From: Capnocytophaga haemolytica | Lineage (GTDB): Bacteria; Bacteroidota; Bacteroidia; Flavobacteriales; Flavobacteriaceae | Assembly: GCF_001553545.1 (NCBI RefSeq) | Contig: NZ_CP014227.1 | Span: 711,501-775,500, forward strand | Length of the DNA: 64,000 bases | Direction: 5' to 3' | Shown: one piece after another, positions 1 through 64,000 of the stretch | Layout: each line of letters begins with the position of its first letter | Position numbering within the stretch: the first letter of the stretch is position 1 | Notes under the pieces: model-generated | What the model was told of the DNA's origin: nothing | The model's input: the letters and a program-made list of their open reading frames with translations, nothing else | The model's database searches: none | Position numbers and translations under genes: made by a program

Positions 1-287
1 GGCAAGGGCAACGAAAATACTATCAAGCCAAAGAATGTAGCGGTTATAATCTCCGTAAGGATTACATATATCCGTTTGGTGCCAAATACTTCCATTACAA
101 TGCTCAGTAAGGGCTTTAGCGACCAAGGTAAGATGAGCAGTGATGTCCAAAAGGTTGTCTCTTCTTTGCTTATCCCCATATCTCTGTAGAGTAGGGAAGA
201 AACAAACGACAGAAATATAAAGGGCAATCCCATTGCGAAGTAGACGGTTGGTACCCAAGTAATTGGGTTTCTTTTCTTGGTATTCAT
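1..287 (-). CDS. MFS transporter, AmpG-like (partial, N-terminal part)
   Basis: The first 95 residues of an inner-membrane transporter read leftward and leave the window at base 1, so the C-terminal part is missing. The start ATG is at 285-287. The opening NPITWVPTVYFAMGLPF, followed by a cytoplasmic loop and TSLLILPWSLKPLLS, is the typical first two helices of the AmpG/PAT branch of the major facilitator superfamily, known for import of muropeptides or acyl-CoA. In Bacteroidota these transporters often sit with cell-wall recycling genes, but the neighbours are outside the window, so the substrate is unknown. Family call fairly sure, substrate not. Confidence 0.75.
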   Translation of the reverse strand, partial: MNTKKRNPITWVPTVYFAMGLPFIFLSFVSSLLYRDMGISKEETTFWTSLLILPWSLKPLLSIVMEVFGTKRIYVILTEIITATFFGLIVFSLPL

Positions 288-540
288 TCTCTATAAGTTT
301 TTAAATTGATGGGTAGGCATAGCGATACCTTTAAAAATTGAGCAAAAGTAAGATGTTTTTTTTAAATAACAAGCATTTGTTGCGCATTTTTTTAAAGAAT
401 AGATACAGTGGGCATTCATAGTGAAGATAGCCAGTGAGTTATGAAATAGTAGATGGGAAGGGGTAGGGGAGGGTTCGAGAAAGGGGGTAGGTTCGTTACG
501 TGTCCGTTGTTTGTCCGTTTAGGATTTTATTTGTCGTTTT

Positions 541-572
541 ATTGTATAATAAGGTAAATAGTCGTACCTTTG
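541..572 (+). promoter_or_regulatory. promoter of the epimerase gene
   Basis: The -7 box TACCTTTG lies at 565-572 and a weak -33 box (ATTG, 541-544) lies 20 bases upstream, matching the Bacteroidota pattern. The rest of the 288-662 gap holds no gene. It contains an AT-rich stretch just upstream of the transporter and the structured leader described separately. Confidence 0.6.
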
Positions 573-585
573 CCGCCGATTTAGG

Positions 586-661
586 GTGTGGCTTTTAAGG
601 TAGTTCTTTTGGTTGAAGGAGGCTGAGCTACACACTAAGGATAAATTGCTAAAAGCTACAC
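586..661 (+). promoter_or_regulatory. leader with alternative stems ending at the start codon
   Basis: GTGTGGCTTTTA (586-597) can pair with TAAAAGCTACAC (650-661) with one G-U pair, closing the whole leader one base before the ATG at 663. Its first eight bases can instead pair with a second AGCTACAC copy at 626-633. The stems are seen in the sequence. A regulatory role is inference. Confidence 0.35.
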
Positions 662-662
662 A

Positions 663-1508
663 ATGAAGATATTAGTAACAGGAGGGGCGGGCTTTGTAGG
701 CTCTAACCTATGTGAGGCACTCGCCAAAGACCCTCGCAATGAGGTGTATTCCTTAGACAATTACTTTACGGGCAGTCGTGATAACCACGTTGAGGGCGTT
801 ACCTACATTGAGGGGAGCACGGAGTATATCTTTGAGCTGGTGGACTTCACCCCCGATAGGGTGTTTCACCTCGGGGAATACTCACGGGTAGAGCAGAGTT
901 TTGAGGACATCGACAAGGTGTTGCTCTTCAATAAGGTAGGCACCTCAAAGGTATTGGAGTTCTGCCGCAGGAGAGGCTGTAGGCTCATTTATGCCGGCAG
1001 CAGCACCAAGTTTGGCGAGGGCGGTATTGGTAAAGACCAGAGTCCATATGCGTGGTCGAAGTCGTCGAATACCGACCTCATCAAGGACTACGGCACGTGG
1101 TACGGGTTGGACTATGCTATTGTCTACTTCTACAACGTCTATGGCAAGCGAGAGATCAAGAGCGGGAAGTATGCTACCCTCATCGCGCTCTTTGCGGAAC
1201 GCAAGCGACAGGGGTTGCCACTGACCGTAGTGGCACCGGGCACACAGCAGCGTAATTTCACCCACGTGGACGACATCGTTGAGGGCTTGCTCTTGGTAGG
1301 CGAAAAGGGTAAAGGTGATGAATATGGCATCGGTAGCCCCGAGACGTACACCGTGATGGAGATTGCCGAAATGTTTGGTGGGGAGATACAGCTATTGCCT
1401 GAACGCAAAGGCAACCGTATGTGGTCAGAGGTCATCACCGAGAAGACAGAGGCTTTGGGCTGGAAAGCAAAGCGGCATATCAAAGATTGGATAATGAACA
1501 ATGTATAA
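663..1508 (+). CDS. NAD-dependent epimerase/dehydratase
   Basis: An extended short-chain dehydrogenase, probably acting on a nucleotide sugar for surface glycan synthesis in the cytoplasm. The Rossmann nucleotide loop GGAGFVG is at residues 7-13. The catalytic serine region AGSSTKFG is near 111-118 and the YxxxK pair is Y129/K133. At 281 residues it is shorter than typical GalE-type enzymes (about 310-340), so the C-terminal substrate lobe is reduced. It has its own promoter, and a glycosyltransferase follows after 6 bases, so the two form an operon and probably work on the same glycan. The exact sugar cannot be read from the sequence. Confidence 0.85.
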   Translation: MKILVTGGAGFVGSNLCEALAKDPRNEVYSLDNYFTGSRDNHVEGVTYIEGSTEYIFELVDFTPDRVFHLGEYSRVEQSFEDIDKVLLFNKVGTSKVLEFCRRRGCRLIYAGSSTKFGEGGIGKDQSPYAWSKSSNTDLIKDYGTWYGLDYAIVYFYNVYGKREIKSGKYATLIALFAERKRQGLPLTVVAPGTQQRNFTHVDDIVEGLLLVGEKGKGDEYGIGSPETYTVMEIAEMFGGEIQLLPERKGNRMWSEVITEKTEALGWKAKRHIKDWIMNNV

Positions 1509-1514
1509 TTGATA

Positions 1515-2396
1515 ATGGTTATATTATTTTTTGCACACGGAGCGAAGGAGTTTCTCAATGAGGTGATATTTGCCGTGCTTTCTTACTATCAGCATCATAG
1601 GGTAGGGGAGCACCAAGTGGTGATTTACACCGACAATGAGGCGTACTTTAGGCAATGGCTGCCTGAGGAGGTTACTTATGTAGCCGTAGATGCTGCTAAG
1701 GTGCGTGAGTGGCGAGGAGCAATCGACTTTGTGCACCGCGTGAAGATAGAGATGATACGCGATGCTTTTACGCGCTTCCCCGATCGCAATGTGTTATACC
1801 TCGATAGCGATGTCTACTTTAAGGAGAATATCTCCTTTTTGGGTGATAAAATCGTACAGGGCACTCCTGTGATGAGTTTAGACGAAGGGAGTGTCTTTGG
1901 CAGTAAGCTAAGGCATTTCAAAAAGATAGAAGTCTACCTAAAGGCGCACAACAACACGATTGGCACTGGGCCACCTGTGGTAGTTCCTCAAGGACAATCG
2001 ATGTATAATGCAGGGGTACTTGGCATTAGGGCTGATTGGGCACCATTGCTCAGCGAGGTGCTTGCCATCACCGACCTACTGCACCCCGAGGCTCCTACCC
2101 ACGTGAGCGAGCAGTTTGCCTTCAGCGTGGTGCTTGCCCGCCAAGGGGCGATCTATGCTGCTGAGCCTCATATCCATCATTATTGGTATTTTAAAGAGTT
2201 TCGTGCGGTGATTAACGCCTTCTTGCAAGAGAACGAAGGCAAGCCTTTTGAGGAATTAGTGCGACTCTCGGCAGCCTACAATCCTGAGCGTATGGGCAGT
2301 GAGAAACTCGCTTATAAGCAGATGAATTTCTGGCAGAAGTTGTACTATAAAATAAAAAATAGAGGTCAGAAGTCAGTGATCAGCGGTCAGCTCTGA
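1515..2396 (+). CDS. glycosyltransferase with DxD motif
   Basis: A predicted soluble GT-A fold transferase of 293 residues. The metal/nucleotide-binding DSD in NVLYLDSDVYF is near residue 98. MYNAGVLGIRAD and HVSEQFAFS resemble the acceptor-side segments of family 8-like enzymes. I chose the ATG at 1515. A TTG at 1509 is in frame but directly abuts the epimerase stop codon. The last codons (from about 2361) are made of GTCAG-type heptanucleotides of the repeat element that continues to 2421, so the tail RGQKSVISGQL is probably repeat-derived and the natural stop may have been further upstream. Donor and acceptor unknown. Confidence 0.75.
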   Translation: MVILFFAHGAKEFLNEVIFAVLSYYQHHRVGEHQVVIYTDNEAYFRQWLPEEVTYVAVDAAKVREWRGAIDFVHRVKIEMIRDAFTRFPDRNVLYLDSDVYFKENISFLGDKIVQGTPVMSLDEGSVFGSKLRHFKKIEVYLKAHNNTIGTGPPVVVPQGQSMYNAGVLGIRADWAPLLSEVLAITDLLHPEAPTHVSEQFAFSVVLARQGAIYAAEPHIHHYWYFKEFRAVINAFLQENEGKPFEELVRLSAAYNPERMGSEKLAYKQMNFWQKLYYKIKNRGQKSVISGQL

Positions 2397-2421
2397 CTAC
2401 TGACTACTAATTACTAAATAC
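2361..2421. repeat. heptanucleotide element ahead of the GH92 gene
   Basis: Period-7 words run GTCAG-type on the left (AGGTCAG, AAGTCAG, TGATCAG, CGGTCAG) and CTGAC-type on the right (TGACTAC twice, then TAATTAC and TAAATAC), so the halves are partly inverted. The element crosses the glycosyltransferase stop codon and ends 3 bases before the next ATG. Confidence 0.75.
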
Positions 2422-2423
2422 GT

Positions 2424-4670
2424 ATGAAAAGATTAATAATATTAGCAATGAGCTTGCTATGGGGGGGTATGTACGCCCAAAAGCAGGCAGTGGATTACAT
2501 CAATCCCTTTATTGGGACGTCTAACTTTGGGGCTACGCACCCTGGTGCAATAGCACCGCGAGGAATGCTCAGCATCTCGCCTTTTAATGTGGCGTTTGAC
2601 ACCAAGGGAGTCGAGGCTCCGTTAGAAAAGGACAGTCGCTGGCTCTCTAACCCTTATGTGAACGAAAATAAGTTCTTCACAGGGTTTACACACGTGAATA
2701 TGAGTGGGGTAGGGTGCCCAGAGCTGGGGGTAATCCTTGCGATGCCCACCACAGGAGCCTTGGAGGTGGAGCACCTCAAATACGGGTCGCCCTATAAAGA
2801 TGAGGTGGCAAAGGCAGGCTATTACAGCACTTTCCTCACCAAATACGGCATCAAGGCAGAGGCTACCGCAAGGCAACGTGCAGGCATTAGCCGCTATCAC
2901 TTTCCTAAGGGTGAGGGCAATCTGCTTATCAACTTAGGGCTGGGTTTGACCAATGAACAAGGTGCAATGCTCAAGTTCGTATCGCCCACAGAAGTTGAGG
3001 GGATGCGAATGGTGGGCAGTTTCTGCTATAACAGTCCCGAACTGGCTTACCCTGTTTACTTTGTAGCAAAGGTGAACAAGCCCGCTAAGCATTACGGCGT
3101 ATGGCAACACCCTGCCACGTATGAGGGTGTAGAAGCCAAATGGATGACCTACAACGGTAAAACGCGCTTTAAAGAAGGCTTTATGCGCGAGGTCGTAGGC
3201 GACAGCTTGGGGGCTTACTTCCGCTATAATTTTGACAAAGAGGAAGTGGTAGAGCTTCGTGTGGGCGTCTCGTATGTGAGTATCGCCAATGCGCGTGAGA
3301 ACTTAGAGAAGGAGATCGGCAATAAGACCTTTGATGAGGTATATGCGGCTACCCGCACTGCTTGGAATGAGCAGCTCAAGGCACAAGTAACGGGCGGCAC
3401 TGAGGACGAGAAGACTGTCTTCTACACCGCCCTTTACCACGCGCTCATTCACCCCAATCTGCTCAACGACCACAACGGCGATTACCCTGAGAGCACTACC
3501 AACAAGATAGGCAAGAACACCAAGCGGTTTACGGTGTTCTCGCTGTGGGATACCTATCGCAACTATCACCAGCTGATGAGCCTGCTCTATCCTGAGGATC
3601 AGCTTGGTATGGTGCGTACGATGCTCGATATTTACAAAGAAAGCGGCTGGCTACCTAAGTGGGAGCTCAACTCCACCGAGACCTTCACAATGGTGGGCGA
3701 CCCTGCGAGTATTGTTATTGCTGATACTTATTTACGCGGACTTACCGACTTTGATATTAACACTGCGTATGAGGCGATGCTCAAAGGGGCGAATACGCTT
3801 AAAAATAACCCCATACGGCCAGGGGTAGAAGAGTATTGGCGATTGGGTTACCTCAGTGTAGATGGTGGCGTTAGAGGCCCCGTATCCACCACACAGGAGT
3901 ATAATGCAGCCGACTTTGCCATTGCACAGATCGCTAAAAAGCTCGGCAAGAAAGCCGATGCGGCAAAGTTTGGCAAGCAGTCTCTGAGCTATCACAAGCT
4001 CTTTGATAAGCAGACCAAGCTCTTGCGCCCTAAGCACGCCAACGGCAGTTGGTATGCGCCCTTCGACCCTAATAGTGGGGCAAACTTCGAGGAGAATGTC
4101 GGCTACATCGAGGGGAATGCTTGGCAATACGTATTTATGCTCACCCACGATATGAAAGGTACTATCAAGCTAATGGGCGGTGAGAAGGCTTTTGAGCAAC
4201 AGCTCGACCACATATTCAATAGCAAGCAATACGATATGGCTAACGAGCCTGATATTGCCTATCCTTACCTCTACAACTATCTGAAAGGTCGCGAATGGAA
4301 GACCCAGCAGCGTGTGCATAGCCTCATCAACGAGTACTTCCAAAATAAGCCCGCAGGCTTGCCTGGCAATGACGACACAGGGGTGATGTCCGCGTGGGTA
4401 GTCTACGGAATGATGGGGCTGTACCCTATCACCCCAGCCGAGCCTATCTATACGCTCACCGCGCCGCGCTTTGAGAAGATAGTGCTGCAATTGGATAAGA
4501 AGTACTACCCCAATGGGCAGCTTATCATCGAGAGCAACGCCTCACCTGAGAATATCTACATCAAGAAGATTACCATTGACGGTAAAGAACATAAGAGCTA
4601 CTTCATCACCCACGACGAGCTAAAGAAAGCACATACTATTCGGTTTGAACTCTCTAATATAAAAAAGTAA
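2424..4670 (+). CDS. GH92 alpha-mannosidase
   Basis: A secreted exo-alpha-mannosidase of glycoside hydrolase family 92, which trims mannose from host N-glycans in a Ca2+-dependent inverting reaction. A signal peptide (MKRLIILAMSLLWGGMYAQ) is followed by VDYINPFIGT, the family's N-terminal signature. The C-terminal domain carries GNDDTG near residues 647-652, the position of the catalytic base aspartate in characterised members. Length 748 fits the family. The short gap to the glycosyltransferase is filled by the heptanucleotide element and no TAnnTTTG promoter is visible, so it may be read through from upstream. Linkage specificity (alpha-1,2, 1,3 or others) is not predictable here. Confidence 0.93.
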   Translation: MKRLIILAMSLLWGGMYAQKQAVDYINPFIGTSNFGATHPGAIAPRGMLSISPFNVAFDTKGVEAPLEKDSRWLSNPYVNENKFFTGFTHVNMSGVGCPELGVILAMPTTGALEVEHLKYGSPYKDEVAKAGYYSTFLTKYGIKAEATARQRAGISRYHFPKGEGNLLINLGLGLTNEQGAMLKFVSPTEVEGMRMVGSFCYNSPELAYPVYFVAKVNKPAKHYGVWQHPATYEGVEAKWMTYNGKTRFKEGFMREVVGDSLGAYFRYNFDKEEVVELRVGVSYVSIANARENLEKEIGNKTFDEVYAATRTAWNEQLKAQVTGGTEDEKTVFYTALYHALIHPNLLNDHNGDYPESTTNKIGKNTKRFTVFSLWDTYRNYHQLMSLLYPEDQLGMVRTMLDIYKESGWLPKWELNSTETFTMVGDPASIVIADTYLRGLTDFDINTAYEAMLKGANTLKNNPIRPGVEEYWRLGYLSVDGGVRGPVSTTQEYNAADFAIAQIAKKLGKKADAAKFGKQSLSYHKLFDKQTKLLRPKHANGSWYAPFDPNSGANFEENVGYIEGNAWQYVFMLTHDMKGTIKLMGGEKAFEQQLDHIFNSKQYDMANEPDIAYPYLYNYLKGREWKTQQRVHSLINEYFQNKPAGLPGNDDTGVMSAWVVYGMMGLYPITPAEPIYTLTAPRFEKIVLQLDKKYYPNGQLIIESNASPENIYIKKITIDGKEHKSYFITHDELKKAHTIRFELSNIKK

Positions 4671-4760
4671 ACACAGAACGGAGCGATAACGAACCAGTAA
4701 CGAACAGCTAAGGTTTCCATTCTTCTTTTTCCCTGAAAAGAAAAAAGAAAGGATGAAAAT

Positions 4761-4791
4761 TTTGTCAGTTCAAAAAAAGTTTGTATCTTTG
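4761..4791 (+). promoter_or_regulatory. greA promoter
   Basis: An exact match to the Bacteroidota consensus: TTTG at 4761-4764, 19 bases, then TATCTTTG at 4784-4791. Transcription would start about 4796-4798, right at the hairpin described next. Confidence 0.85.
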
Positions 4792-4797
4792 CCCCCG

Positions 4798-4837
4798 AAA
4801 TCCTCAGAGGTGTAAGACTTGAGGATTTTTTATTTTT
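4798..4837 (+). terminator. terminator-like hairpin in the greA leader
   Basis: AAATCCTCA (4798-4806) pairs perfectly with TGAGGATTT (4820-4828), followed by a T-rich run (TTTTATTTTTCT). It lies between the promoter and the greA start at 4854, so most transcripts could end after about 40 bases. It could be an attenuator or only a 5' stabilising hairpin. Confidence 0.65.
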
Positions 4838-4853
4838 CTAAAAAACAAGGAAG

Positions 4854-5330
4854 ATGAAAAAGGTATCATACTATACAGCCGAAGGGCTAAAGAAACTAAG
4901 AGACGAACTCAATCAGTTAAAAGACGTAGAGCGCCCGCGAGCTTCGCAGGCGATTGCTGAGGCGCGCGACAAAGGCGACCTCTCCGAAAATGCAGAGTAC
5001 GACGCTGCCAAAGAGGCACAGGGCTTGCTGGAAATGAAGATCGCTAAGCTCGAAGAACTCGTAGCCAATGCACGCCTCATCGACGAGTCGCAACTCGATC
5101 TGAGCAAGGTGCTAGTGCTTTCCACCGTCAAATTGCGCAACCTTGCCAATAAGATGGAGATCACCTATACCCTTGTAGCAGAGAGTGAAGCAGACCTCAA
5201 GGCAGGGAAAATATCAGTAACTTCACCCATCGGAAAGGGACTGCTTGGCAAGCAAGTAGGTGATATTGCAGAGATACAAGTGCCCAATGGAGTGCTGAAG
5301 ATGGAGGTATTGGAAATCACCCGTGACTAA
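4854..5330 (+). CDS. greA: transcription elongation factor GreA
   Basis: GreA enters the secondary channel of RNA polymerase and stimulates cleavage of backtracked RNA. The 158-residue protein has the N-terminal antiparallel coiled coil, with the acidic tip in ARDKGDLSENAEYD (about 39-52), and the C-terminal FKBP-like domain with VTSPIGKGLLGK. Length and architecture are those of the family. The gene has a consensus promoter and a hairpin leader. A HIT protein gene follows after 28 bases and is probably co-transcribed. Nothing is missing. Confidence 0.97.
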   Translation: MKKVSYYTAEGLKKLRDELNQLKDVERPRASQAIAEARDKGDLSENAEYDAAKEAQGLLEMKIAKLEELVANARLIDESQLDLSKVLVLSTVKLRNLANKMEITYTLVAESEADLKAGKISVTSPIGKGLLGKQVGDIAEIQVPNGVLKMEVLEITRD

Positions 5331-5358
5331 GTAAAACATTTTAAAACCCGATAAAACA

Positions 5359-5754
5359 ATGGCAAGTATATTCACAAAGATTATCAACGGCGAAATACCT
5401 TGTTATAAGGTAGCTGAAAATGATGATTTTATTGCTTTCTTTGACATTAACCCTAATGCGAAGGGGCACACCCTTTGCGTTCCTAAGAAGGAAGTAAATA
5501 AAATCTTCGAGATGGACGACAAGCACTATCTTGACCTGATGCTTTTCTCAAAGCGCGTAGCCGAAGCCTTAGCAAAGGTGGTGCCTTGCAAGCGTGTAGG
5601 GATGGCAGTAGTAGGCTTGGAAGTGCCCCATACCCACGTACACCTCATTCCCATCAGCGAGATGAAAGAGATGACCTTTGAGCACAAGGTGCAAATGACC
5701 GATGAGGAGTTTAAAGCCCTCGCCAAAGCAGTAGGTGAGCGCTTTCAAGCGTAA
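5359..5754 (+). CDS. HIT family nucleotide-binding protein
   Basis: A small cytoplasmic hydrolase or transferase acting on the alpha-phosphate of nucleotides such as adenosine 5'-phosphoramidate or dinucleoside polyphosphates. The histidine triad is PHTHVHLIPI, with H91, H93 and H95. The N-terminal SIFTKIINGEIPCYKV is typical of the Hint/FHIT-like bacterial group. It lies directly behind greA and ahead of a strong bidirectional terminator, so greA-HIT is one unit, an arrangement I recall from other Flavobacteriia. The physiological substrate is unknown. Confidence 0.92.
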   Translation: MASIFTKIINGEIPCYKVAENDDFIAFFDINPNAKGHTLCVPKKEVNKIFEMDDKHYLDLMLFSKRVAEALAKVVPCKRVGMAVVGLEVPHTHVHLIPISEMKEMTFEHKVQMTDEEFKALAKAVGERFQA

Positions 5755-5790
5755 CCTGAAAAGGGTAGGGTACGTTCTCTGAATAAATAA

Positions 5791-5832
5791 AAAAGGCGTT
5801 AAGCAATAAAACGATATTGCTTAGCGCCTTTT
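5791..5832. terminator. bidirectional terminator between the HIT gene and trxA
   Basis: An 18-base arm at 5791-5808 (AAAAGGCGTTAAGCAATA) pairs with 5815-5832 with one G-U pair and a 6-base loop. It has A and T runs on its two flanks, so it can end transcripts from both convergent genes. Confidence 0.9.
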
Positions 5833-5864
5833 CTAATCGCTGACCTCTGGGGTCTCTGATCTTC

Positions 5865-6182
5865 TTACAACAAGCTATCCAATGCGTCAGTGTAAGTCTT
5901 CTTAGGAGCTACGCCCACTTGGCGACCTACTACTTCCCCGTTTTGGAATACCAATACGGTAGGGATATTGCGGATACCGTATTTGCCAGCAAAGTCCTGA
6001 TTGTTGTCTACGTCTACTTTACCGACAGTTACCTTACCTTCATACTCCTTAGAGATTTCTTCGATGACAGGTCCCAGCATACGGCAAGGTCCACACCAAG
6101 TTGCCCAAAAGTCTACAAGCACAGGCTTGTCGCTCTTTAATACTAAATCTTCAAAATTTCCGTCTGTGATTTCTAATGCCAT
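5865..6182 (-). CDS. trxA: thioredoxin
   Basis: A cytoplasmic disulfide reductase of 105 residues with the active site WCGPC (C30, C33) and the cis-proline segment RNIPTVLVF. I chose ATG at 6180-6182. The longer frame opening with TTG at 6221 would begin inside the -7 promoter box, so it is rejected. The 5' leader is about 30 bases. The gene stands alone between a terminator and a DUF4476 gene on the same strand. Confidence 0.96.
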   Translation of the reverse strand: MALEITDGNFEDLVLKSDKPVLVDFWATWCGPCRMLGPVIEEISKEYEGKVTVGKVDVDNNQDFAGKYGIRNIPTVLVFQNGEVVGRQVGVAPKKTYTDALDSLL

Positions 6183-6218
6183 TTCTAAAACTGTTTTAAT
6201 GTTATTGTCTTTCTGTTG

Positions 6219-6226
6219 CAAAAGTA
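6219..6226 (-). promoter_or_regulatory. trxA -7 promoter box
   Basis: TACTTTTG on the minus strand, about 40 bases ahead of the chosen start. No good -33 box is visible at the usual distance. Confidence 0.6.
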
Positions 6227-6289
6227 TGAATAATATTCCACTCTACATCTAAAAGTATTATCATTTTTTGTTATACTATTATAAAGTCA

Positions 6290-7066
6290 TTATCTACGAA
6301 CACTTTGTAAGAAGTCCGCAAAGCGTTTCTGTGCTAAAGAGAAGTCGAAACTATCGTGTAGTAGGTAATAGTTCTTGGGGTCTACCACATTAGGATAGGC
6401 TTCTTTAGCAATGATGAGTTTGTTGTCGTCAAAGCTCATTTCCTTCATCAGTAGGCTTACTTGTTCTGTAGTAAAAGAAACGGCGTTCTTCTGCATACGA
6501 AAGAAGTTGATCTTGTCATTGTCAAAACTCTGCTTCTTATACATATCATAAAAACGAGCAAACTCACCACCACGCATCATTGGGGCACCTCCATATGAGC
6601 GGTTCCACACATCGTTCCATTGGCGTCCATAATAGCCATCGTGAGCATTGCCGAGGTTTACCTCTTCAAGCAAGAATAACCCCTGACGCGAGAAGAAATC
6701 GAGCACTAAGCGCATCTCATTGCGAGGGCGGAGGGTTACGCGGTAAAGCAGCAGCCCATCACCGTAAATACTCAATGGTTGCGCTCCTGACCTCACATCG
6801 AAGAAACGGAACATACCATTGCTATTGGTGATTTCCTGATCGCCGAGTTGCACCGTAAAGCGCCCCATCTCAGGAATACGGATAAACACTTCCGAGTAGC
6901 CGCCGCGGTAATCTTGCTCCCAGCGGTAATCAATATTGATATTTACGTTGACGTTTGTGTTGCTCTTTTTCAGTTCATTGCGCAATAGCTTGCCTGCACT
7001 GCCTACCTCTTGCGCTGAGGCAGCCATTGTGGCTAATACAAGTAGGGTTACAAATATCTTTTTCAT
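6290..7066 (-). CDS. secreted DUF4476 domain protein
   Basis: A 258-residue exported protein with a clear signal peptide (MKKIFVTLLVLATMAASAQ). The middle part is beta-rich (FTVQLGDQEI, RVTLRPRNEM). The C-terminal about 90 residues, with PMMRGGEFARFYDMYKKQSF and later segments ending in a short helix, match the DUF4476 module common in Bacteroidota secreted proteins. Function unknown. It is likely periplasmic or outer-membrane associated. It lies between trxA and topA on the same strand, with 60 bases separating it from the end of topA. Confidence 0.75.
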   Translation of the reverse strand: MKKIFVTLLVLATMAASAQEVGSAGKLLRNELKKSNTNVNVNINIDYRWEQDYRGGYSEVFIRIPEMGRFTVQLGDQEITNSNGMFRFFDVRSGAQPLSIYGDGLLLYRVTLRPRNEMRLVLDFFSRQGLFLLEEVNLGNAHDGYYGRQWNDVWNRSYGGAPMMRGGEFARFYDMYKKQSFDNDKINFFRMQKNAVSFTTEQVSLLMKEMSFDDNKLIIAKEAYPNVVDPKNYYLLHDSFDFSLAQKRFADFLQSVRR

Positions 7067-7126
7067 AGTATGCTATGTTTTGTTTATAAAACACTTCTAT
7101 CAAGAATCGTGCCAATACGAAATGTA

Positions 7127-9649
7127 TTACTTCTTAGTGCTGCTCTTCTTAGTTGTAGCCTTTTTAGACGCTGGTTTCTTTCCGCCCGCTGCTGACTTCT
7201 TTGCAGGATACTTCTCCGCAATGAGTGCCAATGCTTGTGCCTCAGTGAGGGCTGCTATGTCAGTATCTTTTGCTAACTCTACCTTCTGATTGCCTTTTAT
7301 GAGGTTATAACGACCCCAGCGTGCTTTCTCTATGCGTATGCCGCTCTCTGCCCATTCGCGCACTACCTTCTCCGACTCTTTCTGCAACTTGCTCTCTATG
7401 AGCTCCTCTACGTCCTTTTGGGTAAGGTGGTCAAAGTCGTACTTCTTGCTCACACTGATGAAGAGATTATCCCACTTGATGAAAGGACCAAACCTACCCA
7501 CGCCCTTGCTCACCTCTTTGCCTTGGTAAGTAGCGATAGGCGCATCGGCTTGCTTCTTGGCAGCAATCACCTCCTTAGCGCGGTCGAGGGTTACCGTAAA
7601 GACGTCCTCTCCTTTGTCCAACGAGATAAACTCCGTGCCATAGCGCACATACGGACCAAATCTTCCCACATTGGCTTCCACTTCTTTACCATCAACGATG
7701 CCGAGCTTACGCGGCAGTTCAAAGAGCTGCAACGCCTCCTCAAGGGTGATGGTCTCCATAGTGGTGCCTGCCATCAAGCTGGCGTACTGTGCTTTCTCTG
7801 TGCCTTCGGTCTTGCCGAGCTGTGCCATCGCTCCAAAGCGTCCGAGGCGCACCAGCACCGTCTTGCCCGTCTTAGGGTCTGTGCCGAGAATGCGTTCACC
7901 TGTCTCACGCCCTGTATGTTGCTCCACGTCCTCCACCACAGGGTGGAAATGCCCGTAGAAGTCCGTGAGCATTTTCGTCCAATCCTCCTTGCCCTCAGCG
8001 ATATGGTCAAAGCTGTTCTCCACCGTAGCGGTGAAGTTATAGTCCATAATCGTGTTGAAGTTCGCTACCAAAAAGTCATTGACTACCATACCGATGTCCG
8101 TAGGGATGAGCTTCCCCTTATCGGCACCCACACGCTCGCTGAGGTTGTGGTGCTTGATGCTATCGCCTGTGAGGACCAACTGCTCATACGGACGCACTTC
8201 ACCTTCTAAGGCACTGCGCCCTACATAACCGCGTTGCTGTATAGTGGAGATAGTCGGCGCGTACGTCGAAGGGCGACCGATGCCCAACTCCTCGAGCTTC
8301 TTCACTAATGACGCCTCCGTATAGCGAGGCGCAGGGCGCGAAAAGCTCTGTGTGGCAGTGATGTGCTTATTGGTAAGCATCTCTTGTAGCTGCAAGTGGG
8401 GCAACATTCCGCTCTGTTCTTCCTCCTCGTCATCGCTGCTTTCCAAATATACTTTCAAAAAGCCGTCAAAGCGGATCACCTCTCCGCTGGCAGCAAAGAG
8501 TTCTTTATGCTTATTGGCTTCTATCTTCACATTGGTGCGCTCAAGCTGTGCATCAGCCATCTGCGAGGCGATGGTGCGCTTCCATATCAACTCGTAAAGG
8601 CGCATTTGGTCGCTTTCTGCTTGTATCTGTGGGCGACTCATATCCGTTGGGCGGATAGCCTCGTGTGCCTCTTGTGCCCCTTTGGCTTTGGTAGCAAAGT
8701 TGCGCGTCTGGCTATATTGTGTCCCGAATAGTGCTGTGATGGTGTCCTTAGCCGTGCTCAGTGCCTCGCCTGAGAGGTTGGTGCTGTCGGTACGCATATA
8801 GGTGATGAGCCCCGACTCATACAGCCGTTGGGCTACGGTCATCGTCTTGCTCACTGAGAATCGCAACTTGCGCGATGCCTCTTGTTGCAGGGTGGAAGTG
8901 GTAAACGGCGGTGCGGGCGACTTCTTCGCAGGCTTGGTCTCAAGCGACTGCACCCTGTAGCGCGCCCCTATGTTCTGCTGTAAAAATGCCTCTGCCTCTG
9001 TGGCACTGGCAAAGGTCTTGCCGAGGGTAGCTTTCACTACCTTGCCTTCTGCGGTTACGAACTCCGCTGCTACCTTATAAACGCTCTGCGACTTAAACTC
9101 TTGTATCTCGCGTTCGCGCTCCACGATCAAGCGTACAGCTACCGACTGCACACGCCCTGCCGAGAGCCCACTCTTGATCTTCTTCCACAACACGGGCGAA
9201 AGCTCATAGCCCACAAGGCGATCGAGCACGCGGCGCGCTTGCTGAGCGTTCACTAAGTTGTAGTCAATGCCACGGGGGTTCTGTATAGCCCGCTCGATGG
9301 CACTTTTAGTGATAGAGTTAAAGACGATACGCTTGGTCTTCTTCGGGTCGAGTTTCAAGTTCTCAGCCAAATGCCAGGCGATGGCTTCCCCCTCGCGGTC
9401 CTCATCACTCGCGAGCCACACCACTTCGGCAGTGGAGGCGAGTGCCTTCAAGTCGCTTACCAACTTCTTCTTATCCGAAGAAACCTGATAACGAGGCTTA
9501 AAACCGTGCGCTACATCAACGCCGAGTTCCTTCGAAGGGAGATCGACAATATGCCCGTAGCTCGACACTACTTTGTAGTCCTTACCGAGGAATTTCTCAA
9601 TGGTCTTCGCCTTTGCGGGCGACTCTACTATCACTATATTCTTAGCCAT
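7127..9649 (-). CDS. topA: DNA topoisomerase I
   Basis: Type IA topoisomerase relaxing negative supercoils. The TOPRIM domain has VIVESPAKAKT (7-17) and SDEDREGE (81-88). The active-site tyrosine is Y284 in ITYMRTDS. After the catalytic core come C-terminal repeats with VGRFGPYVRYG and VGRFGPFIKWD, the repeat type that replaces zinc ribbons. The protein contains no cysteine at all, so no zinc finger is possible. A lysine/serine/threonine-rich basic tail ends the 840 residues. The start is preceded by a TACTTTTG promoter. Confidence 0.97.
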   Translation of the reverse strand: MAKNIVIVESPAKAKTIEKFLGKDYKVVSSYGHIVDLPSKELGVDVAHGFKPRYQVSSDKKKLVSDLKALASTAEVVWLASDEDREGEAIAWHLAENLKLDPKKTKRIVFNSITKSAIERAIQNPRGIDYNLVNAQQARRVLDRLVGYELSPVLWKKIKSGLSAGRVQSVAVRLIVEREREIQEFKSQSVYKVAAEFVTAEGKVVKATLGKTFASATEAEAFLQQNIGARYRVQSLETKPAKKSPAPPFTTSTLQQEASRKLRFSVSKTMTVAQRLYESGLITYMRTDSTNLSGEALSTAKDTITALFGTQYSQTRNFATKAKGAQEAHEAIRPTDMSRPQIQAESDQMRLYELIWKRTIASQMADAQLERTNVKIEANKHKELFAASGEVIRFDGFLKVYLESSDDEEEEQSGMLPHLQLQEMLTNKHITATQSFSRPAPRYTEASLVKKLEELGIGRPSTYAPTISTIQQRGYVGRSALEGEVRPYEQLVLTGDSIKHHNLSERVGADKGKLIPTDIGMVVNDFLVANFNTIMDYNFTATVENSFDHIAEGKEDWTKMLTDFYGHFHPVVEDVEQHTGRETGERILGTDPKTGKTVLVRLGRFGAMAQLGKTEGTEKAQYASLMAGTTMETITLEEALQLFELPRKLGIVDGKEVEANVGRFGPYVRYGTEFISLDKGEDVFTVTLDRAKEVIAAKKQADAPIATYQGKEVSKGVGRFGPFIKWDNLFISVSKKYDFDHLTQKDVEELIESKLQKESEKVVREWAESGIRIEKARWGRYNLIKGNQKVELAKDTDIAALTEAQALALIAEKYPAKKSAAGGKKPASKKATTKKSSTKK

Positions 9650-9669
9650 ACGAAAACGTTTTGCGGGGG

Positions 9670-9677
9670 CAAAAGTA
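9670..9677 (-). promoter_or_regulatory. topA -7 promoter box
   Basis: TACTTTTG on the minus strand 20 bases before the topA start. The -33 box is not recognisable. Confidence 0.6.
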
Positions 9678-9735
9678 CAAATAATTTTTTGAATAAGAAG
9701 TGTTTTTTACAATATTTCGAGTTAAAAGGTGAGGC

Positions 9736-10668
9736 TTATGGTTTGTCTTTGTCAGTTTTCTCTATCAATGCCCCATCTTTGAAGAACCTTGTCTTTATTA
9801 ACTTCCCATTTATGTCGTACTCTTCTTCTCTCTCAAAAGCGCCATTTTTATAATGGGCAACGGAATGCAACACCCCGCTGGGGTAATACACTTTTGATTC
9901 TCCTTCGAAGATACCATTTTTGTAGGAAACACTTGTTTCCAGCTTGCCATTCTCATAGAAAGTTTGCTACCCTCCACTCCGCTTTCCACGTGCATAATGT
10001 AGCTTTTCAAGTAAGACACCCTTTTCATTGTAGTGTTCCTCGAAGCCCTCTTTCTGGTTATTGAGGTAATGGATACGACTTAAAAGTACCCCGTTCGCAC
10101 TGTAGACCTCACATTTACCCATCATCCCGTTGTGGTACTCTGTAATGTGCTTCTCACCATTGTCTTCATACCACGTTGAGACACCTTCCCTCTTATCATT
10201 CAGGAGCGTGTATGTATACATCGGTCTCCCATCACGGTAATACTCCTTTACCTGACCATTGGGCACATCATCCTTGTATGTGACGGTTTTTTGCAACTGC
10301 CCATTGGAGTAGTATTCCTCATAAACTCCGTTCATTTTGCCATTGGCGTAATGCTTTATATTCATCAGACCGCCATCCTCGTTATAGAACTTGCGCACCC
10401 CTTCTAACTTATCATCCTTATAGAACTCCTCAAACATCAGTGTGCCATCACGATAGAACGCTTTCACGGCGCCATTGAGCTTTCTATTTTTATACTGCCC
10501 CGTAGCAAAAATAGCGGTGTTCTTGCCATTTTTATCAAGGTAATAAAGGGTATAGATGCCATTGACAGGCTTATCCTCGTCTCTAAATTTTGTGACTTGT
10601 GCAACCCCCTGAGCAGTGAGCAACAGGGCTATAAGTGTCGTTCCTATTCTTTGTAAGGGTGTTTTCAT
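9736..10668 (-). pseudogene. MORN-repeat (MORN_2) secreted protein, interrupted by an amber codon
   Basis: The frame starts at ATG 10666-10668 (MKTPLQRIGTTLIALLLTAQ, a signal peptide). It encodes tandem repeats of about 23 residues with the pattern YxxGxL or YKDDxxxGxxxxYY, as in the YwqK/MORN_2 family. At 9967-9969 an in-frame TAG stops it (ending ARGKRSGG). Reading on in the same frame gives 76 further residues of perfect repeats (QTFYENGKLETSVSYKNG, then KVYYPSGVLHSVAHYKNG and RFFKDGALIEK) to a TAA at 9736. A longer N-terminus reaching 10833 is open but would start upstream of the -7 box. So a nonsense mutation cut a roughly 310-residue gene after 233 residues. The truncated protein may still be made. 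Function of the family unknown. Confidence 0.8.
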
Positions 10669-10683
10669 TGTAGTAATTTTTGG

Positions 10684-10691
10684 CAAAGATA
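10684..10691 (-). promoter_or_regulatory. -7 promoter box of the MORN gene
   Basis: TATCTTTG on the minus strand, 16 bases ahead of the chosen ATG. It supports the start at 10668 rather than 10833. Confidence 0.6.
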
Positions 10692-10867
10692 GTGTTTTTC
10701 CGCCAAATTCTCCACAATTGTTGTGCAAAATTACTGAGAGCTGTCCGTTATGGAACCGTTTGCGCTTCGATGTCGTTTTGTGTTCTGTATAGGGTTGGTA
10801 TGAATTGTATATAGGTGATGTTTGAAGTGCCATTCAGAGGGTGAGGTATGTTTTTCTCAAGGGAAGG

Positions 10868-10898
10868 GTTGTGGGTTTAGGATAAATGTGTATTTTTG
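10868..10898 (+). promoter_or_regulatory. promoter of the small membrane protein pair
   Basis: GTTG at 10868-10871, 19 bases, TATTTTTG at 10891-10898. The first ATG of the gene is 51 bases downstream. Confidence 0.6.
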
Positions 10899-10948
10899 CG
10901 GTGTGAATATTGCTTTTCGCTTTTGAGGAGCGCAATACGCTAAGTGCT

Positions 10949-11242
10949 ATGAATCGTAAACAGCTATATATCATACTCTTAACATTCCTTGTGATTTTTT
11001 TGTTGCTGGTGACTTTTGTTGCATTGGTTATCGGTAAAGGCTATGGAGGAATCTTTTGGCTATTGTTTTTCCTGATGCTTCCTGTGTTGATCGTCGCCTT
11101 TGGGCAGGCTATACTTGCAGGGTTGATATGGCTGGGATCATCTATAGTGGTGTTTATCACTTTTAAAATTCAGCAATATAGCAAGAAGAAACAAGTGCAA
11201 AAAGAGCCTTGGGAGGGTCATTCTTCATCAGAAGAAAAATAG
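10949..11242 (+). CDS. small membrane protein, unrecognised
   Basis: I do not recognise a family. The 97-residue protein from ATG 10949 begins MNRKQLYIILLTFLVIF and has about three hydrophobic segments, followed by a charged tail (KIQQYSKKKQVQKEP) that should lie in the cytoplasm. An upstream TTG at 10910 is open but close to the promoter and unlikely. It is followed after 11 bases by a second membrane protein of similar style, so the two form an operon and probably act together. Confidence 0.6.
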   Translation: MNRKQLYIILLTFLVIFLLLVTFVALVIGKGYGGIFWLLFFLMLPVLIVAFGQAILAGLIWLGSSIVVFITFKIQQYSKKKQVQKEPWEGHSSSEEK

Positions 11243-11253
11243 TTTAATAACCT

Positions 11254-11823
11254 ATGAATGAGAGATATAGAAAGACTTTGCTGCTTGTAGGGCTATCCGT
11301 GCTACTGTTGTTTTTGTTCGGTTCACTGGTAGGTGTGGTGTGCTGGGCTGGTGATGTATTACAATTGATAATGCTCGCTTGGGTGGGGTTTGCCTACGGC
11401 TTGGCTTTGATCTTGGGTATTGTAGCCATCGTACTTTTGAGTTTGTTAGCGCTGTGGTTGCTATGGCTATGGGTGCAAATCTACAGAGGTAAAGTGCTGA
11501 TTGAAAGGAAGGAACGCCCTTTTTTCCCACCGATAGAACAGAGAAATACGGTAGCGCGCAGGCGTGAGATGCTTTGGCGTATTGGAATACTATTGGGGGT
11601 AGTGCTGGTGGTGATTTTGCTTTCGATAGTTTTCTATGAATTATACAGATTGGTAGGCTATATTACTGGTATTGAGGCGATTGTGATGGTTCCAGTGCTG
11701 TTCGTAGGGACATTTGTGTATATTTTAACTGGCATTATAGGAGTGGTTTACCTTATGCGAAAGTTGGCAGTGAGTGAGGCTCCTAAAAGGCGTAAATACG
11801 GATTATTATCCGATGATAATTAG
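11254..11823 (+). CDS. membrane protein, unrecognised
   Basis: No family recognised. The 189-residue protein begins MNERYRKTLLLVGLSVLLLF and has two hydrophobic pairs, separated by a charged cytoplasmic loop (about residues 78-105, WVQIYRGKVLIERKE to ARRREMLW) and ending in a basic tail with KRRKYG. The first half loosely resembles the preceding 97-residue protein, so the pair may be old duplicates. No catalytic motif is visible. It ends about 40 bases before the ptrB promoter. Confidence 0.6.
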   Translation: MNERYRKTLLLVGLSVLLLFLFGSLVGVVCWAGDVLQLIMLAWVGFAYGLALILGIVAIVLLSLLALWLLWLWVQIYRGKVLIERKERPFFPPIEQRNTVARRREMLWRIGILLGVVLVVILLSIVFYELYRLVGYITGIEAIVMVPVLFVGTFVYILTGIIGVVYLMRKLAVSEAPKRRKYGLLSDDN

Positions 11824-11861
11824 TGGATTACTACTTTTACAAGCTATTTACAAGTTTTAGC

Positions 11862-11892
11862 TTTGCAGTTTGGGATATTCTCCTTACTTTTG
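11862..11892 (+). promoter_or_regulatory. ptrB promoter
   Basis: Exact consensus: TTTG at 11862-11865, 19 bases, TACTTTTG at 11885-11892. The start codon is 32 bases further. Confidence 0.85.
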
Positions 11893-11924
11893 CACTTTAA
11901 AAACACTCTTAAATCCGTATCAAT

Positions 11925-14069
11925 ATGAACACAATAAAAGTATTAGCAGTAGTGGCAATCGGTGCTTTGGCAGTGCTGGCGTGCCGCAATGAAGGTAAAA
12001 AGACTATGGAAAACACAAATATACAGCCCCCAGTGGCAAAGCGCGTGCCGCATACTCTTGAGAAGTTTGGCACTAAGCGCGTAGACGACTATTTTTGGCT
12101 CAACAATAGGGAAGATCCAGCGGTGATCGCCTACCTCGAGGCAGAAAATGCGTATTATGAGGCGGAAACTGCTCATACAAAGGGCTTGCAGGACGCTCTC
12201 TTTAAGGAAATGAAGGCACGCATTAAGGAGGACGACAGCTCGGTGCCCTATTTCTACAACGGCTATTGGTATATCACCCGTATGGAGCAGGACAAAGATT
12301 ACCCGATCTTCACTCGTCGCAAGGGCACGATGGAGGGAGCTGAGGAGGTACTTTTCGACTGCAATACTATGGCTGAGGGGCACGCTTATTTCGACTTGGG
12401 CGGCTTTGCTATCAGCGATGACAATAGGTGGGCAGTATTTGGTGTGGACACCGTATCACGTAGGCAATATACGCTGAGGGTGAAGGACTTGCAGACGGGT
12501 GAGATACTCGCCGATGCCATAAAGAACACGACAGGCAGCGGGGTGTGGGCAGCTGACAATAAGACGATTTTCTACACCCAAAAGAACCCGCAAACGCTGC
12601 GGTCGGACAAGGTGTATCGCCACGAGCGCGGCACGGCAGCTAAGGGCGATGTGCTCGTATTTGATGAGAAGGACGATACTTTCTATGCGCACGTCTACCG
12701 TGAGAAATCCAAAAAGTATATAGTGATTACCTCCGAGAGCACGATGACCACTGAGTGTCAGATATTGCGCTCAGACAACCCCAAAGGTAAGTTTAAAGTA
12801 TTCCAAAAGCGCGAACGCGGCTTGGAGTATGAGATTTCACATTACGGCGATCATTTCTATATCGTAACCAACAAGGATGGGGCTACGAACTTCAAGCTGA
12901 TGCGTACCCCTGAGACGGCAACCGGCAAAAGCCATTGGACGGAGGTGATACCGCACCGCAAAGATGTGAGGCTCAATGATATAGAGATATTTAAGAACTA
13001 CTTGGTGGTTGAGGAGACATACCAAGGGCTGGATCGCATCCATATACGTCCGTGGAGTGGAGGCGAGGGCTACTATCTGCCTTTTGAGAGTGAAACCTAC
13101 ACCGCCTATACCACAGGCAATGTGGACTTCGATACTGACAAACTGCGCTATAGCTATCAATCAATGATAACGCCTGCGTCTGTGATTGAGTTTGATATGG
13201 CGACCAAGGAAAAGAAAGTGCTCAAAGAGCAGGAAGTGCTCGGCGGTAAGTTCAATAAAGATAATTACGTAGAGGAACGCCTATGGGCAACCGCACAGGA
13301 CGGCACCAAAGTGCCGATGTCGGTGGTGTATCGCAAGGGCTTGAAGAAAGACGGTAAGAACCCGTTGCTCTTGTACGGCTATGGGTCGTACGGGGAGACG
13401 ATTAGTCCGTATTTTTCCACCTCGCGACTGAGCCTTTTAGACCGTGGCTTTGTGTATGTAATTGCCCATATACGCGGTGGGGAATACCTTGGGAGACAGT
13501 GGTATGAGGACGGTAAGTTGCTCAAAAAGAAGAACACGTTTACTGACTTTATCGACTGCTCGAAATACCTGATTGCACAAAAGTATACCTCACCTGAGTA
13601 TCTTTTTGCAGAAGGCGGCTCAGCAGGCGGACTCTTGATGGGGGCAGTGGTGAATATGGCTCCGCAGCTCTACAAAGGGGTGATTGCCCAAGTGCCTTTT
13701 GTAGATGTGGTAACCACGATGCTCGATGAGAGTATCCCGCTGACCACAGGCGAATATGACGAGTGGGGCAACCCTAATGAGAAGGTATATTTCGACTATA
13801 TGCTGTCGTACTCGCCCTACGACCAAGTGAAGGCGCAAGCGTATCCGAATATGTACGTCTCCACAGGCTTGCACGACTCGCAGGTGCAGTATTGGGAGCC
13901 CGCCAAGTGGGTAGCCAAACTGCGCGCTGTAAAAACCGACAATAATAAACTCTACTTAGACACCAATATGGATGCAGGACACGGCGGGGCTTCAGGGCGT
14001 TTTGAGGCACTGAAAGAGGTGGCTAAAGAGTACGCGTTTATGCTGGATTTGTTGGGAGTTAAGAATTAG
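11925..14069 (+). CDS. ptrB: oligopeptidase B (S9A family), lipoprotein
   Basis: A serine oligopeptidase that cleaves short peptides, in this subfamily usually after Arg or Lys. The N-terminus MNTIKVLAVVAIGALAVLAC has a lipobox, so it is probably a periplasmic or outer-membrane lipoprotein. A seven-bladed propeller (about 70-430) precedes the alpha/beta-hydrolase domain. The triad is S566 in GGSAGG, D651 in GLHDSQV and H686 in DAGHGGASGRFE. The ending EYAFMLDLLGVKN is the oligopeptidase B type. A near-copy of the last 30 or so bases recurs at 14857-14889 behind the next gene, a mark of rearrangement. Confidence 0.9.
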   Translation: MNTIKVLAVVAIGALAVLACRNEGKKTMENTNIQPPVAKRVPHTLEKFGTKRVDDYFWLNNREDPAVIAYLEAENAYYEAETAHTKGLQDALFKEMKARIKEDDSSVPYFYNGYWYITRMEQDKDYPIFTRRKGTMEGAEEVLFDCNTMAEGHAYFDLGGFAISDDNRWAVFGVDTVSRRQYTLRVKDLQTGEILADAIKNTTGSGVWAADNKTIFYTQKNPQTLRSDKVYRHERGTAAKGDVLVFDEKDDTFYAHVYREKSKKYIVITSESTMTTECQILRSDNPKGKFKVFQKRERGLEYEISHYGDHFYIVTNKDGATNFKLMRTPETATGKSHWTEVIPHRKDVRLNDIEIFKNYLVVEETYQGLDRIHIRPWSGGEGYYLPFESETYTAYTTGNVDFDTDKLRYSYQSMITPASVIEFDMATKEKKVLKEQEVLGGKFNKDNYVEERLWATAQDGTKVPMSVVYRKGLKKDGKNPLLLYGYGSYGETISPYFSTSRLSLLDRGFVYVIAHIRGGEYLGRQWYEDGKLLKKKNTFTDFIDCSKYLIAQKYTSPEYLFAEGGSAGGLLMGAVVNMAPQLYKGVIAQVPFVDVVTTMLDESIPLTTGEYDEWGNPNEKVYFDYMLSYSPYDQVKAQAYPNMYVSTGLHDSQVQYWEPAKWVAKLRAVKTDNNKLYLDTNMDAGHGGASGRFEALKEVAKEYAFMLDLLGVKN

Positions 14070-14099
14070 TGGATAATGTATAACGCATAGTGTATAGTT
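14070..14099. repeat. short heptanucleotide run
   Basis: ATAATGT, ATAACGC, ATAGTGT, ATAGTTA: four period-7 words between ptrB and the next ATG. Confidence 0.55.
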
Positions 14100-14690
14100 A
14101 TGAGAAGTTTACTGTACTTATTATTGTTTCTGCTCATCTCCCAAGTCTCTTGGGGGCAGCGTTTTGCAGATATACTAAAGCAGTATCGGCAAACAGATAC
14201 GCGGTATACGCCTGTAACTGCCTATTTTAAGGATGGTGCATTGCAGATTAGAGGCTTAAAGGGTAAGTTTAAGATAAAGCATCCTAATGAGGGTTATGTA
14301 GATGATTTTTTTTGGATAAGTTCAGATGACCCTGAGCATATAAAAGGCTATAAGCTCAGTGGGGGAGACAGTTGGGTGTGTATTTTCAATGTTAAAAATA
14401 TGAGTGCTTGTGGTTCTACCGCAGTGTGGGAGAATTGGTTGATCGTCTTTCAAGGCAAAACAGAATGTATAGACAGTTATAGTTTGTCTGATAGAAAGGA
14501 ATGTTTCTTTTTTGATAGAAAAACGAGACGTTTACGTGTCTTAGGGCTGGACTATTGCGACAAATGGGAGTATAATGTATTCAATCAAGAGACGGAGGAT
14601 CGCTATAATATAGACATAAAAGAGTATGACAAACAAGGCAATAGTAAGGTGATTCGCGAGAGAAAGAATGTGTATATAAAAGAATTATAG
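14100..14690 (+). CDS. secreted protein, unrecognised
   Basis: A 196-residue exported protein with signal peptide MRSLLYLLLFLLISQVSWGQ. I recognise no domain. It has a beta-rich middle, three cysteines in the mature part (in WVCIF, MSACGS and KTECIDS) plus others near the C-terminus, and a lysine-rich end. Base composition is lower in GC than ptrB. The gene plus the scrap behind it lie between the true ptrB end and a duplicated ptrB end, so it looks like an inserted gene. No TAnnTTTG promoter precedes it. It may depend on ptrB read-through. Confidence 0.6.
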   Translation: MRSLLYLLLFLLISQVSWGQRFADILKQYRQTDTRYTPVTAYFKDGALQIRGLKGKFKIKHPNEGYVDDFFWISSDDPEHIKGYKLSGGDSWVCIFNVKNMSACGSTAVWENWLIVFQGKTECIDSYSLSDRKECFFFDRKTRRLRVLGLDYCDKWEYNVFNQETEDRYNIDIKEYDKQGNSKVIRERKNVYIKEL

Positions 14691-14712
14691 AAAAATAAGA
14701 GATATAATAAAA

Positions 14713-14892
14713 ATGTTATCAGAACAAGGAGTAATACGAAGGGAGAAGTTAGCGCGCTTGCGCGAGATGGGTATTAACCCTTATCTAGCGGATTTGTTCC
14801 CTGTGAATTTTACGGCAGCTCAGGTGGAGCCCGAGTATGAGGAAGGCAAGAAGTATGCGTTTATGCTGGATTTGTTGGGGGTTAAGAAGTAA
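14713..14892 (+). pseudogene. chimeric scrap: lysS 5' end joined to ptrB 3' end
   Basis: A 59-codon open frame. Codons 1-46 (MLSEQGVIRREKLARLREM to YEEGK) repeat the first 46 residues of LysS, encoded in full at 18291-19976 on the other strand, with few substitutions. Codons 47-59 (KYAFMLDLLGVKK) repeat the last residues of PtrB. The join is in frame. It cannot be a working enzyme. A 59-residue peptide could in principle be made. Best explained as a recombination product. Confidence 0.85.
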
Positions 14893-14923
14893 GAATTAGG
14901 GAATAAGGAATAAATAATCATAG

Positions 14924-15241
14924 ATGGAAGAAACAGTTACAACTTATCAATTTACACAAGAGGATTTCGATAGCTTTATAAAGGGTTTTCAGGAGAATAA
15001 TAGTTTGCCTGAGGGGCATCTTATCATAGTGCTGCAAAGCGATGCGAAGATGAGCAAGGCTGAGCTTAGTGTGCTTAAAAAAGTAGCCAGAAAGCTGCAG
15101 AAAGAGAAAAAGTCGTTTGTGCTGGTTAATACTGCATTGACTTACGATGAGGTTGGCGAAGGGCTCAATGTATGTCCGACCCTGCAAGAGGCACGCGACC
15201 TTATTGAAATGGAAAATATAGAGCGTGACTTATGGACTTAA
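14924..15241 (+). CDS. small STAS-like protein upstream of rnz
   Basis: A 105-residue cytoplasmic protein, MEETVTTYQFTQEDF onward, with an alternating beta/alpha pattern (GHLIIVLQSDAKMSK, KSFVLVNTALTYDEV) like a STAS/anti-sigma-antagonist fold. It ends in LQEARDLIEMENIERDLW. I recall a gene of this kind directly before ribonuclease Z in many Flavobacteriia. Its stop overlaps the rnz start by 10 bases, so the two are translationally coupled. No phosphorylatable-serine motif is obvious. Function unknown, possibly regulation of rnz or partner binding. Confidence 0.65.
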   Translation: MEETVTTYQFTQEDFDSFIKGFQENNSLPEGHLIIVLQSDAKMSKAELSVLKKVARKLQKEKKSFVLVNTALTYDEVGEGLNVCPTLQEARDLIEMENIERDLWT

Positions 15242-16140
15242 CAATTCTCGGTTGCCATAGTGCTACCCCTCGTGCCAATGCCCGTCCTTCGGCACAGTTG
15301 TTGGAGATGCGTGGCCATTTGTTTCTCATTGACTGTGGTGAGGCTACGCAGATAGCTTTGCGTAATGCAGGAGCTAAGTTTGCACGGATTAAGCACATTT
15401 TTATATCACATTTGCACGGTGACCACTTTTACGGGCTATTCGGGCTCATCTCTACTTTTCAGCTCTTAGGGCGTGAGGCAGAACTGCATATCTACGGACC
15501 TAAAGGTATCAAAGAAGCTGTACTACTCATCTTAAAACTAGGAGGAGCGTGGACGCCCTTTCCATTGCTTTTTCACGAACTTACGACAGATGAACAAGGG
15601 GTGCTTTTTGAGGATGAGAAACTTACAGTGAAGAATATTCCTCTGCGACATCGGGTGTATACTAACGGATTCCTTTTTCAAGAGAAAGAAGGGGATAGGC
15701 GCCTCAATATGGAGATGATAAGTCAATATCCTATTGAAGTGTGTGATTACCAAAACATTAGAAATGGTAAGGATATTACACTTGCTGATGGTAGGCTGAT
15801 CGCTAACAGAGAACTCACTCTTGACCCTCATCGCCTACAGAGCTATGCCTATTGCAGTGATACGCTCTATTTTGAGTCATTGGCTGACTACATCAAAGGG
15901 TGTAGGGTAGTGTACCACGAGGCTACTTTTTTGCAAGATAAGGAAGATTTGGCGAAGAAAACGATGCACTCAACAGCCTATCAGGCGGGGCTTACAGCAA
16001 AGAATGCAGGAGCTGAAGCGCTGATATTAGGGCACTACTCATCGCGGTATAATGATGTAAACCTCTTCAAAAAGGAGGCAGAAGAAGTGTTCCCTAATGT
16101 TATTTTAGCTGAAGATGGGAAGCGGCTTCTTTTTGCCTAA
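15232..16140 (+). CDS. rnz: ribonuclease Z
   Basis: Zinc-dependent endonuclease of the metallo-beta-lactamase fold that matures tRNA 3' ends. The HxHxDH motif is SHLHGDHF (H60, H62, D64, H65). Further metal ligands are in SYAYCSDT and ILGHYSSRY. Length 302 fits the short RNase Z form. It starts inside the preceding STAS-like gene and its TAA overlaps the stop of convergent cvpA by 3 bases, so there is no room for a terminator between the two. Confidence 0.95.
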   Translation: MDLTILGCHSATPRANARPSAQLLEMRGHLFLIDCGEATQIALRNAGAKFARIKHIFISHLHGDHFYGLFGLISTFQLLGREAELHIYGPKGIKEAVLLILKLGGAWTPFPLLFHELTTDEQGVLFEDEKLTVKNIPLRHRVYTNGFLFQEKEGDRRLNMEMISQYPIEVCDYQNIRNGKDITLADGRLIANRELTLDPHRLQSYAYCSDTLYFESLADYIKGCRVVYHEATFLQDKEDLAKKTMHSTAYQAGLTAKNAGAEALILGHYSSRYNDVNLFKKEAEEVFPNVILAEDGKRLLFA

Positions 16141-16610
16141 AACACTTTGTCATACACCAAAGCACCAACGCCTTTTACAGGTTTGTAAAGCACTGATTTA
16201 GCAAGAGTTTCCTCAGGGAACCACTTCTTTGTTTGGAAGGTTTTTTCTAAGAGTAAGAATAAAGCACCAATGATGACGGCTACTTTGAGCATTCCGAAGA
16301 GTGCTCCTGCCAAGCGATTGGGTAGCCCTAGGGCGGCTACTTTAACTACTTTGGTAAGTACTCTTGCTAAGAACATCACTGCCAGCACAATAACTACAAG
16401 GGTGATAGTAAAGGATACGATTGCTAAAGCAGCTTGGTTTTCAACAGCTTTGCTAAAAATACGAGCTGTGAATAACGAGAAATGGATAGCTCCATAAATA
16501 CCTATTACAACTGCTAATAAGGAGGCTAACTCAATAATGAGCCCTCGCATAAAGCCCTTTACCAAGCCAAAACCCAAGATAAGGATAAGAATAAAGTCTA
16601 TTGTGTTCAT
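16137..16610 (-). CDS. CvpA family membrane protein
   Basis: A 157-residue inner-membrane protein of the CvpA (colicin V production) family with four hydrophobic helices. It begins MNTIDFILILILGFGLVKGFMRG, whose LVKGFMRGLIIELASL is the family's first signature. I chose ATG 16608-16610. A longer frame to 16658 would cover the -7 box at 16629. Family members influence cell envelope and stress behaviour, but the molecular role is unclear. Confidence 0.88.
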   Translation of the reverse strand: MNTIDFILILILGFGLVKGFMRGLIIELASLLAVVIGIYGAIHFSLFTARIFSKAVENQAALAIVSFTITLVVIVLAVMFLARVLTKVVKVAALGLPNRLAGALFGMLKVAVIIGALFLLLEKTFQTKKWFPEETLAKSVLYKPVKGVGALVYDKVF

Positions 16611-16628
16611 AAATGCGTATTGAGACTG

Positions 16629-16636
16629 CAAAAGTA
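16629..16636 (-). promoter_or_regulatory. cvpA -7 promoter box
   Basis: TACTTTTG on the minus strand 18 bases ahead of the cvpA ATG. The gap 16611-16909 otherwise holds only AT-rich DNA and the promoter of the transporter. Confidence 0.6.
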
Positions 16637-16863
16637 AGAAAATAGTATTGTATAGCAAAAATTTTTATCTGCCAAGCGATACTCATAGCTTTAAGAAAAG
16701 AGGACGTTTTTCATATTTTAGCATTTTGGGTATTTATTTTAAGGTTTTACAAGAGAGGTAAAATAGAACTTAAACTACTTGTATTTTAGTTTATTACCAA
16801 ATTTATGTTATAAATGAAACAAAAAAATAGTGTTAAAATTTAACATCTTTTAAGTTTTCGTTG

Positions 16864-16871
16864 TATTTTTG
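16864..16871 (+). promoter_or_regulatory. -7 promoter box of the sugar transporter gene
   Basis: TATTTTTG, 38 bases ahead of the ATG. A near-palindrome GTTAAAATTTAAC (16832-16844) lies just upstream and could be an operator. That is speculative. Confidence 0.55.
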
Positions 16872-16909
16872 TAGCCTGTTATCACACAAAATATACTATA
16901 AAAAACACA

Positions 16910-18232
16910 ATGAAACTTTTAAAAGGATATACCAAGGGTATCATTTTTATTACATTACTGTTCTTCTTATTTGGGGCTGTAACGGTGTTTATACAGTTCT
17001 TCGTGCCATACTTGCGTGACATTTTTGAACTAAGTTACGCCCAAGTGGGATTGGTGGTAACAGCTTTTTATCTTCCTTATGTGGTATTCTCAATTCCAGC
17101 GGGGTTTGCTATGATACGAATTGGCTACCAAAGGGGGATTATCTTGGGACTTTTGCTGGTAACTTTTGGAGCACTGCTATTTTACCCAGCAGCTGAAAGT
17201 CGCTCATACATAGGTTATTTAGCCGCCATCTTTGTACTAGCCAGTGGAATTACTTTTCTGCACGTAGCGCTCAATCCATTTGCTACGGTAAGGGGCAATG
17301 AGGCCTCAGTCCCAAGTCGCTTGACCCTGCTACAAGCCTTTAATTCCTTGGGGACGACGATAGCGCCTATTCTCGCAGCGCTTTATCTCTTTAAGAAAGA
17401 GACATTTCAGCCTGAGAAGATAGCCCTGCTGAGCGCCTTTGAGAGGGATGTTTACTTCAATTCGGAAGCCCTCACGGTACAAATCCCTTTTATGATTATC
17501 GCTTTGCTGACAGTCGTGTTGGCTTTTGTTTTTTCAGTGATAAAACTCCCGAGAATTAGGATTGATAAGGAAGATACACGCTATAAATACAGGCAACTGC
17601 TCAAAAAACCGTCTTTGATGTTAGGAGCGATAGCCATCTTTCTATACGTAGGAGCTGAAGTATCGATAGGTTGCTACGCGGTAAATTTCTTTATAGATAT
17701 TAATATCACACACGATATTCTTGAAAACGACACTTTGCATAGGCTGTTGGAGGTTATGGGTAAGGCACTAATAAACTGTGATTTAACTCAAGGAGAGCCT
17801 AAAGTGATTGCTGAGTTTTTCCTTTGTTTCTACTGGGGAGGTGCGATGATAGGTCGTTTTGTGGGGTCGTATCTTACGCGATCGTTTGCTCCAGCCAAAG
17901 TGTTGATAGTTTTTACAATGATGGCAATAGTGCTCATCCTTGTTTCGATCAATACAGGAGGACTGGTTTCGATGTGGAGCCTACTCAGTGTGGGATTGTT
18001 TAATTCTATATTGTTCCCTACGATCTTTGCGCTTGCTCTTGAAGGAACAAAAGAGTCAAAAGCGGAGGCATCAAACATCTTGTGTACGGTGATTGTGGGT
18101 GGGGGAATTATCCCTTTGCTGTTTGGTCTTTTTACCGATGCAATAGGGTTTAAGATGGCTTTCTTAGCTTTGGTGGTCTGCTATGCCTATATCTTGTTTT
18201 ACGGTTTTTACAAACGTGCTGCCACTATATAA
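16910..18232 (+). CDS. sugar MFS transporter, FucP-like
   Basis: A 440-residue inner-membrane permease with 12 predicted helices, of the FHS (fucose/glucose/galactose:H+ symporter) branch. It opens FITLLFFLFGAVTVFIQFFVPYL. The helix pair with ASGITFLHVALNPFATVRG and RLTLLQAFNSLGTTIAP is the family hallmark. The long central loop (about 160-235) and SIGCYAVNFFIDI before helix 8 are as in GluP/FucP. It stands alone with its own promoter and ends at a terminator shared with lysS. The exact sugar is unknown. Salvage of sugars freed by glycosidases would fit. Confidence 0.88.
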   Translation: MKLLKGYTKGIIFITLLFFLFGAVTVFIQFFVPYLRDIFELSYAQVGLVVTAFYLPYVVFSIPAGFAMIRIGYQRGIILGLLLVTFGALLFYPAAESRSYIGYLAAIFVLASGITFLHVALNPFATVRGNEASVPSRLTLLQAFNSLGTTIAPILAALYLFKKETFQPEKIALLSAFERDVYFNSEALTVQIPFMIIALLTVVLAFVFSVIKLPRIRIDKEDTRYKYRQLLKKPSLMLGAIAIFLYVGAEVSIGCYAVNFFIDINITHDILENDTLHRLLEVMGKALINCDLTQGEPKVIAEFFLCFYWGGAMIGRFVGSYLTRSFAPAKVLIVFTMMAIVLILVSINTGGLVSMWSLLSVGLFNSILFPTIFALALEGTKESKAEASNILCTVIVGGGIIPLLFGLFTDAIGFKMAFLALVVCYAYILFYGFYKRAATI

Positions 18233-18233
18233 A

Positions 18234-18265
18234 AAGAGCAGAACCATTATAGCTCTGCTCTTGCT
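18234..18265. terminator. bidirectional terminator between transporter and lysS
   Basis: AAGAGCAGA (18234-18242) pairs perfectly with TCTGCTCTT (18254-18262), with A-rich and T-rich flanks. It sits between two convergent genes. Confidence 0.85.
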
Positions 18266-18290
18266 TTTATCTTTCATTCCAAGTATTGTC

Positions 18291-19976
18291 CTATTGTAAA
18301 ACGACTTTCAATGTTTCGCCTTCTTTCTCTACTTTGGCTACTTTCTTAGCGGTCAATCCTTTGATAGCCTTATCCCATTTCTTGTTGGATAGCCCAGCGG
18401 CAGCCTTCAAAGCCTCTAACGCCACAGGATTTTCTTTCTTCAAGAGCTCAAATACTGCCTTTTCGTCCTCAGAAAGCTCTATTTCTTTCTTCTCAGGGCG
18501 CATTTGCGGGAAGAATAGCACCTCTTGGATACTCTCGTTATTGGTAAGGAACATTATGAGCCTATCCATACCGATACCTAAGCCTGATGTAGGTGGCATA
18601 CCGTATTCCAAAGCTCTGAGGAAGTCTTGATCGATGAACATCGCCTCATCATCGCCTTTTTCAGAGAGCCGCAATTGCTCTTCAAAGCGTTCACGCTGTT
18701 CGATAGGGTCGTTGAGCTCTGAGTAAGCATTAGCTATCTCCTTCCCGCAGACCATCAGCTCAAAACGCTCTGTGAGGTTAGGGTCGTTGCGGTGCTCTTT
18801 GGTCAGCGGCGACATCTCTTTGGGGTAATCGGTGATGAAAGTTGGCTGAATGAAGTTGCCTTCGCACTTCTCGCCAAATATCTCATCAATGAGCTTGCCT
18901 TTTCCCATCGTCTCATCTACTTCTAAACCTATGGATAGGGCAAAAGTGCGCAGTTCTTCCTCACTCTTCCCTGTGATATCGTAACCCGTAAACTGCTTAA
19001 TAGCATCGGTCATCGTTACACGCGCATAAGGGGCTTTAAAGTCTACCTCGTGCTTGCCAAAAGTTGCCTTAGTAGTACCATTTACCGCCAGCGCACAATG
19101 CTCCAAAAGTCGCTCAGTGAAGTCCATCATCCAATTGTAGTCCTTATACGCCACGTAGATTTCCATTGCGGTAAACTCTGGGTTGTGAGTTCTATCCATA
19201 CCCTCATTGCGGAAATTCTTAGAGAACTCATACACCCCGTCAAAGCCGCCTACAATAAGTCTTTTCAGGTATAGCTCATTGGCGATACGCATATAGAGCG
19301 GAATATCCAGCGCGTTATGGTGCGTGATAAACGGACGTGCGGCTGCTCCCCCAGGTATCGCTTGCAGGATAGGCGTTTCTACCTCTAAATAGCCTGCATC
19401 ATTAAAGAACTGACGCATAGCGTTGAAGAGCTTAGTGCGCTTTACAAACACCTCTTTCACCTGTGGATTCACCACCAAATCGACATAGCGCATACGGTAA
19501 CGCTGCTCTGGGTCGGTAAAGGCATCGTAGACCTTGCCCTCAGCGTCTGTCTTAGCCGTAGGCAGCGGGCGTAACACCTTGCCCAATAGGGTGAATTTCT
19601 TTACTAATATAGTCTTCTCACCCATCTTGGTGATGAAGAGCGTTCCCTCCACCCCAATAAAGTCGCCTAAGTCTAAGAGCTTTTTAAATACCTCGTTATA
19701 AAGGGTTTTATCCTCTGTCGGGCATATTTCTTCTTGCTTAAAATAGAGTTGCACGCGCCCCGTGCTGTCCTGCAATGAGGCAAAAGACGACTTGCCTTGT
19801 ATGCGCATCGACATCAATCTTCCTGCGACTATCACCGCCTTGCCTTCCTCATACTCAGTCTCTACCTGAGCCGCTGTAAAATTCACAGGGAACAAATTCG
19901 CTGGATAAGGGTTAATACCCATCTCGCGCAAGCGCGCTAACTTCTCCCTTCGTATTACTTCTTGTTCTGATAACAT
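18291..19976 (-). CDS. lysS: lysine--tRNA ligase
   Basis: Class II aminoacyl-tRNA synthetase charging tRNA-Lys. It has an OB-fold anticodon domain (about 45-150), then motif 2 (KNFRNEGMDRTHNPEFT) and motif 3 (SGLGIGMDRLIM). At 561 residues it carries a C-terminal extension of about 60 residues after LFFPQMRPE, helical and lysine-rich (KWDKAIKGLTAKKVAKVEK). This extension is usual in Bacteroidota LysRS. The first 46 codons are duplicated, diverged, at 14713. serS follows upstream on the same strand, 45 bases away, so lysS may be co-transcribed with it. Confidence 0.97.
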   Translation of the reverse strand: MLSEQEVIRREKLARLREMGINPYPANLFPVNFTAAQVETEYEEGKAVIVAGRLMSMRIQGKSSFASLQDSTGRVQLYFKQEEICPTEDKTLYNEVFKKLLDLGDFIGVEGTLFITKMGEKTILVKKFTLLGKVLRPLPTAKTDAEGKVYDAFTDPEQRYRMRYVDLVVNPQVKEVFVKRTKLFNAMRQFFNDAGYLEVETPILQAIPGGAAARPFITHHNALDIPLYMRIANELYLKRLIVGGFDGVYEFSKNFRNEGMDRTHNPEFTAMEIYVAYKDYNWMMDFTERLLEHCALAVNGTTKATFGKHEVDFKAPYARVTMTDAIKQFTGYDITGKSEEELRTFALSIGLEVDETMGKGKLIDEIFGEKCEGNFIQPTFITDYPKEMSPLTKEHRNDPNLTERFELMVCGKEIANAYSELNDPIEQRERFEEQLRLSEKGDDEAMFIDQDFLRALEYGMPPTSGLGIGMDRLIMFLTNNESIQEVLFFPQMRPEKKEIELSEDEKAVFELLKKENPVALEALKAAAGLSNKKWDKAIKGLTAKKVAKVEKEGETLKVVLQ

Positions 19977-20021
19977 TTTTATTCTATACTTCTAATCAAC
20001 TAATTACCAATAATTCTTTTA

Positions 20022-21293
20022 TTAGTTTATCAAATCAAAGCCTGTATATTTTCTCAATACCTCGGGTACTACAATGCCCTCAGGGGTTTGGTAGTTCTCT
20101 AAGATGCCTGCTAGCACACGTGGCAATGCCAGTGAGCTACCATTGAGAGTATGCACTAAGCGGTTTTTACCCTCAGCGTCTTTATAGCGCAATTTGAGGC
20201 GGTTGGCTTGAAAGGTCTCAAAGTTGGATACAGAGCTAATTTCGAGCCATTTTTCTTGTGCGGTGGAATATACCTCAAAGTCGTAAGTGATGGCTGAGGT
20301 AAAACCTAAGTCACCCCCACAGAGGCGGAGGATGCGGTAAGGGAGTTTTAGCTCATTCAGAATACCTTTTACGTGCTCTACCATCATATCGAGTGCTTTG
20401 TAGGAGTTATTGGGGTGCTCAATACGCACGATTTCCACCTTGTCGAACTGGTGCAGACGGTTCAACCCCCGCACGTGGGCTCCATAGCTACCTGCTTCGC
20501 GACGAAAACAAGGGGTGTAGCCTGTGCAGCAAATAGGCAACTCGCTTTCTTGCAAGAGCACATCGCGGAAGATGTTAGTGACGGGTACCTCAGCGGTAGG
20601 GATAAGGTAGAGATCATCGAGGTTTACGTGGTACATCTGTCCTTCTTTATCGGGCAGCTGCCCTGTGCCGTAGCCAGAGGCTTCATTTACTAAGTGAGGC
20701 ACCTGGAACTCACGATAGCCTGCTTCGGTATTTTTATCTAAGAAATACCAGATCAGAGCGCGCTGTAGCTTAGCCCCTTTCCCTTTATATACAGGGAAGC
20801 CTGCTCCTGTGATCTTCACTCCGAGCTCAAAGTCAATGATGTCATACTTCTTCGCCAGCTCCCAGTGTGGTAGTGCCTCTTTACCAAGATCGGGTACTGT
20901 GCCAGCCTTGAATACCACTTCATTATCCTCCTCAGAGGTACCAAAGGGCACTATCTCGTTGGGGATATTAGGCACACGATAGAGCAACTCTGTGAGTTCA
21001 TTGGTGATGGTTGCCAACTTGTCTGAGAGTTCTTTACTTTGCTCTTTGAGCTCACCTGTTTGGTCTTTTAAGGCGTTGGCTTTAGCTATTTCACCTGTTT
21101 TGAAGAGGTTGCCTATTTCTTTTGATAGGCTGTTTGACTTGGCGAGTGCCTCATCCAAAAGAGTTTGAGTGCCACGACGGTTTTCATCTAATTCTAAGAT
21201 GCGGTCAATAAGGTTTATTTCCTTAAAATTACGCTTTTTAAGTCCTGAGAGGACACGTTCTTTTTCTTCTCTGATAGTATTTAACTGTAACAT
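20022..21293 (-). CDS. serS: serine--tRNA ligase
   Basis: Class II synthetase charging tRNA-Ser and tRNA-Sec. The N-terminal about 110 residues form the long tRNA-binding coiled coil (LDENRRGTQTLLDEALAKS, KEQSKELSDKLATI). The catalytic domain has TAEVPVTN and PCFRREAGSYG (motif 2) and the final LNGSSLALPRVLAGILENYQ (motif 3). Length 423 is standard. The gene has an exact consensus promoter and probably carries lysS as its downstream partner. Confidence 0.97.
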   Translation of the reverse strand: MLQLNTIREEKERVLSGLKKRNFKEINLIDRILELDENRRGTQTLLDEALAKSNSLSKEIGNLFKTGEIAKANALKDQTGELKEQSKELSDKLATITNELTELLYRVPNIPNEIVPFGTSEEDNEVVFKAGTVPDLGKEALPHWELAKKYDIIDFELGVKITGAGFPVYKGKGAKLQRALIWYFLDKNTEAGYREFQVPHLVNEASGYGTGQLPDKEGQMYHVNLDDLYLIPTAEVPVTNIFRDVLLQESELPICCTGYTPCFRREAGSYGAHVRGLNRLHQFDKVEIVRIEHPNNSYKALDMMVEHVKGILNELKLPYRILRLCGGDLGFTSAITYDFEVYSTAQEKWLEISSVSNFETFQANRLKLRYKDAEGKNRLVHTLNGSSLALPRVLAGILENYQTPEGIVVPEVLRKYTGFDLIN

Positions 21294-21356
21294 ATATTTT
21301 TGTTTTTAGCGGGTAGTTTTTAACTGGTAATCTTTCCGCGGGAATGAATATAGCGG

Positions 21357-21387
21357 CAAAGGTACGGCATTTTCGTTAAATGACAAA
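21357..21387 (-). promoter_or_regulatory. serS promoter
   Basis: On the minus strand TTTG (21384-21387), 19 bases, TACCTTTG (21357-21364): an exact consensus match, 63 bases ahead of the serS start. Confidence 0.85.
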
Positions 21388-21494
21388 AATTTCGTTTGTA
21401 AAATAAATTGGAGGGGGTGTATCGCTTGTAGGTGTGGGGGTGAAATCTGTATTTCAAAGGGGGTGTATCCGTTACCGACCCGTTAGCGATCCGT

Positions 21495-22433
21495 TTAGGA
21501 TTCGTCGGCTTTGCGGTAGGTGCTATCGTCGCCTGAGAGGATCTGGATGTAGCTTTTGTAGCGCGACCACGCGATCTTGTCATCTTCTAGGGCTTGCTTT
21601 ACGGCGCAGTTCGGTTCTTCTAAATGAAGGCAGTTGTTGAATTTACAATGGGGCTTGAGGGCGAAAAACTCGGGGAAGTAATCGCTGAGTTCTTCTTTCT
21701 CAATTTCGACCATACCGAAGCCTTTGATGCCTGGTGTATCGATGATGCGCGCTCCGAAGCTCAGGTCGTACATCTCGGCAAAGGTAGTGGTGTGCTGCCC
21801 TTGGAGGTGTTGGGTGGATATCTCAGCGGTTTTTAGATGGAACTCGGGGGCTATTACATTGATAAGTGTTGATTTTCCCACGCCTGAATGCCCCGATACT
21901 ACACTGGTTTTGCCGTGCATTAGTTGCTTTACTTCTTCAATGTTTTTCCCTTCTAAGGCTGAAATGCCAATGCAGTGATAGCCAATGTTTCGGTATGTGG
22001 ATGCAAGGTATTTTACCTCGGCGAGTTCATCAGGGTTGTAGGTGTCTATTTTGTTGAATAAGAGCACTACCTCAATGCCGTAAGCCTCAGCGGTTACTAA
22101 GAAGCGGTCGATGAATGTGGTAAGGGTTGGAGGGTTGTTCAGTGTGATTAGGAGGAAGGCTAAGTCGATATTCGAGGCGATGATATGGGTTTGCTTTGAG
22201 AGGTTGACTGATTTTCGGATAATGTAGTTTTTACGAGGCTCAATGGTTGTAATGAGCCCATTGTGTGCCTTTTCTATCTCAAAGAGCACCTTATCACCGA
22301 CGGCTATGGGGTTGGTGTTTTTGATGCCTTTTAGGCGTAGTTTTCCTTTGATGCGGCATTGAAAGAAATGACTACTTGCCTCATCTTTAACGGTGTACCA
22401 GCTGCCTGTCGATTTGTATACGGTTCCGTGCAT
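21495..22433 (-). CDS. rsgA: ribosome small subunit-dependent GTPase A
   Basis: A circularly permuted GTPase that helps late maturation of the 30S ribosomal subunit. An N-terminal OB fold (1-70) is followed by G4 first (NKID, 127-130), then G1 (GHSGVGKST, 181-189) and G3 (DTPGIKGFG), the permuted order typical of RsgA. The C-terminal zinc site is in PHCKFNNCLHLEEPNC. Length 312 is normal. It starts 3 bases after the putative porin gene, so it is the second gene of that operon. Confidence 0.96.
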   Translation of the reverse strand: MHGTVYKSTGSWYTVKDEASSHFFQCRIKGKLRLKGIKNTNPIAVGDKVLFEIEKAHNGLITTIEPRKNYIIRKSVNLSKQTHIIASNIDLAFLLITLNNPPTLTTFIDRFLVTAEAYGIEVVLLFNKIDTYNPDELAEVKYLASTYRNIGYHCIGISALEGKNIEEVKQLMHGKTSVVSGHSGVGKSTLINVIAPEFHLKTAEISTQHLQGQHTTTFAEMYDLSFGARIIDTPGIKGFGMVEIEKEELSDYFPEFFALKPHCKFNNCLHLEEPNCAVKQALEDDKIAWSRYKSYIQILSGDDSTYRKADES

Positions 22434-22436
22434 TGG

Positions 22437-24392
22437 CTAACTGAATATATCCCAGACTACACCGAGCCTTATGATGAAATCACGATAGGGCTGCCGTGGT
22501 GCTGAATAGTAATTATAAGGGTTTCCTAAGTTTAAGCCATTGTACATCAGTGGACTTAGCTGTTCTAAGGAGAAGAAGATACGCATCGTGCGCACTTTGG
22601 CATTGAAGAAGAAGTCGAGCATTGGGAATCCGCCTGTCTTCTCAGCAGTTTGCACTTGAAACTCAGCCAAGAGCGGGTTGTAGCTATTGGCGTAATACTC
22701 AGTGAAGTAATTGAAGCCCAAGCCTGTTTGTAGGTACATCGCTTTTTTGAATAAAAAGCTCGAAAAGTAGAGGCTATTACGCGTGATGAAGACGGGCACG
22801 TTGAGCACATTGCTGTCCTGCACTACGTTCTGGTAGAGCAAAGTGTTATCTAAGGCAAACTTTCCGAGGCGGAATTCTTTTCGCAGTTTCAGCTGTAAGT
22901 ATTGGATATTGCTGCTGTATTGCTCAGGGATAGCTTGCCCTGAGGATTGCATCCTCAGGTAGGTGTAATTGTTCAGATTGCTCACGCTCACTGCTGCCTC
23001 ACCCCACTGGGTTTTGAGTGCCCCATAGAGGGTTTGAGTGTTTTCTTTATTGAAGCTGGTGTAGTTATCCCAATTGTAGTTCTTGTAATCGCTTTGGTAG
23101 AGCAGATAGTTAAAGTTGGGCATTGCCGAGTGTAGGTCTATCCCCGCAGTGAGGCTATTGCGCTCGTCGAAGGCATACGAAAGGCTACCGCTGAGTTTGG
23201 TACCTGTCATTTTTCCTACAAAAGTCTGCTCACCTTCTGCCTTAATGCTCAACCCGCCTATCTTTTTGTGCCATTCAGCCCCTAAACTCAGGTCAGTATC
23301 CTTTATCTGCCGCCGCTGTAAGACTCCTGATACTAAGTAGGCATTGTTAAAATAGTAGTTATAGTTGTAAGCACTACCGTAGATGAAGGTTCTGCCGAGG
23401 TAGGGCAACTCAAGCTCAGTCCCCGCTTTGTTGATCATCTTCTGAAGGCGCATCTTATCGTGAAGGTTTGCAGGCACATACGCCTCGCCAAAGTAGCTGT
23501 TTTGAGCTGTTTCGTCGAAACTGTAATATTCGGTTTCATACATAAATAAGTGCTTGAAGCGTATCTGCTTATAGGAAGCGAGCGAATCGCGATTGCGCAA
23601 GAAGGCGTAGTCGTGCTGCAAGAAGTAGCGCTTACTCTCACGTGTGTTCTCAGCATCTAAGAGATTTACGTCGATGATAGCACGATTCTTAAACTGCTGT
23701 TCGCCACTTTCAAACTGCTCAGGAGTTGAGATCCCACCGTTTTCTTGGCTGGTGATATCGTGACTTGCAAAGTGTGCAAAAGCGGTGTATTTCTTATTTT
23801 TAGAAACGTAAGATAAGCCCGCCCTAAAGTTGCCATTACTCACTAATATACGCTGGTATTTCCCCAATGAACGCAGTCCGCGATAGGCTATGAATATATT
23901 CAAATTGGGGGTGAGATTCACCGCAAACAAGGTGTTGAGCGACTGCCCTTGTTCCATCCCTGTTTTGTAAGAAAACTCCGTCAGCGGCGTGGGAAGGAGG
24001 TAGTACTTCACTTCCTCAGGGGTCATATAAAGCTGTGCCTTAGCCGTTGCGCCCATCGAAGGCAGGTAATCGCGATGAGTGAAATCATAAGCCATTGTGT
24101 TATACGGCTGTGCCATATTTGAGAAGGGCATCTTGCCGAACATATCCTTGTACCACTCGTTGTTTTTATAGTACTTATCAATGGTCAGCGAGGTGTCCAC
24201 GGCAGTGGTATCGCGTAGATAAGAGATGATTTTATAATCGTTAGCGGTAAATGTGATACTATCTTTCTTCTTTTTAGGGCGCAGTGATTTGAAGCTCAAC
24301 CCTGAGCCTTCTTTTTTCTCCTCCTCTTGTGCAAAGATAATGCTCGGCAGGAGTGCTATTAAGAAGAAATAAATATACCGTTTAATCGTCAT
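22437..24392 (-). CDS. putative outer-membrane porin
   Basis: A 651-residue exported protein. A signal peptide (MTIKRYIYFFLIALLPSIIFAQ) is followed by an acidic/basic linker (EEEKKEGSG, RPKKKKDS). Then comes a long run of amphipathic beta strands rich in Tyr, Asn and Phe, ending in a barrel-like strand (FIIRLGVVWDIFS). It matches the putative porin family of Flavobacteriia as I remember it. No TonB box or plug domain is seen, so passive diffusion or a structural role is more likely than active transport. It is first in the operon with rsgA. Confidence 0.72.
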   Translation of the reverse strand: MTIKRYIYFFLIALLPSIIFAQEEEKKEGSGLSFKSLRPKKKKDSITFTANDYKIISYLRDTTAVDTSLTIDKYYKNNEWYKDMFGKMPFSNMAQPYNTMAYDFTHRDYLPSMGATAKAQLYMTPEEVKYYLLPTPLTEFSYKTGMEQGQSLNTLFAVNLTPNLNIFIAYRGLRSLGKYQRILVSNGNFRAGLSYVSKNKKYTAFAHFASHDITSQENGGISTPEQFESGEQQFKNRAIIDVNLLDAENTRESKRYFLQHDYAFLRNRDSLASYKQIRFKHLFMYETEYYSFDETAQNSYFGEAYVPANLHDKMRLQKMINKAGTELELPYLGRTFIYGSAYNYNYYFNNAYLVSGVLQRRQIKDTDLSLGAEWHKKIGGLSIKAEGEQTFVGKMTGTKLSGSLSYAFDERNSLTAGIDLHSAMPNFNYLLYQSDYKNYNWDNYTSFNKENTQTLYGALKTQWGEAAVSVSNLNNYTYLRMQSSGQAIPEQYSSNIQYLQLKLRKEFRLGKFALDNTLLYQNVVQDSNVLNVPVFITRNSLYFSSFLFKKAMYLQTGLGFNYFTEYYANSYNPLLAEFQVQTAEKTGGFPMLDFFFNAKVRTMRIFFSLEQLSPLMYNGLNLGNPYNYYSAPRQPYRDFIIRLGVVWDIFS

Positions 24393-24408
24393 TTTCTTAT
24401 ATTTTCGG

Positions 24409-24439
24409 CAAAGGTATAAAAAAAGTACGAGTAAGCAAG
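24409..24439 (-). promoter_or_regulatory. promoter of the porin-rsgA operon, overlapping a terminator
   Basis: On the minus strand CTTG (24436-24439), 19 bases, TACCTTTG (24409-24416). The -33 box lies in the loop of the terminator at 24426-24451 and the spacer contains its T-run. Confidence 0.75.
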
Positions 24440-24451
24440 CACTTACTCGTA
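24426..24451 (-). terminator. terminator of the aminotransferase gene
   Basis: TACGAGTAAG (24426-24435) and CTTACTCGTA (24442-24451) form a perfect 10-bp stem with a 6-base loop. Read on the minus strand it is followed by CTTTTTTTA, a classic intrinsic terminator. Confidence 0.85.
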
Positions 24452-24509
24452 ATATTTGATTTTTAAGAGGTTCTCTTTCGGGATGTACGCGGCTAAAATT
24501 CCGAGCCGT

Positions 24510-25718
24510 TTACTTTAAAATATTGATCTCTCTTTGTGCCATATCCAACGCTTCCAGAATAATCTCACACCCCGTCTTTATTTCCTCTTCCGTCAGGGTC
24601 AATGGTGGTGAGAGGCGTACGGCACGCTTCTCAAAGAGCAACCAATAGACGATCAGGCCGTGCTCTTGGCAGTAGTTCACCACATAGTCGCAAATCTCAG
24701 GCGACTTCACGATGACCGCCAACATCAGTCCGCGCCCGTTGATGCTTTCAATCAGTGGGTGTTGCAAGTATTTCCTAAAGAGCTTTTCCTTCTCTAAGGT
24801 CTGTGCCATAAGGTCAGTAGTCAGCAGCTGTTTGAGGGTCGCCAGTGAGGCCGCCGCAATTACGGGGTTACCTCCGAAGGTAGTAATATGCCCCATCTTA
24901 GGGTTATGCGAGAGCAACCGCATCAGTTCAGCCGACGAGACGAACGCCCCCACAGGCATACCGCTGGCCATCCCCTTGCCTATAGCGATGATGTCCGGCA
25001 CAAAGCCGTAGTTCTCAAAGCCAAAGAGCTTACCCGTACGCCCAAAGCCCGGTTGTATCTCATCGATGATCAGCAGTGCCCCCACCTCCTCGCAGCGGCG
25101 TTTCACCTTTGCCAGATAGTCATTCTTAGGTTCAATAAAGCCCGCCCCGCCTTGGATACTCTCCAGCACCACCCCCGCCGTGCGTTCGGTGATTTTCAGT
25201 ATGTCCGCTTCGTTGTTAAACTCGATAAAGTCCACATCAGGGATCAGCGGTCGGTACGGACGCTTGCGTTCCTCGTAGCCCATCAGGCTCATCGAGCCTT
25301 GCGTATTGCCGTGGTAAGCGTCCTTGGCGGCAATCATCTGGGTGCGACCCGTAGCGCGCTTAGCGAGCTTCACCGAGCCTTCAATCGCCTCCGTACCTGA
25401 GTTTACCAAGTAGGTAGTGTTCAGCTGCGGTGGCAAGTGCTCTGCCAAGAGTTTACAGAAGTCCACAGCCGGCTTTTGCACGTATTCCCCATAAACCATC
25501 ACGTGCATATAGCGCGCACACTGCTCCTGAATTGCGCGTACCACCTCAGGGTGGCAATGCCCGAGTGTACAGGCCGATACCCCTGCCACAAAGTCGAGAT
25601 AACGCTTGCCGTCAGTGGTGTAGATATAGCTACCCTCAGCGCGCTCCACTTCCAATAAGCGCGGATACGGCGAAGTCGCCGCCTGATACTTTAAAAAATC
25701 TTCTTTCTGTGATACCAT
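24510..25718 (-). CDS. class III PLP-dependent aminotransferase
   Basis: A cytoplasmic pyridoxal-phosphate transaminase of the ArgD/ornithine/GABA group, 402 residues. The PLP lysine is K248 in AIGKGMASG, D219 (IIDEIQPGFGRTGK) binds the ring nitrogen, and NSGTEAIEGSVKLA binds the phosphate. The substrate cannot be set from motifs. No arginine or lysine biosynthesis gene is nearby, so acetylornithine, ornithine or another omega-amino acid are all possible. Single gene with its own terminator. No clear promoter was found. Heptanucleotides (CTTTTAG type) fill the leader. Confidence 0.88.
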   Translation of the reverse strand: MVSQKEDFLKYQAATSPYPRLLEVERAEGSYIYTTDGKRYLDFVAGVSACTLGHCHPEVVRAIQEQCARYMHVMVYGEYVQKPAVDFCKLLAEHLPPQLNTTYLVNSGTEAIEGSVKLAKRATGRTQMIAAKDAYHGNTQGSMSLMGYEERKRPYRPLIPDVDFIEFNNEADILKITERTAGVVLESIQGGAGFIEPKNDYLAKVKRRCEEVGALLIIDEIQPGFGRTGKLFGFENYGFVPDIIAIGKGMASGMPVGAFVSSAELMRLLSHNPKMGHITTFGGNPVIAAASLATLKQLLTTDLMAQTLEKEKLFRKYLQHPLIESINGRGLMLAVIVKSPEICDYVVNYCQEHGLIVYWLLFEKRAVRLSPPLTLTEEEIKTGCEIILEALDMAQREINILK

Positions 25719-25727
25719 TGTATATAG

Positions 25728-25775
25728 TTTTTAGGGATTAGCTTTTAGCTTTTAGGGCTAACCCCTTAGGTGATT
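25728..25775. repeat. heptanucleotide run
   Basis: TTTTTAG, GGATTAG, CTTTTAG, CTTTTAG, GGCTAAC, CCCTTAG: period-7 words just upstream of the aminotransferase. The rest of 25719-26095 is gene-free. It also has three near-repeats of GGGTTCAC (about 25820-25850) and the promoter at 25978. Confidence 0.65.
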
Positions 25776-25977
25776 ACTGTAATAACCGCAGCAGAATATT
25801 TTTCTGTTAGGGGGATGATAGGGTGAACATAGGGTTCACTCTGGGTTCACTTTTTGACTTTTTCGGTTTTTATATTGCTGCAAAAAGGCAAAACACCAAG
25901 GCATAATTCTATAAAAATAAATAACCTTAGAAATGTTAAGAAAATCCCAGATTACTAATTCATTCAAACTTTTAAAA

Positions 25978-26008
25978 ATTGAGTAATCCAAAAGTTTTTG
26001 TATTTTTG
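25978..26008 (+). promoter_or_regulatory. promoter-like site with no intact gene behind it
   Basis: ATTG (25978-25981), 19 bases, TATTTTTG (26001-26008). The first ATG (26037) opens only a 20-codon frame that ends in the GAAATGA heptads. The fragment at 26096 follows out of frame. Confidence 0.5.
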
Positions 26009-26078
26009 TAGTTTGAAAATCAATATACCAAACAATATGGATTACTCGGGTGCAAAGGTACGACTTTTTTGGAAATAC

Positions 26079-26106
26079 GAAATGAGAAATGAGAAATGAG
26101 AAATGG
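26079..26106. repeat. (GAAATGA)n heptads
   Basis: Three to four near-perfect copies of GAAATGA. The start codon of the following fragment lies within them, so repeat-number changes would shift reading frames here. Confidence 0.7.
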
Positions 26107-26536
26107 GAAGCCTTTAGAAGGGATTTTTGTCTCTAATGGTAGGGAAGTGGTGTGTACCAATGCAAAAGGATTCTACAAGATACAGGCCTACCAATGGGAT
26201 ATCCTCCTCTATTATGGGGAAAGTCCCGTGAAAGATATGAAACTTGATACCAATTGTAACCCTATCATTGAGAATACACAAATACAGAAAATTGATGTTG
26301 TGATGGAAGATTATTCAGAGAATATGTATTTTGAAAAGAATGAAATGTGTGGGATATTGTTTATCCTCAATGGAAAATTGGTAACAGATAAAGCGGTAGA
26401 GGAGACAAAACAACGCCTCCGCAACGATAAAACCTTAAAATATACCCTTCTCAATAGTCAGCAGCTCTACAAAAAGTATGGATATAGAGCTACTTATGGC
26501 TTAGAAATCTCTACCCAACCCCAAGCAGAAGGTTAG
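26096..26536 (+). pseudogene. fragment of a carboxypeptidase-regulatory-like / plug-type protein
   Basis: A 146-codon frame without signal peptide. Its start NGKPLEGIFVSNGREVVCTNAKGFYKI-like segment (shown in two halves) fits a beta-sandwich repeat of the CarboxypepD_reg or metallophosphatase N-terminal type, normally found just after a signal peptide. The second half (LNGKLVTDKAVEETKQRL, QLYKKYGYRATYGLEI) resembles a degenerate TonB plug segment. The natural N-terminus appears replaced by heptads, so I read it as a 5'-truncated remnant. It could still be translated from the promoter-like site upstream. Confidence 0.5.
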
Positions 26537-26604
26537 AAGCAATTGATGAGAAGTGAGCTTGCTACTCATTACTCATTGCTCATTACTCATTGCTCATTAC
26601 AAAC
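26528..26604. repeat. heptanucleotide element (ATTACTC/ATTGCTC)
   Basis: A left arm GATGAGA, AGTGAG is followed by CTACTC, ATTACTC, ATTGCTC, ATTACTC, ATTGCTC, ATTAC. The arms are inverted relative to each other. It ends at the stop of the transporter remnant. Confidence 0.7.
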
Positions 26605-26777
26605 CACACCCCTACAAACACCAAAGCAGTAGCAAAGGCTTGTCGTAGGCCAAAAACCCCGATGCCCATCACAAGGCTTACCACGATAGCCACTACGGGT
26701 TGGGCATAGTTGTAGATACTTACTACCGTGGGCGGTAGGCGTTGTTGCCCGAGTATCACCCATTTTCTCGTTTTCAA
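26583..26777 (-). pseudogene. C-terminal remnant of an EamA/DMT transporter
   Basis: The 64-codon frame (GQQRLPPTVVSIYNYAQPVV, then VSLVMGIGVFGLRQAFATAL and VFVGVW) is the end of a drug/metabolite transporter: the last two helices. The protein's first about 230 residues are absent. A second remnant of the same gene type lies at 30550-30741, and the shared part is about 100 bases of clearly homologous DNA. The two flank a 4 kb block with the TonB receptor and a transposase. Confidence 0.8.
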
Positions 26778-27059
26778 ATTTGCTAATTCTCTAATTTTTC
26801 TTCCTCTTTCTTTCGCCTCGAAACCCCGTTTTTAACATTTTTTGCTCTGTTGTATTATATTATGAGTCAATCACTTATATACCCTTTCTATACCAATCGT
26901 CCAAGATTCGTATAAGCTTCCTATAAGCTCTCTATAAGCTAACCCCACCCATCTTACACCCTTTTTTCATCAAAAACCCTACTTCCCCTCTTTTGAATTT
27001 CTCCGTTTCCTTCCGAACACTCCTAACAGTCTCAACACATCGCTTTTTCATCTCAAACT

Positions 27060-27224
27060 TTGCCCAAGTTTCAAACTTGGGCAATGTTGAATAAACTAAC
27101 AATTCCTCGGCTAGTGCAAGCTTGTCGCCTCCATCTCATTTTCTCATTTCCAAATTTTCTCATTTGCTAATTTTTCCCCGCCTGTGCAACTCGCACCTTT
27201 GGCAAAGTTGAATAAACTAACAAT
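27060..27224. repeat. palindrome and 18-bp direct repeats in a gene-free stretch
   Basis: The gap 26778-27353 has no gene. A 25-base perfect palindrome with a central C spans 27060-27084 (arm TTGCCCAAGTTT). GTTGAATAAACTAACAAT occurs at 27086-27103 and exactly again at 27207-27224. Small hairpins follow: CAAGGC-GTA-GCCTTG near 27240 and GAGGC-ACA-GCCTC near 27283. Loose (TCATTTTC) runs fill the rest. It looks like decayed mobile or repeat DNA. Confidence 0.7.
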
Positions 27225-27353
27225 CCCTCTGCTGGTTTACAAGGCGTAGCCTTGATTTTGTTTAAATTTTGTTTGATTTCTGAGGCACAGCCTCATTCCT
27301 CTAATACAACCTCACACCCCATTTTCTCATTCTCTCATTTTCTCATTTCCTCA

Positions 27354-29672
27354 TTACAGTCGGTTCTTCTCTTCTTCTCCCGCTCCTTGTCCTTTATACT
27401 TGCTTTGGGTGGTGTTGAAATTGTAGTTCAGTCCTACTTTAAAACTTATATTGCCGTAATTCTGAGCAGTACTATTGCTAATATACGGATTTTGTACGCG
27501 TGTGTGCTCATTGAGACCGTTATAGGGGTCAAAAGCTACAGCATACACCGTAAGCGATTGGTGGAAGAACATACGGGCTACCCCTACGACTATTCCGCTC
27601 ATATCTTTGTAGGCGTAGGCTTCTCGGTTTGAACCTTTGCTTGCATAAATAAACATCGCTAAGATTAACCAATTTTCAGTAGGGGTGATTTGGTTCATCC
27701 ATTCTACCATAAACCTACCTTTATTGGTGTAAAACACATTACTTGCAAAAGGCTTTCCGTAAGTAAGGGTAAGCTTAGGCATCCATTTGCCTATTTGGGT
27801 TTGCGCATTGAGTACGCATTTCAGTACGCTAAAATCATCGTAATTGCGAATGGTTTTCTCAACGGCATCGGGATTGATGCTTGAGAGTTGGTAATCGGAA
27901 TAGATACCTTTGTGAATATTCGAATAACTTACCGAAGCCGAAATAGGACCATAAGTAGCCAAGGCATTCCATTCATCAGTAAGCTGAGGCACAATATATG
28001 GGTTTCCACGATTGTACAAGAAAGGAGAACTATAAGTGTTGTAATCGCTGAGCTCATAAAAAGCCGGACGTTTAATTTTGCGTGCATAACTAAAGGTCAG
28101 TTGAGTTTTATCCCAAGGGAATGCGATAGAAATATTGGGTAACCAATCGCGGTAGGTCTTGCTTTTTACGGGGCTCTTTTGTCCGTTTTCGTAATAACCA
28201 AAGTCGGCGTACTCGTAACGCGTACCGAGTTTCAAATTTACCTTTTTGATAGGGTAAGAGAAGCTCACAAAACCAGCCGAGCGTGTTTCGGTATTCTTAA
28301 TATCCGAAGCCGAAAGCACATTATCGGTATAGTCCTCAGTGCGATGCAGGTCGCTTGCTTCTACGCCATAGTTTATAGCGCCCTTGCCAAGGGTTTGCAA
28401 GAAAGTAGTTTTGAGTCCCCACCAATCGGAAGCAGCATCGGAATGGGTGTGCACATTGCGAGAGGTAGCGGTGAGAAGGTTGCGCTCCACAATATCGGAA
28501 GTGTTATCGGAACGCTGACCGATATAATCTACATCGGTTTGCAGTTTCAGTTTGTCGGTAAGTTTACCTTCGTAATAAGCATTAATGCTTAACTTTTTAT
28601 CTTGGCTAAAGCGGTCGTATTCATTGAGCCCTTTGGCGGTAAGGAGGTTATTTTTGAAGGTAGCAGTCTCTTGGGTGCTAAACCGATGTCCGCTAAAAGG
28701 CTCTAAACTTCCTCTCACACTTGCGCCTATGGAGTGTTTGTCGGAAATCTCGTGAGCTACCCCTATTTTAGCATTTATTCCTTTGGCATTACTCCTGTTA
28801 GTTTCGTTGCTTGTCACGCGCCAATCATTACTTTGGGTATGTACTTGCAAATCCTGATAGAGGTCGGCATTTTTCTTGTTGAAGTTGTTGAAGTTGCCAA
28901 TGGTAGTAAACCAGTCGGTTTTGCCTTTGCGGTAGTTGAGACTAAGCCAAGTAGTTATTAAGGCTCCTTTTTTTAACACATAATTTTCATTTTCAACCGA
29001 CCCGCTCAGTCCATCGCCTTGTTTCTTTTTCAGTTTGATATAGATTACCGCACCCACCGTATTGTCGTGTTCTGCACCAGGTTGGGTTTCCAGCTCTATG
29101 CTCTCAATATCTTTGGGCGATAACTGATTCACCTCATCTAAATTGCGCACCCTGCGGTTATCGATATAGAAGATAGGATTGCCTTTGCCAAACACCTCAT
29201 AACCTCCACCGGTATAGGAAGTGCTCACCCCAGGCAAGAAGTTGATAAGCATTTCGGCTTTGGGTAGGTTCTGCAAGGTCGATTGCGCCACATTGGTACT
29301 GATGCGCGTACCCTTTTGTTCTAATATCGGGCGATGAGCTGTTAGCACGACTTCTCCTAACTGATTGGTAGCAGGAGTCAAAACAATGGTGCCCAAGTTG
29401 CTCCCCGAGGGCGTGAATACCACCGTTTGATATTCCAAATGCGTAATTTTGATAACCACCTTTTTACCCTCAGCGGCATTGGGTAGTTCAAAAACACCTC
29501 GCTGATTGCTTATTGCCCCTTTTACGAGGGTAGAGTCCGGGAGGGTCATTAGGAGTACATTGGCAGTACTCACAGGCTTTTTTTCAGTATTCAACAAGGT
29601 TCCTTTAAAAGAAGATTGTGCAAAGCCATTGGCGGTTACTGCTAAAAGCAGTGATAGAATAATCTTTCTCAT
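27354..29672 (-). CDS. TonB-dependent receptor, OMP_b-brl_3 type
   Basis: An outer-membrane receptor of 772 residues. A signal peptide (MRKIILSLLLAVTANGFAQ) leads into a CarboxypepD_reg-like domain (about 21-105), a plug domain (about 110-215, with SPKDIESIELETQPGAEHD) and a beta barrel of the outer-membrane-beta-barrel family 3. This group often takes up metals, peptides or siderophores. No SusD partner or substrate-processing gene is adjacent, so the ligand is unknown. The gene is bracketed by transporter remnants. An IS5-type transposase stands divergently at its promoter. Confidence 0.9.
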   Translation of the reverse strand: MRKIILSLLLAVTANGFAQSSFKGTLLNTEKKPVSTANVLLMTLPDSTLVKGAISNQRGVFELPNAAEGKKVVIKITHLEYQTVVFTPSGSNLGTIVLTPATNQLGEVVLTAHRPILEQKGTRISTNVAQSTLQNLPKAEMLINFLPGVSTSYTGGGYEVFGKGNPIFYIDNRRVRNLDEVNQLSPKDIESIELETQPGAEHDNTVGAVIYIKLKKKQGDGLSGSVENENYVLKKGALITTWLSLNYRKGKTDWFTTIGNFNNFNKKNADLYQDLQVHTQSNDWRVTSNETNRSNAKGINAKIGVAHEISDKHSIGASVRGSLEPFSGHRFSTQETATFKNNLLTAKGLNEYDRFSQDKKLSINAYYEGKLTDKLKLQTDVDYIGQRSDNTSDIVERNLLTATSRNVHTHSDAASDWWGLKTTFLQTLGKGAINYGVEASDLHRTEDYTDNVLSASDIKNTETRSAGFVSFSYPIKKVNLKLGTRYEYADFGYYENGQKSPVKSKTYRDWLPNISIAFPWDKTQLTFSYARKIKRPAFYELSDYNTYSSPFLYNRGNPYIVPQLTDEWNALATYGPISASVSYSNIHKGIYSDYQLSSINPDAVEKTIRNYDDFSVLKCVLNAQTQIGKWMPKLTLTYGKPFASNVFYTNKGRFMVEWMNQITPTENWLILAMFIYASKGSNREAYAYKDMSGIVVGVARMFFHQSLTVYAVAFDPYNGLNEHTRVQNPYISNSTAQNYGNISFKVGLNYNFNTTQSKYKGQGAGEEEKNRL

Positions 29673-29722
29673 TGTTTGTATGGTTTTTGGTTACTAAATG
29701 TAAACTAATTAATTTCACGGTG

Positions 29723-29730
29723 CAAAGATA
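29723..29730 (-). promoter_or_regulatory. -7 promoter box of the TonB receptor
   Basis: TATCTTTG on the minus strand. At the -33 distance (about 29750) lies DNA belonging to the transposase reading frame, so the upstream promoter half is either missing or supplied by the IS. Confidence 0.55.
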
Positions 29731-29813
29731 CAATAAATAATTGGATTATTCCTTTTTTAAGTGTAGGAAAAAGAGGATTTAAAAGTAATTTTGATTTAGC
29801 TTCAATATTTTTA

Positions 29814-30512
29814 TTGATTCTCAAGAGATTAAAAACAGGGGTGCAATGGAGAGAACTTCCAATTGAGAGCTATTTTGAAAAAGGAGAAATCTCTTGGCAA
29901 AATGTCTATTACTACTTCAATAAATGGAGTAAAGATGGTAGCTTTCAGCGAGTATGGTTGAATCTATTAAGCAAGAAGAAAAGAAAATTAGATATGTCTT
30001 GCGTTCAATTGGATGGTAGTCATACACGTTGTCGCCAAAAAGGAGAATCTGCAGGTTATCAAGCAAGAAAAAAAGCCGTAACCACAAATAGTATTTTTTT
30101 GTGTGATAATAAAGGGCAAATGATAGCAATGGGAAGCCCTAAAGCAGGAAATCACAATGACTTATACGAAATAGAAGAAGTACTAAAAGAAATCTTAGCT
30201 TTATTAGAAGAAGCAGGAATAGAACATAAAGGTCTGTTTCTCAATGCTGACGCAGGATTTGATAGTAAGTCTCTTAGAGAGTTTTTAGAAAGCAAAGAAA
30301 TTATAGCAAATATTAAACCTAATCCCCGAAATGGAGAGCAACCAGATGTTTATTTTGATGAAGAATTGTACAAAAATAGGTTTAAGATCGAACAAGCAAA
30401 TGGTTGGCTTGACGGATATAAAGGTTTGATAATGAGATATGAGTATCTTGATGTGACTTGGATTGGAATGCTCCTATTAGGGTTTATCTCCAAGTTCCTC
30501 AAAAAAGTTTAA
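29814..30512 (+). CDS. IS5-family transposase, N-terminus damaged
   Basis: A DDE transposase: D67 in QLDGSHT, D146 in NADAGFD and E193 in RFKIEQANGW, counted from the TTG at 29814. Similarity does not start there. In the same frame from about 29736 the DNA reads NNWIIPFLSVGKRGFKSNFD, the usual N-terminal segment of this family, but there is no ATG before the stop codon at 29706. So the IS is 5'-truncated: start codon and left terminal repeat are lost at the receptor promoter. I could not identify terminal inverted repeats. All catalytic residues are intact. Expression is doubtful. Confidence 0.8.
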   Translation: MILKRLKTGVQWRELPIESYFEKGEISWQNVYYYFNKWSKDGSFQRVWLNLLSKKKRKLDMSCVQLDGSHTRCRQKGESAGYQARKKAVTTNSIFLCDNKGQMIAMGSPKAGNHNDLYEIEEVLKEILALLEEAGIEHKGLFLNADAGFDSKSLREFLESKEIIANIKPNPRNGEQPDVYFDEELYKNRFKIEQANGWLDGYKGLIMRYEYLDVTWIGMLLLGFISKFLKKV

Positions 30513-30549
30513 ACACGTTTAATGCTTGATTTGTTTATCAGATAGTTCA

Positions 30550-30741
30550 TCAAACAGTATTTTCTTCTTTATTTCTTACCATAAACCACACCCCTACAAA
30601 CACCAAAGCAGTGGCAAAGGCTTGTCGCAGTCCAAAAACGCCGATACCCATCGCAAGGCTTACTATTATTGCCATCAGCCCCCAGAGCACCGAAGCCGAG
30701 AGCATACACACGTGCCCAATGCTTGATCTGTCTTTTAACAT
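30550..30741 (-). pseudogene. DMT transporter with its middle deleted
   Basis: The 63-codon frame joins a normal EamA/DMT N-terminus (MLKDRSSIGHVCMLSASVLW, GLMA) directly to the C-terminal helices (IIVSLAMGIGVFGLRQAFAT). About 230 residues are missing between. The join lies at GATGGCA-ATAATA, where both halves share a GGCnAT-like word, consistent with a deletion at microhomology. Not functional as a transporter. It pairs with the remnant at 26583-26777. Confidence 0.8.
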
Positions 30742-30746
30742 CTTAA

Positions 30747-30833
30747 TTAATGAGCAGAGAGCAGAGAGTAAATTGCTAACGCGCCGAACTCATTACTCAT
30801 TACTCGCTACTCATTACTCTCTGCTCTTTTTTT
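30747..30833. repeat. inverted heptanucleotide element with core (copy A)
   Basis: Left arm of AATGAGC/AGAGAGC words (30747-30769), core AAATTGCTAACGCGCCG (30770-30786), right arm of ACTCATT/ACTCTCT words (30787-30826). GAGCAGAGAG (30752-30761) pairs perfectly with CTCTCTGCTC (30817-30826), followed by seven T, so it could also terminate + strand transcripts. The copy at 59001-59075 has the same core in reverse. Confidence 0.85.
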
Positions 30834-30843
30834 GGCTGCCGTC

Positions 30844-31653
30844 CTACGGCTCTTTTACCACTTTTACCAAACCATTGCGCTCAAAATCATCGGTAGCGTT
30901 GCCCTTGTAGTGCAGTTCGAAAACACCTTTGGCAGTGCCTTTGAGGCTTTTTTCAACTGTAAGGTGCAGACTGCCCACGCCTCCTGCATTGACCACTGCA
31001 TTTTGTACAATGAGGTCGTACGCCTTGAGTTTTGCCACGCCCTTAGTACTGAAATTGAGATTTTCAACTGCCCCACTGAGTTTTAGGTTCATCACCGAGC
31101 GCACTTCTAAGTCTAAGTCCTTGCAATCTACGCGCAGTTTGCCATTGGTAACCCCCAAGCGCAGGGCGAGCTTCTCGGCACGGATATTCAGGTCGAACTC
31201 CGATACCCCTTTTGTGGTAATGGCACATTGCCCCAGCTGCAAGGTACCCTCATTGCTGAGCTTTACAAAGGTCTTTACCTCTACGCTTTCCACGCCCTGC
31301 ATCGGCAGCCTCACCTGTACGCCTCCTGTGGGCACGAAGCTCACGCCTTTCTTATTCTCTAAGTAGATGCGCAACACCCCGCCACTCACTTCGGTCTTCA
31401 CTGAGGACAATGCCTCGCTGTCGGCTTCTAAGGTTATTCTGCCCTGCGGCTCACCCGTGAGCACTGCATTGAGGCTGGCGTCATCGAGCACTATCTTAGT
31501 GTAATGAGCTACTTCCACGGTGCGCTTCTCGCGTGTGTTTGTCGCCTTTGTAGCCTTAGTGGTGGTCTTCGTAGTTTTAGTGGTCTTCGTCTGTGCCTGC
31601 CCTATGCCTACGCATAGCAGCAATGCGATCAATGTGTACATATACTTCATCAT
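30844..31653 (-). CDS. head GIN (DUF2807) domain protein, second of two
   Basis: A 269-residue exported protein. A signal peptide (MKYMYTLIALLLCVGIGQA) is followed by a low-complexity Thr/Lys/Ala linker (about 22-44, TKTTKTTKTT repeats). Then comes the DUF2807 putative auto-transporter adhesin head domain of right-handed beta-helix type (VEVAHYTKIVLDDAS, GGVQVRLPMQGVESVEVK). Probably periplasmic or surface exposed, function unknown. It is a paralogue of the gene just upstream (31664-32437), 10 bases apart, so both come from one tandem duplication and one transcript. Confidence 0.82.
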   Translation of the reverse strand: MMKYMYTLIALLLCVGIGQAQTKTTKTTKTTTKATKATNTREKRTVEVAHYTKIVLDDASLNAVLTGEPQGRITLEADSEALSSVKTEVSGGVLRIYLENKKGVSFVPTGGVQVRLPMQGVESVEVKTFVKLSNEGTLQLGQCAITTKGVSEFDLNIRAEKLALRLGVTNGKLRVDCKDLDLEVRSVMNLKLSGAVENLNFSTKGVAKLKAYDLIVQNAVVNAGGVGSLHLTVEKSLKGTAKGVFELHYKGNATDDFERNGLVKVVKEP

Positions 31654-31663
31654 TCTCTGTTAT

Positions 31664-32437
31664 TTATTTTTCTCTAATTACTACTGCTTTTGAACCATCG
31701 GTTTGTAGCAGATTTGTTGCCTCACCCCTGAGGTGCACCTCCATAATGCCACTTACCTTGCCTTTGATTTCGTCCTCTACGTTAAGGTAAATCTTACCAA
31801 TACCGCTGGCATCGAGGGTCGCCTTTTCAACGCGAAGGTCATAAGCCTTGAGGTCGGAGCCTGTTTTAAGTGTCAACTCATCTGTGCGACCACTGATTTG
31901 AAAATCCCTTGCTATGGTCATTTCCAACGTAAGACGATGGCAACGCACATTCACTTTACCCTTTGCGACAGTGTATTTCAGTGTCAAATCCTCGCCGTCG
32001 AGGTCTAAGTTCGTTGAGGAAGTGTTATCGAGCAAGAGCTTGCAATTATCCAATCGCAGTACGCCCTCAGAGCTCAGAGTGATAAACCCTTTCGTGGCTA
32101 CCTCTTCAACGTTGCGCATTGGTATTTTTACCTTGATACCGCCCGTTTCTATCATACTCACGGCTCTGCCATCATCGAGGAATACGCGGAGCACACCGTC
32201 CTTCACTTGTGTTTTTATGATGGGGTGCATCGCATCGTCGGCATCTACGGTAATCTTGTTGTTTGTGCCGTCTACCAGCACTATCTTGATACTGCTATCG
32301 TCCAACAACAGTTTTTCATAACGCGGCACCTCCACTGTGCGCACGCTTCTCTTGCCCGATGGGCGCAATACGTCCTGTGCCTGCATAAGTGCAATACTCG
32401 CAAGCAATACTGTAAAAGTTAAAATATATCTCTTCAT
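31664..32437 (-). CDS. head GIN (DUF2807) domain protein, first of two
   Basis: A 257-residue exported protein with signal peptide MKRYILTFTVLLASIALMQA. It has the same DUF2807 beta-solenoid as its neighbour: VEVPRYEKLLLDDSSIKIVL, GGIKVKIPMRNVEEVATKG and a final FQISGRTDELTLKTGSDLKA-type turn. It lacks the Thr/Lys linker of the paralogue. It lies 10 bases after the DinB gene. The three are read in the same direction, probably from the promoter at 32943. Confidence 0.82.
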   Translation of the reverse strand: MKRYILTFTVLLASIALMQAQDVLRPSGKRSVRTVEVPRYEKLLLDDSSIKIVLVDGTNNKITVDADDAMHPIIKTQVKDGVLRVFLDDGRAVSMIETGGIKVKIPMRNVEEVATKGFITLSSEGVLRLDNCKLLLDNTSSTNLDLDGEDLTLKYTVAKGKVNVRCHRLTLEMTIARDFQISGRTDELTLKTGSDLKAYDLRVEKATLDASGIGKIYLNVEDEIKGKVSGIMEVHLRGEATNLLQTDGSKAVVIREK

Positions 32438-32447
32438 AGCACTTTTT

Positions 32448-32918
32448 TTAATGATTAATAGCGTTTTTCAATGCCAGCACGCTGCCCAGATGTACCCCTT
32501 CGTGCGAGATGTTAAAGTAGATCGCCTCATCAATGCTATCCAGCTCGTAGCCAATCCCCGTAACATAGTGATTGTAGTGGGTGAAAATGCCCTTGTGATA
32601 GTCCTCTTCAAGCCGATCAACTGTGGATAGCATTAAGCCTCGAAGCTCCTCTATCTCAGCCGTTGTGGGGATATGCCCATCGGGGACAGAACCTTTGCAA
32701 TAGGCAGCCCGAAACGCCTCACTGATATAGAGCGGCAAATCGCTATTGCCATAACAATACGCCTGCTGAGTTACTATGCAGTGGGCGATATTCCACAGGA
32801 TATTGTTCTTAAACCCCTTGGGAATAGCAGCCAACTGCTCAGGGGTAAAGCTATCGAGCAACAAGAGTTGTCGCTCCCGTAGCTTGCGGTACAAGGTGAA
32901 AACTTCTTTGGTTATCAT
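32448..32918 (-). CDS. DinB-like metal-binding four-helix protein
   Basis: A 156-residue cytoplasmic protein of the DinB/YfiT superfamily. It opens with LYRKLRERQLLLLDSFTPEQL, followed by NILWNIAHCIVTQQAYCYG and a final YFNISHEGVHLGSVLALKN. The three histidines expected to bind a metal (in NIAHC, HEG and GVHLG) are present. Members include bacillithiol transferases and hydrolases. The actual reaction here is unknown. First gene of a probable operon with the two DUF2807 genes, an unexplained pairing. Confidence 0.82.
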   Translation of the reverse strand: MITKEVFTLYRKLRERQLLLLDSFTPEQLAAIPKGFKNNILWNIAHCIVTQQAYCYGNSDLPLYISEAFRAAYCKGSVPDGHIPTTAEIEELRGLMLSTVDRLEEDYHKGIFTHYNHYVTGIGYELDSIDEAIYFNISHEGVHLGSVLALKNAINH

Positions 32919-32942
32919 TGTTATTGTTATTGAATTTTAATG

Positions 32943-32992
32943 CAAAGGTACTACTTTTTAATGGATAATGGATAATTTACAATGAATAATTT
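32943..32992 (-). promoter_or_regulatory. promoter box with adjoining heptads ahead of DinB
   Basis: TACCTTTG on the minus strand at 32943-32950. Upstream, where the -33 box should be, period-7 words run ATGGATA, ATGGATA, ATTTACA, ATGAATA (about 32960-32992). Confidence 0.55.
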
Positions 32993-33073
32993 TACTTGTG
33001 TATTTATAACACATCTATTACCAAAGGGTATGTTTCGTACTTTGATTTTGCCCCGTCATATAAGTAGACATTG

Positions 33074-33466
33074 CTATACTCTGAATATACTCCCTATCTT
33101 ATATTGAAATATATACTCCTTCCCAATTTCTAAGTTATTTATGTGTTTATCTTCTCGTAGAAAAGAAGTTCTAAACAGCACTTCATTGCCTAAATCAAGT
33201 GTGATATACCACTTGTTATCAATCACTTTCTTTTTATTAACTACTGCTTTTAGTCTATATTTATAAGTTCCACTTTCTATCTCCTTTTGTGCTAATGGAA
33301 GCCCCAATACCATAGACACTTCCACTTCATCGCCTAAGTCCACATCAAAACTCAATTGCCAATGTGTAGGGAGCTCTCTACTATTTTCTAAAGTAATCAC
33401 CATAGGAGCATTTTCCTTTTTGCCTTCAAGTTGGGTAATCCTACCATACAAACAATTATCTTCCAT
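33074..33466 (-). CDS. hypothetical protein, beta-rich
   Basis: No family recognised. The 130-residue protein (MEDNCLYGRITQLEGKKENA) has no signal peptide and alternates short beta strands (HWQLSFDVDLGDEVEVSM, KWYITLDLGNEVLF), suggesting an OB- or SH3-like barrel. GC content is visibly lower than that of its neighbours, which suggests recent acquisition. It sits alone between DinB and DUF5682 with about 150 bases on the DinB side. No promoter found. Confidence 0.5.
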   Translation of the reverse strand: MEDNCLYGRITQLEGKKENAPMVITLENSRELPTHWQLSFDVDLGDEVEVSMVLGLPLAQKEIESGTYKYRLKAVVNKKKVIDNKWYITLDLGNEVLFRTSFLREDKHINNLEIGKEYIFQYKIGSIFRV

Positions 33467-33522
33467 CTATCTCCTTTTTTAATCCTTATTCCCTATTCAC
33501 TAACTCGCCCCTGTCGTACGGG

Positions 33523-35817
33523 TTAAAAATCAAAATCAAAGTCGTTGAGTTCATCGAGCTTTTCGGTCTCTGCCTTGCTGAGTTCCTCTTGTAGGAGTTC
33601 GGCAACGATGCCGCTATCTTTGCCCCAGAGGTCGCCAAGGAGCTCGGCAATGCTATTCTTCTGGTTCGGCTCAAAGGTGGAGAAGGCGCGGCGCAAGAAC
33701 ACCACTGCCCTCATAAACTGCTCCTGGTCTAAGCTCTGTACATAGGCATCGAGCTCGCGCCATATCACCGTGCGCGAGAGCAATGCGTAGCGATTGCGCC
33801 CCGAAAAGCCTTCAAACCAACTCGCCCCTAAGTCGGCGGGGACGCCTGCTGAGAGCCTTCGCGAGACCTCGCGCCCGCACTCCTCTTCGGTGGCTAAGTT
33901 GTGCTCTAAGAGGATAGCAAAGGCGGTGCCTGAGAGCTTGGTATTGAGGTCGTCTCGCCAAGCTACGTGGGTGAGTTCGCGCTGCCAGGTCTCCACGTCT
34001 AAGAGGTCGTAATGCTGCTCTGCCATTAGCTCCATTAGGCTCATCGACTGCATCACTGCCGTGGCGGCTTTGTCATCGCAGGTAGCAGCATCGGTGAGCA
34101 AGAGGGCAGCCCTTAGGAAAAGCTGTTGCAGTATGGGCTTTAGCGGCTCTAAATTGAACTGACGGAGGTTGCCGTATTGTATCAAGGTCGATAGCTCGTG
34201 GGCAGCCCCTGCGGCTTCGTTAAAGCTATTGGAGTCCACCAAGAGGCGTTGCAGGGTGCTCAGGGCGTTGTCGAACATACTGGTGAGACTGCACTCGCAC
34301 GCCTCGCGGATGATCTTCGCCACAGGGGCTATGTCGGTGCACTCACCGAGTCGCTCTTTCAGCACAAAAGCCGCCGCAATCTCTAAGGTCTCGCCTTTGA
34401 GGTTTGCCTCTACAATTTCTATTTCCACCTCAGGCGTCCATTTGAGCACCCAACGCTCTGCCCACGAGGCGGCATCTTGACTGACGTGCTGCTTTTCGGC
34501 AAAGTGAATACCCAGCACCTGCAAGCGGTGTAGAAAGGTAGAGCGGTTGAGGTCGATAAAAGCCGCCTCTTTGCTCTTTACCTTGAGGTTCTCGCGCAGG
34601 TCTAAGCTGAGGTCTTGGGCTACGGCACTCTTGTACTGGGTGAGCTTCAGTTGGCGCAACTGCTCATACATATCCTGCTGCACGGGGGTCTGACTCACGC
34701 CTTCGGGCAGTGTGCCTATCGCCGTGCCGATGTCCACCTTGTTGATTGCCTCAGCCACTGCGGAGAGACCGCCGCCGCCAAAGCAAGTAACCACCGCATC
34801 GTGAAGGTCTTCGAGCACAGGGTAAGCACCGCCTTTCATTGCTGAGAGCGTATTGGCAAGGCGCACTGCCTCGATTACGCTGGCAGAGGAGGCGTTTTGC
34901 CCCTCGCTACGGAGTATTTGCGCTACTTTGGTGAGGTAAATGGTGGCGAGCTTATCCATACCTGTGCCCTCCGTGTTCTCCTGCATCGCTTGCCACATCA
35001 GTTCGAAGTAATAAGGAGCCTTGTTGCCTGCGCCATAGCCCGTGCGACTGCTCAGGCGCAGGTAGGAGTAAGGCATCAGGGTGAGCTGACTCTCAGCGCG
35101 GGGCAACAGCTTGAGGTCGGCATCGCTCATTGGGGGCAGGTCGCTTTGGATACCCAAGAGGTGGTACGCCCCTACGATGACGACTATCTCCTCCTCGCGG
35201 TACTGCTTAAGGGCTTCGGCGATCTGTCGCTTCATAAAGCTCTCACGGATAAGGTTGTAGGAGAAGTCGGCGGGCACAGCCTCGTATTCCGCCCCGATGA
35301 CCAGCTCGCGCATCTGCCTCGACTGCACACTAAGCCCCTCGCGGAACATATCTTTGCTGAGGTTGTGCTCAAAGGTGCGCTCCCAATAGTTCTCGTAATC
35401 GGATTCGCCCCACTGCTCAGCAAGTTGCTTATAAAGCCCATTGTGATAGTCGTAAAACTCCTTTGCCTCCTCGCTGAGTTCGCCGCGCTCTTGGCGCAAC
35501 TTGAGCATACGGTCGGAAGGTAGGTCGATAAAGCGCACCTCACGCTTGTGCTGTACGCCCCAGCAGATCGCCTGATACTCGGGGGAGTAAGACGCTAAGG
35601 GGTAGAGCACCGTCTCTATGGGCAGCTCAGTGGTATAGCCCAACATTGCAATAGGCGGCTGCACCCCCTTATGGGCGATCTCTTTGATAAGCGGCGTGGC
35701 ATCGGTAGGACCCTCAATGAGGATACACTTAGGGTTGTGCTCCTCGAGGAACTGCAAGAGGTGGTACGCCGCACTGGGCGAGAGATGCCGTACGCCAAAG
35801 GCACGGAGTTTATTCAT
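33523..35817 (-). CDS. DUF5682 family protein
   Basis: A large cytoplasmic protein of 764 residues. The N-terminus (FGVRHLSPSAAYHLLQFLEE, then ILIEGPTDA) and VVIVGAYHLLGIQSDLPP show the ChaN/TraB-like fold of DUF5682. The rest is alpha-helical, with an acidic end. In other bacteria DUF5682 genes usually stand with a MoxR-type AAA ATPase, a VWA protein and DUF5691 or SWIM genes. None of these is within the window here, so it is an orphan. Function unknown. GC content is high for the window. Confidence 0.8.
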   Translation of the reverse strand: MNKLRAFGVRHLSPSAAYHLLQFLEEHNPKCILIEGPTDATPLIKEIAHKGVQPPIAMLGYTTELPIETVLYPLASYSPEYQAICWGVQHKREVRFIDLPSDRMLKLRQERGELSEEAKEFYDYHNGLYKQLAEQWGESDYENYWERTFEHNLSKDMFREGLSVQSRQMRELVIGAEYEAVPADFSYNLIRESFMKRQIAEALKQYREEEIVVIVGAYHLLGIQSDLPPMSDADLKLLPRAESQLTLMPYSYLRLSSRTGYGAGNKAPYYFELMWQAMQENTEGTGMDKLATIYLTKVAQILRSEGQNASSASVIEAVRLANTLSAMKGGAYPVLEDLHDAVVTCFGGGGLSAVAEAINKVDIGTAIGTLPEGVSQTPVQQDMYEQLRQLKLTQYKSAVAQDLSLDLRENLKVKSKEAAFIDLNRSTFLHRLQVLGIHFAEKQHVSQDAASWAERWVLKWTPEVEIEIVEANLKGETLEIAAAFVLKERLGECTDIAPVAKIIREACECSLTSMFDNALSTLQRLLVDSNSFNEAAGAAHELSTLIQYGNLRQFNLEPLKPILQQLFLRAALLLTDAATCDDKAATAVMQSMSLMELMAEQHYDLLDVETWQRELTHVAWRDDLNTKLSGTAFAILLEHNLATEEECGREVSRRLSAGVPADLGASWFEGFSGRNRYALLSRTVIWRELDAYVQSLDQEQFMRAVVFLRRAFSTFEPNQKNSIAELLGDLWGKDSGIVAELLQEELSKAETEKLDELNDFDFDF

Positions 35818-35834
35818 ACGGTTCTATTTTTGGG

Positions 35835-35880
35835 CAAAGGTAGTACTTTTTTAATGAATAATGCACAATGCATAATTTCT
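35835..35880 (-). promoter_or_regulatory. promoter box and heptads ahead of DUF5682
   Basis: TACCTTTG on the minus strand at 35835-35842. Immediately upstream are period-7 words AATGAAT, AATGCAC, AATGCAT, AATTTCT (about 35853-35880). Confidence 0.55.
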
Positions 35881-35972
35881 TATAGCGCTGCAAAGTTACG
35901 ACAAATATTTGAAGTAAACAAGTAAAAAGTTGTAAAAATAGAAGATAGCTAAAAGAGGTAAGTGAGATTAGA

Positions 35973-36380
35973 TTACCGATATTCGAGAAAGCTTTGTAGG
36001 ATAAGCGTTGCACTGATTTCGTCGATGAGGGCTTTGTTCTGGCGTTGCTTTTTTTTGAGTCCACCTTCAAGCATTGACTGAAAGGCTAGCTTGGAGGTAA
36101 AACGCTCATCCTGACGGTGAATGGCAATAGTAGGGAATTCTTTTTGTAAGGATCTGATACATTGCTGTATGTTAGCCTCTACCTCAGAGTCTTCATTATT
36201 CATACGCTTAGGCTGCCCGATAACGAAAGCCTCAACGGGCTCGCTGGCGATGTATTTCTTTAGAAAAGGAATTAACTCAGCGGTGGGCACGGTGCAGAGC
36301 CCCGAAGCGATAAGTTGCAGAGGGTCGGTAACTGCAATACCTGTGCGTTTGGTGCCGTAATCAATGGCGATGATTCTCAT
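35973..36380 (-). CDS. ruvX: Holliday junction resolvase-like YqgF/RuvX
   Basis: A 135-residue RNase H-fold nuclease implicated in pre-16S rRNA 5'-end processing. The first acidic residue is in MRIIAIDYGTKRTG, with VIGQPKRMN and the final DERFTS and DEISATLIL supplying the other active-site positions. I chose ATG 36378-36380. The longer frame would add 11 residues lying inside the preceding gene. It overlaps the end of that gene by 20 bases, so it is translationally coupled to the bactofilin-AtpZ series. Confidence 0.93.
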   Translation of the reverse strand: MRIIAIDYGTKRTGIAVTDPLQLIASGLCTVPTAELIPFLKKYIASEPVEAFVIGQPKRMNNEDSEVEANIQQCIRSLQKEFPTIAIHRQDERFTSKLAFQSMLEGGLKKKQRQNKALIDEISATLILQSFLEYR

Positions 36381-36747
36381 TTCGAATAAGGTGTAGGGTG
36401 TAGAGTGCTTCAAGTAAGATCAGCAAAGGGAGGGGTAGGAGTATGTAGAGTGCATCACTGAGGGGAGGAGTAGGCTCGTGCCACCGTAGGGGCAGGGTGA
36501 ATGCTCCTACGCCTATAAAACGCAGGATGGCAGTTGCCAAAAAGGCAAAACCTGTGTATTTGGGGCGCTTTTGGTTTACAATGGCTATGACCGTTAAGAG
36601 GAGCGTTGAGAGCCCCAAATGGAAGTTGCACAACTGCTCGAGAGTGTAAAACTCAGGAGGGTAGGAGTGAGCATAATGTTTGCAGGTGAGGTATATGGCT
36701 GCGATAAGGACACAAAGCAGCAGAAAATAACGGGTGAATAGTTTCAT
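36361..36747 (-). CDS. DUF6168-like four-helix membrane protein
   Basis: A 128-residue inner-membrane protein with four hydrophobic helices (MKLFTRYFLLLCVLIAAIYL, FHLGLSTLLLTVIAIVNQ, FAFLATAILRFIGVGAF, ALYILLPLPLLILLEALYTL). In Flavobacteriia a protein of this shape sits between AtpZ and the F0 a-subunit gene and is annotated DUF6168. The position 2 bases after atpZ supports this. The role is unknown, perhaps in ATP synthase assembly. Here no ATP synthase gene follows. ruvX does. Confidence 0.65.
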   Translation of the reverse strand: MKLFTRYFLLLCVLIAAIYLTCKHYAHSYPPEFYTLEQLCNFHLGLSTLLLTVIAIVNQKRPKYTGFAFLATAILRFIGVGAFTLPLRWHEPTPPLSDALYILLPLPLLILLEALYTLHLIRNENHRH

Positions 36748-36749
36748 AC

Positions 36750-36980
36750 TTACGAGTTATTTCCTATTTTTTGGGCTTTTTTGATCACGGTGTACATTGC
36801 GACAAAAACGCCGAAGAGTGAGCAGATTACAGTGCATAGGCTGTACTGATTGGGAAACTTGCCGTCTAACCACACACCCGCATAGCTACAAATGACTATG
36901 GTGACAGCCATTTGTAGCCCTACTTGTGTGAACTCAACCCATTTATTTAGCTGGTTTTTGCTCTGGTTGAGGTCTTTCAT
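36750..36980 (-). CDS. AtpZ/AtpI family protein
   Basis: A 76-residue protein with two transmembrane helices (VGLQMAVTIVICSYAGVWLD and LCTVICSLFGVFVAMYTVIK), separated by GKFPNQ. This fits the AtpZ/AtpI family linked to F1F0-ATP synthase assembly and Mg2+ or Ca2+ movement. The ATG lies 38 bases inside the bactofilin gene. No later in-frame start keeps the first helix, so I accept the overlap. Confidence 0.85.
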   Translation of the reverse strand: MKDLNQSKNQLNKWVEFTQVGLQMAVTIVICSYAGVWLDGKFPNQYSLCTVICSLFGVFVAMYTVIKKAQKIGNNS

Positions 36981-37374
36981 TTACGAAGGTGTTGGTAGTG
37001 GGTGCCTTAGCCCCTTTCATTGAGCAGGATACGTTGAACACAGCCCCTGGTTCGATGGAGAGTTTATCGACGTATACTTCGCCTTCAACCGTAGCAGTTG
37101 ATTTAAGACTCAGGATGTTGCTAACTCTAAGGGTGCCTGTGATTTTACCTTCGATGTCGGCGTTCTCACAGATTACGGTTCCCTTGATAACCCCTGTACG
37201 GCCTACCACGAGCTTGCCTAAGGTTTGGAAGTTTCCTTCTACTTCTCCGTCGATTCTGAAGTCAGATTTTGAGCTGATTTCACCTTTAAACTTTGTTTCT
37301 GCAACGATACGGTTGCTGCTGCCTGATGTGTTTTCTGCCATAACTTTCTTATTATCTTTTTCTTTGTTAAACAT
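36943..37374 (-). CDS. bactofilin
   Basis: A 143-residue polymer-forming cytoskeletal protein. The DUF583 core (about 25-115) is a small right-handed beta-helix of short repeats (FKGEISSKSDFRIDGEVEGN, KLVVGRTGVIKGTVICENAD, ADIEGKITGTL), flanked by disordered tails, the C-terminal one proline-rich (NERPQPEQKPAK). Bactofilins organise cell-wall enzymes at the membrane. First gene of the operon bactofilin-atpZ-DUF6168-ruvX, with a consensus-like promoter. Confidence 0.93.
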   Translation of the reverse strand: MFNKEKDNKKVMAENTSGSSNRIVAETKFKGEISSKSDFRIDGEVEGNFQTLGKLVVGRTGVIKGTVICENADIEGKITGTLRVSNILSLKSTATVEGEVYVDKLSIEPGAVFNVSCSMKGAKAPTTNTFVNERPQPEQKPAK

Positions 37375-37405
37375 AAATTACTTCTTTCACATACAAAATT
37401 CAGCC

Positions 37406-37436
37406 CAAAGGTATAACTTTTTTTTTAAATAACAAT
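37406..37436 (-). promoter_or_regulatory. bactofilin operon promoter
   Basis: On the minus strand ATTG (37433-37436), 19 bases, TACCTTTG (37406-37413), 31 bases ahead of the start codon. Confidence 0.75.
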
Positions 37437-37667
37437 ACTTTATATCTACTTTTTTCTCATTTATTTTGTAAGTGATTGAAAGCAAGGGTAATATATTCTC
37501 ATAGTTTTTCTGTTAAAAATCTATTTTGATACTTGTGAACGTGGTTTTTGGATGTAGGGTTTCTTCGATGTTGATCCGTTGTTGCTCCGTTTGGGCTACT
37601 GACGGTAGGTGAGGGTGGTGGTGAGAGGAATCGTACGGGTAGCACAGATGTTGGGGTTGGGGTAGGG

Positions 37668-37699
37668 TTTGTGTGGGATATGGTTTTTTTGTACTTTTG
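37668..37699 (+). promoter_or_regulatory. promoter now separated from the ketosynthase gene
   Basis: TTTG (37668-37671), 20 bases, TACTTTTG (37692-37699). The gene start (38055) is 355 bases away, but only about 40 if the inserted element and one target-site copy are removed. The rest of the gap 37375-37667 is G-rich on its right side and holds no gene. Confidence 0.7.
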
Positions 37700-37723
37700 C
37701 ATTTTCAAAGGGGATATACCTAT

Positions 37724-38043
37724 TAATATAACTCAATTTGCTAGTTAGTTTCATAACATTAATTAACCCTATATTTAGTCATTTCTTTGTTCTTTTGTCT
37801 TGAAACAAAAGAACCAAAAATTCAAGGCTGTGGATGCTTAGGCGAGAAAATCAACGTCTCTCGCTGAAAATCTCTAAACTCGCTCCCTGCGGTCGCTCAG
37901 ACAGTAGAGATTTTCGACGCTCGTTCCTATGTGACATACTCAAGCTGTGTGCCCTCGCTTGACTATCTCAGCCACGCCTCCAATGCCCTCAGAGAGTGTC
38001 AATCAGGACTGAGATATAGGAATTAGCAAGTTGAGTTAATATA
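37724..38043. mobile_element. 306-bp MITE-like element with target-site duplication
   Basis: Imperfect terminal inverted repeats ACTCAATTTGCTAGTT (37731-37746) and AATTAGCAAGTTGAGT (38021-38036) match at 14 of 16 bases. They are flanked by identical TAATATA at 37724-37730 and 38037-38043. Inside are a hairpin TTCTTTTGT-CTTGAA-ACAAAAGAA (about 37790-37813) followed by ACCAAAAATTCAAG, and a GC-richer segment with no gene. No transposase is encoded, so it would need one in trans. Confidence 0.8.
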
Positions 38044-38054
38044 CAGATTTGAGT

Positions 38055-39197
38055 ATGGAGAAAATTGCTATTACGGGGATGGGATCGGTTTCGGCGTTGG
38101 GGAGTGGTTATACATCCGTGGGGGAGGCGTATGCGAATGACGCTTCGGCATTGCGGATGGTAGGCGATGTGCCTCAGGGAGTTATCGCTGAGGTGGACAA
38201 GGAGTGCATAGCGGCACTACGGGCTGAGAACCCTCTTTTTACGCCGTTAGACCCTTCGGTGTTGTATGCGATGTTTGCGGCGCGCCAAGCGGTAAGGCAG
38301 GCGGGTTGGCAAGGGGTGCGTTTTGGGGTGAATATCGGTTCGTCGCGTGGGGCGACGTCGCTTTTTGAGGCTCATTATCAGCATTTTCTCAGTGAGGGGA
38401 GTTGTTTGACACAGGCTTCTCCTACCACTACGTTGGGTAATATTGCTACTTGGGTGGCTCAGGATTTGGGTGCGGGGGGCTTTGAGCTCTCACATTCAAT
38501 CACTTGTTCGACGGCTCTGCACGGGGTAGCGAATGCTGTTGCGTGGCTTAAGAGCGGTATGGAAGAGCACTTTGTGGTAGGCGGTAGTGAGGCGCCGCTG
38601 ACACCTTTTACGATTGCGCAGGTGAAGGCGCTTAAGATATACAGCACTTTGCCAATGCCTTATCCTTGTAGGGCGATGGATGAGGATAAGCGGCAGAACA
38701 GTATGGTGCTGGGTGAGGGGGCAGCGGTGTTCTGCTTGGAGCGCGGCGAGCGTTCGGGGGCTTTGGCTTATATTACGGGTTTGGGTTTTGCCACTGAGAG
38801 GCTGACACATAGCGTTTCACTTTCGAAGGAGGGTTTTTGTTTGCAGGAATCGATGCGCAGGGCGCTTGAGAGCGCTTCTTATCCTGAAATTGATATGATT
38901 ATTACGCATTGTACGGGGACAGTGAAGGGTGATAGGGCGGAATTGGCTGCGATAAGGGCGGTTTTCGGGACAGATATGCCTTTGCTTACGAATAATAAGT
39001 GGAAAATAGGGCATACTTATGGGGCAAGTGGTGCATTGAATTTGGAAATGGCTATCCACAGTTTGTGTGAAGGGCAGTTTTATGCAGTGCCTTATCTCAA
39101 TGGTGAGAGGTGGGAGCCGCGCAAGATTCATAATGTGCTTATCAATGCGGTAGGATTTGGAGGTAATGCGATTAGTGTAGTGGTGAGTAGGGGGTAG
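38055..39197 (+). CDS. beta-ketoacyl-ACP synthase family protein
   Basis: A thiolase-fold condensing enzyme of 380 residues. The nucleophile is C151 in SITCSTALHG. Catalytic histidines lie in THCTGT (about 284) and KIGHTYGASGALN (about 318). I chose ATG 38055 over the in-frame TTG at 38049. Acyl-carrier protein and other lipid or polyene genes are absent nearby, so it is either a stand-alone fatty-acid enzyme or one of the divergent synthases used for aryl-polyene or flexirubin pigments. Its promoter has been pushed 355 bases upstream by the MITE-like insertion. Confidence 0.85.
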   Translation: MEKIAITGMGSVSALGSGYTSVGEAYANDASALRMVGDVPQGVIAEVDKECIAALRAENPLFTPLDPSVLYAMFAARQAVRQAGWQGVRFGVNIGSSRGATSLFEAHYQHFLSEGSCLTQASPTTTLGNIATWVAQDLGAGGFELSHSITCSTALHGVANAVAWLKSGMEEHFVVGGSEAPLTPFTIAQVKALKIYSTLPMPYPCRAMDEDKRQNSMVLGEGAAVFCLERGERSGALAYITGLGFATERLTHSVSLSKEGFCLQESMRRALESASYPEIDMIITHCTGTVKGDRAELAAIRAVFGTDMPLLTNNKWKIGHTYGASGALNLEMAIHSLCEGQFYAVPYLNGERWEPRKIHNVLINAVGFGGNAISVVVSRG

Positions 39198-39322
39198 TTT
39201 TTTGTTTGTCAAGTGACGTTTTTATAATTTGAATGAACTTTTAACTTGCTCAATTACAGATAGGAAGTGTATTTGTAAAAAAAATAATATCAAAAAAGTT
39301 TTTCTGTTTGAAATATTATTTC

Positions 39323-39330
39323 TACTTTTG
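39323..39330 (+). promoter_or_regulatory. -7 promoter box of the secE-rpoB operon
   Basis: TACTTTTG, 53 bases ahead of the secE ATG. A TTTG at 39307-39310 is only 12 bases upstream, so the -33 box is unclear. The tRNA-Trp and tuf genes often found ahead of secE are absent: 39198-39382 contains no tRNA. Confidence 0.6.
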
Positions 39331-39382
39331 CGCCCCAAATGAGAGTTGAGCACAGTCTTGACTTATAAAACTAAAACAGAGT

Positions 39383-39568
39383 ATGATTCAGTATATTAAG
39401 GAATCTTATAGCGAGTTGCGCAACCACGTAACGTGGCCAACGATTGCTGAAGCACAGCGCGAAATGGTGATAGTGGTGATATTTTCTATTATCTTTTCGC
39501 TGGTGATATTTGGTATGGATAAGTTCTTCGAATGGCTTATCGCTGCATATTTTAACTTTATGAAATAA
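39383..39568 (+). CDS. secE: preprotein translocase subunit SecE
   Basis: A 61-residue single-helix form of SecE, the essential clamp subunit of the SecYEG channel. An amphipathic N-terminal helix with NHVTWPTIAEAQREMVIVV is followed by one transmembrane helix (IFSIIFSLVIFGMDKFFEWL). Short single-span SecE is normal outside the gamma-proteobacteria. First gene of the ribosomal protein/RNA polymerase operon, nusG following after 11 bases. Confidence 0.95.
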   Translation: MIQYIKESYSELRNHVTWPTIAEAQREMVIVVIFSIIFSLVIFGMDKFFEWLIAAYFNFMK

Positions 39569-39579
39569 AAACCTACACT

Positions 39580-40131
39580 ATGTCAGGAATATTAGAGAAG
39601 AAGTGGTACGTAGTAAAGGTCGTTACAGGACAAGAGAACAAGATTAAGAACTATATAGACAACGAAACCTCGCGCTTGGGGTATGCTGACTATATGGAGG
39701 AAGTGCTTGTGCCCACTGAGAAGGTAGTGCAGATCCGCAATAATAAGAAGACCATCAAAGAGAAGGTGCATATGCCAGGTTACGTAATGGTGAAGGCACA
39801 CTTGGCGGGTGAGGTAGTGCACATCATCAAATCTATTCCAGGCGTCGTAGGCTTTTTGAGTGAGACCAAAGGGGGCGACCCTGTGCCGATGCGCAAGAGC
39901 GATGTGAGCCGTATGCTCGGACAGGTGGATGAGCTTACTGAAACGATAGAAACCATCGCGATTCCGTTTGAAGTGGGTGAGACTGTGAAGCTCATCGATG
40001 GGGCGTTCAATGGCTTTAATGGTGTGATAGAGCGCGTGAATGAAGAGAAGCGCAAACTGGAAGTGATGGTGAAGATCTTTGGTAGGAAGACGCCGCTGGA
40101 GCTGAGCTACACTCAGGTAGAGAAAATGTAG
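39580..40131 (+). CDS. nusG: transcription termination/antitermination protein NusG
   Basis: A 183-residue elongation factor that binds the RNA polymerase clamp and couples to the ribosome or Rho. The NGN domain (about 5-105) opens KKWYVVKVVTGQENKIKNYI and includes HMPGYVMVK. The C-terminal KOW domain contains FEVGETVKLIDGAFNGFNG. Length is standard. It lies between secE and rplK, the universal order. Confidence 0.97.
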   Translation: MSGILEKKWYVVKVVTGQENKIKNYIDNETSRLGYADYMEEVLVPTEKVVQIRNNKKTIKEKVHMPGYVMVKAHLAGEVVHIIKSIPGVVGFLSETKGGDPVPMRKSDVSRMLGQVDELTETIETIAIPFEVGETVKLIDGAFNGFNGVIERVNEEKRKLEVMVKIFGRKTPLELSYTQVEKM

Positions 40132-40182
40132 AGAATATATAGTACTTATATTATATAGATAGAAATTAATTAATAACAAACA

Positions 40183-40620
40183 ATGGCAAAAGAAATTAGC
40201 AAAGTAGTTAAAGTACAAGCTCGGGGAGGTCAAGCGAATCCTTCGCCACCAATTGGACCCGCATTAGGTGCTGCCGGTGTTAACATTATGGAGTTCTGCA
40301 AGCAGTTCAACGCGCGTACGCAGGACAAACAAGGGAAGGTTCTTCCTGTGGTTATCACAGTTTACAAAGACAAGTCGTTTGACTTTGTAGTCAAATCAGC
40401 GCCTGCTGCTGTTCAGCTGTTGGAAATGGCAAAGATTAAAGGAGGTTCAGGAGAGCCAAACCGTAAGAAAGTAGGTAGCGTTACTTGGGATCAAGTAAAA
40501 GCAATTGCAGAAGACAAAATGCCCGATCTCAGTGCATTCACTTTGGAGGCTGCAATGACAATAATTGCGGGGACAGCTCGCTCAATGGGTATAACAGTAA
40601 CGGGTGAGAAACCTTTTTAA
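40183..40620 (+). CDS. rplK: 50S ribosomal protein L11
   Basis: L11 forms the GTPase-associated centre with 23S rRNA. The 145-residue protein starts with [20 protein letters not shown], whose [10 protein letters not shown] loop binds thiostrepton-type antibiotics in other bacteria and looks unaltered. The C-terminal RNA-binding domain ends [14 protein letters not shown]. It starts 51 bases after nusG and is followed by rplA after 12 bases. Confidence 0.97.
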
Positions 40621-40632
40621 TCGTAAAGCATT

Positions 40633-41322
40633 ATGGCAAAATTGACAAAGAAACACAAAGAGGCTTTATCAAAGGTTGATTACAATAAGTTATACAACTT
40701 GAAAGAGGCTTCGGCATTATTGAAGGACATCACTTACACTAAGTTTGATGCTTCAGTGGATATTGCAGTGCGCTTGGGGGTAGACCCACGTAAGGCAAAC
40801 CAGATGGTGCGTGGGGTGGTAACATTGCCTCACGGTACGGGTAAGGACGTGCGTGTGCTCGCGCTGGTAACTCCTGATAAGGAGGCTGAGGCTAAGGCAG
40901 CAGGTGCGGACTACGTAGGCCTGGACGAGTACTTACAGAAGATTAAAGACGGCTGGACAGATGTAGACGTTATCGTAACGATGCCAGCGGTAATGGGTAA
41001 GCTTGGTCCGCTTGGGCGCGTATTAGGTCCTCGTGGGTTGATGCCTAACCCTAAGACAGGTACCGTAACGATGGAAATCGGCAAGGCAGTGCAAGAAGTG
41101 AAATCGGGTAAGATTGACTTCCGCGTAGATAAGACGGGTATTGTACACGCTTCTATCGGAAAGATTTCTTTCACCGCAGAGCAGATTGTAGACAACGCCA
41201 GCGAGCTGATACAGACCTTAATAAAGATGAAGCCAACGGCTGCTAAGGGGGTATATATGAAGTCGATATTCCTTTCGACTACGATGAGCCCAAGTGTGCC
41301 AGTGGATCCAAAAGCAGTTTAA
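40633..41322 (+). CDS. rplA: 50S ribosomal protein L1
   Basis: L1 forms the stalk that guides deacylated tRNA from the E site. The 229-residue protein has the conserved [30 protein letters not shown] and the final [14 protein letters not shown]. In other bacteria L1 represses its own rplK-rplA message by binding a leader structure that mimics rRNA. The 51-base nusG-rplK spacer is short, and I could not confirm such a site. Confidence 0.97.
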
Positions 41323-41344
41323 TTTGTAGTTAAAAACAGACATT

Positions 41345-41863
41345 ATGACAAAGGAAGAAAAATCATTAGTAATAGAAAATTTAACTGCACAGTTAGCTGA
41401 GAACAATGTTATTTACTTAACAGATCTAACTGGACTGAATGCTGAGCAAACATCGGCTTTGCGTCGTGCTTGCTTTAAGGCAAATATCAAGTTGGCAGTT
41501 GTGAAGAACACCTTGCTTGCCAAAGCAATGGAGGCTTCAGATAAAGATTTTGGCGAGTTGCCAAACGTACTGAAAGGCAATACTTCGCTGATGTATGCAG
41601 AGGTAGGCAATGCGCCTGCAAAGCTCATCAAGGAGTTCCGCAAGAAGTCAGAAAAGCCTGTACTGAAAGGGGCTTATATCGATGCAGCGGTATTTATCGG
41701 TGATAACCAATTGGACGCGCTTTCTGCTATCAAGTCGAAAGACGAGGTTATTGGCGAAATCATTACCTTGTTGCAATCGCCTGCGAAGAATGTTATTTCA
41801 GCCCTCAAATCGGGTGGTGGCAAGCTGGCAGGTATCATCAAGACTTTATCAGAAAAGCAATAG
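41345..41863 (+). CDS. rplJ: 50S ribosomal protein L10
   Basis: L10 anchors the L7/L12 dimers to the ribosome. The 172-residue protein begins TKEEKSLVIENLTAQLAENN and has the RNA-binding N-terminal fold (LRRACFKANIKLAVVKNTLL). A C-terminal helix (ISALKSGGGKLAGIIKTLSE) binds L7/L12. It sits 22 bases after rplA. Autoregulation by L10-(L7/L12) is known in other bacteria. No separate promoter was seen in this gap. Confidence 0.96.
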   Translation: MTKEEKSLVIENLTAQLAENNVIYLTDLTGLNAEQTSALRRACFKANIKLAVVKNTLLAKAMEASDKDFGELPNVLKGNTSLMYAEVGNAPAKLIKEFRKKSEKPVLKGAYIDAAVFIGDNQLDALSAIKSKDEVIGEIITLLQSPAKNVISALKSGGGKLAGIIKTLSEKQ

Positions 41864-41912
41864 TAGAAACACACTTATTTTATTAATAAACAATTAAAAA
41901 ACGATAGAAAAA

Positions 41913-42293
41913 ATGGCAGATTTAAAAAATTTCGCAGAACAATTAGTAAACTTAACCGTTAAGGAAGTAAATGAGCTTGCTCAGATTTTGAAAGATGAGT
42001 ACGGCATTGAGCCAGCAGCGGCAGCAGTAGCAGTAGCAGCAGGACCTGCAGCAGGTGGTGCTGGCGAGGCAGCAGCTGAAAAGAGCGAGTTTGACGTATT
42101 CTTGAAGTCAGCAGGTGCTAACAAGTTGGCAGTGGTTAAGTTAGTAAAAGAACTTACAGGTCTTGGACTTAAAGAAGCTAAGGAATTAGTAGACGGTGCT
42201 CCTTCAAAAGTGAAAGAAGGTGTATCTAAGGACGAAGCTGAAGGCTTGAAGAAATCTTTAGAAGGAGCTGGTGCTGAAGTAGAGTTGAAGTAA
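41913..42293 (+). CDS. rplL: 50S ribosomal protein L7/L12
   Basis: The multi-copy stalk protein that recruits translational GTPases. The 126-residue protein has an N-terminal dimerisation helix pair ([20 protein letters not shown]), an Ala/Gly/Pro hinge ([20 protein letters not shown]) and the compact C-terminal domain with [21 protein letters not shown] hairpin lies between it and rpoB. Confidence 0.97.
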
Positions 42294-42316
42294 TTTTACT
42301 AAGGCAAACCTCATAA

Positions 42317-42360
42317 GGTATAGGTCTTTTCTTAGCGGAAATAGACCTATACCATTTTGT
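42317..42360 (+). terminator. attenuator-like hairpin between rplL and rpoB
   Basis: GGTATAGGTCT (42317-42327) pairs perfectly with AGACCTATACC (42343-42353), followed by ATTTTGTG. The T-run is short, so partial termination is more likely than complete, as known for the rplL-rpoB gap of enteric bacteria. Confidence 0.6.
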
Positions 42361-42477
42361 GTATTATATCCTTTTTTAAGGTGTGAGGTATGAGCAGCAT
42401 AAAACAACAAGAAAACAACTTACGATATACTAAAATACGCCAAGCCTTTTGGCAATATAATTAATATAAAATAACTT

Positions 42478-45400
42478 ATGAATCAAACCGCAAGAGTCAA
42501 TTTTGCTTCCGTGAAACACACGCCTGAGTATCCTGACTTTTTGGATATTCAGATCAAGTCATTTCAGGACTTCTTTCAGATTGAGACGAAGTCGGATGAA
42601 AGGGGCAATGAAGGGTTGTACAATACCTTCAAGGAGAACTTCCCGATAACTGATACACGCAACCAGTTTGTACTTGAGTTTCTTGACTATTTCGTTGATT
42701 CGCCTCGTTACTCCATCGCGGAGTGTATAGAGCGCGGACTCACGTATAGCGTGCCACTCAAAGCAAGGTTGAAACTCTATTGCACCGACCCAGAGCACGA
42801 GGATTTCGAGACGATCGTGCAAGACGTTTACCTCGGTACTATCCCGTATATGACCTCCAGCGGTACGTTCGTGATCAACGGGGCAGAGCGCGTGATCGTG
42901 TCGCAGTTGCACCGCTCACCAGGGGTATTCTTTGGGCAATCGTTCCACGCGAATGGTACGAAGCTCTACTCGGCGCGTATTATCCCATTCAAGGGCTCGT
43001 GGATTGAGTTTGCTACCGACATCAACAACGTGATGTACGCTTATATCGACCGTAAGAAGAAGCTCCCTGTAACCACGCTTTTCCGTGCGATCGGTTTCGA
43101 GCGCGATAAGGACATCTTGGAGATCTTTGACCTCGCTGAGGAAATCAAAGTCTCTAAAACGGGCTTAAAGAAATACATCGGTCGCCGTTTGGCAGCGCGT
43201 GTGCTCAACACTTGGCACGAGGACTTCGTAGATGAGGACACAGGAGAAGTAGTATCTATTGAGCGTAACGAGATTATCCTCGACCGCGACACGGTTTTAG
43301 ACAAAGACAACATCGAAGAAATCATCGAAGCGGATGTGAAGACTATCCTCCTGCACAAGGAAGACAGCAACACTACCGACTACACGATTATCCATAATAC
43401 TTTACAAAAAGACCCTACCAACTCTGAGAAGGAAGCGGTAGAGCACATCTATCGTCAGTTGCGTAATGCTGAACCACCCGATGAGGAAACGGCACGCGGC
43501 ATTATCGACAAGTTGTTCTTCTCAGACCAACGCTACAACCTCGGCGATGTAGGGCGTTACCGCATCAATAAGAAGTTGGGCTTGGATACGCCTATGGAGA
43601 AACAGGTATTGACCAAGGAGGACATCATCACCATTGTGAAGCACCTCATTGAGTTGATCAACTCCAAGGCGGAGGTAGACGATATTGACCACCTTTCCAA
43701 CCGCCGCGTGCGTACCGTTGGGGAGCAACTCTCGGCGCAGTTCGGGGTAGGGCTATCGCGTATGGCGCGCACTATCCGCGAGCGTATGAACGTCCGCGAC
43801 AATGAGGTGTTTACGCCTATCGACCTTATCAACGCCAAAACACTCTCGTCGGTGATCAATTCGTTCTTTGGTACCAACCAGCTCTCGCAGTTTATGGACC
43901 AGACGAACCCACTGGCAGAGATTACCCACAAGAGGCGTCTTTCGGCATTAGGTCCAGGAGGTCTGTCGCGCGACCGTGCGGGCTTTGAGGTGCGCGACGT
44001 ACACTATACACACTACGGTCGCCTCTGTCCGATTGAAACGCCTGAAGGTCCGAACATCGGGCTTATCTCTTCATTGGCGGTGTTCTCAAAGGTGAACGGA
44101 ATGGGCTTTATCGAGACCCCTTATCACAAGGTAACCAAAGGCAAGGTAGACCTCAAGGATATGACGTACCTCACCGCAGAAGACGAGGAAGGCTTAAAGA
44201 TCGGTATGGCGAACATCGCATTGGATGCGAATGGCAAAATCACCGAAGAGCGCGTAGTAGTGAAGGAAGATGGCGACTTCCCTGTGATCGAGCCAAGCCA
44301 AGTGCAATACATCGACGTGGCTCCGAACCAGATAGCTTCTATTTCGGCATCACTGATTCCGTTCTTGGAGCACGATGACGCGAACCGCGCCTTGATGGGC
44401 TCGAATATGATGCGTCAGGCAGTGCCATTGCTCAAGCCGGAAGCGCCTATCGTAGGTACGGGATTGGAGCAAAGGGTAGCGTCCGACTCGAGGGTACTTA
44501 TGAATGCCGAAAGAGACGGGGTGGTGCAATACGTAGATGCCGAGCGCATCATCATCACTTACGATAGAACTGAGGAAGAGAAGCTCGTGAGTTTTGAACC
44601 CGACGATACTGAGTATAAACTCATCAAATTCCAGAAAACAAACCAAGGCACTTGTATTAACTTGAAGCCCATCGTTGAAAAAGGCGACCGCGTGGTAAAA
44701 GGACAGGTGCTCTGCGAAGGATACGCTACCGAGCAAGGGGAACTCGCTCTTGGACGCAATATGAAAGTGGCGTTTATGCCTTGGAAGGGATATAACTTTG
44801 AGGATGCGATCGTGATCTCTGAGCGCGTAGTGCGGGAAGATATTTTCACATCGATTCACATTGATGAGTATGCGCTGGAAGTGCGCGACACCAAGCTCGG
44901 CGCGGAAGAATTGACTAACGACATCCCTAACGTATCGGAAGAAGCCACTAAGGAACTCGATGCACAGGGTATGATACGCATCGGGGCAGAAGTGCGACCA
45001 GGGGATATATTAATAGGTAAGATTACACCGAAGGGCGAATCAGATCCAACGCCTGAAGAAAAGCTGTTACGCGCGATCTTTGGAGATAAAGCGGGCGATG
45101 TAAAGGATGCATCGCTGAAAGCATCGCCGTCACTCTATGGGGTAGTGATCGATAAGAAACTCTTCTCACGTGCAGTGAAGGATAAACGCAAACGCAACAA
45201 GGATAAGGAGGACATCGCTGCGTTGGAGGCAAACTACAACGCGCGTTTTGAGGAGCTCAAGGAGCGTCTGTTCTTCAAACTTTACAGTTTGGTGGAAGAC
45301 AAGACCTCAGAGGGCGTCTTCAACGACTTGGGTGAGGAGATTGTTGCCAAAGGAGCTTCGTACAGCCGCAAAACATTGGAGAGCATCGAGGATTTCTCTC

Positions 45401-46281
45401 ACCTCCTCTCTGGTGGTTGGACGGACGACAAGCATTGCAACGACCTTATCGACGATTTGATTCACAACTACAAGATTAAGTTCAACGACCTGCAAGGGGC
45501 AATGCGCCGCGAGAAGTTTACCATCTCCGTTGGGGACGAGCTGCCTGCGGGTATCTTGAAGCTGGCGAAGATATACATCGCTAAGAAGCGTAAACTCAAG
45601 GTAGGGGACAAGATGGCGGGTCGCCACGGTAACAAAGGTATCGTAGCGCGTATCGTTCGTGATGAGGATATGCCATTCCTCGAAGATGGAACCCCTGTGG
45701 ACATCGTGCTGAACCCGCTCGGGGTGCCATCGCGTATGAACATTGGGCAGATCTACGAGACCGTCCTCGGATGGGCAGGACAAAAGCTCGGACAGAAGTA
45801 CGCAACGCCTATTTTCGACGGGGCGAGCCTTGAGCAAATCAACGAGCTCACCGATAAGGCGGGCGTACCGCGTTTTGGTCACACCTACCTCTACGATGGA
45901 GGCACAGGCGAGCGTTTTGACCAGAAGGCTACCGTTGGGGTGATCTATATGATCAAGCTCGGACATATGATCGACGACAAGATGCACGCGCGTTCCATTG
46001 GTCCGTACTCGCTCATCACGCAGCAACCGCTCGGTGGTAAGGCGCAGTTCGGGGGTCAGCGTTTTGGTGAGATGGAAGTGTGGGCTCTGGAAGCCTACGG
46101 CGCATCGAGCACCTTGCGCGAGATCTTAACGGTGAAGTCCGACGACGTAATCGGTAGGGCGAAGACGTATGAAGCCATCGTAAAAGGTGAGGCAATGCCC
46201 GAACCAGGATTGCCAGAGTCGTTCAACGTCCTCTTGCACGAGCTCAAGGGATTGGGCTTGGACGTACGCTTAGAAGAGTAG
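42478..46281 (+). CDS. rpoB: DNA-directed RNA polymerase subunit beta
   Basis: Beta subunit of RNA polymerase, 1267 residues. The rifampicin-binding cluster near residues 463-500 reads [20 protein letters not shown] then RLSALGPGG, with the usual D, H and S at the positions altered in resistant mutants, so it looks drug-sensitive. The C-terminal clamp segments ([35 protein letters not shown]) are intact. It is followed not by rpoC but by a terminator-like hairpin and a 4.7 kb block of other genes. Confidence 0.98.
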
Positions 46282-46303
46282 AGGTTTTAGGGTTTATAGC
46301 AGG

Positions 46304-46349
46304 AAGTCAGGAGACTTCTACACAATAGGAGCTCCTGACTTTCTATTTT
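46304..46349 (+). terminator. terminator-like hairpin directly after rpoB
   Basis: AAGTCAGGAG (46304-46313) pairs perfectly with CTCCTGACTT (46332-46341), 18-base loop, then TCTATTTTA. If it works it would cut rpoC off from the upstream operon promoter. Confidence 0.6.
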
Positions 46350-46375
46350 ATGGCAGCTTTCAGGTGCAGTCCCCA

Positions 46376-46475
46376 GCAGAGGGAGCGAGATACCCCGCTG
46401 GCGGTACGCAGTTCATTCATCATTAACCACTAACCCCTAATCGCTAACCACTAACCCCTAATCATTAATAAAAAG
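46376..46475. repeat. heptanucleotide element ahead of the first nitroreductase
   Basis: A core CCCCGCTGGCGGTACGCAGT (about 46393-46412) is followed by period-7 words CATTAAC, CACTAAC, CCCTAAT, CGCTAAC, CACTAAC, CCCTAAT, CATTAAT up to the AAAAAG before the ATG. The second nitroreductase has the same arrangement. Confidence 0.75.
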
Positions 46476-47201
46476 ATGAACAGTTTAAAGGAAATATTAG
46501 AATTTAGAAGAGCAGTGCGCTCGTTTTCCGACCAGCCGATTGATGCGGAGGTCGTAAAGCAATGCGCCGAGGAGGCAATGCTCGCCCCAACAGCCTATGG
46601 GGTACAGCTTTATGAGATGTATCACATTACTAATAAAGACCTTTTAAAGAAAATGGCTCACGCGTGCCTTGATCAGTCCTCTGCGACTACCGCTCAGCAG
46701 TTTGTGGTTTTCGTAACAAGACAAGATCTCTACAAAGAGCGTGCAGCGTATCTTCTTAAACAGCAAGTGGAGAATGTAAAGCGTAATAGTCCTGCTGAAA
46801 AACAGGCAAGTCACATCAAATACCACGAAGAAGTTTACAAAAAGATTGTTCCGCTCCTTTATATGCGCTTCTTTGGGTTGATGGGAGCCTTCCGTTATCT
46901 CCTAAGTTCCGTATCGGGCTTGTTTAAACCCACCTATCGACAGATGACGGAAAACGATATGCGTATTGATGTACATAAGAACTGTGCTTTGGCAGCCGAG
47001 ACCTTTATGCTCTCGATGGCGGAAAAGGGTTACGACACCTGTCCGATGACAGGAATTGACAGTTTGCGGGTAAAAAGGCTATTGAAACTCCCTTATAGTG
47101 CCGAAATCAATATGGTGATAAGTTGTGGTATCCGTTCCGAACGGGGGCTTTATGGTGAGAGAGTTCGTATTCCAAGTGAGAAACTATACAAACGGATTTA
47201 A
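46476..47201 (+). CDS. nitroreductase family protein (copy 1)
   Basis: A 241-residue FMN-dependent oxidoreductase. RRAVRSFSDQPID (11-23) contains the FMN-phosphate-binding arginines, CAEEAMLAPTAYGVQLYEMY follows, and AAETFMLSMAEKGYDTCPM lies in the second half. The ending RVRIPSEKLYKRI is where the C-terminal arm closes over the flavin. Substrate unknown (quinones, nitro-compounds or other). It lies between rpoB and rpoC and is followed by a paralogue 115 bases on. The first about 110 bases of the two genes are nearly identical. Confidence 0.88.
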   Translation: MNSLKEILEFRRAVRSFSDQPIDAEVVKQCAEEAMLAPTAYGVQLYEMYHITNKDLLKKMAHACLDQSSATTAQQFVVFVTRQDLYKERAAYLLKQQVENVKRNSPAEKQASHIKYHEEVYKKIVPLLYMRFFGLMGAFRYLLSSVSGLFKPTYRQMTENDMRIDVHKNCALAAETFMLSMAEKGYDTCPMTGIDSLRVKRLLKLPYSAEINMVISCGIRSERGLYGERVRIPSEKLYKRI

Positions 47202-47315
47202 GTGCATAGTTCATAATGTATAATGTATAATGCACAATAAATAATGTATAGTTCCCCGCTGTCGGCACGCAATTCTCTAACAACTAACAACTAACCCCTA
47301 ACCACTAATAAAAAG
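47202..47315. repeat. heptanucleotide element between the nitroreductases
   Basis: Left arm AGTGCAT, AGTTCAT, AATGTAT, AATGTAT, AATGCAC, AATAAAT, AATGTAT. Core CCCCGCTGTCGGCACGCAAT (about 47254-47273). Right arm ACAACTA, ACAACTA, ACCCCTA, ACCACTA. Period 7 throughout. The core matches the one before copy 1 in all but a few bases. Confidence 0.8.
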
Positions 47316-48041
47316 ATGAACAGTTTAAAGGAAATATTAGAATTTAGAAGAGCAGTGCGCCACTATTCCGACCAGCCGATCGATGCGGAGGTCGTAAAGC
47401 AATGTGCCGAGGAGGCAGTGCTCGCACCGACGAGCTCTAATATGCAGCTCTATGAGATGTATCACATCGTAAATAAGCAGCTGCTTGCCCAGATGGTGCC
47501 CGCGTGCCTCGATCAGGAGTCGGTGGAAACCGCCGAGCAGCTTGTGGTGTTCGTAACCCGACAGGATAAATACAAAGAGCACTGCAAGGCATTGTTAGCC
47601 GCAGAAGTGGAAAACGTAAGGCGCAACTCGCCACCGAAAAAGCAAGAGAAGCGCATCAAACGATGGGAACAGTACTACGGAAAGTTTCTTCCGTTTGTCT
47701 ATGCGAGGGCTTTTGGCTTCTTGGGGTGGCTGCGTAAAGGCTTAGCCCTCGGGGTGAGCCTCTTCCGCCCAATGATGACCCAAGTATCTGAGGGAGATAT
47801 CCGCGTAGTGGTACACAAGAGCTGCGCACTGGTAGCCCAGACCTTTATGTTGGCAATGGCGGAAAAGGGTTACGACACCTGTCCGCTTGAGGGCTTCGAT
47901 GCGCGCCGCGTGCGAAAGTTACTGAACCTGCCCTACGGCACAGAAATCAATATGGTGATAAGCTGTGGCATCCGTGAGGATAAAGGGGTCTGGGGCGATA
48001 GGGTAAGGCTCCCCATAGAAGAGCTATATAAACGAGTTTGA
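47316..48041 (+). CDS. nitroreductase family protein (copy 2)
   Basis: A paralogue of the preceding gene, same length (241). It starts identically (MNSLKEILEFRRAVR) but diverges downstream (APTSSNMQLYEMYHIVNKQL, AKALALGVSL-like middle), then reconverges at MAEKGYDTCP and EINMVISCGIR. GC content is higher than in copy 1. Identity concentrated at the 5' end and in the leader suggests tandem duplication with later gene conversion or selection. FMN-binding arginines are retained. No promoter box seen. Confidence 0.88.
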   Translation: MNSLKEILEFRRAVRHYSDQPIDAEVVKQCAEEAVLAPTSSNMQLYEMYHIVNKQLLAQMVPACLDQESVETAEQLVVFVTRQDKYKEHCKALLAAEVENVRRNSPPKKQEKRIKRWEQYYGKFLPFVYARAFGFLGWLRKGLALGVSLFRPMMTQVSEGDIRVVVHKSCALVAQTFMLAMAEKGYDTCPLEGFDARRVRKLLNLPYGTEINMVISCGIREDKGVWGDRVRLPIEELYKRV

Positions 48042-48120
48042 GTGTATAGTGAATAGTGCACAGTGTATAGTGAATAGTGTACAGTGTATAGTGCATAGTT
48101 TATAATGTATAGTTCTCAGT
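48042..48120. repeat. heptanucleotide run after the second nitroreductase
   Basis: Eleven period-7 words of AGTGTAT, AGTGAAT, AGTGCAC, AGTGTAC, AGTGCAT, AGTTTAT and AATGTAT type, ending in AGTTCTCAGT. The stretch 48121-48320 carries several minus-strand TACTTTTG/TACTTTTA words but no gene I can support. Confidence 0.75.
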
Positions 48121-48324
48121 AAAGGAAGCGAGAGTACCCCAAAAGGAAGTCCTGTGATCGGTTTCCCCTCTCCTTTGAAGGAAGTGGCGCACTGCGACAG
48201 TATGTGAGACGGGAGAGGATGTTACCAAATGAAGTGATTGCACTCCCAAAAGTACAAAATTTATCATATTTTGATATAAAAGTAACCCGTTTTTAGGTAA
48301 AAGTACCACAAAAACACACAAAAG

Positions 48325-48478
48325 TACCTCTGAGCAACGCAAGAGTACCTTCGAGCAACGCAAGAGTACCTTTGAGCAATGCAAGAGTACCTTCGAGCAA
48401 CGCAAGAGTACCTTTGAGCAATGCAAAAGTACCTCTGAGCAACGCAAGAGTACCTTTGAGCAAACCACCGTTCCTTTG
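48325..48478. repeat. 21-bp tandem repeat carrying -7 promoter boxes
   Basis: Seven copies begin at 48332, 48353, 48374, 48395, 48416, 48437 and 48458, consensus GAGCAACGCAAGAGTACCTTT. Exact + strand boxes TACCTTTG occur at 48367-48374, 48409-48416 and 48451-48458. The intervening copies have TACCTTCG or TACCTCTG. The unit is three heptads long. The downstream gene starts at 48548. Confidence 0.9.
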
Positions 48479-48547
48479 TAGCAAGACAAAAGTAACCTAC
48501 AAATGAACAAAAGTAATGAATAATTAAACATATAAATTAAAAATACA

Positions 48548-49201
48548 ATGGGAAAACGTTTTTCACAAGCACAGATCATTCAGGATTACGGTAAGTTGTT
48601 TACCAATGCAAAAGAGAACACCACGCTGGCAAAGGAGCTCGCCGAATATGGATACGATGAGGCTGCAATGACAGCGGGCAAAGCCCTTTATGATAAAGCC
48701 GTTGAGCTATATAAAGCCAACGTGAAAGATACGCAGGACGAGACCTCTGCCTATGCGACTTTCAGTAAGAAATTAGAAGAGCTTGACAAGGTGTATGTAG
48801 CCGACCGCAAAAAGGCGCGCATCATCTTTAAGGGGCAAAGTGATACGCTCAAGAATTTAAAACTCACAGGCAAGCCCTCTCGTGCTATCGCCCACGCTTT
48901 GGACGAGATGAAAACCCTCTACGAGACCCTCGAGCGCGATGCAGCACTTGCCAAACCCCTCGAGCGACTGAAAATCGATGCGGCGCACATCAAGGCGCAG
49001 CTCGATGCCATCGCCGAAGCCGAAAAAGCCTACACCGTTTACCAAAATGAGAAAGGCGAAAGTCAGCAGGCTACAAAGAACAAGGATAAGGCTTTCGAAG
49101 CTCTTGAAAAATGGGTGCGCGAGTTCTTTTCCATAGCGAAGATCGCCCTTGAGGATCAGCCGCAACTCCTCGAGAGCTTGACCTTAATCGTAAAAGGATA
49201 A
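48548..49201 (+). CDS. helical protein, unrecognised
   Basis: A 217-residue cytoplasmic protein, almost entirely alpha-helical and lysine/glutamate/alanine-rich: MGKRFSQAQIIQDYGKLFTN, then KALYDKAVELYKANVKDT, LEELDKVYVADRKKARII, and a C-terminal WVREFFSIAKIALEDQPQLL. It looks like a helical bundle and vaguely recalls the DUF6261-type proteins of Bacteroidota, but I cannot confirm this. It is preceded by the 21-bp repeat with promoter boxes and followed after 14 bases by an SRPBCC gene. Its last codons are repeated 525 bases downstream. Confidence 0.65.
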   Translation: MGKRFSQAQIIQDYGKLFTNAKENTTLAKELAEYGYDEAAMTAGKALYDKAVELYKANVKDTQDETSAYATFSKKLEELDKVYVADRKKARIIFKGQSDTLKNLKLTGKPSRAIAHALDEMKTLYETLERDAALAKPLERLKIDAAHIKAQLDAIAEAEKAYTVYQNEKGESQQATKNKDKAFEALEKWVREFFSIAKIALEDQPQLLESLTLIVKG

Positions 49202-49734
49202 CAAACACCGAGAAAATGAAAAAGATAGGTATCATCGCAATGCTGTGTATCATCATTCTGCTGGTGATACACCAAAGTATGGCAAAGGAAATTCGTACAG
49301 AAATCACCATCAACGCCCCAGCGGAGAAGGTTTGGCAGGTGCTTACCGACTTCGGGGCGTATCCAACGTGGAACCCTTATATTGTAAAGATGGAAGGCAC
49401 GCTTGTAGAGGGCGAACGGATGCAAGCGACTCTGGCGCGCCCCGATGGCACTACCTCAACGCTCAATCCGAAGGTCAGGGAGCTGAAAGTAGGCGAGCGT
49501 ATCGTAATGCGCAAACAGGTGCTGGGCGGGATTATCGTGGGTGCGAACCATATTTTTGAGGTAAAGAGCAATCCTGATGGGAGTACCACCTTTGTGCAGG
49601 CGATGACCTTCAATGGATTTGCGACCTACAAATTTGATACCGAGATGCTCAAAAAGCAATTCGAGGCGATGAATAGAGCACTCAAAAGCAGAGTAGAAGC
49701 ATTGTAGGTAAATCGTAAAAGGATAACAAACACC
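49186..49734. repeat. 24-bp direct repeats flanking the SRPBCC gene
   Basis: AATCGTAAAAGGATAACAAA plus CACC occurs at 49186-49209, where it encodes the last residues and stop of the upstream gene, and again unchanged at 49711-49734 in the gap after the SRPBCC gene. Confidence 0.9.
49216..49707 (+). CDS. SRPBCC (START-like) protein with N-terminal membrane segment
   Basis: A 163-residue protein. An N-terminal hydrophobic segment (MKKIGIIAMLCIIILLVIHQ) anchors or exports it. The rest is a polyketide-cyclase/SRPBCC fold: IRTEITINAPAEKVWQVLTD, FGAYPTWNPYIVKMEG and a C-terminal long helix (EMLKKQFEAMNRALKSRVEA). Such proteins bind hydrophobic ligands, and the ligand is unknown here. Precisely bracketed by a duplicated 24-base sequence, it looks like an inserted gene cassette. 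Confidence 0.82.
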   Translation: MKKIGIIAMLCIIILLVIHQSMAKEIRTEITINAPAEKVWQVLTDFGAYPTWNPYIVKMEGTLVEGERMQATLARPDGTTSTLNPKVRELKVGERIVMRKQVLGGIIVGANHIFEVKSNPDGSTTFVQAMTFNGFATYKFDTEMLKKQFEAMNRALKSRVEAL

Positions 49735-49750
49735 AAAATAACAACCGACT

Positions 49751-50824
49751 ATGAAAAAGTTCATAACATTAGTAGCAGCATTTGCCCTTGTGGCTTGCGG
49801 AAAGGACAGCAACGGAGGCGGCGGGGATGACCCGATCGACCCAAATGTGGTGTACAAAACCTCGGGCGACCTTTTCGGAAAGAACTATGTGGCAAAGGGG
49901 ACCGTTTTTACGCGAAGGGTAGACAAAGAAATGCCTCTCGCGCCTAATTCAGCAGCGATTGCAGCCAAAATGAAATCGCTGGCAAAGAATCCTTCTGGGG
50001 TGATCACTACCATTACACGTCAGCACTATAATTACACCATAATTATAGTAGATAGTAACGATAAGAACCAGCATTATGCTAATTTTATCCCCGAAGGACA
50101 CCGTGAGCGAGACGATGCAGACCTCTATAAATACACGGGAGGGCGTCAGCCTATCGTGCACGATGCCAAGCCCGCCGCAGGGAACGATGCGCATATGGCG
50201 GTGTACGACGTGGCAACGGGAGTGATGCGTCAGTACTTCGGAGTAACGTATGTGAACAGCGGGGAGTACAAGTTTAAAGGCTCGGGCTACTTCATTGCCA
50301 AGCCAGGCTTGCGAGGGCTCGCTAAGGACAACTATTGGATGCAGCTTACCAAAGGCGGTAGCTCGGTAGTGGGGATGCTCAACCCGCTTTCGCAGATCGG
50401 TATCGAGGAAGTGAGGGCAGGGGAGATCAATCACGCCCTATCGTTCACCATAGCACAAGCCCGTAAAGGCTATTCGTGGCCTGCGAGGGCTGGCGATGGC
50501 AATCTGGACGATGCCGACGCCCCAATGGAAGGGCAATGGTGCCGTATCGACCCGAAAGTGGACTTGGATAAACTGAATTTGCACCCTATTACCCTGATGA
50601 TTGCCAAGGCGGTACAGAAATACGGGGCTTATGCCGCAGATAAGAACCTATTCTGCCACACTTTCACCACTGAGCACGGCATTTATGAGCTTGCGATGCA
50701 CGGGTTAGACCCTTGGGAACACGATGGAGAGTTCGAGAAGAAGTACGGCAAGTTCGATAACATCAACGACTTCCCTTGGGAGCTCACACAATGGGCACCT
50801 GTCGATTGGGGGAAGCCGAAATAG
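49751..50824 (+). CDS. lipoprotein, uncharacterised secreted family
   Basis: A 357-residue lipoprotein. The signal MKKFITLVAAFALVAC has a lipobox. The Cys is followed by a Gly/Asp linker (GKDSNGGGGDDPIDP) that may favour surface export. The mature part contains EINHALSFTIAQARKGYSWP and APMEGQWCRIDP, reminiscent of a secreted family I have seen in actinobacteria where a HAL-type motif precedes VWPA. I cannot name it or give a function. Last gene before the rpoC leader. Confidence 0.6.
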   Translation: MKKFITLVAAFALVACGKDSNGGGGDDPIDPNVVYKTSGDLFGKNYVAKGTVFTRRVDKEMPLAPNSAAIAAKMKSLAKNPSGVITTITRQHYNYTIIIVDSNDKNQHYANFIPEGHRERDDADLYKYTGGRQPIVHDAKPAAGNDAHMAVYDVATGVMRQYFGVTYVNSGEYKFKGSGYFIAKPGLRGLAKDNYWMQLTKGGSSVVGMLNPLSQIGIEEVRAGEINHALSFTIAQARKGYSWPARAGDGNLDDADAPMEGQWCRIDPKVDLDKLNLHPITLMIAKAVQKYGAYAADKNLFCHTFTTEHGIYELAMHGLDPWEHDGEFEKKYGKFDNINDFPWELTQWAPVDWGKPK

Positions 50825-50985
50825 AGAGAAGAGAATAGAGAGTAAAGAGAAATCAGAGATCAGGAATGAGAGATCAGAGATCAGGAATGGGAAACAATAC
50901 TCTGCTTTCTGACCTCTGATCACTGATCACTGACCACTAATCACTGATCACTGACCCCTGACCACTAAATACTAAAAATAAACTA
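50825..50985. repeat. long heptanucleotide element forming the rpoC leader
   Basis: Left arm of AGAGAAT, AGAGAGT, AATCAGA, GATCAGG, AATGAGA, GATCAGA, GATCAGG words. Right arm TCTGACC, TCTGATC, ACTGATC, ACTGACC, ACTAATC, ACTGATC, ACTGACC, CCTGACC, ACTAAAT. GATCAGAGATCAG (50872-50884) is complementary to CTGACCTCTGATC (50909-50921) with one mismatch. No TAnnTTTG box occurs between here and rpoC. Confidence 0.85.
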
Positions 50986-51013
50986 AAATTAATTCATTAT
51001 ACACCATAAATCA

Positions 51014-54000
51014 ATGGCAAGAGAAAGAGTTACACCTGTTACAAAATTTGATAAGATTTCAATAGGCTTAGCGTCTCCTGAGTCGATCCTTGCGGTATCG
51101 CGTGGAGAGGTGTTGAAGCCTGAAACTATCAACTATCGCACGCATAAGCCTGAGCGTGATGGTTTGTTTTGCGAGCGTATCTTCGGTCCGGTAAAGGATT
51201 ACGAGTGCGCCTGCGGAAAGTACAAGCGCATCCGCTATAAGGGCATCGTTTGCGACCGTTGTGGGGTTGAAGTAACGGAAAAGAAAGTGCGTCGCGAACG
51301 CGTGGGGCACATCAACCTTGTGGTGCCTATCGCACATATATGGTATTTCCGTTCGCTGCCCAACAAGATCGGTTATTTGCTCGGGCTGCCTTCTAAAAAG
51401 CTCGATATGATCATCTATTACGAGCGATATGTAGTCATTCAGCCAGGGCTGGCTAAGGCACCCGATGGCTCGGACTTGCAATACCTCGACTTCCTCTCTG
51501 AAGAGGAATACGTGGAGATCGTAGAACGCCTTCCGCAAGATAACCAATACCTCGAGGACAACGACCCTAATAAGTTCGTCGCTAAAATGGGTGCTGAGTG
51601 CCTCTTGGAGCTCCTCGAACGCCTTGATTTGGACGCGCTCTCTTACGAATTGCGCCATAAGGCAAACAACGAGAGCTCAAAGCAACGCAAAACCGAAGCC
51701 CTGAAACGCTTGCAGGTAGTGGAGGCTTTCCGCGAATCAAAGAAGCACCGCGAAAACAAGCCCGAGTGGATGATTATGAAGGTCATCCCTGTTATTCCGC
51801 CTGAGTTGCGTCCCTTGGTGCCCCTCGATGGTGGGCGTTTTGCCACTTCGGACTTGAACGACCTCTACCGTCGCGTGATTATCCGCAACAATCGCCTTAA
51901 AAGATTGATGGAGATCAAAGCTCCTGAGGTAATCCTCCGCAATGAGAAGCGTATGTTGCAAGAATCAGTGGATTCGCTCTTTGATAACACCCGTAAGTCG
52001 TCGGCAGTGAAGACCGAGTCGAACCGTCCGCTCAAGTCGCTTTCTGACTCATTGAAGGGTAAGCAAGGGCGTTTCCGTCAGAACCTCTTAGGGAAACGTG
52101 TGGACTACTCGGCGCGTTCGGTGATCGTGGTAGGACCTGAACTGAAACTCTACGAATGCGGTCTGCCAAAGAATATGGCAGCCGAGCTATACAAACCATT
52201 TGTGATCCGCAAGCTCATCGAGCGCGGTATCGTAAAGACGGTGAAGTCGGCAAAGAAAATCATTGATAAGAAAGAGCCTGTGGTATGGGATATCCTTGAA
52301 AACGTCATCAAGGGACACCCCGTGCTGCTCAACCGTGCCCCTACGTTGCACCGTTTGGGTATCCAAGCCTTCCAGCCTAAGCTGATAGAGGGTAAGGCGA
52401 TCCAATTGCACCCATTGGTGTGTACGGCGTTCAATGCGGACTTCGATGGCGACCAGATGGCGGTGCACTTGCCCCTCGGTCCTGAAGCGATCTTAGAGGC
52501 GCAACTGCTGATGCTCGCATCGCACAATATATTAAACCCTGCGAACGGATCGCCAATTACGGTGCCTTCACAGGATATGGTCTTGGGGCTGTATTACATC
52601 ACCAAGTCGCGCAAATCGACCCCTGAGTACCCTGTTTTGGGCGAAGGACAATCCTTCTACTCCAATGAGGAAGTGAATATCGCCTACAATGAAGGGCGAT
52701 TGAGCCTCAATGCAGAGATCAACGTACGAGTGCGCGACCTCGATGAGAACGGTAACGTGATATACCACTTGGTGAAAACCACCACAGGGCGCGTGCTCTT
52801 CAACGAGCTCGTTCCGCTGGAAGTGGGCTACGTCAATGAAGTGCTTACCAAGAAATCGCTCCGTGATATTATCGGGCGTATCCTCAAAGCAACCTCAATA
52901 CCCACTACGGCGGACTTCCTCGACAAGATTAAGAACCTCGGGTATAAGTTCGCCTTCAAAGGGGGACTCTCGTTCAGCCTTGGGGACATTATTATCCCTC
53001 AGGAGAAACAAGATATGATCGCTGAGGCAAACGGATTGGTAGAGGGGATTATGATGAACTATAATATGGGGCTCATCACCAACAACGAGCGATACAATCA
53101 GGTGATCGATGTTTGGACATCGACCAATGCGCAACTCACCGAGCTGGCGATGAAACGCATCAGCGGCGACCAGCAAGGCTTCAACTCCGTATATATGATG
53201 CTCGACTCAGGGGCGCGTGGTTCTAAGGAACAGATACGCCAGCTGACAGGTATGCGTGGGCTGATGGCAAAGCCTAAGAAATCAACAGCAGGTGGTGGGG
53301 AAATCATCGAGAACCCTATCCTCTCTAACTTTAAGGAAGGGCTGTCGATTTTGGAATACTTCATCTCTACGCACGGGGCTCGTAAGGGGTTAGCGGATAC
53401 TGCCCTCAAGACAGCGGACGCGGGTTACCTCACACGCCGTTTGGTAGACGTATCGCAAGACGTGATTATCAACACTGAGGATTGCGGCACCCTCCGCGGC
53501 GTAGAAGTACGCGCCTTGAAGAAGAATGAAGAGGTGGTGGAAACCCTCGGTGAGCGTATCCTTGGGCGTGTATCGCTCCACGATGTGTACAACCCACTCA
53601 CCGAAGAGCTGTTAGTAGCTGCGGGAGAAGAAATCACCGAAAAGATAGTAGATAAAATCGATGCGGCACCGATAGAGATGGTAGAAGTACGCTCGGCACT
53701 TACCTGCGAAGCCAAACACGGTATCTGCGCGAAGTGCTACGGACGTAACCTCTCAACAGGACGTATGGTGCAGACAGGCGAAGCCGTTGGGGTAGTAGCT
53801 GCACAGTCCATCGGGGAGCCTGGTACACAGCTGACACTCCGTACCTTCCACGCGGGAGGGGTTGCGGGTAACGTCTCAGAAGAGAACAAGACCGAAGCAC
53901 GCTTCGATGGTATTTTGGACATCGAAGACCTGCGTGTAGTACGAGGAAAAGACAACGAACAGAACCCAGTAGACGTGGTGGTTCGTTCCTCAGAGCTCAA

Positions 54001-55318
54001 GGTGGTAGATGCAAACACAGGTATGGTGTTGCAAACGCACGACATACCTTACGGGGCGCATATCTTTGTAAAAGACAAGCAACAAGTAACCAAAGGAACG
54101 CTGCTCTTCCAATGGGATCCTTATAACGCGGTAATCATCTCTGAATTCTCAGGGAAGATCGCTTATGAAGATATAGAACAAGGGGTTACTTACCAGATAG
54201 AGATCGATGAGCAAACAGGATTCCAAGAAAAGGTAATCGTGGAATCGCGTAACAAGAAGCTCATCCCTACTTTGCGTATCTTAGACAAGAATGGCGAAGA
54301 ACTGCGCTCGTACAACTTGCCTGTGGGAGCCCACATTATGGTGGATAACGACAGCAAGATCGAAGAGGGACGCGTGCTGGTGAAGATACCACGTAGTTCA
54401 GCTAAGGCGGGCGACATCACAGGGGGTCTGCCTCGTGTTACGGAGCTCTTTGAGGCGCGTAATCCTTCCAACCCAGCGATTGTATCGGAGATCGACGGGG
54501 TGGTATCCTTCGGGAAGATCAAACGTGGTAACAAAGAGGTGATTGTAACCTCGCGCTTCGGTGAGGAACGCAAGTACCTCGTGAAACTATCGAGCCAAAT
54601 CTTGGTGCAAGAGAACGACTTCGTACGTGCGGGCAAGCCCCTCTCTGACGGCTCAGTTACCCCTGACGATATCCTCAATATCAAGGGTCCATCGGCAGTG
54701 CAACAGTATTTGGTAAATGAGGTACAGGAAGTATACCGCTTGCAAGGGGTGAAGATCAATGATAAACACTTCGAGGTAATTGTACGCCAGATGATGCGCA
54801 AGGTGGAAATCCAAGACCCAGGGGATACCCTCTATTTGGAAGGTCAGCTCGTGCATAAGGACGACTTCATCGAGGAAAACGACCGCCTGTTTGGTAAAAA
54901 GGTGGTTGAGGACGCAGGCGACTCCGAAAATCTCCAAGCAGGGCAGATAGTGTCGCTGCGTCAGTTGCGCGATGAAAACTCATTGCTCAAGCGTGCGGAC
55001 AAAGCCTTAGTAGTGGCTCGCGATGTGATCCCTGCTACGGCGCGACCTATCCTTCAGGGGATTACCAGAGCCTCATTGCAGACCAAATCGTTCATCTCGG
55101 CAGCTTCTTTCCAAGAAACGACCAAGGTGCTCAACGAAGCGGCTGTCAGCGGCAAGATCGATAGCCTCGATGGCTTGAAAGAGAACGTAATCGTGGGTCA
55201 TCGTATCCCTGCGGGGACAGGACTCAAGCGTTACGAGAAGATACTCGTAGGCTCAAAGGCTGAGATGGAACCTACGCCAGAACCAACAACAAGAAGAAGA
55301 TCACGAAAAGATGACTAA
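51014..55318 (+). CDS. rpoC: DNA-directed RNA polymerase subunit beta'
   Basis: Catalytic large subunit, 1434 residues. Zinc site 1 is in [18 protein letters not shown] then DRCGV (near residue 60). The active-site Mg-binding [12 protein letters not shown] is near 475. Zinc site 2 is in [17 protein letters not shown]. The trigger loop region and C-terminal helices are intact. It normally follows rpoB within about 100 bases. Here 4.7 kb lies between. No promoter of its own is visible, so it probably depends on transcription coming through the inserted genes. Confidence 0.98.
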
Positions 55319-55622
55319 TACAAACGAGAACAACGAACGCGAGCTCAGCATTGAGCTCGATCAGGAGATGGCTGACGGGGTTTATGCGAACCTCGTGGTT
55401 ATCAATCACTCGAGTAGTGAGTTTGTACTCGACTTCGTCAATGTAATGCCAGGAATGCCTAAGGCGCATGTGCGCAGTAGGGTGGTGCTCGCCCCCGAAC
55501 ACGCCAAACGCCTGCTGGCAGCCCTTGCGGACAACATCGAGAAGTACGAGAACGCCAACGGCAATATCAGCGATAACAGCAGTTATACGATACCGCTCTT
55601 TGGTGTAACAGGAGAGGCGTAA
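55311..55622 (+). CDS. DUF3467 domain protein
   Basis: A 103-residue cytoplasmic protein ([20 protein letters not shown], then [20 protein letters not shown] and [20 protein letters not shown]) matching DUF3467. In Bacteroidota this gene follows rpoC regularly. Its ATG overlaps the rpoC stop by 8 bases, so it is coupled to it and may be an RNA-polymerase-linked factor. Function unknown. Confidence 0.9.
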
Positions 55623-55640
55623 GTTGGAATATGGAGAAAT

Positions 55641-55680
55641 AAGAAGTCCGCGCTCCCTTGGGAGCGCGGACTTCTTATTT
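55641..55680. terminator. strong bidirectional terminator after rpoC-DUF3467
   Basis: A perfect 17-bp stem, AAGAAGTCCGCGCTCCC at 55641-55657 with its complement at 55660-55676, a 2-base gap (or CTTG tetraloop), then TATTTTAAAA. It separates convergent DUF3467 and engB. Confidence 0.93.
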
Positions 55681-55714
55681 TAAAACGTAGCGATGTATGG
55701 TCTTACCGTTTTTA

Positions 55715-56314
55715 TTATTTTACCGTAGTGTTGATATCTTCAATATACTGCAGCAGTTCTTCCTTGCCGAGTTTGCTCTCAGCCGACGTAATAAAGTACG
55801 GGAGCATCTCCTCCCACGTCTCTAAAAGCACCTGCTGATACACTTCAACGCTGCGTTCAATCGCCTGAGGCTTAAGTTTGTCGGCTTTGGTGAAGACAAT
55901 CGCAAAAGGGATAGCGTTCTCGCCGAGCCACTGCATAAACTCCAAGTCAATGGGCTGAGGTTCGTGCCGTATATCCACCAGCACAAAGGCACAAATCAGC
56001 TGCTTACGTTTTTCAAAGTACTGAGTGATAAACTTCTGAAACACACGCTTAGTAGTCTTTGACACCCGCGCATAGCCATACCCAGGCAGGTCAACCAGAA
56101 ACCATTGATTGTTGATTTTAAAGTGGTTGATAAGCTGTGTTTTCCCAGGTCTGCCCGAAGTTTTAGCCAGCCCCTTGTGATTGGTCAGCATATTGATCAA
56201 TGACGATTTCCCCACGTTCGAGCGACCTATAAAAGCATACTCAGGCAAGCCCTCCGTAGGACACTTACTCACATCCGAGTTGCTCATCACAAATTCAGCC
56301 TTCTTAATAACCAC
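55715..56314 (-). CDS. engB: ribosome biogenesis GTP-binding protein YihA/YsxC
   Basis: A 199-residue GTPase needed for 50S subunit assembly. G1 is GRSNVGKSS (30-38), G3 is in VDLPGYGYARV, and G4 is TKAD in FAIVFTKADKLKP. Length and the N-terminal KKAEFVMSNSDVSKCP are typical. It follows the alpha/beta hydrolase by 19 bases on the same strand, a pairing common in Flavobacteriia. Confidence 0.96.
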   Translation of the reverse strand: MVIKKAEFVMSNSDVSKCPTEGLPEYAFIGRSNVGKSSLINMLTNHKGLAKTSGRPGKTQLINHFKINNQWFLVDLPGYGYARVSKTTKRVFQKFITQYFEKRKQLICAFVLVDIRHEPQPIDLEFMQWLGENAIPFAIVFTKADKLKPQAIERSVEVYQQVLLETWEEMLPYFITSAESKLGKEELLQYIEDINTTVK

Positions 56315-56333
56315 TTGAAAACTATTTATTTAC

Positions 56334-57095
56334 CTATTTATCTGTACGCTCAAGCCATTTGTTGAGTACCTCATTAAATTCGTCAGGGTGCTCCATCATA
56401 GGCGCATGCCCGCACTTATCAATCCAAAAAAGCTCAGAATTAGGTAGCAATTCGTGGAATTCTTCAGCCACTTTCGGAGGCGTAACCGAGTCGTTCTTAC
56501 CCCAGATAAGACACACAGGGGTTGTCATCTTAGGCAAATCCTTAGCCATATTGTGGCGGATAGCACTCTTTGCCAGCGCCAGCGTCTTGATGAGCTTCGA
56601 ACGATCACTAATATTCTCAAACACCTCATCTACAATCTCCTTAGTAGCCACGGCAGGATCGTAGAACACCTCCTCACACTTCTTCTTAATAAACTCATAG
56701 TCGCCCCTACGCGGATAACCTTCGCTCATAGCACTCTCATAAAGACCAGAACTCCCCGTGAGAATCAACGCTTTAACCTCCTTAGGGTAGAGCTTAGTGT
56801 AGAGTAAGCCCACGTGCCCCCCAAGTGAGTTCCCCAGCAGGATCACCTTCTCAAACTTCTTATGCTTGATGAACTTATGGATATACTTCGCCAAAGTCTT
56901 AACAGAAGTCGTCAATAAAGGCATCGAAAACAAAGGAAGCTCAGGAACTACGACCTTGTACCTCCCTGAAAAAAAAGAAATAACCCCTTCGAAATTGCTC
57001 AACCCCCCCATAAGTCCGTGTAGCACAATGATAGGGGTACCTTCACCACTTTCTATGTATGAAAACTTACCTTCTTTCTTTACGTCTGTTGTCAT
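56334..57095 (-). CDS. alpha/beta hydrolase
   Basis: A 253-residue alpha/beta-hydrolase without signal peptide. The oxyanion loop is HGLMGG (26-31), the nucleophile S90 is in LGNSLGGHVG, an acidic residue is in IWGKNDSVTPP and the histidine is in CGHAPMMEHP. It resembles the MhpC/BioH-like esterases. The substrate is unknown. First gene of a two-gene unit with engB. Confidence 0.9.
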   Translation of the reverse strand: MTTDVKKEGKFSYIESGEGTPIIVLHGLMGGLSNFEGVISFFSGRYKVVVPELPLFSMPLLTTSVKTLAKYIHKFIKHKKFEKVILLGNSLGGHVGLLYTKLYPKEVKALILTGSSGLYESAMSEGYPRRGDYEFIKKKCEEVFYDPAVATKEIVDEVFENISDRSKLIKTLALAKSAIRHNMAKDLPKMTTPVCLIWGKNDSVTPPKVAEEFHELLPNSELFWIDKCGHAPMMEHPDEFNEVLNKWLERTDK

Positions 57096-57121
57096 TTGTT
57101 GTACTAATCAAAATCGAGCTA

Positions 57122-57129
57122 CAAAGATA
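57122..57129 (-). promoter_or_regulatory. -7 promoter box of hydrolase-engB
   Basis: TATCTTTG on the minus strand, 26 bases ahead of the hydrolase start. No clear -33 box. Confidence 0.6.
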
Positions 57130-57282
57130 CTCAAATTAATTGTATTACGAGCTAAAAAATACAAATAATTTTTTTTAATATCTCTCTTGAGAAATACAAA
57201 AACTTGAAAAATAGTATTTTACAATAAAAACACGATTCGCTACAAACTTTCAAAACTCATCTCATTAAGAACAAAACCTTAA

Positions 57283-57474
57283 ATGCCGATATCCACACAC
57301 ATTGTTGTAAACTATCAATCGAAGCCACTTCGAAGCGATAACGAAGCCACTACCAATCCAAATGCTGATCCACGCCCATCAAAATCAGTAACCTATACCT
57401 ATAAGCCAGGTGAAAATGGTTACCCTTCAGAGCGCGAAGGTTCCGATGGCGGCAAAGAAACCTATACAAAATAA
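57283..57474 (+). pseudogene. possible 3' remnant of a secreted-protein gene
   Basis: A 63-codon frame (MPISTHIVVNYQSKPLRSDN, ending VTYTYKPGENGYPSEREG then GGKETYTK). The end recalls the TYTYxxxGYP repeats of Bacteroidota lipoproteins, so it may be the tail of a lost gene. A hairpin terminator follows 30 bases later, which suggests a transcribed unit once ended here. No promoter or signal peptide. Low confidence that a protein is made. Confidence 0.35.
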
Positions 57475-57503
57475 CTTTCATAGCTTTTAATCAATAGAAA
57501 ATG

Positions 57504-57537
57504 GCGAGTAGAGAACACTCTTCTACTCGCTATTTTT
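57504..57537 (+). terminator. terminator upstream of rimO
   Basis: GCGAGTAGA (57504-57512) pairs with TCTACTCGC (57522-57530), followed by TATTTTT. Confidence 0.8.
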
Positions 57538-57563
57538 CTGCTTTCTAATTTCCGAAAAAGTTG

Positions 57564-57571
57564 TATCTTTG
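57564..57571 (+). promoter_or_regulatory. rimO -7 promoter box
   Basis: TATCTTTG, with only a weak CTTTC (57541-57545) near the -33 position. The 120-base leader that follows is the heptanucleotide element. Confidence 0.65.
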
Positions 57572-57585
57572 CGCCCTGAAATTGA

Positions 57586-57690
57586 GTCAGAAGTCAGAGA
57601 TCAGGAAACAGTGAACAGAGGTCAGAACTCAGGGCTCAGCAACTGACCTCTGCTCACTAACCCCTAATCCCTAATCACTAACCCCTAAAA
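57586..57690. repeat. heptanucleotide element forming the rimO leader
   Basis: Left arm GTCAG-type (AAGTCAG, AGATCAG, AGGTCAG, AACTCAG, GGCTCAG). Right arm CTGACCT, CTGCTCA, CTAACCC, CTAATCC, CTAATCA, CTAACCC. CAGAGGTCAG (57616-57625) pairs perfectly with CTGACCTCTG (57643-57652). It lies wholly inside the transcript. Confidence 0.85.
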
Positions 57691-57697
57691 TATATCT

Positions 57698-59011
57698 ATG
57701 CGTACCAAATCAATTAAACAGAACGTTATCAATGTGGTAACCTTGGGTTGCTCGAAAAATGTATATGACAGTGAGGTGCTGGCAGGGCAACTCAAAGGCA
57801 GTGGCAAGAAGGTGGTGCACGAGCAGCAGGGTAACATCGTGGTGATCAACACCTGTGGCTTTATTGGCAGTGCCAAAGAGGAGAGCGTGAACACGATCCT
57901 CGACTATGTGCATCGCAAGGAGCGCGGTCAGGTAGACAAGGTGTTCGTAATGGGCTGCCTCAGTGAGCGGTATAAGCCTGATTTAGAGAAGGAAATTCCC
58001 GATGTAGACCAATATTTCGGCACCAGCGAGCTGCCCCAATTGCTCAAGGTGCTGGGGGCGGACTACAAGCACGAACTCATTGGTGAGCGACTGACGACCA
58101 CGCCCAAGAATTACGCCTACTTGAAGATCGCCGAGGGCTGCGACCGTCCGTGTAGTTTTTGTGCCATTCCGCTGATGCGCGGCAGCCATAAGTCCACCCC
58201 CATTGAGGATTTGGTGCGCGAGGCTGAGGGCTTAGCAGCTAAGGGTGTCAAAGAGCTGATACTCATCGCGCAAGACCTTACCTACTACGGGTTAGACCTC
58301 TATGGGGCACGCCGCCTAGCGGATCTGCTCAGGGCGTTAGCAAAGGTGGAAGGCATTGAGTGGATACGCCTGCATTATGCCTTCCCGACAGGCTTCCCGA
58401 TGGACGTTTTAGAGGTGATGAAAACCGAGCCGAAGATCTGTAAGTACTTGGATATTCCGCTACAACACATCTCGGATAAGATTTTAAAGAGTATGAAGCG
58501 CGGTACTACGCAGGCAAAGACGACTAAGCTGCTCAAAACCTTCCGCGAAGCGTTGCCCGAGATGGCTATTCGCACTACGCTTATCGTGGGTTACCCTGGG
58601 GAGACGGGGGAGGATTTTGAGGCACTGAAAGCCTTTGTAAAGGAAATGCGCTTCGACCGCCTCGGTTGTTTTACGTATAGCCACGAGGAGGATACAGCGG
58701 CTTATGTCTTGGCGGACGATGTGCCTGAGGAGGTGAAGATGGCGCGCGCCAATGCCATTATGGAGTTGCAAGGGCAGATTTCGTGGGAGCTCAATCAGCA
58801 GAAAGTAGGTAAGGTTTTCCGCTGCCTGATTGATAGAAAAGAGGGTAATTACTTCGTTGGGCGTACTGAGTACGACTCGCCTGATGTGGATAATGAGGTG
58901 CTGATTGATGCACGTAAGCACTATGTGAAGATAGGCGATTTTGCCCACATAAAGATTACCGAAGCTGCTGATTATGATCTCTATGGAGAACCGGTCCTTA
59001 ATGATGAGTAG
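57698..59011 (+). CDS. rimO: ribosomal protein S12 methylthiotransferase RimO
   Basis: A radical-SAM enzyme that methylthiolates the conserved aspartate of ribosomal protein S12. The UPF0004 domain has the first cluster cysteines in TLGCSKN, INTCGF and VMGCLSER. The radical-SAM cluster is C148, C152 and C155 in GCDRPCSFC. A C-terminal TRAM domain follows (GKVFRCLIDRKEGNYFVGRT). Length 437 is normal. The final codons and stop lie within the left arm of the next repeat element. Confidence 0.96.
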   Translation: MRTKSIKQNVINVVTLGCSKNVYDSEVLAGQLKGSGKKVVHEQQGNIVVINTCGFIGSAKEESVNTILDYVHRKERGQVDKVFVMGCLSERYKPDLEKEIPDVDQYFGTSELPQLLKVLGADYKHELIGERLTTTPKNYAYLKIAEGCDRPCSFCAIPLMRGSHKSTPIEDLVREAEGLAAKGVKELILIAQDLTYYGLDLYGARRLADLLRALAKVEGIEWIRLHYAFPTGFPMDVLEVMKTEPKICKYLDIPLQHISDKILKSMKRGTTQAKTTKLLKTFREALPEMAIRTTLIVGYPGETGEDFEALKAFVKEMRFDRLGCFTYSHEEDTAAYVLADDVPEEVKMARANAIMELQGQISWELNQQKVGKVFRCLIDRKEGNYFVGRTEYDSPDVDNEVLIDARKHYVKIGDFAHIKITEAADYDLYGEPVLNDE

Positions 59012-59075
59012 AGAGTAATGAGTACGGTGCGTTAGCAATTTACTCTCTGCTCTCTACTCTCTGCTCATTAAACTA
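59001..59075. repeat. inverted heptanucleotide element with core (copy B)
   Basis: Left arm GATGAGT, AGAGAGT, AATGAGT. Core CGGTGCGTTAGCAATTT (59025-59041). Right arm ACTCTCT, GCTCTCT, ACTCTCT, GCTCATT. GAGTAGAGAG (59006-59015) pairs perfectly with CTCTCTACTC (59050-59059). Its reverse complement aligns with copy A at 30747 through both arms and the core. Confidence 0.88.
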
Positions 59076-59082
59076 ATTAGTA

Positions 59083-60219
59083 ATGAGAATTTTTATCGTA
59101 TTTGCTTTACTATTGCTGTTTTCCTTTAGGGTGAGGCAGCAAGATATTTTTGAAGATGCCGCCTACGTGCAGCTGTTGCGTGCGCAGTACAGTTCGGGCG
59201 ATCCTTCGCAGTGGGAAGCCCCTGTGTTGGACGCTGTGGTGCGTGTGGGCTTTAAGGATATAGGCGTGCTGCCTGAGGTGCCTTTCCCTGCAGAGAATCC
59301 GTTTAGTGAGGCGAAGAAAGTGCTTGGCAAAATGCTGTTTTTTGACCCACGACTTTCGCGCTCAAGGCAGATATCGTGTGCTTCGTGCCACGACTCAGAG
59401 CTCGGTTGGGCTGATGGGCGCAGTGTCTCGTATGGGCATAACCGCCAAACGGGCAAGCGCAATGCGATGTCCCTGCTCAATATGGGGCATCATACTATAT
59501 TTTTCTGGGATGGGCGTGTGGCTACCTTGGAAGAGCAAGCTCTCGGTCCGCTTACCGACCCTGTGGAGATGGCTTCCACTAAGGAGCTTGCCGTGAAGCA
59601 TATACGCAAGGTAAAGGGGTATTGCCCCTACTTTAAAGCCGCTTTTGGCGATGAAAAGGTAACGATTGAGCGCATCGCCCAGGCAATTGCCACTTACGAG
59701 CGCACTATTACTGCTGCTAAAACGCGTTTCGACCGCTTTATTTCGGGTGAAAAGGTGCACTTTACCGATGAGGAAGTCATTGGGTTGCACCTTTTCCGCA
59801 CCAAAGCGCGCTGTATCAACTGCCATAATACGCCGCTTTTCGCCGATGAGCAATTTCACAACGAAGGATTGTCGTACTATGGGCGTATGTATGAGGATTT
59901 GGGCAGGTATAAGATTACTGGCAAGAAGGAAGACGTCGGTGGGTTTAAAACGCCGAGTTTGCGTAATGTAGCCGCTACGGCACCTTACATACACAATGGT
60001 TTTGTGCCTGACCTTGAGGGTATGATTGAGATGTACAACGCTGGGATGCCGCGCCCTGAGCCTCGTGGCAAGCAAGTGGGCGATACACTTTTCCCCACTA
60101 CCGATCCGCTGCTCAAGCCCTTGCACCTTACCCCCAAAGAGCGTGCCGCCCTCATAGCCTTCCTCAAAACACTCAGCTCGCCCTTGCGCAGGGAAAAAGC
60201 CCCAGCCTTGCCTGAATAG
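59083..60219 (+). CDS. di-haem cytochrome-c peroxidase
   Basis: A periplasmic peroxidase of the CcpA/MauG family, 378 residues, reducing H2O2 with electrons from cytochrome c. Two haem c sites are present: C99-x2-C102-H103 (ISCASCHDSE) and C244-x2-C247-H248 (RCINCHNTP). FETPSLRNVA-like segment GGFKTPSLRNVAATAPYIHN and GFVPDLEGMIEMYN are typical of the family. The N-terminal signal is short (MRIFIVFALLLLFSFRV). The leader is repeat copy B. Confidence 0.92.
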   Translation: MRIFIVFALLLLFSFRVRQQDIFEDAAYVQLLRAQYSSGDPSQWEAPVLDAVVRVGFKDIGVLPEVPFPAENPFSEAKKVLGKMLFFDPRLSRSRQISCASCHDSELGWADGRSVSYGHNRQTGKRNAMSLLNMGHHTIFFWDGRVATLEEQALGPLTDPVEMASTKELAVKHIRKVKGYCPYFKAAFGDEKVTIERIAQAIATYERTITAAKTRFDRFISGEKVHFTDEEVIGLHLFRTKARCINCHNTPLFADEQFHNEGLSYYGRMYEDLGRYKITGKKEDVGGFKTPSLRNVAATAPYIHNGFVPDLEGMIEMYNAGMPRPEPRGKQVGDTLFPTTDPLLKPLHLTPKERAALIAFLKTLSSPLRREKAPALPE

Positions 60220-60289
60220 TAAATTTTGTAAATAGAATTTAGTCTTTGGAACGATTTTTGCGGGAAGAGAAAATGACAAATTTGGTAAG

Positions 60290-60964
60290 ATGAAAAAAAT
60301 ATATTTCATAATACTTTTATTGATAACCTCTGCATTGCGGGCACAGCATCGTGATACTATCTATATCGGTGATATGCAATTCCTTGCAGGTGATACAATA
60401 CACCTTTCAGAGGTGAACCTCTTTGGAAAGGAACGCTCCTTTGGCGATTTAGAAGCTAAAAAACGCTACCTCATATTGCGCAGTCGCGTGAAGAGGGTAT
60501 ACCCTTATGCTAAGATGGCAGCCGACCGCCTCTACACTATGGAACGCACAATGGACACAATGCAAAACAAGCGTCAGAAAAAAGTCTATGTAAAGCGCAC
60601 TCAGGAGTATATTGAGAGTCATTTTACGGATGAACTTAAAAAACTATCACGTTCGCAAGGGCGTATTTTAGTGAAACTTATTCACCGCCAAACGGGTGAT
60701 ACTGCCTATGATTTGGTAAAGAATCTTCGTAATAGCTGGAGTGCCTTTTGGTATAATAAAACCGCTTGGTTTTATGACATTTCTCTTAAAAAAGGCTATC
60801 ACCCCGATGAAATAGAGGAGGATTATTGGATTGAAGAAATCCTACTTAGAGCAATCAATAATGGCGAGTTAGAGCCCCAAACGCCTGCTTTACAGTTCAA
60901 CTTTACTGATCTTACTAAAAAAAGAGAGGAAAGGCTTCGTAATGCTATAAACACAACAAAATAA
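60290..60964 (+). CDS. DUF4294 domain protein, secreted
   Basis: A 224-residue exported protein with signal peptide MKKIYFIILLLITSALRAQ. The mature part is helical and basic: LRSRVKRVYPYAKMAADRLY, then KKVYVKRTQEYIESHFTDEL, GRILVKLIHRQTGDTAYDLV and SLKKGYHPDEIEEDYWIEEI. This is the DUF4294 pattern of Bacteroidota. Function unknown. A six-codon upstream frame (60273-60293) overlaps the start codon as ATGA, so initiation may be coupled. Confidence 0.85.
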   Translation: MKKIYFIILLLITSALRAQHRDTIYIGDMQFLAGDTIHLSEVNLFGKERSFGDLEAKKRYLILRSRVKRVYPYAKMAADRLYTMERTMDTMQNKRQKKVYVKRTQEYIESHFTDELKKLSRSQGRILVKLIHRQTGDTAYDLVKNLRNSWSAFWYNKTAWFYDISLKKGYHPDEIEEDYWIEEILLRAINNGELEPQTPALQFNFTDLTKKREERLRNAINTTK

Positions 60965-61015
60965 AGCAAGAAGAGAGTTTCCATAATCTTCAAAGATTAA
61001 ATTTACCATTTTTCT

Positions 61016-61046
61016 TTTGTACTTTAATAGAAAAAGTGTATCTTTG
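61016..61046 (+). promoter_or_regulatory. promoter of the antiporter gene
   Basis: Exact consensus: TTTG (61016-61019), 19 bases, TATCTTTG (61039-61046). The leader of about 70 bases ends in heptads. Confidence 0.85.
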
Positions 61047-61087
61047 CGCCAAAATAATGATTAGAGAAGAGAGATGCTTATTTCAAG

Positions 61088-61119
61088 GCTCTAGCTACTA
61101 ACCTCTGATCTCTAAATAT
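61088..61119. repeat. short heptanucleotide run in the antiporter leader
   Basis: CTAGCTA, CTAACCT, CTGATCT, CTAAATA, immediately before the ATG at 61122 and downstream of the promoter. Confidence 0.65.
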
Positions 61120-61121
61120 TT

Positions 61122-62444
61122 ATGGAATTATACTACGCTTTTTCGGGGATTATAGTGCTGGCGGCACTTTTCTCGTATGTGAATGTCAGGTATGTAAAGT
61201 TGCCGATGACCATAGGGATTATGGTGATCGCAATGCTCGTTTCGGTAGGGGTACATCTCTTTGGAGAGGTGATTTTCCCTGGCTTGTCGCATAAATTGGA
61301 GAGCCTTATTGGTAGCATTGACTTCACCGAGATACTGATGGGGGCGATGCTTAACTTCCTGCTTTTTGCAGGGGCACTACACATCAACTTCTCCGACCTG
61401 AAACAGCATAGGCGCGCGATATTCATTTACGCTACGGTGAGCGTGGTGCTTTCGGCGTTTTTTATTTCGTTGTTGCTTTACTACGTGTCGCCTTACTTGG
61501 GATTTGCGATTCCCTACCCCTATTGTTTGCTCTTTGGGGCACTCATCTCACCCACCGACCCGATTGTAGTAATGGGGGTACTCAAGCAGGCTAAGGTGCC
61601 CAAGCGTTTGGAAATGAAGATTACAGGTGAGTCGCTCTTTAACGATGGGGTAGCGGTAGTGCTCTTTGCAGTAGTGCTTAAGATTGCCACAGGTGTAGAT
61701 GATTTCACTCCTTCTTTTGCCTCTATCACCAAGCTCTTCTTGATAGAAGCTGGCGGTGGAGTTTTCTTAGGGGGATTGCTCGGATGGGTAGCCTCAAAGA
61801 TGATGCACAAGGCAAATGACTATCACGTGAATGTACTCATCACCTTGGCAGTGGTGATGGGGGGCTTCCTCATAGCAAAGGGTTCACACGTGTCCTCACC
61901 TCTAGCGATGGTGGTAGCGGGGCTTTTCATTGGTAATAGCAATAAGAAGTCTGACAATGAGGTGGCAAAAGATTACTTAGGAAAGTTTTGGGAGATTATT
62001 GATGAAATTATGAATGCGGTACTCTTCCTCTTTATAGGGTTTGAGTTATTGATATTGAAAGGCTTAGAAGACCAATTGTTGCTGGGTTGCTTGGCGATAT
62101 TGGTATGCCTCATCGGGCGAGCGTTAGCGATATACATTCCTGCAAAAACCGTTTTAAAGCGCACTACAACCTACTCAAGAGGATCGCTCATTACGATGGT
62201 GTGGGGAGGTGTGCGCGGAGGGGTATCCATAGCCTTAGTGCTCTCTATACCTTACCACGAAGCAGGGCATATCAAAGAGGTGCTGGTACAGATTACCTAC
62301 ATCGTGGTAGTCTTCTCAATATTGGTACAAGGATTAACCGTGGGTCGTGTAGCCAAAAAAGCACTACGTGCCGATGAACTAATGCCAAGGCTTAAGCGGA
62401 TACGAGCCGCGAGAAGTAAGAACAAGCAGAATAACCACGAGTAG
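61122..62444 (+). CDS. sodium/proton antiporter, CPA1 (NhaP-type)
   Basis: A 440-residue inner-membrane antiporter with about 12 helices. ALISPTDPIVVMGVLKQAKV and GESLFNDGVAVVLFAVVL are the unwound-helix and acidic-pair signatures of CPA1 exchangers. VWGGVRGGVSIALVLSIP is the conserved arginine helix. Probably exports Na+ (or K+/Li+) in exchange for H+ for pH and salt homeostasis. Single gene with a consensus promoter. Confidence 0.93.
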   Translation: MELYYAFSGIIVLAALFSYVNVRYVKLPMTIGIMVIAMLVSVGVHLFGEVIFPGLSHKLESLIGSIDFTEILMGAMLNFLLFAGALHINFSDLKQHRRAIFIYATVSVVLSAFFISLLLYYVSPYLGFAIPYPYCLLFGALISPTDPIVVMGVLKQAKVPKRLEMKITGESLFNDGVAVVLFAVVLKIATGVDDFTPSFASITKLFLIEAGGGVFLGGLLGWVASKMMHKANDYHVNVLITLAVVMGGFLIAKGSHVSSPLAMVVAGLFIGNSNKKSDNEVAKDYLGKFWEIIDEIMNAVLFLFIGFELLILKGLEDQLLLGCLAILVCLIGRALAIYIPAKTVLKRTTTYSRGSLITMVWGGVRGGVSIALVLSIPYHEAGHIKEVLVQITYIVVVFSILVQGLTVGRVAKKALRADELMPRLKRIRAARSKNKQNNHE

Positions 62445-62549
62445 GGAGTATGAAACTAAGTTTAGAGAAGGAAGAGCAAGGAGTGAATAGTTTTAGATAA
62501 CTTACTAATCACTATAACTGACCACTAACCACTAAGAAAGAAATTAAAG
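62445..62549. repeat. heptanucleotide element ahead of the acyltransferase
   Basis: The left part (GAGTAGG, GAGTATG ... AGGAGTG) is poorly periodic. The right part runs CTTACTA, ATCACTA, TAACTGA, CCACTAA, CCACTAA. No TAnnTTTG promoter was found in this gap. Confidence 0.6.
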
Positions 62550-64000
62550 ATGCAGAAAGACAAAGGATTGGTGAGTGCCAAAGAGGTGGCACAGGCGATA
62601 CATATAGACAAGGCTGGCCCTTTGGGTACGGCGGGGGGCTGGCTGCTGATGAAGCTGCTCAGGCTCTCGAAGCTCAATCGTATCTATAAGTCGCTAAAAC
62701 ACTTGCAGGGAGTGGAGTTCCTCTCTGCACTACTCGACCGATTGCAGATACGATTTGAGATCCCTGAGGAGGACTTTAAGAATATTCCTAAGGAAGGGGC
62801 TTTTATCACCATTTCTAACCACCCTCTGGGAGGGATAGATGGCATATTGCTACTGAAACTACTCTTAGAAAAACGTCCTGATTTTAAGATTATGGCGAAC
62901 TTCCTCTTGCAGCGCATTGAGCCGCTGGCACCTTATGTACTACCTGTAAATCCGTTTGAAGATCGAAAAGATGCCCAATCAAGTGTAGTGGGCTTTAAGC
63001 ACGCCATCAAGCACCTGAGAGGGGGTGCCCCCTTGGGCTTATTCCCTGCGGGGGAAGTATCAGTAGAGAAAGATGGTCAGTTGCTCATTGATAAGCCTTG
63101 GGAAGAGCCTGCGATGAAGCTTGCTAAGCACGCCAAAGTGCCCGTAGTACCCATCTACTTCCACGCGAAGAACAGTCCGCTGTTTTACTTCTTGGCAAAC
63201 ATCAGCGATACACTGCGCACGGCTAAGCTCCCTTCAGAACTTTTGACCCAAAAGCAGCGCACGATCTATATACGTATTGGCAAACCTATATCGGTGGCGA
63301 TGCAAGAGGAACACGCCGATCTCTCTTCCTACACTGAGTTTTTGCGCAAAAAGACCTATATCTTAGCCAATGCTTTTGAACAGGATAAGAAGTTCTTGCC
63401 GCTATCAGGCGTACTGAAAAACAGCAAGAACAATGAACCCGCTCAGGAGATTGCTGCCCCTGTGAGTATTGACCTCATTGAGAAGGAGATTACAGCCATT
63501 ACCAAGAAGGATTATCGCCTGCTGAAAAACAATAATTACGAGGCTTTCTTAGCTCCTTATGCGGCAATCCCCAACATCATTAAAGAGATTGGTCGCCTAC
63601 GAGAAATCACGTTTAGGGCAGTGGGCGAAGGCACCAATGCCTCTATCGACTTGGATAAGTTCGATGAGTATTATCACCACCTATTCCTTTGGGATACAGA
63701 GGCTAAGAAGATTGTCGGTGCCTACCGTATGGGCTTAGGGGCAGAGATTTTCCCTAAGTATGGTATTGAAGGTTTCTACACCCACGATCTCTTCCGATTT
63801 GAGCCTGAGCTCTACGATATGATGAGCAAAACTATTGAGATGGGGCGCGCTTTTGTGGTGCCTGAATATCAACAGAAGCCAATGCCGCTCTTCCTTCTTT
63901 GGAAAGGCATTGCACACACTACGCTACGCTATCCCGAACACAAGTTCCTACTCGGTGGGGTGAGCATCAGCAACCAGTTCTCTAACTTCTCCAAGTCGTT
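62550..64000 (+). CDS. OlsF-like bifunctional acyltransferase (partial, 3' end outside)
   Basis: 483 codons stay open from ATG 62550 to the window end. The N-terminal half is a PlsC-type acyltransferase: SNHPLGGIDG (H91, D97, a variant of the HX4D motif with one extra residue), LFPAGEVSVEKDG and VPVVPIYFHAKN. From about residue 300 it continues with a GNAT-like domain (RLREITFRAVGEG, VGAYRMGLGAEIF, YTHDLFRF), as in OlsB. This domain order is that of OlsF, which makes ornithine (or similar aminoacyl) lipids in Flavobacterium and Serratia. Glycine-lipid synthesis is an alternative. Confidence 0.85.
   Translation, partial: MQKDKGLVSAKEVAQAIHIDKAGPLGTAGGWLLMKLLRLSKLNRIYKSLKHLQGVEFLSALLDRLQIRFEIPEEDFKNIPKEGAFITISNHPLGGIDGILLLKLLLEKRPDFKIMANFLLQRIEPLAPYVLPVNPFEDRKDAQSSVVGFKHAIKHLRGGAPLGLFPAGEVSVEKDGQLLIDKPWEEPAMKLAKHAKVPVVPIYFHAKNSPLFYFLANISDTLRTAKLPSELLTQKQRTIYIRIGKPISVAMQEEHADLSSYTEFLRKKTYILANAFEQDKKFLPLSGVLKNSKNNEPAQEIAAPVSIDLIEKEITAITKKDYRLLKNNNYEAFLAPYAAIPNIIKEIGRLREITFRAVGEGTNASIDLDKFDEYYHHLFLWDTEAKKIVGAYRMGLGAEIFPKYGIEGFYTHDLFRFEPELYDMMSKTIEMGRAFVVPEYQQKPMPLFLLWKGIAHTTLRYPEHKFLLGGVSISNQFSNFSKS

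Follow-up and report, generated by a model that had tools for sequence, protein, structure and literature searches.

The STRR of cyanobacteria are dispersed heptanucleotide tandem repeats, and the arrays described here, likewise dispersed, tandem and built on seven nucleotides, resemble them in that general description. As set out in the parts of MacGregor 2015 (PMC4679880) drawn on here, TAACTGA heptamers occur in marine Beggiatoaceae, in cyanobacteria and in five Bacteroidetes, with other heptamer repeats beside them; the Beggiatoaceae repeats share with ours the period of seven, an intergenic location that is often just before start codons, the presence of other heptamers alongside and the differences between close relatives. 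That system, as described there, has one near-fixed word, whereas many degenerate words are found here, together with paired G/C arms, a hinge family and arrays after stop codons. Heterogeneous intergenic heptamers of the GGGAATC type are found in Xanthomonas and Nostoc; in the portion of Rehm 2015 (PMC4692102) used, they form 70 and 75 convergent inverted pairs and lie nearer the upstream ORF, and both the inverted pairing and the nearness to the upstream ORF are common to our arrays. The GGGAATC-type repeats belong to a different phylum and carry G-quadruplex-forming G3-4 runs that the words here mostly lack (by reading, the listed arrays show no shared run of at least three G in four successive units). 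In the trnL intron of Nostoc, excerpts of Kaasalainen 2015 (PMC4476775) describe degenerate heptamers of class I (TDNGATT) and class II (NNTGAGT) on both sides of the P6b stem, with gain and loss of units as here; the word AATGAGT in our arrays fits class II, but the Nostoc repeats sit inside one intron and ours are dispersed between genes. The (GATAGRA)n satellite of Chloroflexus, in the passages of Subirana (PMC6749651) used, also has a unit of seven at many sites, with a single unit sequence, unlike the arrays here. Heptamer arrays recur in unrelated bacteria; a suggestion of Mrazek et al., quoted in both PMC4679880 and PMC4692102, links the step of seven to how many nucleotides of DNA the polymerase contacts.

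The stretch analysed (the window) comprises 64,000 nucleotides of Capnocytophaga haemolytica, positions 711501-775500 of the single 2,688,484-bp contig of a 2.69-Mb genome, and together with 20 further stretches of 20 kb it makes up a sample of 464 kb. Arrays were scored by lag-7 runs with a strict cut-off of at least 11; cut-offs of at least 8 and at least 14 were also used. A sequence-only reading of the window had proposed words of period 7, specific to each site and placed between genes, and had named autocorrelation as the check; run on these data, the check bears the proposal out. In the window the lag-7 match of intergenic DNA is 0.321, whereas shuffled sequence gives 0.273 (z 11.6) and coding DNA 0.247; the intergenic match is likewise raised at lags 14, 21 and 28 (z 5.2, 8.4 and 4.1). 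Across the 464-kb sample the intergenic lag-7 z is 17.2, with harmonics, and the coding value is 0.253, the words not being a feature of coding DNA; removal of the arrays scoring at least 8 brings intergenic lag 7 down to 0.288, the level of lags 6, 8 and 9. At a score of at least 11 the sample holds 79 arrays, compared with 1, 0, 0, 0 and 0 in five first-order Markov simulations, and at a score of at least 8 it holds 122, compared with 8-17. Three of the 79 were counted within genes. The arrays span 2,946 bp, next to 66,093 bp of remaining intergenic sequence, and extrapolation by proportion would give about 450 arrays genome-wide. At a score of at least 14 there are 49 period-7 arrays, while every other period from 4 to 20 has at most two, with the exceptions of 11 (23 arrays) and the harmonic 14 (20). 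The period-7 intergenic feature is real and strongly supported.

The reading had listed 17 sites. Arrays scoring at least 11 are present at 13 of them (listed at 2361, 14886, 25728, 26079, 26528, 30747, 32957, 46376, 47202, 48042, 50825, 57586 and 59001), three are weaker (14070, score 7.5; 35853, 10.5; 62500, 9.5), and no array is found at 61088, even at a score of at least 6. The arrays of the window are as follows.

2361..2421, plus strand: both arms, G-rich then C-rich, ending 2 nt before the ATG at 2424 and overlapping the 3' end of the preceding called ORF (score 16.5, fold z -2.45)
14067..14098, plus strand: weak G-rich array filling a 30-nt intergenic gap (score 7.5, below the strict threshold)
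14883..14913, plus strand: short G-rich array upstream of the start at 14924 (score at least 11)
25738..25755, minus strand: short array; the minus-strand gene that ends at 25718 has its start 20 nt away (score 11.0)
26072..26109, minus strand: CATTTCT-type array beside a minus-strand promoter-like TACCTTTG (score at least 11)
26563..26600, plus strand: TACTCAT array after a stop codon (TRF, score at least 11)
30752..30827, no strand assigned: G-arm, hinge GCTAACGCGCCGA and C-arm, a member of the dispersed hinge family (fold z -3.1)
32959..32976, minus strand: short CATTATC-type array beside a promoter-like TACCTTTG (score 11.0)
35852..35876, minus strand: weak TAATGNN array (score 10.5)
46413..46469, plus strand: C-rich array before the first nitroreductase-like gene, with a 21-nt higher unit (TRF)
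47201..47308, plus strand: G-arm from a stop codon, unlike spacer, and C-arm before the second nitroreductase-like gene (score at least 11)
48041..48111, plus strand: G-rich array beginning at a stop codon (TRF, 10.4 copies)
50823..50976, plus strand: longest pair, with a G-arm from a stop codon, a spacer and a C-arm 37 nt before rpoC
57585..57688, plus strand: G-arm/C-arm hairpin between a promoter-like TATCTTTG and the rimO start (fold z -2.25)
59006..59066, plus strand: G-arm, hinge variant (reverse of GCTAACGCACCGTA) and C-arm, of the hinge family
62517..62535, plus strand: weak C-rich array before the next gene (score 9.5)

The words differ between sites but are not arbitrary. Read in register on their C-rich strands, the 79 arrays share one loose pattern, YNYTRWY (e.g., CACTAAC, CTCTGAC and CATTACT), with an information content at z 21 that none of 200 column-permuted sets reaches; this genome has many words under one loose pattern. 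Differences between neighbouring units are mostly transitions (250:198, where 161:287 is expected, in the 464-kb sample). Many arrays are paired: at a loose threshold, 25 of the 38 pairs of arms within 70 nt run G-rich then C-rich, the others being GG (5), CG (4) and CC (4), and in the 14 strict pairs the arms share words more than re-paired arms do (p 0.0044) and fold together better than with other arms (p 0.014). The proposal that complementary arms could form hairpins holds for five of six folded stretches, which beat shuffles at z -2.3 to -5.7 (z -5.65 for 50860-50990, the rpoC-upstream pair), but not for the lone C-rich arm at 46405-46480, which folds no better than its shuffles (z -0.5). 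The hinge GCTAACGCNCCGAA has eight exact copies in the genome and 17 with at most one mismatch, compared with three for the reversed pattern; seven of the eight exact copies sit between a G-rich and a C-rich arm, as do four of the nine one-mismatch places, the others not being so flanked. Among 19 other genomes of the genus, two have one match each. The hinge family is a set of dispersed near-identical hairpins, and it is the only part of the material with the near-identical dispersed core of small mobile repeats (MITE/SDR-like). Rfam gave no matches at gathering score in the window.

The assignment of the arrays to intergenic heptameric repeats of the STRR or heptameric-SSR kind is supported, and with it the likeness to STRR that had been drawn from the letters: the tandem unit is exactly 7 nt, the intergenic sites are many and dispersed, and unit number differs between relatives. 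New here are the degenerate vocabulary, the hinge-linked G/C arms and the dense occurrence in a further genus. The remark that no description existed for this lineage fails if the phylum was meant, given the TAACTGA arrays of five Bacteroidetes in the part of MacGregor 2015 (PMC4679880) cited above; literature searches found no description of such repeats naming Capnocytophaga.

Sequence comparisons show that the arrays change fast, with whole 7-bp units gained or lost and in-register words changing faster than their flanks. In two sister species (rpoC 94% alike), 17 arrays were tried, of which seven, at five orthologous places, align through and 10 do not, three of these lying outside the shared stretch. 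At three of the five places the two species are separated by length steps of 7, 14 and 28 bp (in each case leaving out of the count a single-base difference in a T run close by), in agreement with the earlier idea of growth by whole units; of the other two places, one is equal in length with changed words, and at the other a 56-bp indel obscures the comparison. The two copies of a duplicated leader (L002 15520-15668 and 16778-16926) give a gapless alignment, with no differences in the first 92 nt (72 coding) and 13 in the last 57 (p 1.5e-6). Two nitroreductase-like neighbours are identical from the last array units through the start and differ in unit numbers further up, and three paralogous genes carry unlike words just upstream. 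Before rimO, the last TTTG[CT] lies 126 nt from the ATG here, whereas 18 of 19 relatives have a spacing of 13-36 nt and the remaining one is arranged differently upstream, where it carries a short array itself; the 100-nt hairpin between promoter and start is absent from the 18 comparable relatives. In another three relatives, arrays precede the promoter-like site.

From 593 candidate stretches 80 named loci were retained, a set from which records of this same genome may be missing, and among them RpoC is closest to that of Flavobacteriaceae (83% identity). At a score of at least 14, array density per 100 kb is 10.6 in our own sample (49 in 464 kb), 4.1 in eight genus relatives (33 in 800 kb, range 0-8) and 1.0 in the 80 named Bacteroidota loci (17 in 1.62 Mb, every one between genes and one a poly-T tract). 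Arrays directly precede rpoC in five of the 80 loci, three from Chryseobacterium and one each from Epilithonimonas and Algibacter; their words do not resemble those found before rpoC here, and among genus relatives the vocabularies are species-specific. Our pattern fits 53 arrays from genus relatives (z 3.4, 0/300) and does not fit 34 arrays from outside the genus (z 0.6, 83/300); on these sequences YNYTRWY is weakly shared within the genus and not beyond it. An initial fit in which the other Bacteroidota seemed aligned (1/200 permuted sets as good) involved 17 arrays, including the poly-T tract. A universal CTRA-like word anchor across phyla was rejected on the out-of-genus misfit, and because the pattern fails there the universal-motif ideas (primase start sites, a branch-point-like motif) were dropped.

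We hypothesize, as the probable explanation, that the arrays are slippage-grown, hairpin-paired repeats of the STRR/heptameric-repeat kind. Slipped-strand pairing during replication would duplicate and delete units, fold-back pairing or template switching inside the hairpin would keep the two arms alike, and dispersed copies would have seeded many other arrays; such seeding would account for the YNYTRWY pattern common to sites of this genome whose words differ. Selection would spare arrays only in codon-free DNA, between a stop and the next start and near promoters, and would favour G-poor strands before starts. Most arrays may simply be tolerated, although some could act locally on a leader, for example the one of rimO. 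As essential genes, rimO and rpoC among them, have their leaders altered by arrays, the arrays are likely to cause some of the variation in expression from strain to strain. Slippage as the mechanism of unit change has the support of the comparisons above, as a reading of sequences. Counting against simple slippage, which should give many unit lengths, periods 4-6, 9, 10, 12 and 13 are nearly absent, and a four-base patch change in the duplicated leader counts against single-unit slippage. The two alignable places without a clean unit step, the 10 arrays that did not align through and a polarity that exceeds the background skew only in part also weigh against the explanation. The scarcity of neighbouring unit lengths fits a specific step, while period 11 here and period 8 in some relatives imply that seven is not the sole step allowed. 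With dense arrays, whole-unit differences between sister species and hairpin pairs, the growth step and the role of the arms are testable by strain comparison.

Position relative to genes bears on what else the arrays might do. The claim that most lie just before start codons stood for 25 of the 76 classified arrays, whose nearest gene edge within 30 nt is a start codon; for 30 it is a stop codon instead. On the gene strand, arrays near starts are C-rich in 20 cases, G-rich in 4 and tied in 1, and arrays near stops are G-rich in 25, C-rich in 4 and tied in 1. Array-free gaps share the same lean (91:54 before starts, 73:61 after stops), so that the arrays clearly exceed the background polarity after stops (p 0.0015), though not before starts (p 0.063); a test restricted to the 48 single arrays gives no significant polarity (p 0.18 and 0.12). 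For distances under 60 nt, stop-to-array distance is zero or negative in 24 of 43 cases, so arrays often begin at or within the end of a called gene, and array-to-start distance is 4-7 nt in 13 of 48. The array-to-start distances, the C-rich strand before starts and the common word pattern would suit regulatory sites at which an RNA-binding protein or the ribosome reads heptamer-spaced leader motifs, as MacGregor, in the parts of PMC4679880 used here, suggested for Beggiatoaceae TAACTGA with S1, Csp or Csr-like proteins. Such sites are rather unlikely: words differ between orthologous and paralogous sites, arrays are nearly as frequent after stops, the rimO array is missing in relatives, and the pattern fails in other Bacteroidota (z 0.6). 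Two further candidates were rejected. A general promoter role was considered, but TANNTTTG lies within 34 nt downstream in 9 of 77 C-rich strands against 6.8% expected, which shows no clear general array-promoter link (for CATTRT-type arrays the count is 4 of 10). By reading, the arrays do not look like intrinsic terminators, as G-rich arms come first and T runs rarely follow; two post-stop arrays precede a separate terminator-like hairpin.

When a heptamer that contains a stop codon is repeated, each 21 nt brings a stop into every one of the three frames, and the arrays might be three-frame stop cassettes that insulate cistrons or support termination and reinitiation. The group rarely uses Shine-Dalgarno sites. 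Sense-strand three-frame stops occur in 54% of 52 co-directional intergenic arrays, compared with 14% of matched array-free segments, and in 52% of 60 arrays, compared with 31% when columns are permuted (0/500); before starts the figures are 61% and 25% (0/500, n=31). We nevertheless consider this reading very unlikely. Nearly half of the arrays have no three-frame stops, the antisense strand is mildly enriched too (38% vs 29%, 14/500), the excess is weak after stops (57% vs 43%, 19/500), weaker in genus relatives (61% vs 44% column-permuted, 12/500) and absent outside the genus (48% vs 43%, 164/500), and ORF calling may favour stop-bearing gaps. The excess over column-permuted arrays, strongest just before starts, is also what leads to the equally doubtful idea that period 7 is kept since it is not divisible by 3, the arrays being self-growing translation insulators or termination-reinitiation pads between cistrons. 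Were the stop-codon excess functional, the arrays would be a self-renewing gene-boundary element.

It is likewise very unlikely that the arrays mark gain/loss junctions, as scars or hot spots where genes were inserted and deleted. In one sister species two genes have been inserted as a 2.3-kb block (L304:827-3132) that is flanked on both sides by heptamer arrays, and over 60 kb of this species 4 of 16 breakpoints fall near arrays where 0.75 are expected (p 0.005); arrays in our own genome also border genes that separate rpoB from rpoC. The second sister species, however, has 1 of 16 with 1.45 expected (p 0.78), and breakpoints in this small sample come in pairs. Chance or base composition, to which the three weak sites and the absent one might be credited, is already refuted by the Markov simulations (79 arrays against 0-1) and by coding DNA without the signal.

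Several neighbouring features were observed beside the arrays. In the window rpoB and rpoC are 4.7 kb apart (46281-51014), with two nitroreductase-like paralogues and three more genes between them; in two relatives they are only 80 bp apart. A separate intergenic class has period 11 (22, 33, 44), with 23 arrays at a score of at least 14 in our own sample (e.g., L003:19055-19199, L013:10608-10660, L010:6897-6937 and window 26897-26940), some of them within dispersed repeats of about 100-170 bp. The 44-nt stretch at window 26897-26940 is identical at six places in one relative (L185, L186, L187, L188), which suggests a shared mobile or conserved element. Period-8 arrays of the CTAATTNN type occur in some genus relatives (L185-L189, L211, L214, L218) and are nearly absent from our own sample. 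Upstream of the gene at 48548, window 48319-48494 is a 21-nt tandem repeat with a 63-nt higher order (CAAGAGTACCTTTGAGCAACG), and an inverted 149-bp repeat, 94% identical, lies at window 14702-14850 and 19839-19987.
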